A program made the translations under genes and the position numbers. Shown one piece after another: positions 1 through 64,000 of a stretch of DNA of 64,000 nucleotides (position 1 is its first letter; each line of letters opens with the position of its first letter). The notes under the pieces are model-generated. The model was not told where the DNA came from, did no database searches, and saw only the letters and a program-made list of their open reading frames with translations. This DNA is from Morchella semilibera (Eukaryota; Ascomycota; Pezizomycetes; Pezizales; Morchellaceae), in contig CM018605.1 in NCBI GenBank assembly GCA_009192285.1, positions 272,767 to 336,766 of the forward strand, given 5' to 3'.

Positions 1-995
1 GATAGCCTGGATCCTGATGAACGAGCCGGGAGGGTTTGGCTTAAGGATTCCATGTCCACATGGTTTGAATTCCTACTTACCCAATGTCATGCATCTAGCT
101 AATACTGCATTTTACAGGTGTCGACTTTCCCACTCCGACTTCACACGGACCCATCTGGAGAATTGGTACATTTGCCGGTTTTGGGCTTGCATATTCGACC
201 TGTGTATGGAAACACTTCCTGGCAGCTATATGAGTAGGTACGTTCCCCACGTTGCACTAGGTATATCAACCCCTCAAACGAAACGAATAGACTGACAACT
301 GATTAAATAGAGGTGAAACAGCTTTGACGGGAACCTGTGATAGACGGAACTCATATAACCCAGATCGTAACAAGCGTAAGCTCGTTGGGCACCTTTACGA
401 TGGGGTGTTGTTCCTTGATGGCAAAGAGTTTGCTGTAGCTGAGCATTCTCGTCAATATAGCACTGCCCATGATCATAAATGGGTTCAGGATACGCTAAAG
501 GTTGTTAAGGCCCTTCATGACATGTTGTATACGTTCCAGTCCAAGGGGATCGGCGCTCCGTGTGTAAATGGACTGCAGGTTGTTGGGATTGTCGTTGCGG
601 GGTGGCATTGCCAGAATTGGCGGATGTCTATTGCAAAGGGGTACACTTGCCTCTTGACCGGTCACGAAGTGCAGGAGGTTCCCAACGACCACGGGCAGGT
701 CTTCCATTTCATTGAACTTTTAACAGTATTGTGGCTGCAAAGGGTTAGTCACCCCCCACACCAAGCAACCCCCCCCCCAATCGCGCTAACGGAAGGTTTA
801 CAGGGCGTGTTAAAAGCCTCTAAAGCACTGCTAGCTCCTGCCTCCCTCACCCCTGCCGAAAAGGAGGAACGCTTAATGAACCGCTCGAGGCTACCAGCCA
901 CGCCCCTACAAGGGGGCACCATACCCCGATCAGTGAAGACAGATGGCAGCGCCAACGAATCATCCAGCGAGGATAATGGCAACATGACGGATTAG
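1..995 (+). CDS. Unrecognised spliced protein gene, 5' end outside the window
   Basis: The firm part is two exons, 118-233 and 311-995. They join in frame across a 77-nt intron (GTAGGT donor at 234, TAG acceptor at 310, CTGAC/CTGAT branch candidates) and read GNTSWQLYE then GETALTGTCDRR. Upstream, 1-85 is open and protein-like (RVWLKDSMSTWFEFLLTQ) and probably another exon. A CTAAT branch and TTTTACAG acceptor end at 117, but the visible donor at 86 does not keep frame, so this junction is unresolved or damaged. The product is rich in W, H and Y (AEHSRQYSTAHDHKWVQD; HFIELLTVLWLQRV) and ends in a low-complexity P/S/T tail with an acidic finish (SSSEDNGNMTD). I do not recognise the family and assign no function. 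It could be a complete gene entering from the left or a decaying copy of a multigene family. Confidence 0.55.
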
Positions 996-3900
996 AAGAC
1001 CCACCTCACCCCGCTGTCTTGGCGGGTAATATCGCTCAGCGTTTCGAGAGCCAGCGTCATAGGGACATGTTTTTAATTTAATTGATGTGACCCTTCGGGG
1101 GATATTAACTGATGATTCCCTATCTTGTGAAGAAGCTGTATCAATAAAAATCTCTCCATAAGGACTGGAGTGTGTATTCCTCCTCCACGTGACCAACCAC
1201 ACCCATCAATAGATAAAAGTTTTGCAGCCAGTAAGGTGCCAAGAATACATGAGCTTCTGCCGTTCCTAGTGGTGCCAAGAAACACTTCTCCTCGGCTCAA
1301 ATGGGCTAATCGGTCCAAGACGGTGAAACGCTTAGAACTGAATTTCGCCGATCCAAGCTCTACCTTCCCATGGTCACAGATATCTTCATATCTCTGAGAT
1401 TAGACCTTGAAACAGGTGTCCATTGCAGTGCGCATCTACTGGCGAAATGTCTCTCATGCATTAGTGTGGCCTATGAAGGAAATGATTGACTGGAACAAAG
1501 TAGCAATGTGCGAAGTTTATGGAATTTCTAAGTATTCTAGACTACATAGTAATGCGGCGAACTACTTACCCGGACATTCTAGATCTCTGTAGCTAGCGAA
1601 AACATGAATCACATGACATTTATGCATGAGAGAGATTTCGCTAGTGTCTGGTGGCTCTGGGACATAAGACATTGGAGAACCCCCCCCCCCCCCCGCGCGC
1701 AGTCCTTAGAATACTATCAATGTGCCATAATGTTCGCAGGTTTATGCTTGAGAGAGATTCTCCAATGTCTCATACGTCCGGAGATACCGTCCTCATCTAC
1801 ACCCCCCCTCCCCTTCAGGAAATGACCTGATCGGTGACGTGGGACACCCAATCGCTCAACCCAGCGAAGCACCCAATCCAACCTAGCAATTCAAACACCC
1901 AATATAAAATTTTGACTTAACAACACCCAAATACACCAACCCAAAATACTTTCTCGGTGGAGTCTCGAATATATACTCCCTCTATTATTGCCTGGAATTT
2001 ATCTAGCTAGAGATGTCTGCATACTAAATGTTTGCTTTATAGGGAAGAAGTCACTTCAGGGTATGTAGTAAAAATGAGTGGTAAAGGTCACAGAGAAGAA
2101 TCGGTAGCAGACTCTTTTTTTTCCTAGTCACAAAATGTATCCCAACACTGGAAATGATCGCATGTGATATGTAACCCTCTGGGGGTTCATAAACTATTAA
2201 ATATGCACCACCTTCTGATACCCTGGGTATATATTTTAATTGAGGCCTTATCTGTGATTCACTTATGCCCGAAGGAGCGTGAGTACTGGCCTACCAGCGC
2301 ATCCGAATAGGTTAACCACCTATATAGACATTACCATATTTTTTAAGGCCGAATATATAAACCCTCACCGAAGCCATAGCAATTCAAGCACGTTGTGAGA
2401 AACACCAGAGCTAATATCAAATGATGGTTTGCTCGGACATATGTAAGCATGATGTAATGCTCATGTGGACATGCATAAGGGCAGTAGTTTGCTATATTCA
2501 GCTGGGTAACACCCAGTCGACATCATGGGACATCACCCCTTCACCATATATCACTCGCGCCGAAAACTAAGTTGGCGTCCGCATTGATCGATATATTGAT
2601 TGACAGCTGACATACGCACCGCCTAAACCGGTCGTATATGTGTCTATATTGCCTCTTCCACTGTGCCGGTAACCCCATTCCATTCATGCGACTTTGTATT
2701 TCGCTCGCGCAACGGCAAACCTAGGAATGAGAACCTGAATGTTAAGCCTCTCGGGCCGGGCTCACCGCTGGCGCACCATCATGGTACCCAGCTGGCGGCG
2801 ACGACCTGCACACACCCTCACGTAGCCCCTAAGCCTCGCCCCGTAGCGTCCAACAAGTTTCGAGTGATGTTCATGGATTTGACCTTCCGGCTGTTTCGTT
2901 TGATGGGGACCACTGGTTATATTCGTGGGCGATCTGGCTTGCCGCGCCTGCTCCGTTTGGTCCCTTAGCGTGCCTTGGCGGGAGGGTCGTATCCACCGAG
3001 TGATGCCATGTGATACTCTTCCTTCCAAATTGAACCTGAGGTTACGACTTATAACGAACAGCTAAACACACAGCTCACATACGAATAGATCCGATTGATC
3101 AACGCCTGGCCACTGACAGGTAGAACAACAACTGCCACGGTAGGTAGGCCCCTGGACAACGGCATCAGTATGATAGAATAGACCAATGTCGAGGGATCAA
3201 TACCAACTGGGTTTGGCACCAGGGAGGAAGCCACGGTTGGCACCGTGAGGAAAACGCCACGCGACTCTGTGGTATACCTGTTGACCCCCGGCGGCAGGTC
3301 GGCCCCACGCTCCGGCATTTGTGTAGCGGCTGGGGCGTTGTCGGTTATTAAGATTGATCGTGGGTTCTATGGCGGAGGGAATTGGTTATGTAATGGCCCA
3401 TATCCGTATTCCTACGTCCAATATACATGGAACTACTACTGTCAGAGAGTGCTGTTCCAGGGGGGGACAGGGAGTAACATGGGGGGGGGGGCGCTCACCG
3501 TAGAGCTGTTACAGGGACACATTCCTTTGGGGTCAAATGGGCATCTGGCAGCCCAAGCCAACAAGGACTCGGTGTAGCCTGGCGCAACTATGGTCATTTG
3601 CACATGTAGCAAATGGATCTTCAGGGACGAGGGTATATCAGGGCTTTCTCGGGTCAGGTGTTGAGAAGTACCAATGGTGCTGAAGTATCATACAAGGAAG
3701 GATAGGTCCAGCTAAGCTATGTTATAAGACCATTGAGAATTTGCAAGGGTATTGTGGTGATACTCTTTCACACAATGAATATGCCAATGTCATAGCTACA
3801 TGTAGTTGTGGAATTCATAGAAGCTTCATCAAGGTGGAAACACTTCGATTCGTTCATCACCACCTACAGCAAGGTTATCAAGGCGTAACACTCGGCGTTG

Positions 3901-4966
3901 ACCCAATCTATTTTTCTTTTCGATTATTGGACGGCGGCCCGTCTTAGCTAGTGCCTACATTTACCAGGTGCTCTACCTGTAGGTACTTGACGACGTTACA
4001 GGTTTGTGGGTCACGTGATTTGGCTATGATAATAGGTTGGACCCAATCGGTATTTCTTTTGGTGGTGTGCTCGATACTACATCACCAACAACACCAAAAT
4101 AGGGGATGGGCACGAGACTATCCAAAATTCTCGGTCGGACTATGTATCAATCCATAGAGTATATAATTTCAACCACAGCTGCTGAGGCCCTCCTCTTAAA
4201 CTGGATCCTGAAGCTTTTAATTTGTTCTGGTTTTGACAATAATATCCACGTATGCTACATGTATGTGCATGCGTATTATTACCAAGGTTCGAATTTCCAG
4301 TCTCGTCTCTCCCTGTCATGTCCAATGAAGCATAGAAGCACAGCCCCGGACCCGCTGCATCTTGAGTTCTAGCGAGGTGTGGGGGATGTTATCCGAATGG
4401 TAGCTCCGGAAGAAAAACATTAGCCGAGCTTATGGATCACGTTTAAATTTGTGGGGGAAATTATATATATGTAGATTCTCACCAGGTATTAATATTATAT
4501 GTAGTAAAAGGTTAATGGAATATAGAATTAAATGTATATTCTATCTATTAATGTGCGTATACATACGTTAAAATCGGGCAAGGACGCTAGGTCATATGTG
4601 GCGAGTGATATATCATGATTCACATATAGTTACACAGCAACCATGCATGGGTGCGGTACATACGATGTCAACACACCCCCGGTTGGCTTCCGGACATCAC
4701 CGGGTTAGTTTGGTACAGCTGAGTCTAGCTACATTTTGCGCGTCTACACCATACTTAGCCCTATGCGCATATCGATTGGACAGATGTTTCCTGGGGGAGT
4801 TATATGTAGGTATGTACTCTAAGTACACACATGTCTGAAGATCCTCATCTTTGCTGACTTCTACAGCTACCTACCAATCTACCCCCTCCCCCCTCATAAC
4901 AAACCCCCCCCCATATCATCACCATAAACCGGCCTATCGAGAGATTTCACTACCCGCAACAATACA
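996..4966. other. Intergenic, repeat debris, no supported gene
   Basis: No convincing coding sequence. Contents: a C15 tract at 1680-1694 inside a small inverted-repeat element (listed separately), spaced-motif copies at 2549, 2998 and 4603, a G11 tract near 3480, and a degenerate direct repeat around GACCCAATC at about 3901 and 4040. Open frames at 2663-2968 and 3245-3577 have no recognisable domain and no supporting splice or start context. Confidence 0.6.
1660..1780. repeat. Small inverted-repeat element (MITE-like)
   Basis: Ends at 1660-1679 and 1759-1780 are imperfect inverted copies built around AGACATTGGAGAA. A direct repeat TTTATGCWTGAGAGAGATT lies just outside the left arm and inside the right arm. 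No target duplication was resolved. The C15 run lies in the interior. Confidence 0.4.
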
Positions 4967-6034
4967 ATGTCAATCCTCGATCTTCCCGGAGAGCTCTACT
5001 TCCTCATCGCTGAACATCTCACATCTCCATGCGATCTTAACCATCTTCTTCTGGCTCACCGTGGCCTCGCAATATTCATATCTCCTATCCTCGCCAAATA
5101 TGCTTCTACTCCAAAATACGCTGTGGCTGCTCTCTTCTCCTTCGCTGCCTCACGCAACGCCTCAAGAGTGAAATCTCACCTAAAAGCACTTCAAACGCGG
5201 GACCCAAATATCACTACCGACGTTGAATCAATCATCTCACAGGGCCCTAATCTTGTCTGGGACACCCCGAGAAACGATTACATGTCCCCCGGCAAACATA
5301 TTACCCGACAGCGAGCGCTCCACTGGGCTGTGGCCAATGGGAAAATTGCGATGGTTCGATACCTCATCTCACAAGGCGCCGAGATCGATTACCGTGACCC
5401 TAAAACAGGTGGGAAGGCGATAGACCATGCGATCCGCCAAGGGTACGTATCAATTGTAAAGATACTCATTGAAAGTGGGGCCGACGTAAGCGTGTGGGAG
5501 AGTAAGTGCGGAAGTCTTCTGCACTGCACGATATTTGAGTATATGAGAAAATTATGGATGGTTGCCAGTTTGGAAGAGACACAGGATGCATATAGAGAGA
5601 TTCTAGTGTTACTGCTGAGGGGAGGTGCGGATGTTAGACTTTGCGACGAATACGGCCATACTGCGCTCCACCTTGCCGTTTTCCGTTGGTCAGAAGTAAT
5701 CCCGTTATTTTTGGAGTGGGGTGCCGATATAAATGCCCAAGACCTTTTCGGGAATACACCATTGCACCTAGCGGCCAATGCCGCACCGTTGTGCCCAGAG
5801 AGTGTTGAGATACTGCAGGCCATGGGTGCAGACGAGACAATAAAGAATCATTCGGGCCATGGTGCATGCTATTTGTCGGGGTTACTGTACAGCCCATTAC
5901 TGTACAGCCCTATGCCTACGCGCAAGGGTAAGGATTTAAGGGAAAAGCTTTCCGGGTATAGTTCAAGGTTACCGCCACCTGTGAGTTGGGCTCCTAGGAT
6001 TCATCATAACTGTGGCCCCTATACAACGCGTTAA
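4967..6034 (+). CDS. F-box and ankyrin-repeat protein
   Basis: A single 355-codon exon starting at the first ATG after a CT-rich leader. Residues 3-43 (LDLPGELYFLIAEHLTSPCD) form an F-box-like helix set, expected to bind Skp1 in an SCF ubiquitin ligase. Ankyrin repeats follow at about 115-147 (RALHWAVANGKIAMVRYLIS), 149-180 (AIDHAIRQGYVSIVKILIES), 182-224 (a degenerate, enlarged repeat), 229-260 (GHTALHLAVF) and 262-295 (GNTPLHLAAN). They would supply the substrate-binding surface. The tail after residue 300 is not ankyrin and holds a tandem LYSPLLYSP duplication from two 14-nt direct repeats at 5882-5895 and 5897-5910. F-box/ankyrin fusions are common in filamentous ascomycetes, often as expanded families, so the substrate cannot be predicted. 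Confidence 0.85.
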   Translation: MSILDLPGELYFLIAEHLTSPCDLNHLLLAHRGLAIFISPILAKYASTPKYAVAALFSFAASRNASRVKSHLKALQTRDPNITTDVESIISQGPNLVWDTPRNDYMSPGKHITRQRALHWAVANGKIAMVRYLISQGAEIDYRDPKTGGKAIDHAIRQGYVSIVKILIESGADVSVWESKCGSLLHCTIFEYMRKLWMVASLEETQDAYREILVLLLRGGADVRLCDEYGHTALHLAVFRWSEVIPLFLEWGADINAQDLFGNTPLHLAANAAPLCPESVEILQAMGADETIKNHSGHGACYLSGLLYSPLLYSPMPTRKGKDLREKLSGYSSRLPPPVSWAPRIHHNCGPYTTR

Positions 6035-8339
6035 GGTTCGTATAGCCGGGATTTTTCTTTTTGATACTTTACAATTGTTGAAAACGGTCTCTGATTACAT
6101 GCATCTTCATTGGGATAGTCGGTCCCCGTTTAACGACAGGACGGCCCAACTTACATTTCCATTCCAAGACAGCGACATTGATTTCATGAGATTCAGTCTC
6201 CATGGAGCGGGCCAGACTGAGGTTTTCTTATGCGAAGGATTGGCAACCATCCAGTGCTCAGGTGTTCCATATCTATCAGTGGAATGTAAGCACTGATTTT
6301 TGGAAATATTTCCAACTCTTGGAGATTGTACAATTGCAACAGTCGTTACAACTATCCCTGGACTTTTCTTTCTTTCAGAGTTCTCAATTATTCTAGCATT
6401 ATAACATTTGGTCCCGGCAGATTCAGCTCATTTACTTTTTGTATTTGAATAATAGGGTTCACTCCATTATTACACTAGCAGTTGTGGCTAGGCGTGCCTA
6501 AAGGCCAATGATATACGTAGTTGATATCAGGGTGGAGTATGAGAGGTTTTGTCCTCGTGGCACGGCCCATGAAGCCAAGCGCCTAGTCCGCCACCCCCTG
6601 GGCCGAGCTTCCCCCCTGTAGCACGTAAGAGTGAAAGAGAATCGAAGTAGGACTCTCCATCTGATCATTGGGGCAGAACCAGCTAGCTTGCTATCATCTA
6701 AACCTTTGAGTTTGGGATGTTCTAATTAATGTTGCAGGGTTGCAGGAATTTTACCCCCCTTGCCCTAGGCTTTACACACCGTCTCACAATCATCATCACT
6801 TAGAGTTAAAGCCCTTGAGGCAACTAACAAGTATGTACTAGAGACATGTGTTCTCCTGGCATCCGAGCCAGTTCTCTCTTTGGGTAAAGATGGTTTGATG
6901 TACTCGTTGTCCTACCTCGTTGGCCATGTATCACACTTGTATGTCGAGGCTGCAGCGCCACATTACTATCTAAATATTAGGTAGCGGGGGGTAGAGCTGA
7001 GTGATGGGAATGGCATCACAATATATCACTCACACTGAACAGTGAAAAAGCGTAAGCACTAGGGGGGGTGGGGGGCTCAGAAAACGGCGCAATGAGCATT
7101 CTTATGCTAGACTCCCCTACTCCGAGTTGAGGATAAGAGTTTGCGGGCACTATATATGTATCAACGTTTATGAAGGACAGGGGGTATGTCTGGTATATAC
7201 CACTCTTTGTTTGACCCGGCTCGCTGAAGAGCACCGGAAGATCTAGAGCTAGACGCGGAGGGTTTGGCGATTGGATTAAATAAAATACCAAAGGTGGGGG
7301 AGGGAAGGCGTGGATTTGCTGTGGTATGCAGTAGGAACACAGTATTCTTCATAGAGTACAATGCCGGTTTAACTCGGTATTCGTCACTATATTACGTACG
7401 TAGTAATATGGTGGTGGTTTCACATGCTGTAATATCGGCACCAAGCATCCCCCTAGGTAATTCACATATCCTTCCTACCTGCAGATGAATTAAGTAGATG
7501 GTTCCAAAATTTACTCATTGATGATGTACCTCGTGTGGTTGTCGGGGGGATTGCCGGAAAGAGTGCTAATCTAGGCTTGTGGCTAACGGTGGCTCACCAC
7601 AGGGAGGAAAAAAAAACTGCGGGACTGTACTAGCAAAAAGGTAGCCAGATTGAAATCCGTTTGTCACCACGCCGGCAAGTAGTGGAATCTAGGAAAAGAC
7701 GAAGACATCGGATAGGTTTGGTTTTCTAGCTAGTATATATAATCTTTCTCAAGTTACATGTATCTAGACTCTACGAACTAGTATACACCTGGCTAGACTC
7801 CAACTTAGTATCATGAAGACTCGGGAGGTTGAAATAAGGTTTGTTTTGTCTTAGCCACAACCGGCTAGCGATGTTGACCCACGGACCCTTGAAGCTACAT
7901 GTAAGAAAGCTTCTTTGAACCTTGTGTCTGTGCACAATCGAATCGGTGATCAAATTGGATCAAGGACCATTATTTGCGTGGCTAAGGATGATCCTATCCT
8001 ATCCTGTCTTGGCAAAACTGGCCCCATCCGTGGCCCATGGTTGGTTCCCATGCATGTGAAGAAGGGATTGCGCAATTATTTATGATTTGAACAAAAAGTA
8101 TTATGTGTGCCGTCGGACATTCTCCTTAAAGGGTATAGAAGAAACTCAAATACGCTAAACAGCCCTAAAGGCGGTTGAAATAATCAGAATCTAGTACATA
8201 AAAAAAAGAGAGACACACATTTAAGATGTTTCTGCCTCGATAATTAACAGGTATGAACTTTGAAGAAAACAAATACTGGTAAAAGCTCTGTCATGTACTC
8301 TACTCTAGCTCTTTAGATATAAACGTTAAACTCGCACCC
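6035..8339. other. Intergenic, no supported gene
   Basis: Nothing coding is supported. One copy of the spaced motif lies on the minus strand at about 7016-7031, close to a related sequence at about 6998-7016. TACATGTA palindromes occur near 7757 and 7897. Confidence 0.6.
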
Positions 8340-9912
8340 TTACAGGGAATAACCCATCCCACCAGGCTCAAGGAAATCTTCCGCAATATCTTCAAACGCC
8401 TCATCTCCCCCATACTCAAACATATCATCATCAACATTCACATAGTCATGGATATCTTGTGAGCCAGGATCGTTGGTGAAACTCTGACCGAGCAGGTCTT
8501 GGTGGAATTCCGAGAAATTGGAAAGGTTAACTGGCACGTTGGTGTGGCCTTGGGTTGGCACTAGCTGATCGACTGGGTACTGGGGTTGGTTGGGGAAATT
8601 ATTAGTAGTAGTGATGTTATGGAGCTGTTCAGAACCGCTATTATCGGTGCTCGGGGGTGGCTTTGATTGGGTATCAGATTTCAATGTTGTGGGGCTATGG
8701 ATGAAACTTGAGGTACTAGATTTCTCAGCCTTTGGCAACTCTTTTGGTGGGCTCCAACGGGTCTGTGTGTCGTGTGTTATATTCTTAGAGTTATTTATGC
8801 CGTCAAATGAACCTTGATCCCAAGTTCTTGATTCTAAAACTTTGTCGAATTGGTGCAAGAGTTCGTCTACCGCATCGGCACCTGCACGGTCCCTAAAGAG
8901 CTCTGATATTGCGGCTCTATAAGCCCGCTCCCGGATTGAAACCGAAAGCTGGACTCTATCCATGAACGATAACTCGTCTTCATCATTGGGGACCACTAAA
9001 GCCTCAATAGTGTGCTGCCAGACTATCCCTCTCTATTCAGGTATAGTACGTAAGATAGTTTGTAGGATGTTGACTTACATTGGTCTGGTATGTATAAAGG
9101 GAATAGAATCTCATAAATCCTTCTCCATGTCTTCGCCTTATTTAGCTCTTGGATTTTTTCTTCAGTTGCCTTTTCCTCAGACGAGTCGTAGGTCTCCGGC
9201 TTCTGGCAATCCTCGTCTTCTAAGTGTTTCACAATTTCGGATTGGATACCCCTGTAAGTCTTGCATCGTGGGCATCTGGACTTCAAGTGCTCTGAAATGC
9301 AATGTGTTCTTTTTTTCGTTCAAGGTTAGAAAGAAGTGCCATACATCTTGGGATGTTGAGTTCGTACTTTACTATGGTGAGTTTTGTGTTTCTCCAATCG
9401 GCACAATCCACATACTTTATAGGGTTCTTTTTGAAGTAAGGGCAAGCGAATGGCCTTTTTGATTGATGGTGAAGCGCATCTTTTGCCCCTTTTTGCTCTT
9501 TTGCTCTTTTGGATGGTTTTCCAGTGGAGTCATCGTCGTCCTGGACATCATCGTGTACGTCTCTGGTAAACCCTCGGGGCGCTGAACGCTTTCGTGGAGT
9601 AGATAATTTGCCTTTTTTACTCTCTCCTTGGCCGGAAACCCGACTTTGAATATTATTGATATCTAGGGAGGCGGACGATACTCGGAGATCGACTCGACCA
9701 CCAGTACCATCTGAGCATACTTCAGCCAAGTTTTCGTATTCTCCTAGCTCATATTCATCTTGGTCTGCATCTTCATCTTCGTCATCATATCCACATTCGG
9801 TTCCAACTCCGTTCTCGTCAACCCATTGTAGCTCAGTGTTGTCCGAAGGGTGTGGCGCCTGTGGGAAGTAGCCTCTCTGACAAATTTCGATAGAACCCTT
9901 ATCGTTGGGCAT
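8340..9912 (-). CDS. Fungal C2H2-like zinc-finger protein, paralogue 1
   Basis: Three exons on the minus strand, 9912-9368, 9308-9079 and 9022-8340, join to 485 codons in frame. The introns (59 and 56 nt) are phase 2 after VK and phase 1 after IPDQ, as in the four paralogues here. Residues 1-155 are acidic and basic low complexity with NLS-like PRKRS and KRAK. Finger 1 is FACPYF...CADW...VKTHCISEH (C-x12-C-x13-H-x4-H). Finger 2 is CPRC...H-x5-C, followed by the conserved helix KTWRRIYEILFP. Exon 3 begins with FWQ, is Q/N/S rich and ends strongly acidic (DDDMFEYGGDEAFED), which suggests an activation region. The start at 9912 is the first in-frame ATG; open frame continues upstream without one, so another 5' exon is possible. 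Role: probably nuclear DNA binding (inference from the fold). Confidence 0.82.
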
Positions 9913-11538
9913 CTTATCGCCCCACGTGGCGGCTGATGGGTTTCCTATTGAAGGCGACGCCCCAGACTGAGAATGGATGCTCTCAGATGCCGCGTATCTA
10001 GGCGGGGTATCTTGATGTTTGGTACCTAAGGACCATAAAAGGTGAGCCGCCAAAAATCAAACCAACGCGAGGGATAACGTACTTGTATCCCGGTAGTAAA
10101 GCTGGGAGCTTCTCGTAGAAGTCACAGGCGATGTGTAAGGGATGTCTTTGGAAGAGAAATATCAGTTGAACGTAGTAATACATGACGGGCAAGCCGTGGA
10201 GTGGGAGCAGAGATACCAGTAGCCACTACGTGTAGATTGGTACCTCCTTCAGCTGTCTCGACGTTCGCGTCCCGTGAGAAGTGTTGTGGTGAAGATATGA
10301 CCGAAGTTAACTCACGTATATTATTACTATGCATCGCGATATATGGAATAACGCTTTTCACTTTGAGTAACTCTAGCTCATGTGCATAGTTTCTAGTTGC
10401 GAGCGTTGCTGGAGTCAACATGTCTTGAAACGCGAAGAGGCTGTAGGTACAAGCTTGAGGTCTCCAGCTTAGCTGTTATCAGGAGGCTCCACAAGACAGG
10501 GTCATGTGATGAGGTTTTGCCATATGCTGAAGTGCGGATCAAACTCCAGGGTCAAATGACTTTGTGCACGGTGTATGGTACCTACTTTGACAATCCTTGT
10601 CAGGGTTGGGGTTGCGGCTAGTATTATGAGTACTACGACCACTGTCTACAGGCTTACCCCTAAACCCGTAGTAAATGTATGTAGGCACATATATGAAGTA
10701 TGAGGTAGAGACCCAGAAATAAATACACCACATACTTACATACATGTATTATTAGGTTTGAGGGTTATCTAGAAATTGCGGGTTCTGAACTATCCTGTAG
10801 AGTAAGCTGTTGGTAAGATGCTGCCCCACCCCAGAAATAAGCAAAAGTTGGTGGCTTTTGCCTGCGGATCTTATTATCGATCCCCGATGCCGCAAAATCA
10901 CATAACTAAAGCAACCGGGTTGGGATGTTCACCTTTGGAACGGTCAGTTGCCAGCCAGACCGGCCTAGAGCTAGATCTTTGATCATCTTGACCAAACATG
11001 GTTCCAGTTCGATTAATCATTCCGTAAAGGCTCCGACCCTGTACTGCAGTGGGCTATTTTATATCTTGAGCGATCAGGCAGCTTTGTACGCGCGTAAGCG
11101 AACACCACAGTTGGTAAAAATGCACTACGTCACTGTGGAAATCCACGTATTAGAAGGCAGCCTTATAGACCCTGGAATATATACTAAACTGTCAAAACGG
11201 CCGCTGGGAGTCAGCTATTTCGGGCGTGTTGGCGCTGTATTGATATCCCCGCTCACATGGTCCTCCACTTGTTGAGTACATAGATATATATCTTCTGCAG
11301 TGGATTAAACTAATTTGAACATAATGGATCTTATATAGACACTCTGGTAATCTTATTGGGAATATCTAAAAGACATGGAATTAGAATTGCGCCAGGATTT
11401 GTGCTATAGTTAATCTGAACTTGTGTCATACAATGGTTTAAGGTATGAAATTTGAAACAACCCAGACTGGCACCCCATTTACATTGCTATAAAAGATAGT
11501 ATACCCTAACCGGACCGGCTCATATATCTTCATGTTCT
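9913..11538. other. Intergenic between zinc-finger paralogues 1 and 2
   Basis: No supported gene. A TACATGTA palindrome lies near 10741. The open frame at 10925-11275 has no recognisable domain. ATATATAC/TATATAT stretches occur near 11180 and 11285. Confidence 0.55.
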
Positions 11539-12786
11539 TTATTCATACACCCGCTGCAGCTCAGACGTATCCGCATTCTGGTTTAAGAGAAACGAAGGGT
11601 ATATCGTTCCGAAATCTGAATCACTCTCGGAGGTTGTGATACCTCCAAGGAATAAACAGCCTAGGTCTTCAGTTGGGCCCTCATTGTCGTATTCGGCGAC
11701 CAAACCCGAGTTATACTGCGATCCCTGTAGGGTCTCGGGGGCTGGAACTACATCAGATGAATTCTGGGTCGCGCCGCTTAGCTGCTCTAATTGAGGCTGC
11801 CAAACTATTCACCATGTGAGAAAAAGGAAGGCATATGGCTGTATATGACCTTACATGGATCTGGTATAATCTGGGGGTATAACACTTCATAAATTCTTTC
11901 CCAGGTTTTTGCTTTCTCTATTTCGCTAGCCTTTGCGATAGCATCTGCCTCCGAAGGGTCCGGAATATGAGATTTCTCACAGTCGCGTTCCTGTAAATGC
12001 TTAAAGATTTCCTCTGGTGTGCCGGCCTTAAAGGTCCTGCACCGACCGCATCGTAGAGGCTTTACATGTTCTTCTATACAGTGCTGTCTATAATGAGTTA
12101 GCTATTTGTATACTCACGTATTTGAGAATAGTGGGCAGTTGTTTTGTTAGCTATGTGGTATAAAGCTTTAAATGGCCTCAATGGCTGTTGAAAGCCTACA
12201 TGTAGCTAAGTACTAAAAACAACCCCAACCCCAAACCAAATCCGATTTATAAATTCTCGAAGTGGAACTCATACCTAACCTGAGAAAGCTTCACGTTCCG
12301 CCAGCGTCCGCATTGTGCGTTTAAAATTTTATTGTGCTGGATATCGTGTTGGAAGGAGGGGCAGGCAAAAGGCTGCGGTGAAATTTTCTTTTGGCGGGGT
12401 TGGCTCACCGAGCGCTCCTCACCACCTCCACAGTCCTGGGACGAGGTTCGTCTTATCAATGAATTTTTCTTGCGTTTTTCCTTTCCTATCGTACTGGGAA
12501 CGGTATCTGGTACTAAAGCCAGGGTTAGTCGATCTCTTTCCCCTCCGTTCTCCCCACCGTCACCACCCTGGAGGGGGAGTTTGGTGCTATCAGACGGCCT
12601 TGGGATAAGAACTGTTTTTCTATAAGTAGATAGCGATGTGGCGAAAGCACTATTGCCTGCAGTCGTACTGGGTTGTGGTGAAGGCTCCTCATTCGTTGTT
12701 CCTCCTGACGCTTCTAGTTGGAATTGGAGGAGGTCTTCATCGTTGGGAGCCTGGTGAGATGCATTAAAGCCCTCAGGTCCCAACAT
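11539..12786 (-). CDS. Fungal C2H2-like zinc-finger protein, paralogue 2
   Basis: Exons 12786-12275, 12087-11855 and 11804-11539 (minus strand) join to a 336-aa protein. The 512-, 233- and 266-nt exons keep phases 2 and 1 exactly as in the paralogues. The third exon is short and was found by the conserved TAG|TTTGGCAG acceptor context. The start is a true ATG. Residues 1-135 are low complexity with KEKRKK and IRR basic patches. Finger 1 reads FACPSF...CGRW...VRQHCIEEH with an unusually long 16-residue spacing between its cysteines. Finger 2 is CGRCRTFKAG...HLQERDC, then KTWERIYEVLYP. Exon 3 starts FWQPQLEQ and is acidic. Intron 1 (187 nt) is the longest seen in the family and carries a TACATGTA palindrome. 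Role inferred as DNA binding. Confidence 0.83.
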
Positions 12787-14410
12787 TATAGGTAGGTCTA
12801 TGTGAGCTTCGAAACGCCCTTGGACGGCGAATATATCCGCCGAGTAATTGAAATATCAAACCCGATATTACGACTGCCCAACAGGCGGGCCGGGAAGAGA
12901 TTTAATGAAACTGGGTGGGGATTGTATGGGTACACAGTGTGACTTTTTGAGGTCCTATGGTGAGCGCTTGAAACCCGGAGGCTGTTGTTCTGAGTTGAAA
13001 GTTGCAGCAACTGGGTCAGTCCCTTAAGTGCTACCAGAAGGTGTAACCAGGTGACTTTACATGCAAGCCACAGAATTGAGACAATACATGTACTTCGGGT
13101 GTTGGGGTAAGTGACACCCTTCACGTAACCTTGGCAGAGTGGTCTCCTCACTTACCCCTACATATCATGGATAAGCCCACAGCTGCACGGGCCCCTTATA
13201 GCGGCGAAAACCCAGGCCGGACTACATGTACTATATATATAGAGCTCTTCACAGCCATTTAACAGAACAGGTTTACAAAGAGGCTTTCATCTTTACTGTA
13301 TGTACGTATCCCTTAGTCTGTCAGTAAATGCTGACCCCCCCCCCCCCCCCAAGAAGTAAGTTTGGTGTGGCTTTACTAACAGTTCCTGTCGACATTTAGA
13401 TTTCTGCACGAAAGAAAACCTAACCCTGATATTTTAGAAATGTGATCTGTCTGATTTCTCGGAATTACTCTGAGAGAAGAGTGAGTCCCGTCAGGTTACT
13501 GGTTCTTTCAGATCTGCCCCTTTTGGCTTATGCACACGGCGGGCGGTCAGTATCTTTCGACCTTAATCCGACCCTAATAAACCCACTACATCATGCAACT
13601 ATATGTATGTAAGTATGTGTGAAGTACCAAGAATTAGATGAGGATATATGTAGGTACCGTAACCATATAGGGTATTATATGCAATTGTGTAAACCTCCAA
13701 ATTAAATCGCAACTTTAGCGCCCATTATAATACCGTAAACCCGTACCTGTATTTTACTAGATAGGTTGCAGGATACACCCACCTTTTTATCCCGTACTGT
13801 ACTTCGCACAGCATGCGCACTCATATTGCAGATCATTTACTTTTTTGTCTCGGTGGCTTTTGTTAGACAGTGTGCGCGCTTTCAAGCAGCTGATAAGATT
13901 ATAATTACTACATGGACAAATTTCACCAGAGGCCATTGAGTACGTAGGCCCTGATCACCTTGTCTGAGTTCTCTAGGCTAGCTAATCACGTGATCAAATC
14001 TAGTCTGATTAATAGGCTTCAAGATTTTGGTAGTAGGTCTATCTAAATGATTGATAGAAGTACGGTAGAAGTGACAAGTACGTGAATTGCTCCTTATAAT
14101 TTAGTATTGTATTTTGATTTTGAATTCAGAAGTACTATAGCTAGTAGCGGTAGTTTTTCGAACTGAAAAACATCGATCTAATACATGTATACATTATATT
14201 CTATGCACTTTGAGTACAACGTGTATGTACTCGAGTGAGTGCATGTATGTACAACAAACTGGGATCCCTGTAATGCCGCTACTATATTATATAGCTGCTG
14301 CCCCGCTCTTTTGAAAGAAGGCTGCGTGCTGTGTGAGGCCGGCTCTTTGCATATACGAGATAAATCGTTTCATCAATCTATACTCCGAGATCTCATATTA
14401 CAGTACTCTG
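12787..14410. other. Divergent intergenic space between zinc-finger paralogues 2 and 3
   Basis: This is the shared upstream region of two divergently transcribed paralogues. It holds a C16 tract near 13335-13350, TACATGTA at about 13090, 13223 and 14183, and a TATATTATATAG stretch near 14283-14293 that could serve as a TATA element for the plus-strand gene. No coding sequence is supported. Confidence 0.5.
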
Positions 14411-15908
14411 ATGCTGATGGCCCTTTACAACAACCTACCCCAAGGACAGATCACACCTACAGTTATTCACATAGAGGAGCAAGCAACATTAGCTGACAAC
14501 TTCAAGAAGAACATCTGGGGCAGAAAATCGTCCGAAGCTCCAAAGCGGTCATTCTATGACTTTACCATGAGAGATCGCCACCCCATTGATCTTGTTAGTT
14601 TAGCGGCGAACTTGTCGCATTGGTTTATCAAGGAAATTTCTACGATACACCGGGTAGATACACTCGGTTGTCTTCTCTGCTGCTTTTCTCAACTAGGGTT
14701 AAATATATTTCGTTGCGGTGGTCAAGGCGGTACCAATAGATCACAGGGCAGAGGAAATGAAGGTGGAGCTAGTGGCTCTGGGGGTACTAACCTCCCCAGT
14801 CAGAAGCACAATGAAACAGGTGGAGGAGCCGGGAGGAAGCGGCGAGGGGGAGCACTCCCACAACGCTGCTCACCTCCTGACGGAGGCGGCGACGGGGATG
14901 ATAATATCGGGGGTAAATCCTCTAAGCGGAGGCGTATAGATAACTCCCTCAAGCCTTTCGCCTGTCCATACTATCAGAATGAGTCGATTCGACACCTCCA
15001 CTTAAAATGTGCTGATTGGAGGGACAGCAGTCTTCAAAGGGTCAAGTATGGGGCCCTTTCCACGAAAGATTACAACCCTCCGGACTTGTTCTGGTAGCGG
15101 AAACTTTTTTGGACCCTTTAAATTGACTTTTTTTTAAGGGAGCACTGCGCAGAGCACTTGAAGCCCTTCCGATGTGGGCGATGCAAAAAGTTCGCAATGG
15201 GGAATATGGAAAAGGAGTTAAACAAACACTTGGAAAACGACGACTGCGACATGAACAATGTGGTCGATTGGGATGACCGTGCGCGTGAAGTTCCGGAGTA
15301 TGTGACGTTTCAGGAGGTAAAGAAGGCACAAACATGGGAGAAGATCTATAGGCTGCTGTTCCCTGTGCACATACCAGACCAATGTATGTGAGCTTATTTG
15401 ATACCTGCATGCAAGACCATACTTAATCTAATGTTAGGTGATAGTTTGGACACCACCAACACCACCAACACCACCAACACCCGTGACACCGTCACTACCA
15501 CCAACACCTGTACCACTATCGTTACCAGCAGCAGCAGCAGGAGCAGTACCAACAGTTGAAACAGTATCAACAGTAGTAGTAGTACCACCTCCCCCGCCCC
15601 CACCTCCGCCCCCAATGCCACCCCCACCTCCGCCTCCGCCTCCACCTCCACCACCAACACCGCATCAACCCCCAACGTCACGGCAACTACAGCCCCAACG
15701 TACATCACTAGCCCCGGCACAGGAATTGGTACCAGCACCAGCACAACTAGCACCAATTAACGATTCCGAGGAGTCTTTATGGGATCACGTCCTTTCTGAC
15801 CAGTCACTTGTACCCCAAAGTCCCGCTGGTTACAATACTGACATCGAGGGGCTGGAGGGCCTTGGTAGCCTGTTCCCAGGACCCTTCTATGGTTGGAATG
15901 CTTCATGA
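14411..15908 (+). CDS. Fungal C2H2-like zinc-finger protein, paralogue 3, with proline/threonine tail
   Basis: Exons 14411-15045, 15139-15383 and 15445-15908 join to 447 aa with the family's phase-2 and phase-1 introns. The start at ATG 14411 is the first in-frame ATG; 14567 is an alternative. A glycine-rich stretch and two basic patches (GRKRRGG, SSKRRR) precede finger 1, FACPYYQNE...CADW...VKEHCAEH, whose histidine spacing is x3 rather than x4. Finger 2 is CGRC...HLENDDC, then KTWEKIYRLLFP and IPDQ. Exon 3 begins FWTPPTPPTPP and is dominated by threonine/proline and polyproline, encoded by CCACCAACA and CCTCCGCC microsatellites (15450-15660), before an acidic end. That tail replaces the Q/N-rich tail of paralogue 1. 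Function inferred as nuclear DNA binding. Confidence 0.78.
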
Positions 15909-16649
15909 TAAGAACTGGTAAGTGATTTATTAAAACCTGGCATATGGCCCTTCTTCCAGCTGATTCACCTGTTCCCGTAAGAGTACATGTAGTTGTACGT
16001 AGGCTGACAAAGATCAAGCTCAGTTACAAGAACAGCAACAGTATTCCATGATACTATGTTCTTTTGAATTCTTCATTTGGGTGACTTTCAGGACTTTAAT
16101 ATTGATTCACGCTGCTTATACTTCTAGTATTTGGGGATTGCATGTAACCCATTGATGAATATGATGGATGATGGACTCAACATATACATATGTACGTACG
16201 TATATATATATATATATAGCTAAAGTTTTCTATATATAAGGTACCTTCTATCAGGATAATATCTTCATAGGAATAACCTCCCTATAAGGGTAGCTTTCTG
16301 TTATTTGTGTGCTTGGTACCCTCTACATATATAAGGGTAATTTCGCTATAAGAGTACCAAACTTTGACCCCGAGCGTACCCTAATAGCAAGCTTTCGCTA
16401 TATACATGTATGCACTACAAATTATCAAAAAAGTAGCACACCACATTTCTAACAACAACCCCGCAACCCCCAATGAACCCAAACATCCTACAAATCCCAA
16501 AACACAGCATGTTACTTCTAGAGATGTGAAATAGCTGTATTCTCCCAGCCATAATCGATCTCTAACTATGTACATAGAAGTAGTTACGAAGCTCATATGC
16601 ATATAGGAATCGTTGCGTTCTACTTTTTTGTATATACATGCTTCCACGA

Positions 16650-16775
16650 CAAGGCACTGGCACAATTAATGATGTAAACAAAAAACAAAAAAACAAGGCA
16701 CTGGCACTTAATGAATGAACGGATCCCCACCTGTCAACACCTCATGTGGCTCGCTCACTTAATTCCAGAACCTTG
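16650..16775. mobile_element. MITE-like element interrupted by a retroposon tail
   Basis: The termini read ACAAGG-CACTGG at the left and CCAGAACCTTGTA at the right, imperfect inverted copies. Interior sequence (ATCC, CACCTGTCAACACC) matches the 77-bp element at 20657-20733 in inverse orientation, so the two are one family. The left terminus is split by the poly(A)-tailed insertion at 16664-16692, whose 13-15-bp target duplication is a copy of the terminus itself. Confidence 0.6.
16664..16692 (+). mobile_element. Tail-only non-LTR retroposon insertion
   Basis: A 29-bp insert, AATTAATGATGTAAAC followed by an A-rich tail, is flanked by identical 13-bp copies of AAGGCACTGGCAC at 16651-16663 and 16695-16707 (15 bp if the preceding AC is counted). 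Target duplication plus A tail is the product of target-primed reverse transcription with extreme 5' truncation. The same tail is at 59408, 61766 and 61823. Confidence 0.75.
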
Positions 16776-16808
16776 TATATAACCTGAATTATATATAATG
16801 CCTCTGCC

Positions 16809-17140
16809 ATATGGAGCGGTAAATGTGTCAAAGTAATTTTAATACCAACGGTTGATAAATTATTTGCCTGGTGGTATATGTACTGGATGTCAGTCCTTAT
16901 CCAGTATAAGCACTGGATTTCAGTCTTTGTGCTGCTCTATACTTCATTAGTAGATTAACGCCAACACCTATAAATGTTTCCCACCGGCCAGTGGCGGTGT
17001 GAAGACTTATATTGGCATTATATACATGTAGCCCCTTTCGGCCGAAGGGTCTGTGCTTTTATCCATTTAAAAGTATAAATGTCGGTATTATTTTTACTAC
17101 CATTGGTAAAATTACTTTTGACACGTTTAGTGCACCATAT
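16809..17140. mobile_element. Inverted-repeat element, about 330 bp
   Basis: The left end ATGGAGCGGTAAATGTGTCA and the right end (complement, ATATGGTGCACTAAACGTGTC) are imperfect inverted repeats that continue into CAAARGTAATTTTA. The CGGTAAATGTGTCAAAG core recurs alone at about 23069-23090, which suggests a partial second copy. No coding capacity. Confidence 0.5.
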
Positions 17141-17550
17141 CTGCTAATGGCATTTAGTCATTAGTTAAGATGAATCCTGCTTAAATAATAAAGGAAGTAA
17201 ATTTACTAGAAAGCCTTTGGATTTTGTGATCGTGAGAATGATGCATATATATATATATATATTTGGATATAAACCATCACAAAACCTTTTCGGGCTGCTA
17301 TAGCCCGTAGCTTTAAGATATAATACACAAGTGTATTTCAAAAATAACCATTTAGGCATCGATCATAGAGTTAGAGTATTTTACTCGGTGCGGATACTGC
17401 ATGCACTGGCTGTTCTTGAAAGTTACACATGTCAAGACCCTAAACCTGTAACTAATATAAATAATTAAGGGCCTTACCTACCCAAATCTGGAGATATTGA
17501 ATTTCAAAGCCACGCAGCTCGGATCCTCCAATATTTTATGAACAGAGGTA

Positions 17551-17749
17551 TCCCCTGGCTAGTGAGACTCGCAGAATCCAAGACTTCCTATCTCAGTAGT
17601 ACTAGTCGCGATTTTTGCTAACAAACGCCAACGATGTTTGACAAATACCTACAGAAAGTGACGGGCTTAGTGACGGGCTCATGCTCAGTGACTTTGCCAT
17701 AGCCCGAACAGGAAGTCCTGGATTCCGCGAGTCTCACCAGCCCAGGGGA
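17551..17749. mobile_element. TA-flanked inverted-repeat element (Tc1/mariner-type MITE)
   Basis: A 199-bp element with about 39-bp terminal inverted repeats beginning TCCCCTGG and running through GTGAGACTCGC and GACTTCCT. It is bordered by TA on both sides (17549-17550 and 17750-17751). It has no open frame, so mobilisation would need a transposase in trans. Confidence 0.72.
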
Positions 17750-18826
17750 TACCCGAGGGGGCGAACTCTTTGATGGTGTATTTTTCAGTTCTAGTTTTGT
17801 GATCTGGTGAAAGGAATTGGGGGCCGGGCTAGCTGCACAAGATGTAAATTTTGTTATGTCGACTCTAGATCCATATATGCACGTATATATGTATATATAT
17901 ATTATGTACCAATTAAGGTAGGCATGTTGTAGGCTATGTCTGTACTGTCTTTTATTTCTTCGATTGGCTCATATACTTATATATAAGTTCATAAAGACGT
18001 TATATATACTTTTATGATTTAGCCCCAATGCACTTATTCCTATCGATCTATCAACTGATAGCTCATGTCAGGCAATATATATATATATTGCAACCCGAGG
18101 CGTTCCTTGTATGCGTGAATTATTTCAATTCCTTGCATTTTTTTTATTGCACGATTACTAGAGTAGAAAGGGCTTGCGCCCTCTTTTGACAATTTATGAG
18201 ATAGGTCCCCTTTCAGTCTTGTGTTAACACTAGCTACATGTAGTAGAGTGGATGTAAATTCGCACAGCATACATTAGAGACGTCAACCTTGGCCCGGCCG
18301 GATTGGTACTTAATTATAACATATTGAAGCGTATCATTTAAAAATGATATGTACTTTACAGCGACTGAAATGATCTACCTATGGGGTGAAATCGTATGGT
18401 GCACCATATAGAAGTACTTTTTCCATAGATCATTCCTACGTGATAGCCATCACGCGTACGGCCGATTGCGATCTTGGTATATAGCTATATAACCCCTATC
18501 GCTGTCGTTGAATGAACAACGTCATTTGTACCCATTTTGACTGCCGTACTTTCGCGTACCCGCAGTCGCGCACAGAAATTGGCTAACGTTGCAATGTTTC
18601 AAATACCACTCGGCCGATCTAGATAGATCACGTGACTATCGGTTTAGGGTCATCACGTGATGAGGTCTACAACACACCCCGAAAAGGTACGAAAATTGCT
18701 GAAAGGGCTACTGTTGGTAATAATCATGTGATATTGTAAGTGTATCTGAACAACTGACTTTTATCGGGTTTGGTTTACTGCGCACCCAAAGTATCGCCAA
18801 TAGAACATCTAGAAATCCGTAATAAT

Positions 18827-18838
18827 TATATATATAAA
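18827..18838 (+). promoter_or_regulatory. TATA-like element of zinc-finger paralogue 4
   Basis: TATATATATAAA lies about 120 nt upstream of the ATG at 18959, in an otherwise mixed-composition stretch. The position suits a core promoter, but AT runs are common in this region. Confidence 0.4.
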
Positions 18839-18958
18839 CCTTATACGCCGCCGTTCATATCCACCGCACCCATAGCCTAGCTGACATTCGGAGATCGCGA
18901 AATTTCAACAACCCTAAAGGCCAAAAATTCAACAACCGTATATCGTCAGTTTTCTACA

Positions 18959-19977
18959 ATGAAAAACAACACCACGAGCGAGTTTGATGGCATAGAACTA
19001 CATGTAAGTGGGCCGGACTTTGCGGGGGGCTCTAGCCGTACCACAATCGAATTTGTGAACGATATTCACGGATCAGATTACAACCCAAAGAAGCGCACAT
19101 TCGAAGACTATAGCGAGTCAGAGAGTGATGCCCAAGAGGAGGCCGAGTGCTCGAGGCCATTGAGTAAAATTAAAAAGCCATTCGAGCCTCCCCTTGCCTG
19201 TCCGTACTACAAAAACAACCCAGTCAAAAATTCAGAGTGCTCGGAATGGCGGGGGTCAGGGCTCTCAAGACTGAAGTATAAGCCCAGATCCATGTGTTAG
19301 TACATATACTTACATGTCAAGGCACCATATCCGGAAATTCCATATCAAGCCACTCCGGTGCGGTCGGTGTAAAGGCTTTAAAGCTGGTAGTTACGAGCAG
19401 GTTACACACCACCTAGTGCATGATAATTGTATGAAATCGGAGACCCGCGATACGCACGATGAGGCTTCGGCTCTAAAGCAGATTGAGATGGTGGAAAGAG
19501 GACAAACTTGGGAGGATATTTATTCCGCCCTATTTCCGGATGTCGATATACCAAGCCCTTGTAAGATTGGTTATCCCCTAACTAGTTTGGCACAAACTAA
19601 CTAGTGGGTTCAATTTAGCCTGGAAAGACGAAACCGAATTCGTAAGGGGCCCTCCCGAAAACTGTGATCATGGGCCTCCGCTCATGATACGTTTTTGCGC
19701 CGAACTTTCCTGTAATAAACGGACCTACCAGCATGATTTAAGCGAGTACCTTCAAAACCACATAGCAGAGTACCTTGAAAGCCATATAGTCACTCTACAG
19801 CTGCCAGAGGGATATATGGGCGACCTCCTACAGGATTTTGACCAACGTTGGATAAAGAAGGCTTCTGCGTTTGAAGAACGGTCCTTTGAGAGCGGATCCA
19901 GGATTATTAAAGTTGCTTTCTCACAAATTCATTCTCACGAGAGAAGGAATTGTCACACCATATTAGAGTCACCTTGA
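18959..19977 (+). CDS. Fungal C2H2-like zinc-finger protein, paralogue 4
   Basis: Exons 18959-19275, 19322-19560 and 19619-19977 join to 304 aa, the shortest member. Introns are 46 and 58 nt in the family positions and phases. The N-terminal part is reduced to about 80 residues and ends in a basic SKIKKP before finger 1, LACPYYKNN...CSEW...LKHHIRKFH (C-x12-C, H-x4-H). Finger 2 is CGRCKGFKAG...HLVHDNC, then QTWEDIYSALFP and DIPSP. Exon 3 begins SWKDE instead of FWQ. Its body is leucine/glutamate/histidine-rich and probably folded, unlike the low-complexity tails of the other paralogues. A TACATGTA palindrome is inside exon 1. Function inferred as nuclear DNA binding. Confidence 0.8.
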
Positions 19978-20656
19978 TTGGATCTGGGTCGCATAAGGAT
20001 TAGTAGAGGTATTGGTCGGTGTTGGTGGTTTAGTCCAGCTTGCTTTGCTCTCCTGTAATTGTTTCTTTAAATTGATTTTGTTTCAATTTCTCGATCCTTG
20101 GGCAGGCTAGTTAGCCACGTGTATATGGACGCAGCGCCTTTGCTATCAGCTATACATAATCCCTGATCATAGCTCATGGCCGGTACAGCGAATATTTTCC
20201 TAGCCCCGATTATATCTAGATAACGTACTGCGACACGCCATGTTCGATATGGGTTTCTGGCTACGATCGATCATAATCAGCACTACACTAAATATTGTCC
20301 ATTCTTCCGCGAGGTTAAGGCGTCTATCAGCAAGCTTTGAGTAAGTGCACCTATATTTTATGCCCGTATCTAATTAACGATGAAATCGGGACCTTTACAT
20401 CTATTTCTCAATTGGGGATTCACATAGCTAAATCTAAATTCTAATAGCCTTCAAGTACCTCTATAATTCATCTGATATACATCTAGAGTATCACTTATTA
20501 GATAAGATTTCAGAAGTGCGCAATTGCCCTTGGATCTATTAAGGTCCTATGTGATGATAAGAAAAGCTCAGTCTACTAGTCTTGTTCTCTGACTTCCAAC
20601 TCTGCCAACCCACATCACAAGTTATACACGACTATAAATATACATGTTACAATATA

Positions 20657-20733
20657 CAAGGCTTGGGATAAAGTGAGTCACTAAATGTGGTGTTGACAGG
20701 TGATCCGTTAACTCACTTTTTCCCAGAGCCTTG
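20657..20733. mobile_element. 77-bp TA-flanked MITE-like element
   Basis: The ends CAAGGCTTGGGATAAAGTGAG and CTCACTTTTTCCCAGAGCC/TTG are inverted copies, with TA immediately outside both. The interior GTGTTGACAGGTGATCCGTT links it to the interrupted copy at 16650-16775. Confidence 0.6.
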
Positions 20734-20996
20734 TACTTCTACAATATCAAGCTGGGCTACGTACTGAAAGTCACTATGTACCCTATCCGCATTCCATCCT
20801 CTACCAATCCTACAACTAACACTTGAGACCCTTTCTCCGTTTCCCTGCTGATCAGTGAGATCACTATTGACCGAGAATTGTGGCGCGCCCTCCACCACAT
20901 AAAGTCTGGCCGCCGAGCCTGCAGCCAAGAAATATTTGTATGTAAATATATCTCGCCGAGCAGGGATCTCGCTGAGCAGGGAAACGGAGTATATAC

Positions 20997-21101
20997 TTCA
21001 TAGCGTTTCTGACACTACCGCTATTACATGCCATATAAAAATGTAGTCTTGGCGGTTTTTTGTGTGTATGTAATATTAGTCGTGTTCAAAAACGCTATGA
21101 A
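20997..21101. mobile_element. MITE-like element, family with TTCATAGCG termini, copy 1
   Basis: TTCATAGCGTTT at the left and its inverted copy at the right continue into a longer imperfect inverted repeat (TATTACAT). The interior ATGCCATAYAAAAATRYGCC-type stretch and GTCTTGGCGGTTTTTT recur in copies at 22338-22429 and 40942-41069. Confidence 0.6.
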
Positions 21102-21265
21102 ATTGCGAGTATCATAGTTATTTCCCGTATCAGATATATCTTAAGTATCCTATATCAAACCAAATCTAGCTAGCTCCCTTGGGATCAAAATTGCTTCCAC
21201 GGGTAATGCTTGATATAGGTGTGCCACATCTGGCTATTTTGGTGGCGCTGTAAATGTTAAGTACT

Positions 21266-21414
21266 CTACTGTCACTCACTAGGTATTGATAGACACTGGG
21301 TGTTGACGGACAGTGCTTTTGGCCAAAAAGAACAAAATAACCGGACTTAGCTATTTCTCTTTTGTAGGATCCGTCAACACCCAGTATCCATCATCACCCC
21401 GTGAACGACAGTAG
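21266..21414. mobile_element. 149-bp inverted-repeat element
   Basis: Arms of about 46 bp, beginning CTACTGTC and continuing through GGTGWTGATRGAYACTGG and GTGTTGACGGA, are inverted copies around a short AT-rich centre. No coding capacity. Confidence 0.6.
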
Positions 21415-21521
21415 TTGAATGGTATCAACCAAGCACGTGAAATTTAAGTAGAAGCCCACACGTCAAGGCTACACACACAGTAAGTTTAACCGGTTATTGG
21501 TTCTATGCAACAATAGATTAA

Positions 21522-21617
21522 GCAAATGGAGCCTGCTCTATATTTCAACTATCTAATTGGCAGGCTATGGGATCGGCACCAATCAGGTTACCGGAAAATG
21601 GAGCTGGCTCCATTTGC
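21522..21617. repeat. Inverted repeat, 96 bp overall
   Basis: GCAAATGGAGCCTGCTC at the left and its inverted copy at the right match 16 of 17 positions. The right arm also contains a local palindrome (GGAGCTGGCTCC). It is probably a very small MITE; no target duplication was resolved. Confidence 0.45.
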
Positions 21618-22137
21618 GCAAAAGTCTCTATTACTCTCTGGCCGGTACCAGGTCTGCAGGGCTCTCTTAATTGGGGGGCTTCCCTCCCCTGCATGATCCC
21701 CAGCTGCAGATGTCAACAATTTGGCCTGTGACCAAATGGGATTTTAGGGTACCCAGCCCCAGACTGCGGCCGGGCCTGGGCGTCATTTCAGCCCGGGCTA
21801 GGTCTTGCATATAGGGCAGCAACCACACACGCCCGACGCCCTGGATAATGGGTCGATTGATAACTCAGTACGATAACTCTGGTTGGGGTGCGTCAGAGAC
21901 CAAAAGGTTAAGGCCTGCATGCAACTGGGTCGGGTGTGCATGTGAGCAGATAACGTCAGTTCTGAAAAGAACAGCCCGAGTTCAAAGGGCTAGATCTAAG
22001 CCGTCTGATTGGTTTCTTTACGTCTTGCCACCACTTTGCACTGTTCTTTTGCATTTAAACCCGGGCTCTTGCTTTGGGACTTGACGGATGTTGGTCACGT
22101 GGTGGGAATTCTGTCAGGACAGCTGAGTCTTCAGGTA

Positions 22138-22241
22138 CAGCCTCTGGTGTACTCTAGAAACAGGTCTAAAAACAGGATTTAGGTGGCTGGCCCAGCCAAT
22201 AGAACTCATGCCACACTTCTACAACAACCCCCCAGAGGCTG
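22138..22241. mobile_element. 104-bp TA-flanked element with CAG/CTG ends
   Basis: The terminal CAGCCTCTGG and its inverted copy are bordered by TA on both sides (22136-22137 and 22242-22243), as in Tc1/mariner MITEs. The ends resemble in style those of the 63840 and 39672 elements, but the sequences differ. Confidence 0.5.
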
Positions 22242-22337
22242 TACGTATTGATCACTAATATTCTAATTCGCTGCTGCTATTGGAGTCTTACTTGACTGTA
22301 TTCCTTACATACTTGCCCGAAAAAAAGGTGTTGATGA

Positions 22338-22429
22338 TTTTCGTGGCAGACGCACAAAAAACCGCCAAGACTATATTCTGTGCGGCATGCATGGCGGTTG
22401 TGTTTAGAAGTGCTATGAAGTTGTGAGTA
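22338..22429. mobile_element. TTCATAGCG-terminus family, half copy
   Basis: Read on the minus strand it starts TACTCACAACTTCATAGCAC and matches copy 1 through GTCTTGGCGGTTTTTTGTG, then diverges, so the far terminus is missing or too decayed to see. Confidence 0.5.
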
Positions 22430-23486
22430 GAAGGGAAGAAAGAAAGAGAGGGAATGGGTGTAGAGCTAGTACAAAATAGTGGGAGGGGCAATTTGTTGCT
22501 ATACTATATATATTATTGACTGTAGCAGCGGAGTAATACAGAATGGAACATAGTAACAATAATCAATTCGCCTTGGCAAGGGAGCAGTAATGACATAATA
22601 CAAAAGCGGTCGATCTAGACCTTTGCCACAATCATTAGGCAAACGACTCTAAAGTCCCTTCCCGGCAACCCGACTAAAAGACCGATCCGCCCTTCGCGCA
22701 AAGGGCCTATTACACGAGTCAGGATATACTTGTATTTTCCCAGGCTCATAGTAACAATACTTCTAACACTTACCCGGCACCAGACGACATCGAGTGATAG
22801 ATTGTGAAGGACTGACGAGTGATGGTTCATGAAGACATGGCCGCCGATTATTATTTATTTATACCCCGTACATGCATGTATGGACTGGTTGATTGTTGCT
22901 GTTATTGCTAAACCGCTTACTCAACTGGTTGGTTGCTAATTCATTAGATAATTGCGGCGATCTGATTGTTTGATTGATCATTGATCGATTGACGTGACTA
23001 TGTAACTCAGGAAGACATCGCGAGCAGCCCCGTTGCGCTGACGAGACGCAATGGAATCAAGGTACCCTACCCGGTAAATGTGTCAAAGCAATATCAATTT
23101 CTACAGAAAATTTGGCCAAAGGGGGGGCTATATACGAATTTCACCACCGGTGACCGGAAACTTTCATAAGTGCATGCTAGTGCTGACATTCTTTATTTAC
23201 TAACGTAGTCGTACACCGCCGCATAAAGACTGAAACCCGAACTCATACTGCCGGCACAAAGACTAGAATCCAGTGCTTGTACCGGCGGTACATTTGCCGC
23301 TCCATACATGTCCACCCGGCGCAGAGACCTCATAGTAACGTACTCCACCCTACTGTACCCGGACCGTGTATCACCGTCTGCCCGCAAGCATACCAAACAT
23401 TGGGCCTGGAACCAGTGTCAAAAGATACAGAGGTGATATTTAGCTCATTGGATTCAATGAGGTGAGTATGTATACCTCCATGTCAA

Positions 23487-23550
23487 AAATCCCGGGACAA
23501 GCCCCCGTACGTAGCAACTCGCGATCGCGGTTGCGTTGTCCCGGGGCTTT
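23487..23550. repeat. Strong hairpin with nested palindrome
   Basis: ATCCCGGGACAA and its inverted copy enclose a second palindrome, CTCGCGATCGCGG. The whole can fold as a cruciform or RNA hairpin. It may be the collapsed remnant of an inverted-repeat element. Confidence 0.45.
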
Positions 23551-25005
23551 TGAATAGGAACTATATCTAAGACAGCGCCTGGGGCGCCCACGGGTACATG
23601 ATGGCAAACGGGTACACGGTGAAATACGTCATGATCACATAGCGGCTAATTAATTGGCACCGAAACTGGTTTCTCCAACGTACGGTGCCGCGCACATAAA
23701 TTGCGTTGCGAACAACCCCTCAACCAGACAAGACATCAAGAATCTATCGTAGGCATAGGTATGGTCAACATTTAGCTTCGTAGATTTTTGACACCTCGTC
23801 TTGTTGAAAAGTTATTAGCAATGCCATTTACCTATTTCTTGCATGCCAAGTGGAACAGTAGCGCATCATGCCCATTTATACCTCTACACCACAGACCAGC
23901 CAAGATCCAGCCTCCAGCCATAACATGGCCAGGACCTAAACCCCCCACCGGTCCATAGCAGCCAGAGTGCATGGCCAACTGAGATACCGGCATGTCACCT
24001 CTAAGACGCGCGCCAGCCTCTATCTCGAGGTGAGTTAAAGTAACAGAAACCACATGTCACGCCACGTCCAGTACTTACCTTTCACCATCTACACCTGTAG
24101 CTAGCCGTCGCTATAAGTGCGTACAGCCACAAGTACCGGAGCCCCGAAGGCCGTACGTAGCTACTCAGTTACTACCCCCCCCCCCTAGTGCCGTCTACGA
24201 GCGGTGATGTGGTAGTCAACCAAAGCGCCTAGGGGACAGGGCCGGTCACACCGCACACTGGGTCTTGCACCCAGTGTGGTTCGTCGAGTGATAGCTTGTG
24301 ACGGCCGCCGCCTATAACCACCAACCAGCAACCAACCAAACAAACGAACAGACGAGCCACACCGCCCAGAACGCCGCGAGCACCCCCCACCCGAGTAAGT
24401 GGCAGACCAACATGCAGCAAGCCGATCGTACCAATGCACGAACACCCAAGCGGGACATCCTTGAACCCCAACCTACACCACCGCAAAGCACCATCCGCGA
24501 CCAAAACACCGTTACGGAACTACATAGGCAGCCATACCCGACTACTACCATACTCCACAGCCGGGGGGGGCGCGTGGCACGGCGAAAGTATCTACAGTTT
24601 ATACTAGGGGCGAGTGATATGCTATGATGGCACGGCACGGGCGGTTGGTGTGTATTGAGATTATGCAGGTCCGCTGCCCCATAACCCCCTTCCCAAAATG
24701 CTAACGGGTGGCTACATAGTCTATGGCACTTGTTGGTCATGATCGAGGGGCGGTGTCAGTTTGTGGGGTAAGAAGCTTCGCTATATGAAACCTTGCTGTA
24801 TGGAACAGCACACAGGGAAGGACTGCCCAAAACCCTACCTGCTATAATAAATCCGGAGGGGGGTCATATAAGAAACAAGACTGTCACCGCCTTGGCGTTT
24901 AGGTATCGCCGTACTTTATCACGGCAGACAATAGTCACAGGAACCAACACCGGCACCGAACACACGCACAAACAAGTCAATTACACCCCCAACCTACAAA
25001 CACGC

Positions 25006-25545
25006 CTACCCGGGCCTCCTCTTCACAAACTCCTCCAGATCGCCCCTGGTCGCAACGCCCAACACCCACCTCCTCTCGGCGTCCGTGACAACGGCAAACT
25101 CCTCCCTCCTCAGAAAGTCCTCGAGCACCTCGAGCCCCGTGCTCGGCGTGATGACCACATACGCCTTTGCGCCCCTGCTGCGGTCGAAGCGGCGCATGGC
25201 GCGGTCGACCGTGTCCGTGTCGGCGACGGTGCCCGCGGCCAGCAGCGCCTTGAGCCGCGGAACAGACAGGTATCCGAGTAGGGCGCGCGTCGAGGGCGAT
25301 ACAACGGTTAGCTGGCTGTAGTCGCGGTCGTAGGACATGGCGAGCGCGGTGGAGATTGCGGTGCTTGGCGTGATCGACAGCGCGGGTGGTAGGTCTAGGT
25401 CTTCTACGGTGGCCTATGTACGGGGGGGTTAGCTGTGATGGGAGGGGGGGAGGGAGGGGGGGGGGGGTACGCCGCGGTATTTACTGGCGTCCATGGGTGG
25501 CCAGGGTTCTGGTTTGGGCGGCGGGGGGGCGGTCGTTGTGGACAT
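25006..25545 (-). CDS. CBS-domain protein
   Basis: Two exons, 25545-25471 (25 codons) and 25413-25006, joined across a 57-nt intron (GTAC donor, ATAG acceptor), give 160 aa. A short proline-rich leader (TTTAPPPPKPEPWPP) and ASKYRG precede ATVEDLDLPPALSITP. Two CBS motifs follow at about residues 37-85 (QLTVVSPSTRALLGYLS) and 107-158 (FAVVTDAERRWVLGVATRGD), which would pair into one Bateman module. Fungal proteins of this shape are conserved but not functionally assigned; such modules usually bind adenosyl ligands. The gene is GC-rich and stands 424 nt downstream of the carrier gene on the same strand. Confidence 0.85.
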
Positions 25546-25968
25546 TGTTTGTGGTGTTGTGTGTTTGGTTTTTTTGGTGGGGCCGCGGGGTTGTCGCGGG
25601 GTGGATGATAATGATGTGATGAGGTGATTGATGAGGTGCTGCCGAAATGTCTGGCGCCCGGCATCTAATCTAGCTTGGCGGCAATCAACCAAAACAAAGA
25701 CTATTCTATATACGTACGTAGATAGTTTTAAATTCTTTGTGATAATAGTATTATTAGGCTTAGCGAGTGCCAGCCATGCCGGGCGCCCGGGCACTTTTTT
25801 GGCGGGCGCCGGGACGCTCAACCGGGCCGGCAGTGTCTTTGCTTTTTAGGACCTCACCGTGCACGGGCTTTAAAAAGTCTAACTACCAAATTTAAACTAC
25901 ATACACAGCAAACAAAAAAAAAAAAAAAAACAGAACACCCAATTACCCGTCCAACCAATCATTTCCCG

Positions 25969-27099
25969 CTACTCCTGCTCCCCCCCACCGCCCGTAGTGG
26001 GCAGTCCAAAGAAGATCTTGAACCCGTCATACAGCAGCCACTGCAAGCCCGTGAGCGTCCCGATCATGACGATCCTGACAGGGAGGCCGTTCCACAGGCC
26101 GCCGAACCCGATCTGGCCGTACAGGCGGCCGATTGCCGCGCCAAAGGCCTCGCCGGCCTTGCGGTCCGCGTTGAGCTTCGACACCATCACGTCTGCCGGG
26201 TGGGACACGACGGCGCACAGGATCCCCGCGACGTAGCCGGCCGCGAAGGCGACGCCGGCTTGTGCGCCCTTGTTGTAGTCCTCCTTGCGCCCGGGGAGGC
26301 GCGCGTACATTGCCTCCACCACCGCCTCGAACGACGCAAACTTCATCATCGTGTCTACCCCCGTGTCAGTCAGTCACCCCACATCACCCGGGGAGGGGGG
26401 GGGAGGGGAGAAAACAACTCACAAGGGATCTGCCTCCCCCACAGCGGGTACAGGCCCTTATACAGGCCCGCCACGCCCTCCTGCGCAACAACGGCGCGGA
26501 CGCCGCCCACGACGCCGGCAAACGGGGGCGCCGGCACGGCCGTCTGCATGCGCACCTTGATGGCCTCGAGCGGGCAGAGGGCCACGTCCGCGATGAACTC
26601 TGCGCTCGCGCTGGCCGCCAGATGCACCGCGGTCTTGTACCGGTCGCCGGCCGCGTCGCCGTACGTCTTCTTGAAGAACTCGTAGCAGCCGTACTTGAAC
26701 GCGCCCTGGGCGCTGTAGCCGACGAGCGTGGGCGACCAGCCCGTGAAGATGCTGCGGAGGCCGCCGGACCGCAGGAGCGTGCGCAGGGCTGCGGCGTTGC
26801 TGGGGTAGCGCGTTGGTGAGACTTGGCGCTGGCATTTTATCAGGTCCAGGGGCGTCAGCGCTGTGTGTGTTAGGCCCTGTGGTAAGGTGTTAGTGTGGTA
26901 AGGAGGGAGCGAAGAGGGGGGGGGGGGGTACGCAGGCGAAGAGACCGCCGAGGGTGCAGGCGGCGTAGTACTTGGGGGAGTAGAGGGTTATGTGCCCGGC
27001 CTTTTGCTGGGCGGCGAGGGATGCCTTCTGGAATTCTGTCTGGGCGGAGGAGGAGACGGAGGCGTAGGGGTAGAGCTGGGAGGCGGGTGGGAGCGGCAT
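25969..27099 (-). CDS. PIC2: Mitochondrial phosphate/copper carrier, Pic2 type
   Basis: Exons 27099-26932, 26876-26423 and 26354-25969 (introns 55 and 68 nt) join to 335 aa, the usual length for this family. The protein is an SLC25 inner-membrane carrier with three repeats and signatures PLDLIK (65-70), PLEAIK (158-163) and PADVMV (260-265). [46 protein letters not shown] and the end FGLPTTG match the Pic2 rather than the Mir1 branch. Known role of the family: import of phosphate, and copper in yeast, into the matrix. An in-frame upstream extension without ATG precedes the chosen start. A TATATAT stretch lies near 27190. The gene is strongly GC-ending at third positions, like the neighbouring CBS gene. 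Confidence 0.92.
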
Positions 27100-29739
27100 C
27101 GTTTTGTTTATTATAGATATACAGAAGATATAGAAGGTGGTAAACAGATCCAAAGACCCCAAACAGCAGAATATGGAATAGGGGGGGATATATAGAGAAT
27201 ATAATCAATATCTGTTCCCGGATTAGGGAAACGGGCATGACATCATAAGCTGGTCTCTTATCCCCTGCCGCAATGCCCGGTATCTCCGCAGACCCTGTTT
27301 TGCGCCAAGCCTGCCCGGGTCAGGGGCCGGGTCATGGGCCGTCACTCGCTGTGCGTGTCAGATTAATTGGCTCTGTCTATTTATACTTCATGCATAGATT
27401 AATTGGCCCAAGAGGCCATAATCGGGTGTAGATACTCTTGTTTCCACCCTGGCTACAGTACAGGACCTTCAGCTCAAGGGTGGCTGGCAAGAGACCCGCT
27501 CCTCCATTACGCACCATCTTCGTCTCCAACAACACCCAACCCCTACGGATTTGGGGACATCTACACCCTGCAAGCACCACAGCCCCTAGCGCTTAGAGTA
27601 AGGATCCCGACCCCAAGCGGGGTACTCGCGCTGCACCTACAAAGAAGGGGCGTACCTCAAAAGTCGATACGGCGGTATTCTGCCCACCCATGGCGGACGC
27701 GCACAGCAACCTACAACCCCGCTGCGACGGGCTGCCGAGCACCATTCAGAGAGACCTCCGTCCGAACTTGACCGGCCCCGGAGCCTACCTAATCCAGCTG
27801 CTAATCCAGCGGCTGGTATCAAAGAAGCTGAGTGCCCTATGTGGGGGCCGAACCCTGCGGCGGCAAGACAGCCCAGTGCTGGGAGGAAGAAGCGTCCTTC
27901 TGCCGGGTCTATGTCGCTAGTTGGAACTGTTTACGGCCGGTGGTAGGTCGTTTTCAGCGCGTAGTTAGATCCGCGCGGACGCGCACTGTTTGCAGCGGGG
28001 GGCGGGTTGTGGAAAGTATGTTCTGGCTGTAGTAATTGTGGTTATGGCTCCTTTGCCAGGCCCCCTACTGCTACTAGATCCCCTCCTGTGTTGTATTTTA
28101 ACAAGGTGCGAGTGATGATGTGTGACCGCTGGAAGAAGTAAGGAGTACTCTCCGTGTGTTGCTATATTCCAGGCAGCCATTCACACCTGGGGCGGGGCGG
28201 TGTCGTGTGTACACGCGCAATGCGAGGGGTATAAAACGACGGGGACGGGGGTAGATGAAAGACCAGGGGACGAGGAAATATAGCCAGTGTGGCGGGGTGA
28301 AGGGTTTATAGTATAACTCCACAAGTAGAAGACATCGTGGAAAAGGAAGAGGTAGGCGGGTAGACTCAGGTAGAAGACACGATCGAAGGGCGAGCGAAAA
28401 TAGCATCAGCGGGACAAACCCCATATCTTTCTCTCTTAGACAGACCCACATACATACACCCGCAAAACGGGGGGAGAGGCGCGGGTTACATGTAGAACAA
28501 CGACCGCCAGCCTCGGGGTGCCTAGACACTTCCGCCAGGGGGAACAGACCCCAGCCAACACGTCCCCAGGGAATGATGGATAAGCGCACAACCCCACCAT
28601 GGAGAGAACGCCGGCTACCGTGACGCTTAAACAACCCCTCTGTCATTGACGTCCCATGTTCTGGCCGTGCGGGGGCGCCCCAGACGATAGTTGGCCACAG
28701 CTAAACCCAGAGGCCTTAGCTGGCCGCCGCTTGTGTACGTTACAGATGACTCCTCCGATGGTTTCTAGCCCTCCCCGTCAAGCTCCTATCCTATCGCAGC
28801 CAACGCCCGCCCGCGGCGACATATTGGGACTCGGCGGAACGGGGCTGTCTGCTACGGTGCGCGGATGGACGCATGCTGGCTAGTGGGTGTGGGAGGTCCG
28901 TATCGATTCTACATGGGGGGGGGGGCATATATCCTCACTTCGGTTGACTAACACCGTAGGGGTGGTTCCGGACCGTTGACGGCGCTCGTGGTAGAGATGA
29001 GCTCCAGGGGTCCTTGGGAGGGACGTACCGTGGATGGATATAGATGTAGAAGGCAAGATATATAGACTAGAGTAAACAGATCCACAGACCCCCCCAAAAA
29101 CCCAATTAACCGCAGGAACCCACCATACCGTAGAACAAGTGGTCCACAATATATATAGCACACGCACGTAATCAGCAAGAGATCGTAGTAACTAAGTACA
29201 TAGATAACCCACCATAACCACCCCCCCCCCCAGTCCCCAGTCCCCAGTCCCCAACCGGCGGCACCCCCACCCCCGCCCGATACCCCATCGAAGCCCACCG
29301 CCAAGCACCGACAGCATGGGGTGGTCGGATCACAGTGCGTCACTCGCGTTGCGTTGGCTTGGTAGGAAGCCGACACCACGCCGGGCCACCCCAATCAGAC
29401 CTGCCGGGCCGTGCACACGGTTGATCTACAGCGCGCCATCCACTCTTCTCTGCAACCCAACAGCAACAGCAGAAAAGGGCACTGGCAGCTGGACGCACCA
29501 ACTACATACATGTACTTACTTGCAGTCAGTCAATGGTGGGTGCTTTATATATATATACATACTTGCTGGATAGCTATAGGGAGAGTTATGTAGAGGTGAA
29601 TGGACGCCAGACACGTCACGGGGACGTCGACTGGAGAGGAGGAGACCAGATACAGTAGGAGGGACATGTAGTGCTAGTGGGTGAGAGGGTATTTGGTATA
29701 ACAGTATATACACGTATATAATATGTCCACTCCGTCCCC

Positions 29740-29766
29740 TTCCTCCTCCTCCTCCTCCTCCTCCTC
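29740..29766. repeat. (CCT)n microsatellite
   Basis: About nine consecutive CCT units. Confidence 0.8.
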
Positions 29767-30569
29767 GTTATCACCACCACCGACATTCTGCCCACACACA
29801 CACGCACGCACCAACCACACCGCACCAGCCTCACAAGACAGTGGGGCTGCGGCTCGTCCATTTATAGCTGCCTGCATCGCGGGACGGGGGATGGGGGCGG
29901 TCTGGTTGCGAACCACCACCACCCATCACGGGAGATCACTCGGCCTGATTCAGACATGTCAGTGTTTGACAAGGCCGTCCATCATCAGTCCATTACATGT
30001 ATATATATAACCTCTGGGTTTCAGAAAAAACCACCGCCCCCTCAGGGCGTACCTACAGGTCACGTCACGTGTGGCATGTACCTCCCCTCCCCCTTACCCC
30101 CTCACCCCCCCCCCCCAGTAGGCCTCCCGTCGCACACATGACTGCTCGCTGGCAATGCGTGTACATTACATGTATACATGTGTACTGGTCTCATATCGTC
30201 GTGTTTATTTTCGCTATGATAATTTCCCGATTCGAACGCAGGATAGAACAGATGATAGAGGGGGGGAAAAGAAAACGCTTGCAGCCGAAAAAAAGAATTC
30301 CAAGGAAATGTATAGGGAATAGCACCAGCCAACCATTACCGAAAAGAAAAACAGAAATCATCGCTAAGCTTTTGGAGATGTATCCACACACCAAACAAAG
30401 GAGAACAGAAACAGAATTGGGGTGGGATTAGGTCCGGCCGATTATATACAGGTAGCCAAAAAAAAAAAGAGATGGTTCATTCATCAACATCGTAAAAAAA
30501 AACAAATCGCAGGATATCTCATGGGTCATATAAAACCGAAAAATTTAAAGTAGTACTGCGCCCCGACCA

Positions 30570-30617
30570 AAAAAGGAAAAGGAAAAGGAAAAGGAAAAGG
30601 AAAAGGAAAAGGAAAAG
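30570..30617. repeat. (GGAAAA)n microsatellite
   Basis: Seven to eight tandem GGAAAA units, slightly degenerate at the right end. It lies about 165 nt past the stop of zinc-finger paralogue 5. Confidence 0.85.
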
Positions 30618-30782
30618 AAATAGGAAAAAGGAAACACCAACAACTTTACAGAGAAGACCTACTACCGCAAAATCTGAATAAATTCGTTGCGCTGCAGCAA
30701 GGATTATTTACACCAAAACTTGCAGATCGACGCCTAAAGGTGGGCTCTGGTTGGCCTATACCCCTGCTGTCTCGCAACGGAT

Positions 30783-32559
30783 TTATTCAGGTAATACGGT
30801 ATGCTCGCAAAACCTCCAATCGTAAGCATCCAGCATCCATAACATCGCCGGATCACAACTCCCAACCCCCTCCACCTCACCGCTGGCATCATCTCTGGCA
30901 TTATTCAGCGCAAGGTCTCCGAACCCGACCACTGGTGAGCTGGTATCGTCCATGACCTGATCGTGAAGAATTCTAGCAGCGTGGTCTGGAATGATGCCTC
31001 TACTGGTGTCGTTGTGTTGTAATGATGCAAACTTCTGGTTTATGGTGTCGCGTGTCTGCTGAAGTTGGATGTACGGTGACGGAATGTCGCACATTCTAGT
31101 AGCCTCGTTTCTATTGGCAAACACTTGTTCTTGCGGGGTAGCGGGACTGTTCATGACATTGTTAGGCTGTTGCTGCTTGTGGGTTGAAGGTGTAAGAGGA
31201 GAGACGGGCGAGTTTGTTCTCTGAATAGCCTCGTCATTTCTCAGTAGGTCGCCCCGCTGGGTCTGCTGTTTTTCATCAGAAGCAATCTTCCTTGGGTCAG
31301 GGCGTTGTTTTGGTGAAGGTGCAGTAGCTAGGGCACTTTGCTTTTTTCGGACAACAGCCTCAGTCGCCTTCCGGGTGGTTTCCTCAGTCCTTTTTTGCTC
31401 CTTTGGGCTATTCTTTGCTGTTGTCTTTTGTTTACGAGGGGCCTGATCATAGTCTGCATTGTTGATGTTGATGTTATTGTTGTTGTGTGGGTGCGCGGAA
31501 GCGCCGGGATGAGGGGTGCTCGATTGGTTGCACACAGAATCAACACCCCCGCAGGACAAGGGATACTCGGATTTGAACTTCAAAGCCTGAAATTCGCGAA
31601 ATAACCCTCGAACAACTCTGGGAACTTGCTCTTGGAAGTATTCTATAAATTCATTCAATTCTTCATTCAAGTGAGCCTCAAACATGTCGCTGCAGCAGGC
31701 TCCAAGAAGTGGTGATGACTCAAGTTTTATCGTTGGAGGTGTTGGTGGTGTGATATTGCTCTGCCAAACTTCTTGAACTCAGTCCTCTGTTTTTTGTGTG
31801 GGTGGGGGAAGGGAAGGAGGGGAAGAGGGGAGGGGGGGAAGTTTGGGTGGTGGGTTCCTTACTGGGTGATGGTATATCGCTCTCAGCACAGCCAAACAGT
31901 ATCTGGTAGATGTGTTGCCAGTTCAAGTTCCTCCGCTCGAGTGCCTTTGCTTTCTTTAGGACGTCGCTCTCTACTAGGGAGGCGGTCTTTGCTTTCTGGC
32001 ATTCCCCGTCTCGTAAATGGATGTTGATCTGGCCGTTGTCGCCAGCGCGGTACACGCTGCATCGTGGGCATTGGATAGGCTTCAGATGCGACCTCTTGAT
32101 GTGTTCCCTTCAATTGGTGAGTGGGGTTAGCAAATCTGCGTAAAGTTTGAAACAACACTCGAGAACGACATACTTGACTCGGTGGATGTCCTTCTTATTC
32201 CACTCGGCACAACTCGAGTGTTTTACCGGATCGTTCTTGTAGTATGGGCACGCAAACGAGCGATCGGACGATGAGTCGGGAGTGCTGGTTTGTGGCCCCT
32301 TTCTCTTCTTTCGTGGATGCTCTGGATACATTTCCCCAGTGTCCAAAAAGCCTCCTCCTACTCCTGCTCCAACTCCTGTTCCTCCTCCTCCTCCTCCTCT
32401 TGCCGATAAAGCGAGGTATCTCGACGTAAGGCTCATTTTTCGCTTCCCACGCCCACCATTGACGACTACAGGCGAGGCACGGACGCTAAATTCGGGTGAA
32501 AAGGCAAAGTTTGGCGGCGAGTCGTCCTCATAAGAGCTTTCGTCTGAGTCTGAATTCAT
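30783..32559 (-). CDS. Fungal C2H2-like zinc-finger protein, paralogue 5
   Basis: Exons 32559-32174, 32107-31863 and 31768-30783 (minus strand) join to 538 aa, the longest member, with introns of 66 and 94 nt in the family phases. The start is the ATG of MNSDSDES; open frame continues upstream without ATG. A glycine run (GGGGGGTGVG) and PRKKRKG precede finger 1, FACPYYKND...CAEW...VKEHIKRSH. Finger 2 is CPRC...HLRDGEC, then LNWQHIYQILFG and DIPSP. Exon 3 opens IWQSNITPP, has a predicted helical stretch (AHLNEELNEFIEYFQEQ) and a long K/Q/N/P-rich region, and ends in YDWRFCEHTV. It lies 11 kb from paralogue 4, the other side of the CBS/carrier pair. Confidence 0.83.
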
Positions 32560-33817
32560 CTCTGGTTTTTTTTGGTTTCCTTGGTTTTTGTTCGGGTGAT
32601 CTGTAGATATTGGTTTCTGTCCTGTTCTATTCTGATCCGCTCTGCTCGGCAACCTTGCAACAAACAAGCATCGAAAGAGCAAGCAACTACCTATCTATGT
32701 ATCTATTCGAACACCCCCCCCTTTGAGCCGCCACCGTGCTGACTACTTACTACGAAGTGCGATGAAGGGGGATGGACGGATGGATGGGGTACTGTGCATG
32801 ACATCGCATCATCTCTAGTTATTGGCTATGATTTGTTAGGTTGAAAGTGAAATTGGTTGCCAGAGCTGAGCAGAATTGGGTTTTATTGAATGCGTTGGCA
32901 ACAACAACACATACGTGTTCCTACTTAGCAACGATGCATCTCAGTACTTTAGCTGTGTGTGGGGGGATGGATGCGTTCAAAGATGGGATTGTATGCAGTA
33001 AAGTGTCTTGGGCAAAACTCTACTCTAGGTTCTAGTCCACCACACACCTGTGCATGTCATGTAAGTACACCTACACACAGCCCATTTTTAGGTCCGATCT
33101 AGGGCATTCTTTTCGTAGCCTCCCCACTGGTTCTGTCTGGCTGGCAGCCAATACAACCCACCACTTAATACATGAAACTGTAACTTCATACTTCATGGTA
33201 CATACCATCGCCTCTTTCACACAAGGATTCACTAAAAATGAAAAGCAAAATGAAATCTCCCCCTCCCTCCCGTCATCACCACCATCACAACCCTACATAC
33301 ACCTACATGTAACGTCCCTCTTCCACATCTAAAAGTACCCGCTTTACAGCATCTATCATCTCATCCTTCGCACTTGGCTTCGCACATTATAACCCGCCGC
33401 AACCCGCGACTACTACGCAACCCCTCCCCGCAACCCCGCCTTCCCGAGCCGAAACGTATCGGTCGGTTTTGAAACCAGGGGACTCGGTCGTTTCAGCATC
33501 ATCATCAGTGCCATGATTCACAAAAGTCTCTGTTACATACATATATTATATGACGACGTTGTTGCTTTTGGGCGTCTGTCATTCCCCCCCTTTCTCCGCT
33601 GCCGGCGCAGCAAATTCATGCATTGTGAACACTGCTGAGCTGCTGAAATTCAACTATCGCTTTGTTGTGTTGTTGGCTGGGAAGTGATCCCTGCAACACT
33701 GCTTTTCACCGCCTCGCGAGGCGGAGACATACGGAGTACAAGCAAAGAAGACTGGATTCCGTGAATTCCTGTGCTTACTAAGTCAGCACTAACGAGGCAT
33801 ACCTGAGTTAACAACGG

Positions 33818-33835
33818 CAGCAGCAGCAGCAGCAG
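33818..33835. repeat. (CAG)6 microsatellite
   Basis: Six perfect CAG units in non-coding sequence. Confidence 0.8.
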
Positions 33836-35192
33836 CTTGTGTCAATTGCCCTGAGGGAAGTAACGCCGAAATCCTCAATCTTCACCTCCCCCCCCCCCCA
33901 AGCTTATCACGGCCGCCACCCTCCTCCCCCTCCCCCTCCCCCTCCCCCCCAACAACCCCCCCTCCCCTGCTATTCTACCCTCTATTGGTATCCAACCTAC
34001 TACGAATCTTGTTGAACCTGCACAGCATGGGTTATACCTACCCAAAGAGGCCTCTGTTGCAGTTTCTATAAACGAAAAAGTTCCTCAAATGTGGTCGTAC
34101 AGGATCAGAGTCGCCAAGCCTCCTGTTTCATGGGTCAGGGGGGTACCAAGGTCATAATATATCACTCGTGCTGATTGCTGGGATGTGAGTGATAGTCTGT
34201 GATATGGCAGGCTAATTGTAAGGGTGCGGGGAACATCTAGCCTGATCCAGACCCAGCCTACCTAGTGGTCTAACCCATCCGTAATAGAATGGCGATGAAT
34301 TGAGCCAGGTGGTGGGAATATTAATATTTTTAGAGGTCTCTAGTTCAAACCAGCAACACCGGTATCACACATCTTATATATTGTATAAGACAGATAAAAG
34401 CAGATCAAATCATATATGGCACTTGCCCCCAACAGGCCTCTACTCGGTATTTAGCTCGGGTTTGATTCGAGGGTTCTCTAAACGTGTTTGCAGTGGTTTT
34501 GTGGTCTATCATTCGTAGACGAAGCGGGTGCCGCAGGAACTCCCCATCTTAAGTGATTTTTTCTCCGCGTATAGTTTTCGAAAGATTCGGTTGAATTTGT
34601 TTGATAAATTGTGTAATTGACCGGTAAGATACCGACTGTTAATACCAGACACGCTTTTAGCCACAGCCAAAGAGGGTCAGAACCCCTTTGGTGGATATCT
34701 GGATACGCTGGAGCACCCGGTATCTTCCCCGCCTCTATACCACCTAAGGTATATCATTTTCCACGTAACGGAGGATATTGGTCGACGCCTCATGACATGT
34801 CCAACATATTTACACCTTTGCTTTATAATTAACGGTCTTCTCGGGAGAGCGGGCTTCTAGTACCATAGTCGAAGGCCTCAGAAAACATAAACTATTAATA
34901 AAGGTGTATGTATTTAGGAGACTGTAGAAGAAATTAGAGGTCAATCAGTATGGGTCTCCCATAATATAGTGATAGTGATACAGTTAAATGGCGTCCCACC
35001 GGATTCTCATTCCCCCTTTGCGCTGATCTTTCTTCCGTTCAACTTTCGTAAGTCTCCATTTGGATGCGTTCTAGTTTATTTTTAAACAACGGCCCCCCAA
35101 CTCCTTGTGACCTTCGAAGCTCGGGTCATGTTGTAGCTATCCAAGCAGGTATTATATCTTATACCGCATGATAGAAATTCCCAGTTTATTGA

Positions 35193-35480
35193 GGGCCTGT
35201 TCGGACAACCTTAGATTATTTCTTTGGATTATTGGGCAGGTTGTATTATCAGAAGGCGAAAATGATAATCACGATAATCATAACCAGTGGATAATCTACA
35301 TGTCCAGATAGCGTGGAAATAGGCTTTCAGTTGTGTGGGGATAATTACCTCCGGAGGTGATTATTTTCTCGGGTTATTGGGGTAATCAGGAGCTCTAAAT
35401 GGATTATTTAATTGCACAAACAGTCTAGATTATTGTGATAATCCAAAAGTCGATAATTATTGGGTTGTCCGAGCGGGCCC
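35193..35480. mobile_element. PIF/Harbinger-type MITE
   Basis: A 288-bp element with terminal inverted repeats GGGCCTGTTCGGACAACC and (complement of the right end) GGGCCCGCTCGGACAACC. It is flanked by a 3-bp TGA duplication (35190-35192 and 35481-35483). GGGCC termini with a 3-bp duplication are typical of the PIF/Harbinger superfamily. The interior is rich in GATAAT/ATTATC and non-coding. Confidence 0.72.
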
Positions 35481-38400
35481 TGAGGTTATAATTTACTACG
35501 TTTACTGAACAATCTAAACGGGCCCCAACAGACCTCCTTGTCTTGCTTCGACGCCCCATCGAGTCATAAGCCGAACAACTAGCCTAGCTCTTTTGTCTAT
35601 TTCTCCGGGGCATAGCCTGTCTCTTTTTGTGTGGGATAAATGGACCCGGGCTGTGTTTAAGAGCATTTACCGAGTGATAGCACATGACGGGAATTCCCTA
35701 CCAAGCATGCCGAGTCAGTAATGGATAGAAGCATTGTTTTCGATCGGTATATATATAGTTTGTGTATGGTTTACACTGGTAATTTGGGGATATTGACGGG
35801 GCGGTTCCTGAACCACATCTTCCTGAAACCCAAGAGCCTCTCTCCCTTCGATTGAGCAGTAGGTGGGCCTGGTAACTCTTCGGGTTATTTTTAACCTCTG
35901 GGTTAATAAATTCCTATCATATAATCCGGTCTTACCCCCGTACCAAAGGTCGCAGCATATCCTGTTAGATTGCATGAATGTATGATGTAGAAGTAAATAA
36001 TCTCCCGTTACTTTACTTCATCTATACCTACAAAAGAAACTAGCATCGAAGCTTCACCACGGGCCATTAGAGGGGGGTTCTGCAGCAGGACCTACAAACA
36101 GCTAACAGACCAAAAGACGCCGGTGTAGGGTGTTTCCCTGGTGAAGAATGTAGTAAACAAGATTTGTAAAATCCTTATGAGATACGTCTTTCCTCAAAGA
36201 ACATATTGCTTTGTTTTATACACCCCCATCCTGGTGGAAATAAATGCGAGTATGGTGTTTATATCAACCCCCTACAAATCTGGTGTGTATTAAAAGTCAG
36301 GGGTCAAAATGTTCAATCTGATAATAGTGACCGTGTTGATAGTGATGGTGTGGGTGTTGACGGTTAATATGATGGCCATGCATATGGTGGGTGGTAGCTC
36401 TTGATCATTGTGATGCCAATCAAGCATTGAATGTGTAACACCCCCAGCGATATTCCAAACACACTGTAAAGGGCCTGTAATAAATACCCTATAATTCGAG
36501 CGCTGAATAATGTTTGATGGGGGATAACCCTGTGAGTACTACGTAGACAGATTGTATTATAAGCAAGAGGGCCCAGGGTTATTTTACTTGCCAGCTCTAT
36601 CACGCTGGGAGAGGCGTCAGCGGATCATATGCGTTACTTAATACGTTTCCCAGGGAAACACAATGTCCCCCCCCCCCAGAGAAAAGACAACTGATACCTT
36701 CCCCAACCTGTTGGGCCTTGTGTGTACAAACGCTCCGAGGAATCATTCGACCCACCTCCCAATGTAGAGGGGTCCTCCTGGCAACTTTTCCCCACTGTTT
36801 GAGAGAGTGAAGTAAGAGGGGGAATTGAAAGGTCGATTCGAAATTAGAAAGGAGGGAGGGGGGGGGAGGGAGGGACTCCGTTCTTTCGGGTGTAGAGTAG
36901 CTCACTGGGACGGTTATTTGAATACATTTAGATACCCATGTGGAGTACGTGTAGTGAAGGGCATTTTAATGGCTTAAATCAACGTAGAAGCGGATGTTGG
37001 GGTGTGACCGGGGTACATGATGTTGAAGTAGTGGAGCCTAGCGCCTAAGAGGTTGCCTCGGGGCCGTTCGGCTTTGGCCATCACTGGCTTTTCTCGGCCT
37101 GACCTCGAGAATCAAATTCTTGGAGATTTTAGACACCTATCTCGTGGCCTCGGGTATCCTAGTCTCGACTCCTCTAGAGGGCTACCTTAGATGACTACGT
37201 CAATTAGCTACATAAGTAAATAACTTTGTCACTAATTGACATACACTTACTAAACGACTCCACTAAGTAACTCTCGTTCATGATTCTCACCCCCTCCCCT
37301 AATTATATAAATGACTCTCGCTCCACTGGGTGGCTCTCGTTCCACTAAATGACACTTGAATTTAATACCATATTCTATATAAAAAAAACTGTTGCCAAGA
37401 ACTAAATATTTAGATTCAAAGTCTTGGCCAAGAATGTATATAAGGACACCTCTTCGCCCTGTCCCTTTATTTTCTATGTCTAAGTCCCTTTAACACCACA
37501 ATCATCAGTACATATATCAAGGTAAGTTATGTCTATGATGTTTATTAATTTTCGCCCCATTCTGAATTCGCTTATATACTGGCCTGAAGAACTTAAGCAC
37601 TCTAAAAATACAGAGTTGCGTAAATAATTATAATACACGTCTATAGCTACTTTGCTTGGAAAGAGCGCTGGATGGCAATCAAAATGCGCCACAGAAACAA
37701 TTCGGTGGTGGCTCAAATTTTAAACGGGTCCGCGGAAATACCTAGATAGATATCGGACTCCCGGTTTTACCCAGAATGCGAATTAAGAACTAACAACGCA
37801 CGGACATTCACAGACTATCACTCGAAATCCCCCACGCTAGCCAGCTACGTGGCATGCTAGAGAAGAATGGAACGCAGTAACCAATAACAATCGGCTTTTT
37901 TTCGTACGAGTCAATGCCACTCTTCTCCCTCGATCCCGGCCGACACCGTGCTGCTTAAGTAATCCCCACCAACGCCATGAGGTCGAAATAACCTTTTTTT
38001 TTTTCCTGCAGATCTCCCCACCGCTCAGACTCCGAGACTTCCTCCCAAAAGAAAGTGCAGTATTGTCTTGCCCCTGGCTGATTGTCTTGCGAGTCACCCT
38101 TATCTTATCCTTATCGAGAGCACCTACCATCGTAGTCTTTAGAGTTTCGTAACCCTGCCAGGTGCCGTCAGAGCAGGTTTCAGGATGCTTAACCTCGCGA
38201 AAATTGCACCCGACTGACAATTGTCAGACTACATGGGTTAGGGTTGTGTGGCACTTTAGAAATCCGATAACCAGGCCCTGCTTCTTCTTCTTTTTTTTCA
38301 TATATATTTTTTTGCCTTGCGCTGGGTATTTCTCTGGCCTCAAGTACTTCCTATACGCGCGGGTCAATCCCAGCAGACTATGCATGCGTGTGACCTTGCG

Positions 38401-38671
38401 GGATGGCCATGGGATGGCCATGGGGGGGAGGTATCTAAGCTGGGGGATGCGGACCGGTGTAACCTAATAATAAGTTTCTATCTGGGGAGATATACTTTGC
38501 GGATTTTACTCAAGATTTTACTTAGGTCTAGCTGTGGCAAACGATAATGATTCGAGGAGCGTGTCGTGTGATAAATCACGTTGAGAGAATGTGAGTCCTC
38601 TAAAACGTAACCACCACCGCTATATATGGGGTTCCCATTCCAATCTACCCCCATCTCACGCCCATCGGACT

Positions 38672-38703
38672 GTACCACGAGATCGAGTAAAAAGCTCGTG
38701 GTA
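38672..38703. repeat. Short hairpin TACCACGAG / CTCGTGGTA
   Basis: Perfect 9-bp arms separated by about 13 nt. It could be a minimal excision remnant of a TA-flanked element or an RNA hairpin. No nearby gene needs it. Confidence 0.4.
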
Positions 38704-39671
38704 TAATTAATATATCCTTACTCTCCATGCGCTCAGGAACAAGCGACTGCACTCATTTCGAAATCCCCGCAAAACTTATGCAGATATATTACCCTCGGTT
38801 TAGTGACCCGGACCCCAAGTAGTACCTTCCAAATTCCTAGAGAATGTAGGTAGCACAAGACCAGTTATCCCTCGAGTAACATTAAGGTCCTGGTCCTTTC
38901 GCTAGAGGAGTGCCAGGATTTCCCCGAAATCACTCGAAGCCTCTTTGTGAACCCCCCTGTTACCCCGCTTTGTAGGTCAAATGAAAGCCTTAAGATGGGT
39001 GGGGTTATTGCGAGTCAGAATCACCCAACTATTGGCACATAAATACTTGTACATGAGCGAGTAGAAGTCTGCTCTGTGGGATCCATGGAGGCGGCAATAA
39101 TCCCCCTTAATGGCTCATCTTATATGACATATTTGGTATGGTGGTAGGGGCTGTAGCAGATCTCCTGTTACGCAGGTGAGTGAGTGGCTTGTGGGTAGGC
39201 GTTGGGATCATCAATCTGACGTCTCCAGCATCCATCTATCGGGTTCTTCTCTTGGCATCGTCCACTCTGACCAGAGGATTTGATTTAATTTCCCAATATC
39301 CAGATACCACAGAATAGAGTAGAAATCTCCCGGAAACCCATCCCACTGCACCAGCGCTTTACCGCGCTGCGTTTATTAAACCTGCCTGTTCCAGTCTATC
39401 GGGTTCTTTCCATCCTTTAGCCGCCGCATTCCCGCCGCACCGTCAACAGCCACAACTTGAAAGCAAGGTCGGGTTTGCGGGGTGATTATCCCGGTGCGGT
39501 GTAATGGGTTGTAGCGTATGAAAATTTTGTTGGGGGAAGGGGGCGTGAGGGGCTGGCAGGGGTAGAAAACACGCTTTCGCAGTGTATGTACCAATTTCTA
39601 AAGGCCTCCGAAATTGATGGTTGTATGGCTTGGTACTTGTATTTGTCGGATTGCGCGTTTATATTTATGTA

Positions 39672-40179
39672 CAGCTGTGTCCAACAAGTCCCGCGACATG
39701 AAATCAATTTGATAATTATTGGCCCTGGTCCAGTAGAGATTGAAAATATGCATCTATGGAATTTGGGGCATAATATTTCTTTTATGGTACAGTATTAAAG
39801 AAATCCTGTAGGTTATTGCAAATCAATGAATATCTATACATTGACATATTGAATAAATAAAATATTTCTATCCAACATATACTAGTTTATAATCTTTCTA
39901 TAGAAATTAAAAGTTCAAAAAAATCGCTTTGTGTGGTTGTGAAATTGTAGATTACATGTCCTGTGTCAAATTGACATTTTAGGGTTTCTAATTTGAAGGT
40001 GAACTATTCAATCAATAATTCCGAGATTTTCTCAATATTTAGGAATATGAAAAATCCCCTCCACTGTTTTCTATTGTTTTAGCTTCAAACTCATTGAATC
40101 AAATATTGTTGAGTAGTGCTGAATTACATGTGCTGATATCACGTTGTCATACTGTCGCAGGACTTGTTGGACACGGGTG
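39672..40179. mobile_element. 508-bp TA-flanked inverted-repeat element
   Basis: The ends CAGCTGTGTCCAACAAGTCC and (complement of the right end) CACCCGTGTCCAACAAGTCC continue into YGCGACA and are bordered by TA at 39670-39671 and 40180-40181. The interior is markedly AT-rich with no coding capacity. It is best read as a non-autonomous or decayed Tc1/mariner (pogo/Fot1-like) element. Confidence 0.68.
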
Positions 40180-40941
40180 TATGGGCAGATGGACATTGCT
40201 AAATATGCCGGAGCGGCGCTGTGGAGTAGAGTGTGTATGCAGGTTCGTCGGTGTACCTGGAATCGCATGCGGAGTAGCATTATACCTCCCATCCCTCCCC
40301 GCTGCTCATCCAGATGGTGAAGACTGTAGAGAGCGAGCTGAACCACCCCAGATTCATCGATAGCTTATCAATACTCCTCCCCACCCACATCGTCCGCCGG
40401 TAATCGGCTAAACTACGTCACATTTGGAATGGACAGTTTGTCCCTGTCCCTGGGTGGAACCCACGCTAGAAGGTTGTGAAGAACCACTATGCACGGATAA
40501 TCCCTGAAACTGGTATGGTTGGTGTGGGTGAGTGAGGTCGCATCGGAGGATCAGGTGGGTTGTTAAGTTGTTGGTGAGAAATAAAGGCCTTATTGTATAG
40601 TGTATGACACTTGGGGCGTTAAAAGTATGCGCGTAGGAGTGCTTTGAGGGCAAGGAGCGGCGTTTATCAATGGAGTTGTCCAGCCGTAGACGCCCCCCAC
40701 AAAAAAAAAAAAAAACAGGCAGAATAGGATAAACAACCAAAAGCCACCTATTTTCTCTCTCCCATTAATGCTTGGTGGTGGTGATATGATAGGCAAGGAA
40801 GGTGTTGTGTGGTAGGTTGAAAAAAGCGAAGGGGGGATCCATTTAGATCCACCCGCAGCACACGTGTGTGTAACAGACCCTGGAACCGGGGAGGTCCCTA
40901 GACCGTGCCTCCTGCTAGACCGTCACTGTTGACACCGTACT

Positions 40942-41069
40942 CTACTCGTATTTCGCTGACGTTTGTGGACGCGACTGATATTGCATGCCATACAAAAATA
41001 CGCCAAGCTCATGATTTTGGGTGTATGCAATAATGGCCCAGTTCAAAAACGTCAGCGAAAAACGAGTAG
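40942..41069. mobile_element. MITE-like element related to the 20997 family, copy 3
   Basis: Terminal repeats CTACTCGTWTTTCGCTGACG are near-perfect inverted copies with TA at the borders. The interior TGCATGCCATACAAAAAT and TACGCCAAG match copy 1 at 20997-21101 although the outer arms have diverged. Confidence 0.6.
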
Positions 41070-42709
41070 GTACATACACTTAGGTACATACATGTAGGTA
41101 CTCTACCTACTTTGAAGTGAAAGGGGGGGTTTTTTTTCCTGTCAACCCCACGCGAGTGTTATTCCTCCGCAAACCCAGATGGCTAGTAACGGCACGTTTT
41201 AGGCTGATCCACAAAGTTTAGTATGAGGGACTGGTAGACAGACCTAAGCCCTGAAACAAAAGATGCGTAACCATTTTTTTTTACAGGGTGTGGATGTTGT
41301 GGAAGGAGAGGATTAAGAGGAGAAGGGGCGGAGTTCCGAGCGAACGGCGGGGGTCTCTCCACCCCGGATCCCACGAAAACTTCCTCTACCCTGGGGGCCG
41401 GTTCTCCTCCTCTTCCTTCTGTGGTAGTCGGTAACTATGGGGTCGTGAGTATGGGGAAATGCTAATTATGGGCTATGGTACCCCCCAAAACCGTTGATAC
41501 TGTTCATAAGAGGTACGTATGTAAATAGCTCAATTTACTCAGAAAACTACATGTAGTGTGTAGTACATACATGTTTCTCAGAGCCGCTTCGTAGGAAAAT
41601 ATACGGGACTACTGGTAATCAGAATCAGGGACAGCCGTCATCTGGCTTACACTTACATACATACATGTATGTATGTATGGGTAGGCCAAGGAAGAGCCAA
41701 GCAGGAAGGCAGGTCATCCGGGGGTGGGATGAAGAAGGCGACGGATCAGGGTCATGGCGATGGTGATAGTGGTGATACATTCGGTGGTGTTGCGACTGAG
41801 TAAGAAGGTATTGGGGGTACACTCGGGGGCAATTGGGGAGCAATTATAGCTTTGGTATCGTCAATTGATAAAACACGCCTTCGTATGCCCGGATAGTAGC
41901 CGGCGAGAAGTTCATGGCTGGTTTGACGGTACACACGGGTGTACATCACCGGCGAAAACAGACTCGGTACATCCGAATCCACCGACTCTGTCTTCCCCTA
42001 GTAAGGGCGTCCTCCTCCCCTCCTCCTCCTTCCTCCTCCTTCCTCCCCACAATACACGTCCACCCATCATCACCTAACCGCCTCCCCACACCCTCACATC
42101 AATACATCACCGCCCGTACATATACACACTTGTACGCACCCCAATAAACCCCCAGCCTTATCAAACAGCTACTTATTTTATTCCCTCTGTAACGAAAATC
42201 ACATATCCCATTGGGAACCTCTGATAATAAAACATTACCTGTCATCCCTTGAGACAGACCAGACCGTAGATAGATTGCCAATAACCTACTACTCACGGAC
42301 TTGCGGCTGTCCGACCTTCCTAACTGCTGCCGCCCCCACTCCCCCCCTCCACTCGTTCCTTTCCTACTACCAAACCTTCGCCTAAACGTTGCCCGCGCAA
42401 GGCATCAAAATCAAGGACTCCTACACCACCACCCTACTTGCACAACACCAACGTACTCAGCGAACAGCCACCACTCCTCTCCATTCCAAGACCTACTCTT
42501 TTTTCCTTGCCTTCCCACTCCAGTCTTAAACCCCCTACCTAAGCCTTGAGAAACAGAACCAGACATAAAAAGAGGAAACCAAGACAAAGCATAGTGGGAC
42601 AGACAGCCTTTCTTGAACACACTTCCATCAAACAACCTTCGGTACACGAGAACCACCCCCGAATAACCTACCCTCCTAGGTAGCCAGACGGCACTACTTG
42701 CCGCTGAAG

Positions 42710-45480
42710 ATGTTGAGCTCCTTTAAGAACCTCTCGTGGATGGAGCGCGCGGTTAGTTTAACTCCTCCTTCGACCCGCTTTCTCGCTACGTGCTTCAACC
42801 ACTGCTACCATCACTCTTCTTCCCCTTCCTCGGTCTCTCATCCTCCTTTAATTCCTCCTCCTCCATACCCATATCACGCCTACCATGATTTCTCTTCTGG
42901 TTCCTATTGATCACATCTGTATCCCATAATGAGGATGAATTGTAAGGCTTGATGGAGCTCAGAAAGAAGGTCGTGAGGCTGATGGAGGTTGTGGGGGAAG
43001 GGAGGAAACGGCAGGCCTTCGTCACCGCGCGCAGAAATTACAATGTGCTGACACGCCCCTTGATGTGCGCCTGCAGAGTTCACACCAACCCGCGTTGAAT
43101 TCGCCCACAAAGCAGAAAGCTGAGCCTCCACCAACCGGATTACAAGCATTAATAGAAGATGGACCCCCTAGAATGAATGGTAGCGACAAGTTCTTTGGGA
43201 TGGAGAATGTAGTTGGCGTACGCCCCACATCCAATATGTGAAGAGAAGATCTCCCGGCTAACACGCTTCACTTCTGTCGCAGTTCGGAAACACTTGGTAT
43301 GGGACAATCATAACTCTTCCCGAAAATTCCATTTCTGAGAGTCCGCTGGGGTTGCTTTTCTTAACTAATACGATCACAGCTATTGCAACTCAATTCTACA
43401 GTGTTTATACTACTCGAAACCTTTCCGAGAAAGCGTTGTCAATTTTCCCCACAGATCTCAGCTTCCTGGTCAACCCAATGGAAGCATATCCAGGGGACAT
43501 AACGCACGGCAACTTGCGAGGGTTAGCACTGAGCCTGCGTTGTCAACCCCGGCTTCCCCAACCGGACTTCTCCGGAATAACATACCAAAGCCTACCGCGG
43601 GAGGTAAAGAGGATTTGAAAAGGCAGAAGCATCTACCGCTAGCAGCTAGTTTGACCAATAACCCAATGGGGGTAGGCGAAAACAAGGATACACCAGAAGC
43701 GAAAAAGAAACAAGCCTTGTTGACCGGTCCAGTATTGAACGTTGATCAATCAAATAATGCTGCATACGGTATGGAGGAAAACTTATTTTCGGGACTGAAG
43801 GATATTTTTGAGGCCATCATGGGGCATGAGTCGCGGACAGGGGTTGTCAATCCTGCGAAGTTTTTAGAGATTCTAAGAAAGAAAAATGATATGTTCAGCG
43901 GTCAGCAACACCAGGACGCTCACGAGTTCCTTAATTTTGTCTTGAACCAGGTCATTGAGAACGTTGACGACTACCAGAAGAAGAATGGACTAAGGAATGG
44001 AAGCCTAGCGGCGCCTCAATCGCAGTCGTCCGGCTCTTTGACACCTGTAAATTCGTCTTCCGCAGCTTCAACGGCTTCCATGACCTCCGCCTCAGCTGCT
44101 GGTTGGATTCATGAACTATTTGAAGGTCTCATCAGCTCCGAAACTAAATGTCTCACTTGCGAGAATGTATCACGGCGAAACGAACCGTTCCTCGATCTGT
44201 CAATCGATCTAGAGAAGAACTCGTCAGTAACATCGTGCCTGCGACAATTTTCCGCATCGGAAATGTTGTGCGAGCGCAATAAGTTTCACTGTGACACTTG
44301 TGGTGGGCTACAAGAAGCTGAGAAGCGAATGAAGATCAAGCGGCTCCCGAAGGTTCTTGCATTGCACTTGAAGCGGTTCAAATATATGGAAACCTCACAA
44401 CGATTCGAGAAACTGCACTATCGAGTGGTGTACCCCTATCACCTGAGGTTATTCAACACGACAGACGATGCAGAAGATCAAGATAGGTTGTACGAGCTAT
44501 ATGCCGTGGTGGTGCACATTGGCGGCGGTCCGTATCATGGCCATTATGTAGCAATAGTCAAGACTGAAGACAAGGGCTGGTTGCTGTTCGATGATGAGCT
44601 TGTCGAGCCTGTGGACAAAGCCTACGTTAGAAACTTCTTTGGTGAGCGTCCTGGCATGGCATGTGCGTATGTCTTGTTTTATCAGGAGACAACCCTGGAG
44701 GCGGTCCAAAGGGAGATGTGGGCAGAACAACAGCAGGAAGAGGAAGCTGCACGGGCAGCGGCCGAGGCAGCAAAGGCCGATTTATTAAAGTCCAAATCAC
44801 CGGTCGTAGGTACCCATTTGAACGGTCATGCTAGCAGAGGGTCGATTAGCGGAGAACTGAAGGATAACCATCTACCTCCTTTGAGCCCTCCGAACCCTTC
44901 CGCGGTGAACACAGAGGCCCCTGCTGATCACAGGCGGAGGTCCGTCGTTGATTCACACGATCAACTCTCTCCTGCCCCGGGCCCCATTAAGCCTAAGAAA
45001 AGAGAGAAGGAGAAGCGGGAGGAGAAGGCAGAAAAGAAGGATAAAGGAGAAACTAGCTATCATGGTGGTATGAATCGATTCCGTTCGACTAGCAAAAGCC
45101 TTCGCGGGCCACCAAAGTGGCTAGGAGGTGATGGCAAGGGGAAGAAAGACCGGGAACGGAATGCATCTTTCTCCCACGAGAATGGAGATATGTCCCCCTT
45201 ACCGACCACCCTGACATTCCCCAACACACCAACACCAATCTTATCTCCATCGCTCCCACCAACGAACGAATATCGCGAACTAAACGGGACGAACGGAGGT
45301 CTAAATAAGCTAAGAGAATCAGAAAGAGAGCAGTTAAAGGAACTCGACAGAGAGGTACCCAAAAATGGGCACGCCGAAAAAGAAGAAAAAGATAAGAAGA
45401 AAAAGGAAAAACATCGAACTAGCTTCTTTGGCTTACGGAAGAAAGCATCGATTGCGTTGAATGTGGGCGCACACGATTGA
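42710..45480 (+). CDS. creB: CreB-like ubiquitin-specific protease
   Basis: Four exons, 42710-42751, 43077-43208, 43283-43296 and 43380-45480, give 762 aa in frame. The USP fold starts at [10 protein letters not shown] and [13 protein letters not shown]; the catalytic Cys (about 63) is encoded across the third intron (TG|C). HGHYVAIV supplies the His (about 451) and [10 protein letters not shown] the Asp (about 467). CLTC (320-323) and CDTC (367-370) form the zinc knuckle. The block [20 protein letters not shown] and onward is diagnostic of CreB/Ubp9/USP46. The C-terminal 230 residues are charged and disordered ([18 protein letters not shown]). Known role in Aspergillus: deubiquitinase acting with CreC in carbon catabolite repression. 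A partner CreC is not in the window. Acceptor 43034 would add 14 residues; 43076 was preferred for its CTGAC branch. Confidence 0.9.
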
Positions 45481-46860
45481 TTTGGTTTTATATAATCAAT
45501 CAAGTATAGGGGTGTTTCTTTTTTCCTGCTCGTGTTTCCCTCCATTCTTTTCTTTCCTTTTGAGGTGCTGTTTAGGCATATCGCCTGCATGTACTGGCGT
45601 AATTCTTGTGTCAAGGGGTTTGTGTCTTTGGTTTATTTTCGCATTATTTCGCCGGAAAATACCCTCTTTCGTATCAATTTCTTAAAGTTGCGCACATCAT
45701 AACCGAAACTGCTTTCCCTTAGAACAGTTAGCATATTCATTTATTTCTGCCTTCCCCCTCTTGAAGTGTAAATCTTGACCACTCCTGCCGCTATCCGCTT
45801 CGTTATAGTATTGATAGTTGTCTCTTTTTTTTGTTCTCGTTTTTTTCTTTTTTTGCATTATGGCGTTCGTTGGGATATTGGTGGCAAGATATAAGATGAA
45901 GACCATAGCCAGCACATATGCTTGGCTTATGTACTTGAGTTGGCAAAAAATGATGCTGCGGGGGAGAACTAAAGGGATGGAATTGTTAAATAAGGTGCCT
46001 ATGAATTTTTATTCGTGAAGAAATACATGGCATTAGCCGACAATTGCGGGGGCTTCAGGTCAGGGCGGATCTTACAGCTCCGGCCGGGCATCATCGGGAT
46101 CCGAGCTCCGGGACCACAGGATCGATAAGGTTTATGTGTATGTATGTATTTATGTAGATTAAACTGTACGCAGTGCAATATTGAGTGGTGTCGTCTTTCG
46201 TGCGTTATATATAAAGGCATGTGCTGGATTGTCCTGTTTGACGCAAAAGTTATCAAAAGACGGTTACCAGCAGCGGGTCCGAGGATAGTTTTACAATAAA
46301 CGCCGATTTTCCTGTAGATTCTGGTGATGAGTTTAGGTTGCTATTATTGTGGTTTCTGTGGGTATAGAATACGATCACATGTCCCTTGGGTTGGTCGGGG
46401 TATGTTCGTATCGGGTTCCTTATATGCCGATTCGTCTGATCGAAGAGGTGCAGGTGCATGTATGTGGTGTGCCTAATATACGTATTTAGGTATGGTTAGG
46501 GCGATGACAGGTGATAAAGATTCGCAGTATACCCTAAAGAATTATCCCACAAGTCCTCACTATCATACACGTATGATTGGCAGTACCCATGATGGTAACG
46601 ACAGTGTGATACCAAGTTGAAGTCTGGTGGGGAGGGGGGGGGGGGCGACGAGTGACGTTGCATGACCTTGTTTGAGGTACTGTAAAGAAGAGAGAAGTAG
46701 GATTGAGGATTGAGCGAGGGGAGGGGAGGGGACATTGATAAAGTGGGTGTTCCCCCCACTATGGTGGGGCATGGAGATTTTCCTATGGGGTATAAGTAGA
46801 TATGTATTTAATTCTGCATCCCGTACCTTATCATCATCCATCTTCAGTTAAAAGCCCGGC

Positions 46861-46924
46861 CGGCCGGCAAGGGTGTTGATTTTGCCTACAGGCACAGGCT
46901 CAAAAGGTTCCAACACCCTGGCCC
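46861..46924. repeat. Inverted repeat AGGGTGTTG / CAACACCCT
   Basis: Nine perfectly paired positions extend imperfectly into GGCCGGC / GGCC. The overall length of 64 bp suggests a very small MITE or its remnant. Confidence 0.35.
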
Positions 46925-47853
46925 TAGATAGTACTTACCTTACCAAACAGACACCACTTTTGAGTAGTTGGTAGATCTTCTGTTCGCTGCTCTTCATCTA
47001 TGGCTAGATTGTTAGAGATCTCGTATGTCTGGATGAAATGGGCCGGGGTAGATAGCGTGATGTGGGTGGTACGTGCTTTCTCTGAGAGGGAAATGTAGCT
47101 AAGTTTGAAGAGTTTAGCGAGAAGTTAGTGCAGCAGACAAGTACGGATAGAGTGATCACCTATGATGCGCTCTCATGAGTGTACTAAGCCAACTGCTTCG
47201 CATTTACTTCAACTCATTTCTGCCATCCTTCTTACACCCCCCCCCCCCCCAACATCCATCTCATCCCATATCTCAGTAATCTTCTAAGCTACTGGATTAA
47301 CCTTGACCGGCGATCATTTCATTTATATTACACCTAGTAATTCACAACGGGGATACCTGCATCCAGAAGGCCCCGTCGATTCGCAGTTTTTTTTTTGTCT
47401 ACATTTCCATGTAGTAGTAGTGGCGAATACGAGTTATCTAGGCAGGTAGCTCGTGGGGTATACCGGAAACATCCAATCGCCCGAGGATAGCATAAAACTC
47501 ACTCATATACATACTAAGTACGTATATACTTGCCACATTGGGAGATGGGATTAACTAGCAGTGGGGCGTCCGATCCCATGTTCATCCACGTACATGCAGC
47601 GCCTTTTAATTTCAGTCCCCTCATATCAGATGTTGTTAGAGTGAAAAAATATCCAACATGGAAGCTAAGCGCGCAAAGCATGTTGGTGATGGTTGGTGAC
47701 GAGGTATTAAAAACGTGTGGTGGATCGGTCAGTAAAGTGAGTCGGTAGGTTGGTTATTATGTAAGGAAAGACCGGCAAACGTCTACTAACAATCAGTCAC
47801 TAGCCAAGCCATGCCATAATTGCTTTCTTCCCCCAATGTGCCAGATATTGTTA

Positions 47854-48043
47854 TCCCTTAGACGGATGAAATCGTCAAATTCGCAGCTTGCCTTTTTGAG
47901 CTAATACTGGCTCAAGCAGGCAGCTAACAGCTATTTTTGATTGGCTCTATGGTTATTATCAACCATTAAGAGCAACGAATATACCCAACTCAGTGCATGC
48001 ACGGTCCAGGCTGCGAATTTGACGATTTCATCCGTCCAAGGGA
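47854..48043. mobile_element. 190-bp TA-flanked inverted-repeat element
   Basis: Terminal repeats of about 39 bp, TCCCTTRGACGGATGAAATC and onward through GTCAAATTCGCAGC, are nearly identical and bordered by TA at both ends. The layout is like that of the 17551 element, but the sequence differs. Non-coding. Confidence 0.72.
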
Positions 48044-49152
48044 TAGAAATAACGTGATAGACAACTTGATCTTTAAAAAGAAAGGGGGGGGGGGACTCAT
48101 TTGATCAATTGATCTGCTCTACATGCTAAAAAATAGTGTTCCATATCGATATGTAATACCATGGCTTACGGGATCTATGACATTGATACCTCATAGATTT
48201 TAAGATGACCTTGAAGTTGGAATTTGAGATAACCTATTTCGGTAAAGGCCGGGCTGCCACGGGGCCTTATATACATGTATGCATAATTCCAGCTAACATA
48301 TGACTTCAGTACTACGAGTAACGCAGTTTCAAAATTAATTATTAACTGGTTGAAGACATTGTGGTTCCCGGTGATACGTTGAACAGCTAGTCTTGCTTCC
48401 CTTGAATGTGTTTCTCGATTTCTTCATAATTTCATAACCCTGTTATCCTCATCACTGAGCAGTGCTAATTGATATTAGTTGAAAACCCACTTGCTTCACC
48501 ATACCCAATACTTATAGCTATCTTCACCACCTACTTCTTTTTCGGTCAGCATGGTTCCTTTATACGCCGTCTTTCCCAACCGTCTTAATCCCGTTATGAT
48601 GTTGATCGTATTGTGGGATACTTCCAAATAGGCTCAGCATATATGTAAGCATAGAAATGTACCGTTTAGCTGAGGGGTTTGCGCTCTCGATTCTCGGGAA
48701 ACAAATTAATCCTTCTAGCCAAGAAACGAGTGCTCAACATGCACATGCACGTAGGTACATTCATCCCTTCTATTTTCCCTTCGCCGGAGCTTTAAACTGT
48801 TCCTTTTAGACACATAAAACACATTTTACGGATAACCACTGCGGTGAATGTTATTCCGACGGGAAGGTGTATTAATGCCACATATATTGACACAGTGCAC
48901 AACGGTAACGACGTCAGTACAAACAATACACTTAATTATAGCCTGCTTTCTATCAATGCCTAATCTAACTGCATTAAAACAGTGACCGAATTACCTTTGT
49001 GTCTCTACAAATGATACCCTAAACTTTAAACGGGGATGTCCTCGATTATGATTAAGAATTCAATTCGCACATCAATCAGTTATAAAAAACCAAGTTTCCT
49101 CCTTCATCAGATCTTCCATATCATTATATATATCCATCTCGTTCATATTGCC

Positions 49153-49846
49153 ATGCATGGCTTTATTAAACTTTATATTTCCGCCGTCCTTCTTCTCCTC
49201 GTCGTTTTCAGCACCAGTTGCCAAACGGCCTCGGCATCAAGTACGTCCCTCTCCCCTCCCCTCTTTAGAAAAACTACAGGCCACATTGTTAACCTGCCGC
49301 TTGTCCGTAATAGTCAGAAAAGACGCCGCTACTAGAACGGCAGACCCCCCTAAAGCAAATACAAGAGCCCCCTTCAGGACTGCGGATGATGTTGAACGCT
49401 GCCCCCGTCCCTTTAACTTCTCTTGCTACTACCAGCCCGTCACTCACACCTCGCACTGCGAATGCACTTACCCCACCAGGGCCGACTCTACAATTATGCA
49501 CAAAGAAGGAATAACTAAGCACTGCAATGCTGATATGTCTAAATGTGCCTACCTCTACGAGACTGGAAATGGATGTCGCAAGGACTGGAGGTTTAAATGT
49601 AGTAAAACTGATATGCCGGGATTTGATTGGGAGTGTTCATGTGAGGGATGGTCTAGCGAGAGTGGAGAATGCCCGATGGGCTATAGGGGGGTGGATAGGT
49701 GGTGTTGGAGGTTTTGGTATTATAAGTCGATGTTTGCGGAGACAGTGGAGCCGCTGAGAAGATATACTGAGTTTGGAAGTGGTGTAGGCCGTGAGAAGGG
49801 TGTGTGTTATCTTTCTTTTTCCAACCCGATTGAAAGGGAGAACTAA
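49153..49846 (+). CDS. Small secreted cysteine-rich protein
   Basis: Two exons, 49153-49240 and 49314-49846, joined across a 73-nt GTACGT...AATAG intron in phase 1, give 206 aa. Residues 1-28 (HGFIKLYISAVLLLLVVFS) form a clear signal peptide. The mature part carries 13 cysteines after residue 58, concentrated in C-x-C and C-x6-C spacings (HCECTYP, ECSCEGW, DRWCWRFWYY), with many W and Y. No known domain is recognised. Small size, secretion and cysteine density are the usual criteria for an effector or apoplastic protein, but nothing shows a target. An in-frame ATG at 49036 would bury the signal peptide and was not chosen. Confidence 0.72.
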
Positions 49847-52800
49847 TTGATACAAAAAAGGATGGAGTGATGTAGTTTGCTAATAAGATTTCGGCGTACG
49901 TAGTGCTCGTAGAACAAGATTGATTTCTTGTCGGTCCCTACATAAAATAAAATATATATTTTGCTCCGAGTTTGTGTGTGTTTACCGAGAGGATTAGAGG
50001 TTTTCTTACATATCGCCGTAAAATCCAGTGACGGACTTGTCTCGAGCCTAGATACATATATGACCCATGTGAGATACAAGCCTAACTAATTTTATGAACA
50101 CGTTAATCTACTAAAGACTCGTGAAGACAAGTGGTTAAGATAGGATGTTTGTCTAGTTTTTTGAGGAGAAAGTACCTCTATAATAAATTGACGATGAGAC
50201 TCGTGGTAGAGTCCACAGGTCTGGGCAGAGAGATAGTAGAGGTGATTCTAGTACTTCTTAACAAGAATCTTTTAATTGGCTATTGTTGGTTTACACTTGC
50301 TCTATCTTTCTGATTCCTGAAGGACTCATTCAATCAAGTTGTATCATAACCTATGTCCATTTCAAAGGATCCACTGATCGATCCGAGCATAAAAGCCGCT
50401 CTCAGGGCCCCAAGCATATACTCTAGTCTATGTATTCTTTGCACCTCGAAAAATCTTTCGGAACCTCGGAAGAGCCCTCCCATGGTCAGAAGCCCGAAAT
50501 ATCCAGATGTTACCTGTCTAACTTGCGTCACGTCACGGTTAAAAGGACTAGATTAAGTTTTCAAGTGCATATCGAGTGAGGGGTCATGAAGAGCCCAAAT
50601 AGTGCTTACATGTATGCATACAAGCGAGAAAGAAGGGGGGGGGGGTAAAGCACGTACCTATTGCCGCTCTAAATAATCCGTGCTCAAACGATAAATATAT
50701 GCTCTTGCTTAGAAACCCCCATCGAGACACTGTGTAATTTAAAACATCCCTTGCCCTGGTGTTTCCTTGTACCGAGCTGTGTGAAGGGGAAAATTAAAGA
50801 CATTCACGGGAGGAGAAAAAATTGTGCAAGCACCTAACTAAGGTGAATTGAATGAGACGGCTAGCGGTCGGCCAGCTAGTCACGGACATTGTCCGTGGTT
50901 CTGTCTCGCGAGACGAGTCGGTAAATACATGATGATGCGAGACGACCTCGTATCGCATATGATGCTTAGCTAGGGAAGCAGTATCTAAAGTATTTATGTA
51001 GAGGTTCGACCTAAAAGTATCCAGCTGCCTTACCTAGAAGTATCAGCGCGGGCTTGTCTGCGGGTGCTATATTAAATGGTTGCAAAGGAGCTGAATAAAT
51101 AAATAAAATATGCACATACCTGTTCATTTATATTCATGCACGGCAGAAGCTTATGTCGTCTCTACAAACCAAAAACAACAGCCGTTACATGATGATCGAT
51201 ACCATACATGTGTAGACCACAGGTGCAAAGAACCGGAAACGGCACATTGACGTGACCAGAACGAGATTTCGTATCCTCCGAGATCTACTCCATGAGTTGC
51301 AGGGAAGAGAATATCACTTCCTATTAAAACAATCTGCGTTGGCCTATGTTCGAATAATCGGCAATGGCACACGCGGGATCTCGGAACCAGGTTAGTGGTG
51401 GTCCACTCATGATGGGATGAGCTAGAGTTCGCGTGCGGCACATACCGCTGAGCCTCAAAGGTCAACTCGCCAAGGTATGTGGACCCCCTTTTTGACACCA
51501 CATTTCTTCGGTAGCTATGTACCAGATCGCCACCGTTGGAATTTGATGCAGCGAGTTGTGGTTTTGTTGCATTTTACTCTACCTTTTAGGTGGGTGCCCT
51601 TGCACGGTTGAGCGCGAGCGCCAACACAGCAAAGGATCTATGCATGTGTTTGTTGTGTGGGTTATGCGGACTGATGTTCATAGCATGTCACTCGCATACA
51701 TACATATATATGCGCAGTAATTGTTCTGTTAATGCCCGTAGTACTACAGGGGGAGTAGGATACAAAGGGAGCTCTGTCGGCGAGGCGTTCTTGGTCTAGT
51801 TATTTGGCAGCTACGGGCATGCATGCTCCCTGGCCGAAATTGCCCGCAAACCATGCAAGAGAACTTTCCCAGTAGACTTCTCTGCCAATTCAAGTCATAA
51901 CTGGTTAGATCTTTAGGAGGAGCCAGGCCCACGGTACTCTAATTATGTGCCCACTCTATGGAGTAGGGTTTGAATTCATCTATGGGAACATGGAAGGACT
52001 GACGGCTTTAGCGGTACGTCCTACAATGGGTAGGCCCATAGTTTCTAAGATTGGTTATCACTATTAGTACCTAATACACGGAGGGAAGGTATAGCGCAAA
52101 GGATATAAATGTTTACCACTGCATGTATTTCCACGCTGATGAAGTTACGGGGTGGCCATGGATGTCCCCACACAAGGCCTGCAGATTGTGGGCGGAGCCG
52201 TTATTATTGATCTTGAAACGCGCCTCCAAAATTTCCAAAGAGCGGCCCTGATCTCGATGTCGTACAGCTAGGTCGGGACCATCAATAACAATAGACAGTT
52301 AAGGTTTTGGTCAAGCAACTGTTCGGGGGTTTCGTGGGTTCGAATCCCTAGAACAGATCAGCTTTACTCTGGGGCTCGGGATGGAGATGGGAGTGGGCCG
52401 CGGCACGACCGAGGAGGCCAAGGCCAAGATACATAAAGTAGGCCAAAGTTCGTTGCTTCCAAATGTGTAAGTCTATGCGGATCAAATCTAATGAGTCCTG
52501 TAATCTTCACTGTGGACAGTACGGCGGAGCGCACTCTGCCAACGATTCGTGGCAGAGAACTTGTGATATTTTGACCTTTCGACCTTAGAATATTCTCTAC
52601 CCATCAGAGTATTGTCATCGCTCCTGGACCCCTCCAGAGCTTAAGATGCTGACTTTGAAGGGTCCTGGGCCCTGGAACAAGGGTCCAAGATCTGGTAGGC
52701 TGTTGTCTTGGACAGCCAAGCTGTATTTTAGGTAGAGTACATAAGGTACCTTGCAGGAAGGGGTCAACATGGGTGGTGGTCAACAACACTGCAGGCGCCA

Positions 52801-53461
52801 ACAACGGAATCGGCAGCTAGTTATTCCCATTGGAGGTTCAGCCTACTACATCCTTGTTTCTGGGCTCATTTCCTTTTTGCCCCTGGTCGCAGCTTTTCAA
52901 TTCCGAGCAGCCCGTTTTCTTCGCAAATACTGGGCGGTGTCGGCGAGCAGTAGGACTCAGACAGAAACGTCTGTCCCGTCTTGTCGAAATTGAATTTCGT
53001 TCTCAGTAGCAGCCAGCAGTGGGCAGGTCAGTGTGTGAAATGATTGACTTTCCCATCTTCGGATGGGATGACTATCAGGAACAGGAAAGTTCTCTGGGTT
53101 CATCCATCTCATTAGATTGATTATCCATGCAGCGTCAGCCTGCGACGACCCCGGGCGTTAGTTACTAAACTTTCAGATGAGGTCGACCCCCTTTTTGGTG
53201 GGGTGTGATTGGGCTGGGCTTGACTGGCACTTCCCTTAATATGCAGCCCGTTGACCACCATCTTCCCCTTCCTTTCTCTCTCTCCTCCACTACGCACAAG
53301 GCAACCTTAGTCTTCACGTACACAACCGCTTCACTCTTTTAGCGGGCATTCCTTTCTTTTGCGACTCACCAACTACAGCATTCCATATTATACCCAAAGT
53401 TTGTTCTTGATCGACGGTTAAAGAATTATTTATTTTCCCTCGATTGATTAGTTTCGTCATC
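49847..53461. other. Intergenic, no supported gene
   Basis: It holds spaced motifs at 50574 and 51678, a 10-bp inverted repeat ATGCCCGTAG (51731 and 51811), a G11 run near 50637 and the tRNA-Ser-like relic at 52275-52350. The minus-strand open frame 51151-51501 has no recognisable domain. The last 200 nt are CT-rich, as expected for the leader of the glucanase gene. Confidence 0.55.
52275..52350 (+). pseudogene. tRNA-Ser-like relic or SINE head
   Basis: The 3' two thirds read like tRNA-Ser: D-loop GTTAAGG (52298), anticodon-stem-like TTGGTC, a variable-arm-like TGTTCGGGGGTTTC, then a textbook T-arm/B-box GTGGGTTCGAATCCC (52334-52348). The 5' third with the A box is not recognisable, and the T-stem partner plus acceptor strand do not pair. 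It cannot be a functional tRNA. A pseudogene or tRNA-derived SINE are the options. Confidence 0.45.
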
Positions 53462-55760
53462 ATGAGATACAGTCTTGTTGCCATTGCGGCGACTGCCCTC
53501 CTAGGCAGTGTGTCTGCACGAGGACACGCCCACCGCCGTCACGCCCATGCCCATGCCGATCTGGCGCCCCGCGAGATTGTTCCTGAAGTCGTCCCTGACG
53601 AGTGTGCTTGCTCCACCTATGTCACCACATACCTGGTCCCGGTTACTCGTGAGTTTCCTCATATTTTTTTTTTTTTTTTTTTTTAGATATGCGCATTGTC
53701 TTGCGAAGATCTTAGGATTGCGCACATAGTATCAATGGTTCATAAGTGTCTAACATGTATGTTTCAATAGCTACCCCTGAGCCAACTATCATCCCCGATG
53801 CCACCACTACTATCCAGTCAGTAAAGACCGTTGTCCCTATCGGCGAAGTTGATGCTACAAAGTCAATCCCCCCGGCCGAAGGTTCTGGTGTCCCTGGTTC
53901 TGGTGTTCCCGGTTCTGGTGAGGGTGCTGCTTCCTCAGACATTGCTGGTGTCCCTTCATCTGGCCCATCAACTGGTGTCCCAGCTGTCGAAGTACCATCA
54001 ACTGGTGTCCCCTCATCTGACCCATCAACTGGTGTCCCAGCTATTGAAGTACCATCTACTGGTGTTCCTTCATCTGGCTCATCGACTGGTGTCCCAGCTG
54101 TTGGTGATTACACCACAACTATCTCAAGCACTATCACGCATACTGAGACTTCGACATCTTTTACCTACCTCACTACTCACTCGTCTGCTGTCGATGCAGT
54201 CTCGTCAGTCTCTGATGTTGCTTCAGTTCCTGCCACCACCCCGGCTGGACCTGTCCCAACCCCGGCAGGGCCTGTTCCCACCCAGCAGGTGACTACAATC
54301 GCTACCCCCGGTGTCTACACCATCCCAGCAACCACAGTGACCTTGACAAGCACTGAGGTTGTCTGTGTCCCTGAGACCACCTCGCTCCCCGCGGGTCAGC
54401 AGACCTACGGTGGTGTCACCACCATTGTTGAGACTTCAACTACCGTCGTCTGCCCGCTTGCCACTGTGGAGGTTGATGATGGTGTTACTACCAGCAAGAT
54501 CTACACCACCACTTACATCTGTCCAACTGCTGGTACCTACACAATTGGTGCTACCACTACTGATGTCCCTGCACCGACCACCATCGAGTACCCAGTCCCA
54601 ACCGCCTTCGCCCCTGGAACCTACGTCCAGCCTGAGATTACCACTACAATCACCGTCACTTCCCAGGTCGTTACCTGCCCGCTCTTTACTGTCGCTCCTA
54701 CTTCTGATGCCACCAGTAGTGCTGTTGTCGCCATTCCCACCACCACCACTACTGCCCCTGCGGCCCCAACTTCTACCACCGGCTCGTCTACTGCCCCCGC
54801 TGACTCTATTGTTTCAAGCGTCTCGAGCGTTGTCGCCACTGTCATCCCCTCATCCTCCGTTTCTTCTGCTGCCCCTGCTGCCTCCTCCGCCGTTGGTGAG
54901 ATTACTTCAAACGGTGGCCTCTGGGCTATTACTTACTCCCCATACGCCAACGGTGGTGGGTGCAAGACCGCTGACGAAGTCGAGACCGACGTTGCTTCAA
55001 TTGCCTCCAAGGGATTCCAGAACATCCGCATTTACTCCACCGATTGCTCTGGTCTCGAGAATGTTGGTGGCTCTGCTGAGAAGCACGGCCTTGGATTGAT
55101 CCTTGGCATATTCCTCAAGGCTGGCTGTGGCTCCACTGGCGCCGATCAGATTAAGGATATCATTGCCTGGGGCAAGTGGAATATGATTGTCTTGATAGTT
55201 GTCGGTAACGAGTCTGTCTTCAATGGGTACTGCTCCGCCTCAGAATTGGCCACCTACATGACCACCGTCGCCTCCGAGCTTAAGACCGCTGGTTACACCG
55301 GTCCTGTCACTACCACTGAGCCTTTGAATATTCTCCAGTCATATGGTGCCTCAGACCTTTGCAAAGCTATGGACGTCGTTGGTGTTAACATCCACCCCTT
55401 CTTCAACGCTGGTACTGCTGCATCTGATGCTGGTACTTTCTTGAGCAGCCAGGTCGCTCTCACTGAGGGTAAGTCACATAATCCCACATTCCACTGATGA
55501 AAGAATATGTACTAACTAAATATACAGAGGTCTGCTCTGGAAAGAAGGCTTGGGTTCTTGAGTGCGGTTGGCCCTCATCTGGTGACGCCAACGGTCTCGC
55601 TGTTCCTGGTGTCGCTGAACAGGCCACTGCCGTCTCCGCCATGGTTTCCGCTCTTCCCGGACGTGTTGCATACTTCACCTTCACTGATGACTACTGGAAA
55701 GCACCTGGTGCCTACAATGTTGAGCAGCATTTCGGTCTTGCCCAACTCTTTGCTTCATAG
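53462..55760 (+). CDS. btgE: Cell-wall glycoside hydrolase family 17 protein, BtgE-like
   Basis: Exons 53462-53648, 53771-55468 and 55528-55760 (introns 122 and 59 nt) join to 705 aa. Residues 1-19 are a signal peptide, followed by a His-rich stretch (RGHAHRRHAHAHAD) and CACSTYV. A long S/T/P linker contains a tandem PSTGVPSS-type minisatellite and modules TTPGVYTIPATT-like and TTYICPTAGTYTIGATT, which are characteristic of BtgE. The C-terminal GH17 barrel starts near GGLWAITYSP, with acid/base E543 in VVGNE and nucleophile E640 in LECGWPS. Family role: cell-wall beta-glucan hydrolysis or transglycosylation; heavy O-glycosylation of the linker is expected. Intron 1 contains a T-tract of about 20 nt. 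No GPI signal is visible at the end (FGLAQLFAS). Confidence 0.93.
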
Positions 55761-57042
55761 ATAGTGTAACGTACTTTTCTTATTATCATTTCCCTGGATA
55801 TACTTTTGGAATGAATTTCTGGAAGTACCATCTAGATCTTGTCAATATCTAAGGAAAAATAAGTTTGTAAGAAGAACATTATGTTAATTTCACGGTCTTC
55901 ATGTTCTCCTCATCGTGGACCCAGGGGGGGAGATAAGTGTATTTAAGTTCGCGTCTGGGTTCAGTTTGTGGTTTGGTTGGTTGGGAATTCCTTTTTTTCG
56001 GAGCGGTTTTTTTTCTTTCCTAGAGTTTACATAATATCTTAAACTTCTCTTCTTGCAACCACTTAAGACAGTGCATCCACTTTTATGCTTGTGTGCGTAT
56101 GTGTGTTTATAGAGCGATGATGTGTTCGACGAAAGGATACCGTGTCATGGGTTGAGAAGGAATCCTTGGTGTAATATATATAATTTTCAGTAAAAAGACC
56201 TCTTGAGAGGAATATGAACCCACCCATCTGAATACTCTGTAAATTATTGCCTGACCTCAACAGTTTTCATGTCATCTGTTAGGTTTTCGATAGGACTAAT
56301 GCGGAAGTAGGTTTCCCATGACCCGACAGTCTGATGACTTAAGAGAATCTTTTGTACCGGAATCTGAACACGGTAATAGCAGGTCACGGTTCCCTTGAAT
56401 GGAGCTGTAGGTACAAGGTCTTTATCGGGGTCCAGGGTTACTCCATAACACCACTTCACTTGGTGTGCCCATTACCAGCTTAAGTTACATACTTCTCGTA
56501 TCACAAGATTACGTGGCCAATCCTAGTTGTATGCCCGGGGTCATGTCCTTACCTTGACCAAGCTGGTTAGATTACTACTCCTAGGTTGCGGCTAGGTACA
56601 TTGGGGCAAAGAGACATGCCCCAGCGGCTAGGGGAATTAAATCAAGTATTCTTCTTGCGGCCTTTGACCTAGGATTCGGGGGTCCGGCAGTGACTGAGTG
56701 GATAGAAAGTGTGGTCACATCTTTGCGTGGGCTACAGAGCAATCCGTATATCTACATAAGTACGCCCATGCCGCATAAATGTAGGATGAGTTAAGTACCC
56801 AACTACATCCTTCTGGTTGATACTAATCATAGAAGAAAGTATATATGGATTGACTATGTTGTAAGCTAGATATCGCCTTTTGGCTACATGTATGTATGTC
56901 AGGAGAATACAGTCATGGACGCTAACCTTAGTCACGAAATATCACTCACCATATGAGAGAAGTGGAGTGTTACCCGGAGGATGATCTCGCAGAGGGAAGC
57001 GCAACGCGCTCTGCTCTTATACTTTCTGTGGCTTGATGCACT

Positions 57043-57112
57043 CGCCGAAGCGTGGCCGAGTGGTGATTCACTCGACTACGTACCGAGACACCATGGTTCA
57101 ACCCCAGGTGGG
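57043..57112 (+). pseudogene. tRNA-like A-box/B-box pair (Leu/Ser type relic or SINE head)
   Basis: The A box TGGCCGAGTGG at 57053-57063 is a perfect match to the Leu/Ser type and the B box GGTTCAACCCC is at 57095-57105, with a tRNA-like separation of 31 nt between boxes. No anticodon arm or acceptor pairing could be drawn. A pyrimidine-rich tract follows about 75 nt downstream. Confidence 0.4.
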
Positions 57113-57689
57113 AGCGGTGATCAGAATGCCCAACATGGTAGCGACGCTCTTGAGGGATGATACTGATCACGTAAGTCTTTTGTCTTTTTTTCCTTCCCCG
57201 CCTTTTTTTTTTTTTGTCTCTTCCTTTGGTTTTTTTCTCTTCCTCTGGTTTTTCTCCCTCCCTTTGGTTTTTTTCTCCCCCGCCTTTTTTCCCCCATCTA
57301 ATTTGGCCTACAAGGGTAAACTTTATTTATCAACACCGATGTCTAATTTAATCATCAAGGCCCCTTTTGAGGATGACCTACCCAGAGACCTATCCGCTGT
57401 CTATTGGAGTTCCTTGTGTTCAAAGAGCTGGGAGGTCGATAGCCGCGATGTGCCCTGCGAGGTTAAGGGTGGGGTCGCAGGTTTGGCAGTGGAGGCCGGC
57501 CATTCTATAATTACATCGAGTTAACGACTTCTCAAGAACTTAGTAACCAGGGCGTGTGGTTTGGCGATATTTAGATCAATGGATTAGAAAGCAATGCACC
57601 CCTACTCAACCTACAAATTTTAATTTGTACGATAAATAGCGTGAACCGGAGCCCATATTTTAGCTACAAATAGTGCCATCCCTATATAA

Positions 57690-57713
57690 ACACACACACA
57701 CACACACACACAC
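57690..57713. repeat. (CA)n microsatellite
   Basis: About twelve CA units. Confidence 0.85.
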
Positions 57714-59210
57714 CCCACCCGCAGCCAAATCTGCTGCCATTGCTGCCGGTCATGAGCTATCCAGCTCTCGTCGCCGAGACTATCACGTACCAAATGCCGT
57801 TCATTGATCACGAGCTCAGGGTATGATTACTCAAATTACCACTCCGCATCGCCCCGGAATACGGTCTAGCTTTAACACCCTGGACTGGCAGAAAGCGGCC
57901 ATGGCTGCTATAGCTGGTAGTGGTGCTGTTACATGTCACCCTTCTACCAGTCAGCAGGTTCCGCGGCGTAGTGGAGCAGCTGCAGTGTTGATACTAGCGG
58001 TGATAAATCTAAAGGTCATAGGTTAGAGGGGGAATAATTCGCACCTAAGGGGATTAAGGGTTCTACAAGTGGATGGATGCATTGCGCAATTGCACTTAGG
58101 TATATATACATACATGTAGTGATGTTTATCGCGTCTGCAGGTCAGTGTATGGTGGACACATGCACCTTGATTGCCCAAAACCCCAAATTGCAAATTTGCC
58201 ATTGAACTCGCAGTAAAGCAATGTGCCCCCCCCCCCCCCCAATGGAGAGTAAAAAAGCAGCGCCTACCATACGGTTAAGACCTTTGTCGCAGAGAATAAC
58301 CCTATTTTTCTTAAAAAAGAATACTACCCATCACTGGATACTGACATCCCCTGGATCAACCCGTTAATTCCTGAGGGTAAAAGCCGGATGTAGGGTTAGG
58401 GGTGCTTTGCAGCAATTTCGAGAATGAAATACTCCTGAAATATAGTTTGACGTAGCAGGGTATATATATGAAGTGCAAAATAAAGTGTGCGGATCCATTA
58501 CTGTATTTTCGTCAATGTGCTAGTAGACTGTATCCCGTTTTTCCGTACATGTTCGTACGTACCTATGGCGGGCCATAGGTGCAGACCGTCTAAGACCGCA
58601 AACATGTACTTCTCGGCAAATACCACTGGGTTTACCTAATACTACATTTACAAACCTCCCCTACTTCAAGATCGATTCCATCTCTGGAGCTGCGCTACGC
58701 TCAGCAGCGCCCTGAAGTATATAGTTGACTCTAGTAAAATATATATTACTTCTTCTACAAGTGCTCCTTTCTCGCCTTGCAGCTTTGCTCTGCAATTTCG
58801 AAGGATTATGTAAATTCGAGTATCAAGTACTTGCTGTGGAGTTAAGTATTTAATCAGGCTTAAGGAAATGGTGGGGTTGGTGGCTAATTTCATGCCAAAC
58901 CTCTCAATTATGAGCTCACCTTAGTCTAAGTACATGTAATAAATGCGGCTGCCCTGAAATGATTGAGAGCAAGAGTGACTAAGCAATGCCTAGTGTCCAG
59001 TGCCTACTTAACCCTAAAGTAAACTTCAGGGCACTAACCCCACCGCCCATGCTATCACCCCCACCACCACTAACCACCACTAAAAGCACCCCCAATACAA
59101 CACCCACACCCATATCGATATAATACAAGTTTACTAAAATCTACAAATAATCGGCGCAGGCAGTAGCAGAACAAACCTTGAAATAGTAGCGGAGCGAACC
59201 TTGATAGGAA

Positions 59211-59433
59211 GTGTTTTTTCTTTTCTTTTCTTTTTTGGGGGCTTGCCGGGTGAATGATGAGGCTCGAGACAGTGAGCGCGCCAGGTTGGCTAGTGTTGAG
59301 GGGTCGTGTATGCAGTTCTCGTTATTTCTGACAGGTTGAGGGAAGAGGGGAGGAAAACAGGTCTGCCCCAGGGATGGGCCATTGCCATAGCCTTAGGGCT
59401 GCATGCAATAAATGAAGTAAACAAAAAAAAAAA
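59211..59433 (+). mobile_element. 223-bp non-LTR retroposon copy with 14-bp target duplication
   Basis: AACCTTGATAGGAA is repeated exactly at 59197-59210 and 59434-59447. Between them is 223 bp that begins with a T-rich run (TTTTTTCTTTTCTTTTC) and ends GCATGCAATAAATGAAGTAAAC plus poly(A), here split for length as GCATGCAATAAATG and AAGTAAAC. The exact duplication and A tail identify target-primed insertion. It may be a complete SINE-like unit or the 3' end of a truncated LINE (Tad-like is a guess). Shorter copies of the same tail lie at 16664, 61766 and 61817. Confidence 0.75.
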
Positions 59434-60265
59434 AACCTTGATAGGAAAAATTAAACGCCAAGACTACCGAGTGATTATCTATGACGATAATTCTTAATCC
59501 GCCTACTGGTGCTATTGTGTCGCTGGCATCTAGGGGTACGGTCGGATATTGGGTGCTCTGGCGATATACAATACGTGCATGGTAACTGGCATCATGTCAA
59601 TAGCTGGGTGACGGCCTACGAATCCTATATCTCTCATAATATCGCTGCGCCAACGAGGTGAACCATTAACGACACAATAGTAAACCATAAATCCGCGGAA
59701 ATGCTTGGACTACATAACTAGCTTAGAGGCTATTCCCTTCATCCCGTGATGAGCTCCTTGTTTCTCGACAAGGATCCAGCTAGACAGATGTATCCAGGCC
59801 ATTTTATTCGCAAAACCATCACGCGTAATCCTAAATTTCATGGTAACATGCCATGAAAGCTCTCAAAGCTCAAAATCTCGACATAAATCGAATCATTTAG
59901 CAAAAAACATATTTTGGCAGATATTCGAAGAAGAGTTTGTTGCAATATTCTTTCATATTTAACGTATATATACATGAAGAGTTCATTTAGTGGAAAGCCC
60001 CAGCACCAACGTCAAGGTAGAACTCATCGCTGGGGGGAAAGCAACGCACGCATGCACGCAAAGCAAACAGCAAAAAATGAAATCCTAGATCCATGGACCA
60101 CCCCCGGAACGGGGTCAACACCGAGCTCAACGGCTCGGACTCGGCATAACAATCTATCGGTGGGATTAACATCACCACCAGACCCGGACTCGGTCACTCG
60201 GGATCGGCCTCTCGGAGTCAGCATCGGCCCGATCTTATTATCGGGACTCGGATGATCGGTATGGT

Positions 60266-60730
60266 TCACTTGAAGAAGGACCGAATCAACTTCTTGACCG
60301 ATTTTCGTGCCGGCTCCGGCTTTTCGGCAGCCAACTCCACAAGGTGTTTCCGCTTATAGTAGTCAGCGGCAACACCGAGCCAGTCAGGCTCATGATCGCA
60401 ATCTGGCCAGACGGACCCAGATTCGATCGGAGTTGGCTCAGGGTAAATCGCGAAGGCCTTTCGCAAACGATCACGTTTACGAGTGCGAGAGGGTTTTGAG
60501 GAGGATTTTGAGGGAACCGGGGATGAGGGTTCCCTCGCGAATTTATCAAACTTTCGTTGATAATATTTGGCAGCTTTATCAAGCCAGTCTGATTCGGGTT
60601 CAGACCGGACAACTGCAGACCATGGAGAGGAGAAGGAGGGGGAGGGGGAGGAGGAGGAGAAAGAGGAGAAAGAGGAAGAGGCAGCGCTGGAGGTACCACG
60701 AGGGTACACGGAGTAGGAGAGCTTAGTCAT
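60266..60730 (-). CDS. Small basic protein with a duplicated DWL-AA-YY-RK motif
   Basis: A single exon of 154 codons with a true ATG at 60730. The N-terminal 40 residues are serine-rich. Two copies of one motif follow: EPESDWLDKAAKYYQRK (44-60) and EPDWLGVAADYYKRK (114-128), separated by a basic linker (SRTRKRDRLRKAF). The C-terminus is lysine-rich (ARKSVKKLIRSFFK). I recognise no family. The duplicated motif is predicted helical and amphipathic. A TATAAAAG box sits 136 nt upstream of the ATG, which supports transcription. The opposite strand is also open (60307-60726) but arginine-rich and without motif structure, so it is treated as a shadow. Confidence 0.68.
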   Translation of the reverse strand: MTKLSYSVYPRGTSSAASSSFSSFSSSSPSPSFSSPWSAVVRSEPESDWLDKAAKYYQRKFDKFAREPSSPVPSKSSSKPSRTRKRDRLRKAFAIYPEPTPIESGSVWPDCDHEPDWLGVAADYYKRKHLVELAAEKPEPARKSVKKLIRSFFK

Positions 60731-60865
60731 CCCGAAAACGTTTTGGTAATCTTTGTGATTTTGATAGTTTTCTGAATGCGTGGGATGACTGATAACGTAG
60801 TGTTATAAGCCTGTGTGATCTTAGGATCTTGAGTGGTTCTCGGGGATGGGTGTAGGATGAAGGCC

Positions 60866-60873
60866 CTTTTATA
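60866..60873 (-). promoter_or_regulatory. TATA box of the 154-aa gene
   Basis: TATAAAAG on the minus strand, about 136 nt upstream of the ATG at 60730. It is a consensus TATA box in mixed-composition DNA. Confidence 0.6.
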
Positions 60874-61765
60874 CCTTCAGGACCCTACTAGTAACACGAT
60901 GCCATTACAGCATAGAGAACACCTTCTCGGTGGTAGCTCCGGTCGATATGCCCTAGTGGCCGTTGCTATTCGTAAAAAGACAGATCTCTTCTGAATTGCG
61001 TCACTAAAATCCAATTTTTTTTTCTATTACGGCATACTTTGTATATAAACGACTTTAGATCTACAAACCCCTCGGCCCTCCACGTTGTCTCTTGCACAAA
61101 AAAAAGAATGGATATACAAAATCTCCCCCCCCTATTCAGGACATAAACGAGTGAAACCGTATGAGCAGTAGAGAATAATCTTGTTGCCCAAAATCGTAAC
61201 ATCGCTTTCTTCGATCCTCGGTCGCTGTAAAAGGTCGAGGACTGTCAGGGTACATGTATGTATGCGCTACCCTGGATGACATCTCCTAGTGCGAACCTTA
61301 ACCATCCCCTCGGGTCGCCGCAGTAGGACTAGTTTCCCTATCGATACCTCGATCAAGGTTAGCCACATAAATACATGTATATTCTACTGTTTCCCACCTT
61401 TATCTGTCCGCGCCGAATTACAGATGCATAGAACTACATGTAGTAGTTACTCTATCCGGCGATGGTATACATTTTCCACTGGTTACTGTGGGCAGTAAAC
61501 ATTACCTGGCTACGTGTACATGTACTTGCCACTTACAATTAGTGCCCACGCGATCCTGTATTTGTACCTGTTCGTAAATCGTTCCCTAGCTTATACCGCG
61601 CATAAGCACCTCACCTATCTCTTCATTTACCTAACGAATGAACTAGTTAGAGGGAGGGAAAGAGTCACTAAAGGAAGCTGGCATCATCATCTACTCATAC
61701 CAACCAATCGCCCAACTCAAGCGAATTACATATACGGATACATACCAACGAAGATGGAGATTTAA

Positions 61766-61787
61766 TTAATGAATTAAACAAAAAAAA
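61766..61787 (+). mobile_element. Tail-only retroposon insertion
   Basis: TTAATGAATTAAAC plus poly(A), flanked by exact 14-bp copies of AGATGGAGATTTAA (61752-61765 and 61788-61801). Confidence 0.72.
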
Positions 61788-61816
61788 AGATGGAGATTTA
61801 ACTACAATACTATGAT

Positions 61817-61846
61817 GGATCCAATTAATGATGTAAACAAAAAAAA
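61817..61846 (+). mobile_element. Tail-only retroposon insertion with weaker duplication
   Basis: AATTAATGATGTAAAC plus poly(A), identical in its core to the 16664 copy. The flanking ACTATGAT repeats (61809-61816 and 61847-61854) are only 8 bp, so the duplication is short or eroded. Confidence 0.55.
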
Positions 61847-63839
61847 ACTATGATCGAAAAAGCAACTATGAGGTGAGTGATATCTCGTGATTATAATGTG
61901 CCGCGGGCCTTCTTTGTGCGGTTAGGGCTGGAGGGACCACCATCCCACCCCCCCCCCCTTCTCTCCCCTTTTTTGACGATATGTGTCCTTTGCTAACTGT
62001 CCTGATAGAATCACGAGGTTACGTATGCGGTTTGTATAGGCTCGCCCTAGACCTCGCTGGGCGTACACACCGGAGTATCGCGAGGCGGCACACCACAAAG
62101 AGACTTACATGTACAGTAGGTTAGTACTATAGTATCCCCACCTCGTAATAAGTACATGTATATATGATCATTTCTAAAACCACCTATCCAATCAGTACCC
62201 TCCTAAACCCTTTTGTGTAGTGCGCGCAATAAAAAGCTCCGGTGTATTGTAATACAGCTCGGCACCTGCGACGTGCTAATTCCACCCCGTTTCGCTAACG
62301 ACTTTCAATACCTTAGCCTTGACCTGGCTCTCACAATTCCTTGGACGGACCAACTTCCGCGCGTACAAGTTATCCCGAATCTCAAAATGTTAACACATGG
62401 TCCAGTCTATGGGTTTCTAATTGGAATTTCGAGTAGTGAAGACTGTCTTAACTTGGATTCGGGACTACGCCACTGTATTAAGCGATATGTGGCTTGATGT
62501 GATAATTAGTACTTTGTTCGCCATTAGTTAGGATAGGGTTGAGCTACAAGATACGGTAACAGGATGTGAATCTGCAGGCCTCTCTCTATTCAGTCAACTG
62601 GAATTCGGCAAAATACCGATTAATAGAACAGCCGAGACCTACAATCTCGAGATATCTGCCACAGGGTCGGAGGCGCCTATAGTTCATGCGCGATGATATA
62701 CGTGGTTATATGGATGTCTCGAAGACAAAACCCAGGACACTAGTGTTAATCGGGGGAAAGAAACGCACATAAACCTACGCGCCTCGGGTACAGTATTTTC
62801 CGTGGCTAGTCGGAAGGATCGATGGCTGCTTGCAAGTTGAGAACTACACCCTTAGACTTGACGTTGTTTGGCCGGCTGTTGTGTTTAGTCTCGCCGTGGA
62901 GCGATACGGATAAACACTGGTCTGGCTTCGGCTGGCAACGGATATATATTGATTGTAATGATAAGACAAGGCAAAAATTAGCTAAAGGTACATAGTCGTG
63001 ATGCGAACACCTGTGCATAAGTTCATGTATGTACATGTAATGATACTAAACGCTAAGTTTCATTTCGGCTACAGTCTTGCCTCAAATATATTACTAAGCA
63101 ATTACCAGTGCTAGTGTGCCCCACAACGTGGACTGACAACTCGTCGCAGCAAAATTAGCTATGATACAGACTGTGGAGACACTAAAATAGGCATAAGGTA
63201 GGCCACAGAATTAAGGCGATCCCACAGCCAAGAGGTAGTGAGGGTTTAGATTTACTACCGAGTGAAGGTTTGTCAGCTCCTAGCCGCGAAAACACGGATC
63301 TGTCGCTATACATGTACGTGTAAGTGAGCCAACGCCAAGGTTTGATGTATAGCAAGTACGGTAAAAAAAAAAATTGTATTCAGAGATGTGGTTGTGCAAT
63401 GCATACAGGTACATTCTTAGCAAATTGCCAACAACGAGCACATGTATGCCTATAGACACATGTAGGTATGACAATTTTAGGCAGGGGCAGCGCCAATGTT
63501 AGATCTCGCTTACATATATTGTTGACAGCAGAAACACAAACTTTTACTTCTAGCGTTTGCAATTAATAACAGTAGAGTATTGTTGTCATAGCCTACAGGC
63601 TACATACATCAACAGTAGATTATAGGAGGAAGATACTGCACAAAACTAATGATTTAGCAATAACAACAGAAAGAGGCTATCGAGTGATAGAATATGGGCG
63701 AGTGACATTTTATGATGGGACCTGTCTAGCAAGCGAGATGCCGGTGCATGGTGCAACAAGAATAATAGGGTTAGTGTCACGAAGGCTCTGCGGATCCGAT
63801 GTTCTCTGGCCTGTTTCCAGATCGTTTGATTCTTTGGTA

Positions 63840-63938
63840 CAGCGGTGGGTAATAAGTCATCGGACGGAACGCCACCAGAATGCGCGTTTGCAGGCAAAAT
63901 TGTGGCTAGGGCATCCGATGACTTATTACCCACCGCTG
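63840..63938. mobile_element. 99-bp TA-flanked MITE with perfect inverted repeats
   Basis: The 25-bp ends, CAGCGGTGGGTAATAAGTC through ATCGGA, are 100% identical in inverse orientation and bordered by TA (63838-63839 and 63939-63940). The perfect arms imply recent insertion or ongoing mobilisation. The centre of about 50 bp is unique and non-coding. Confidence 0.75.
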
Positions 63939-64000
63939 TACTACTTTGTTCTCAGAAGTACCCCTTAACAAGTCTGCCCACCTCAACATACTTAATATCC

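Follow-up and report, generated by a model that had tools for sequence, protein, structure and literature searches.

Motif copies in the 64-kb window

The window, that is the whole 64-kb stretch of morel DNA analysed here, holds many dispersed copies of a short two-part word with the core GAGTGA-N5-YRTGA, in which the two parts are separated by a fixed gap. Matches with at most two mismatches to YGAGTGANNNNNYRTGAYGG were collected and the expectation was taken from shuffles, which gave 26 matches against 1.0 expected. With a fitted profile, 28 sites scored above 11 bits; the one at 26372 was atypical and looks like a chance match. The copies are given below with strand and profile score.

2521..2539, minus: weak copy, 18-bp tandem with the adjoining copy, 17.2 bits
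2539..2557, minus: copy, G at the Y position, 22.2 bits
2997..3015, plus: copy, 19.8 bits
4602..4620, plus: copy, sense, ~320 bp upstream of a predicted gene, 25.9 bits
7014..7032, minus: copy, 23.0 bits
22791..22809, plus: copy, first in a 25-bp tandem pair, 23.6 bits
22816..22834, plus: copy, second of the 25-bp tandem pair, 23.2 bits
24285..24303, plus: copy, exact to the earlier pattern, 25.3 bits
24611..24629, plus: copy, exact to the earlier pattern, 26.8 bits
27330..27348, minus: copy, sense, ~510 bp upstream of a predicted gene, 21.7 bits
28109..28127, plus: copy directly 3' of a predicted gene, 21.5 bits
29328..29346, minus: copy, sense, ~630 bp upstream of a predicted gene, 20.5 bits
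29924..29942, minus: copy, exact, absent from the earlier list, 23.7 bits
34150..34168, minus: copy, left arm of a divergent pair with 34186, 25.4 bits
34186..34204, plus: copy, right arm of the divergent pair with 34150, 21.4 bits
35671..35689, plus: copy, exact, 23.8 bits
37806..37824, minus: copy, 24.2 bits
46649..46667, plus: copy, 20.9 bits
47149..47167, plus: copy, A before GAGTGA, absent from the earlier list, 18.9 bits
50573..50591, plus: copy, 19.8 bits
51676..51694, minus: copy, 22.3 bits
56930..56948, minus: copy, 22.2 bits
59468..59486, plus: copy, 22.1 bits
61148..61166, plus: copy, weaker, absent from the earlier list, 16.3 bits
61874..61892, plus: copy, 23.0 bits
63681..63699, plus: weak copy, last core A replaced, 18-bp tandem with the adjoining copy, 16.1 bits
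63699..63717, plus: copy, exact, 24.9 bits

At each of the 23 places named in a preliminary description of this DNA a copy was recovered, to within a few bases, those at 2549 and 63682 each being one base off the core; one perfect copy (29923-29942, minus strand) and the weaker ones at 47149 and 61148 had been overlooked.

Letters and edges of the motif

The consensus fitted to the profile sites of the 264 kb compared was approximately YGAGTGAT-NNNN-YRTGAY. When 78 CGAGTGA occurrences were aligned, the conserved stretch measured ~18 bp and information was flat beyond the motif edges; by the fitted consensus, the trailing GG of the pattern first proposed falls outside the motif. The base 5' of GAGTGA was C in 66, T in 9, A in 4 and G in 3 of 82 profile sites (264 kb), which contradicts the statement that C or T always precedes it. 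RTGAY recurs at 10 bp in the consensus, giving direct half-sites one helical turn apart; the earlier proposal of two half-sites on one face of the helix fits this consensus, and their physical contact by a protein is presumed. Spacer GC tracked flank GC (rho 0.32, p 0.0008, 106 sites). Coupling of T and C between the half-sites appeared strong by eye in one listing and was rejected (p 0.49 over the 83 sites, of 106 with flanks, that carry T or C at both), the set of 106 being biased by 16 loci taken from a narrower pattern.

Abundance, gap and close pairs in the genome

In the whole genome (56.76 Mb) the core was counted 8,113 times and its reversed pattern 123 times, the latter equalling ~0.14 per 64 kb and so in keeping with the chance estimate of 0.1 per 64 kb made from the window. 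The genome-wide scan that the preliminary description had proposed thus returned a frequency ~66 times the control rather than equal to it, at a mean density of one copy per ~7 kb; the earlier observation is real and was understated. Changing the gap by one base reduced the counts to background (N4, 176 against 147 in the control; N6, 158 against 150; whole genome). One-mismatch matches numbered 7,264 against 3,235 in the control, an excess by arithmetic of only ~4,000 in the whole genome. The 264-kb sample gave 28 of them, and 26 with the reversed pattern; in 13 of the 28 the mismatch is at the tolerated Y position. Damaged copies of the core are few.

Close pairs had also been noted in the window. 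They are over-represented whatever the relative orientation of the two copies, and the tandem and convergent classes favour particular spacings. Tandem pairs within 30 bp numbered 134 (none for the reversed pattern), with a gap of 2 in 13 of 97 examined; there were 59 convergent pairs, with a gap of 9 in 10 of 49 examined, and 43 divergent pairs. A few local tandem arrays repeat the spacer letters.

Duplicate contigs were considered as a test of conservation; the listed pairs were identical across the matched letters where compared by eye. Viral contigs gave no tandem match to the motif; in prokaryote contigs 81 stretches matched, many with a pattern length of 37 or 44 bases, and were taken as unrelated short-period repeats. 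Among the open-licence papers listed, none deals with a morel motif of this kind, as judged by titles and the starts of abstracts.

Placement relative to genes

Genes were predicted here with a six-frame HMM and are not an annotation. A first gene model, in which an N run was treated as coding, placed 0 of the 58 exact-core copies of the 264 kb in predicted coding sequence; in the model rerun without this run, ~24% of the sample was coding. The earlier statement that no copy lies in a gene is borne out to that extent, although a few window sites overlap mechanical open reading frames. By the first model, 32 sites (0.43 per kb) were found within 2 kb on the 5' sides of predicted genes and 44 (0.58 per kb) within 2 kb on the 3' sides, with no excess upstream over downstream; a simple promoter element is unsupported by this site density. 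Intergenic regions shorter than 2 kb had a higher density, with 13 sites over 14.8 kb of such DNA.

Copies within 750 bp upstream of predicted genes were mostly oriented with the gene, a suggestive pattern only: the sense to antisense ratio was 12:1 (10 against 1 distinct genes), was noticed after looking at the data, and had been 14:1 before the gene model was rerun without the N run. Merging genes in other ways lowered it to 10:1, and the adjoining bin, 750-1000 bp, gave 0:4. Among 22 further loci, 13 had no predicted coding sequence within 1.5 kb, and the sole site closer than 750 bp to a 5' end was antisense. Counted by gene, the 3' flanks had no orientation bias. A per-site profile by the first gene model placed upstream coding sequence on the same strand in ~17-20 and on the opposite strand in 1-6 of 77 sites, at 1.6-3 kb.

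Composition around the sites had no marked change and no clear step to 400 bp, and a small G/C skew switch was found at the site (p 0.0025). The palindrome TACATGTA had no association with the motif sites. GCCAAG and other partner words were weakly enriched near sites, uncorrected over 4,096 words.

Comparison with known systems

At Ter1 of Schizosaccharomyces pombe, Sap1 has been proposed to recognize, as a head-to-tail dimer, direct-repeat half-sites one helical turn apart (PMC6053445). The morel motif likewise has direct half-sites at this distance. The half-site letters of Sap1, however, differ from GAGTGAY and YRTGAY. The Abf1 site of Saccharomyces cerevisiae is bipartite with a nonspecific spacer (PMC4618392). 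This layout is also that of the morel motif. One Abf1 half-site, RTCAY, is the complement of RTGAY, and the other differs from the morel motif. A search for the Abf1 family (PF04684) gave no match in the genome, and all 14 of 14 control genomes were likewise without a match. According to PMC2897762, D. hansenii, C. albicans and Y. lipolytica lack the Abf1 orthologue, and the dominant general regulatory factor shifts among ascomycete yeasts, from Cbf1 to Reb1. Sites of the yeast general regulatory factors (Reb1, Cbf1, Rap1) resemble the morel motif as short words at very many places, but they have been studied as elements of promoter nucleosome-free regions, whereas the morel motif is no denser 5' than 3' of genes. 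The CENP-B box and the sites of paired-HTH transposases are bipartite words of ~17 bp read by two modules, as is proposed for the morel motif, but their letters are unlike those of the morel motif, and no element ends were found at it by flank BLAST in the 264 kb.

Interpretation

The preliminary description had left the choice between a protein-binding site and a transposon end undecided. The motif is probably a protein-binding site, to which we give a probability of about 0.85. This reading is preferred to a transposon end because the ~18-bp core has no conserved flank, its spacing is absolute and damaged copies are few, and because the motif is absent from predicted coding sequence in the sample, is nearly absent from a repeat-rich stretch and has uneven spacing in close pairs. 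Copies of transposon ends or their relics would fit the very high, dispersed copy number, the arrays with repeated spacer letters and one atypical profile hit inside a repeat, and are hardly credible on the rest of the evidence. A non-self flank match was obtained for 12 of 74 sites by flank BLAST (264 kb), and among the matches listed, at most three for each site, the motif was spanned only at that one atypical site; as first described, the hits share no common longer repeat in the 264 kb compared. The spacer is variable, one-base-gap relics (N4, N6) are almost absent, and there is neither conserved sequence beyond the word nor enrichment at repeats, the repeat-rich end of the contig 1 stretch being without the motif apart from two atypical profile hits. 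Transposon ends were rejected on the flank BLAST, this near absence and the missing gap relics, and that reading is already contradicted.

An ordinary though unusually widespread transcription factor, regulating particular genes through sense sites ~250-750 bp upstream, with distal copies belonging to enhancers or unannotated genes, would account for the sense bias, for close pairs resembling homotypic clusters and for the higher density in short intergenic regions; it is unlikely given ~8,000 exact copies, no greater density upstream than downstream and the 13 of 22 loci distant from predicted coding sequence. Less probable again is replication control, by origin-complex sites or polar fork barriers, for which the arrangement of half-sites proposed for Sap1 at Ter1 is a precedent (PMC6053445). 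The position of copies outside predicted coding sequence and the skew switch are compatible with it. Origins are usually sparser than one per ~7 kb, and the skew at the motif is small and opposite in sign to that of a usual origin. The Ruby motif, the promoter word of nematode piRNA genes, offers another comparison, since short copies that are scattered in their thousands, with nothing else conserved around them, could be promoter words of a small non-coding transcript. This we consider improbable: no Ruby-like feature at a fixed distance downstream was found, since base conservation is lacking as far as +69 and composition has no clear step within 400 bp, and a known structured RNA was rejected, no Rfam match reaching the gathering score within the 64-kb window.

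Under the binding-site reading, each copy would be kept by selection as a site for a single abundant nuclear protein of the morel that binds DNA sequence-specifically. Either two DNA-reading modules of this protein or a head-to-tail dimer of it would contact GAGTGAY and YRTGAY, the direct half-sites being exactly one helical turn from each other. The sites, single or closely paired, would be spread over gene-bearing intergenic DNA, where the most likely role of the protein would be to keep chromatin open or to partition intergenic chromatin. We infer all three of protein binding, selective upkeep of the sites and a chromatin role. The full explanation, that selection keeps these sites in gene-bearing intergenic DNA for the binding of a general regulatory or architectural factor, seems to us somewhat better than an even chance, and the specific role of such a factor, general regulatory or architectural, a roughly even bet. 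The word is rigid, information-rich and strongly over-represented in non-coding DNA, as sites of general regulatory factors are; against this explanation, density is not raised upstream of genes, composition around the sites has no marked change and most of the further loci are without nearby predicted coding sequence. More tentatively, and with the odds clearly against it, one protein reading an 18-bp direct-repeat site may act as a genome-wide punctuation of euchromatic intergenic DNA in morels, perhaps in all Pezizomycetes, as an insulator or architectural factor with ~8,000-12,000 sites and functionally like the CTCF of animals. We know of no recognised CTCF equivalent in ascomycetes.

An ~18-bp word with 8,000 intact copies and no spacing tolerance is an exceptionally clean footprint of one putative protein, and to our knowledge no such factor is known in this fungal group. 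Used as bait DNA together with its ready-made spacing mutants, the motif would offer a direct route to a major chromatin or regulatory factor. Since general regulatory factors are exchanged from one yeast lineage to another (PMC2897762), the morel system would extend the picture to a lineage only distantly related to yeasts. Whether fungi possess insulator proteins would become a question if distal copies have an architectural role in chromatin.

Genome setting and window

The assembly holding the window comprises 56.76 Mb in 23 contigs. Duplicate or allelic stretches were seen as identical matches at near-identical coordinates in contig pairs C9/C10, C12/C13 and C21/C22, and one stretch common to C1 and C17 gave identical matches at different coordinates; as these contigs appear to be near-duplicates, genome-wide motif counts hold some loci twice. 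Long ORFs were few in the window, and a tRNA search of it found none. A 703-residue deubiquitinase frame was 87% identical to a Morchella snyderi protein, followed among the matches listed by metagenome proteins at approximately 70% and then by other named Pezizales such as Choiromyces, Geopyxis and Trichophaea. This places the source among the morels or their near kin. Several frames with a similar cysteine-bearing end (FACPYY-like) were located in the window:

9283-10056, minus strand, FACPYY-like frame
12247-12855, minus strand, FACPYY-like frame
14315-15097, plus strand, FACPYY-like frame
32110-32694, minus strand, FACPYY-like frame

These gave no Pfam match and probably belong to a family of proteins local to this region, with additional exons.

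Motif counts and spacing

A profile was fitted to 264 kb of sequence (the window together with 200 kb from contig 1), giving the consensus YGAGTGAT-NNNN-YRTGAY, with information dropping to noise beyond approximately 18 bp. Matches above 11 bits (profile sites) numbered 82 in this sample, against 7 with the reversed profile. All 23 copies listed in the preliminary description were present, and the over-representation claimed there was borne out both in the window (26 matches at up to two mismatches, versus 1.0 in shuffles) and genome-wide, where the core GAGTGA-N5-YRTGA occurred 8,113 times versus 123 for the reversed pattern used as control. Variants with a gap of N4 (176 versus 147 for the control) or N6 (158 versus 150) were near control, and the spacing is thus absolute. 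With up to one mismatch allowed, genome-wide totals were 15,377 for the core and 3,358 for the control; by subtraction, one-mismatch matches were 7,264 versus 3,235, an excess equal to roughly half of the perfect-copy count. No clear excess was seen in the 264-kb sample, where 28 matches with one mismatch (13 of them differing solely at the Y before RTGA) compared with 26 for the reversed pattern. Unconstrained decay of copies would be expected to leave more damaged and shifted relics.

Approximately 16 kb of the window (7033-22790), including an AT-richer part at 16-18 kb, was without a copy above 11 bits. Once simple words were filtered, the most over-represented non-coding 8-mer in the window and contig 1 sample was the palindrome TACATGTA, at approximately 20 times the mononucleotide expectation, with 86 of 87 sites non-coding; the end of the contig 1 stretch that is rich in repeats almost lacked it, and it may be a second dispersed site.

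Repeats and flanking sequence

A protein-binding site and a transposon end had both been left open; a genome-wide frequency equal to that of shuffled sequence, or the placing of all hits at one position in a longer known repeat, had been named as what would refute the motif. When 500-bp flanks of 74 sites were compared with the 264-kb sample (up to three matches printed per site), 12 sites had any other flank match, and among the printed matches the motif was spanned only in those of one atypical site. Repeats of the same sample covered 33% of the final 55 kb (counting N) of the stretch from contig 1, versus 0.7% of the first 145 kb; the repeat-rich end held two profile matches, both atypical, where our arithmetic from the general density gives approximately 19. 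A 3-kb query from the window also identified a dispersed repeat of approximately 260 bp (window ~35190-35480, motif not included) with 24 further genome matches; their identity is 70-84%, and some are fragments.

Across 106 sites, spacer GC tracked flank GC (rho 0.32, p 0.0008), which is how a spacer drifting along with the surrounding DNA would behave. Of the positions that allow two letters, 13 (p 0.016) and 17 (p 0.037, both uncorrected) showed the same tendency, and 0, 7 and 12 did not. Because these sites were selected by their core, its constancy among them is a given; what supports it is the genome-wide counts. Composition did not change markedly around the sites, except for a slight surplus of G upstream and of C downstream (Wilcoxon p 0.0025, approximately 104 sites, 400 bp per side), for which observations are not fully independent since adjacent sites share flanks. 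No partner word near the motif stood out once the number tested was allowed for.

Relation to genes

Coding regions were predicted with our own HMM, which on a rerun excluding a run of N called 24% of the 264-kb sample coding. The earlier statement that no copy lies in a gene held for the exact core (0 of 58 copies in predicted coding sequence, first HMM); with any base admitted at Y, 1 of 71 copies was in coding sequence (rerun). Three of the 82 profile sites, all atypical, were in predicted coding sequence, versus 19.5 expected. This avoidance is partly trivial, as the TGA words of the motif close two of the three sense frames; antisense frames are open to it, and by our arithmetic chance would still place approximately 9 copies in coding sequence.

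Non-coding DNA carried 0.48 motif sites per kb. Up to 2 kb from predicted genes, the 5' sides held 32 sites, or 0.43 per kb, and the 3' sides 44 sites, or 0.58 per kb; intergenic regions under 2 kb had a higher density (13 sites in 14.8 kb). Copies lying no more than 750 bp upstream of a predicted gene were oriented with it 12:1 (10:1 for distinct genes; 10:1 sites under two other settings), a bias noticed by looking and based on a small number of genes. One bin further upstream there were 0 sense and 4 antisense copies, and 3' flanks showed no orientation bias. A further 22 site-centred loci were examined, two more (L002 and L038) having been set aside because of overlap or duplication. No coding sequence was predicted within 1.5 kb in 13 of the 22, and three sites faced a 5' end: two antisense, at ~740 and ~790 bp, and one sense, at ~760 bp.

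Close pairs

The pairing of copies seen in the window extended genome-wide: at gaps of 0-30 bp there were 134 tandem, 59 convergent and 43 divergent pairs, against no control pairs in any orientation and, by our arithmetic, approximately 18, 9 and 9 under random placement over the whole genome (somewhat more if non-coding only). Of the 134 tandem matches, 100 were listed and 97 entered the gap analysis, three rows from duplicate contigs or a repeated stretch being removed. Of the 59 convergent pairs, 50 were listed and 49 used after removal of one duplicate; for divergent pairs, taking out seven rows (six duplicates, one overlapping) left 36 of 43. Tandem gaps were uneven (chi-square p 6e-9, with low expected counts): 13 pairs had gap 2, 9 had gap 3, 82 of 97 were at 18 or less, and gaps 0, 5, 6, 19, 28 and 29 had none. 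Local duplication is clearly the origin of some tandem arrays, such as one of three 23-bp steps on contig 1, so the tandem excess is in part not independent. Convergent gaps peaked at 9 (10 of 49), a few of these sharing letters and possibly being related copies; the distribution of divergent gaps was uneven (p 0.005), and no individual gap length formed a significant peak. Proteins bound next to one another would produce just such a shortage of short gaps and preference for certain spacings.

Putative binding protein

The 10-bp period described earlier was confirmed, RTGAY being repeated in the half-sites GAGTGAY and YRTGAY, so that two like modules would sit on one face of the helix. Judged from this arrangement, the motif would most likely be bound by a protein with two tandem modules or by a head-to-tail dimer. 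PMC6053445 proposes that fission-yeast Sap1 binds direct repeats with recognition helices ~35 angstroms apart, and the repeated half-sites would similarly be read on one helix face. A search of the genome for the Abf1 family gave no match, and its controls also gave none. Among the matches listed from open-licence literature, judged by title and start of abstract, none concerned such a motif in morels. The motif is a putative binding-site family, unusual in number, rigidity and spread; the copy numbers and gene-independent spread suggest that the protein binding it would be a general regulatory or architectural factor.
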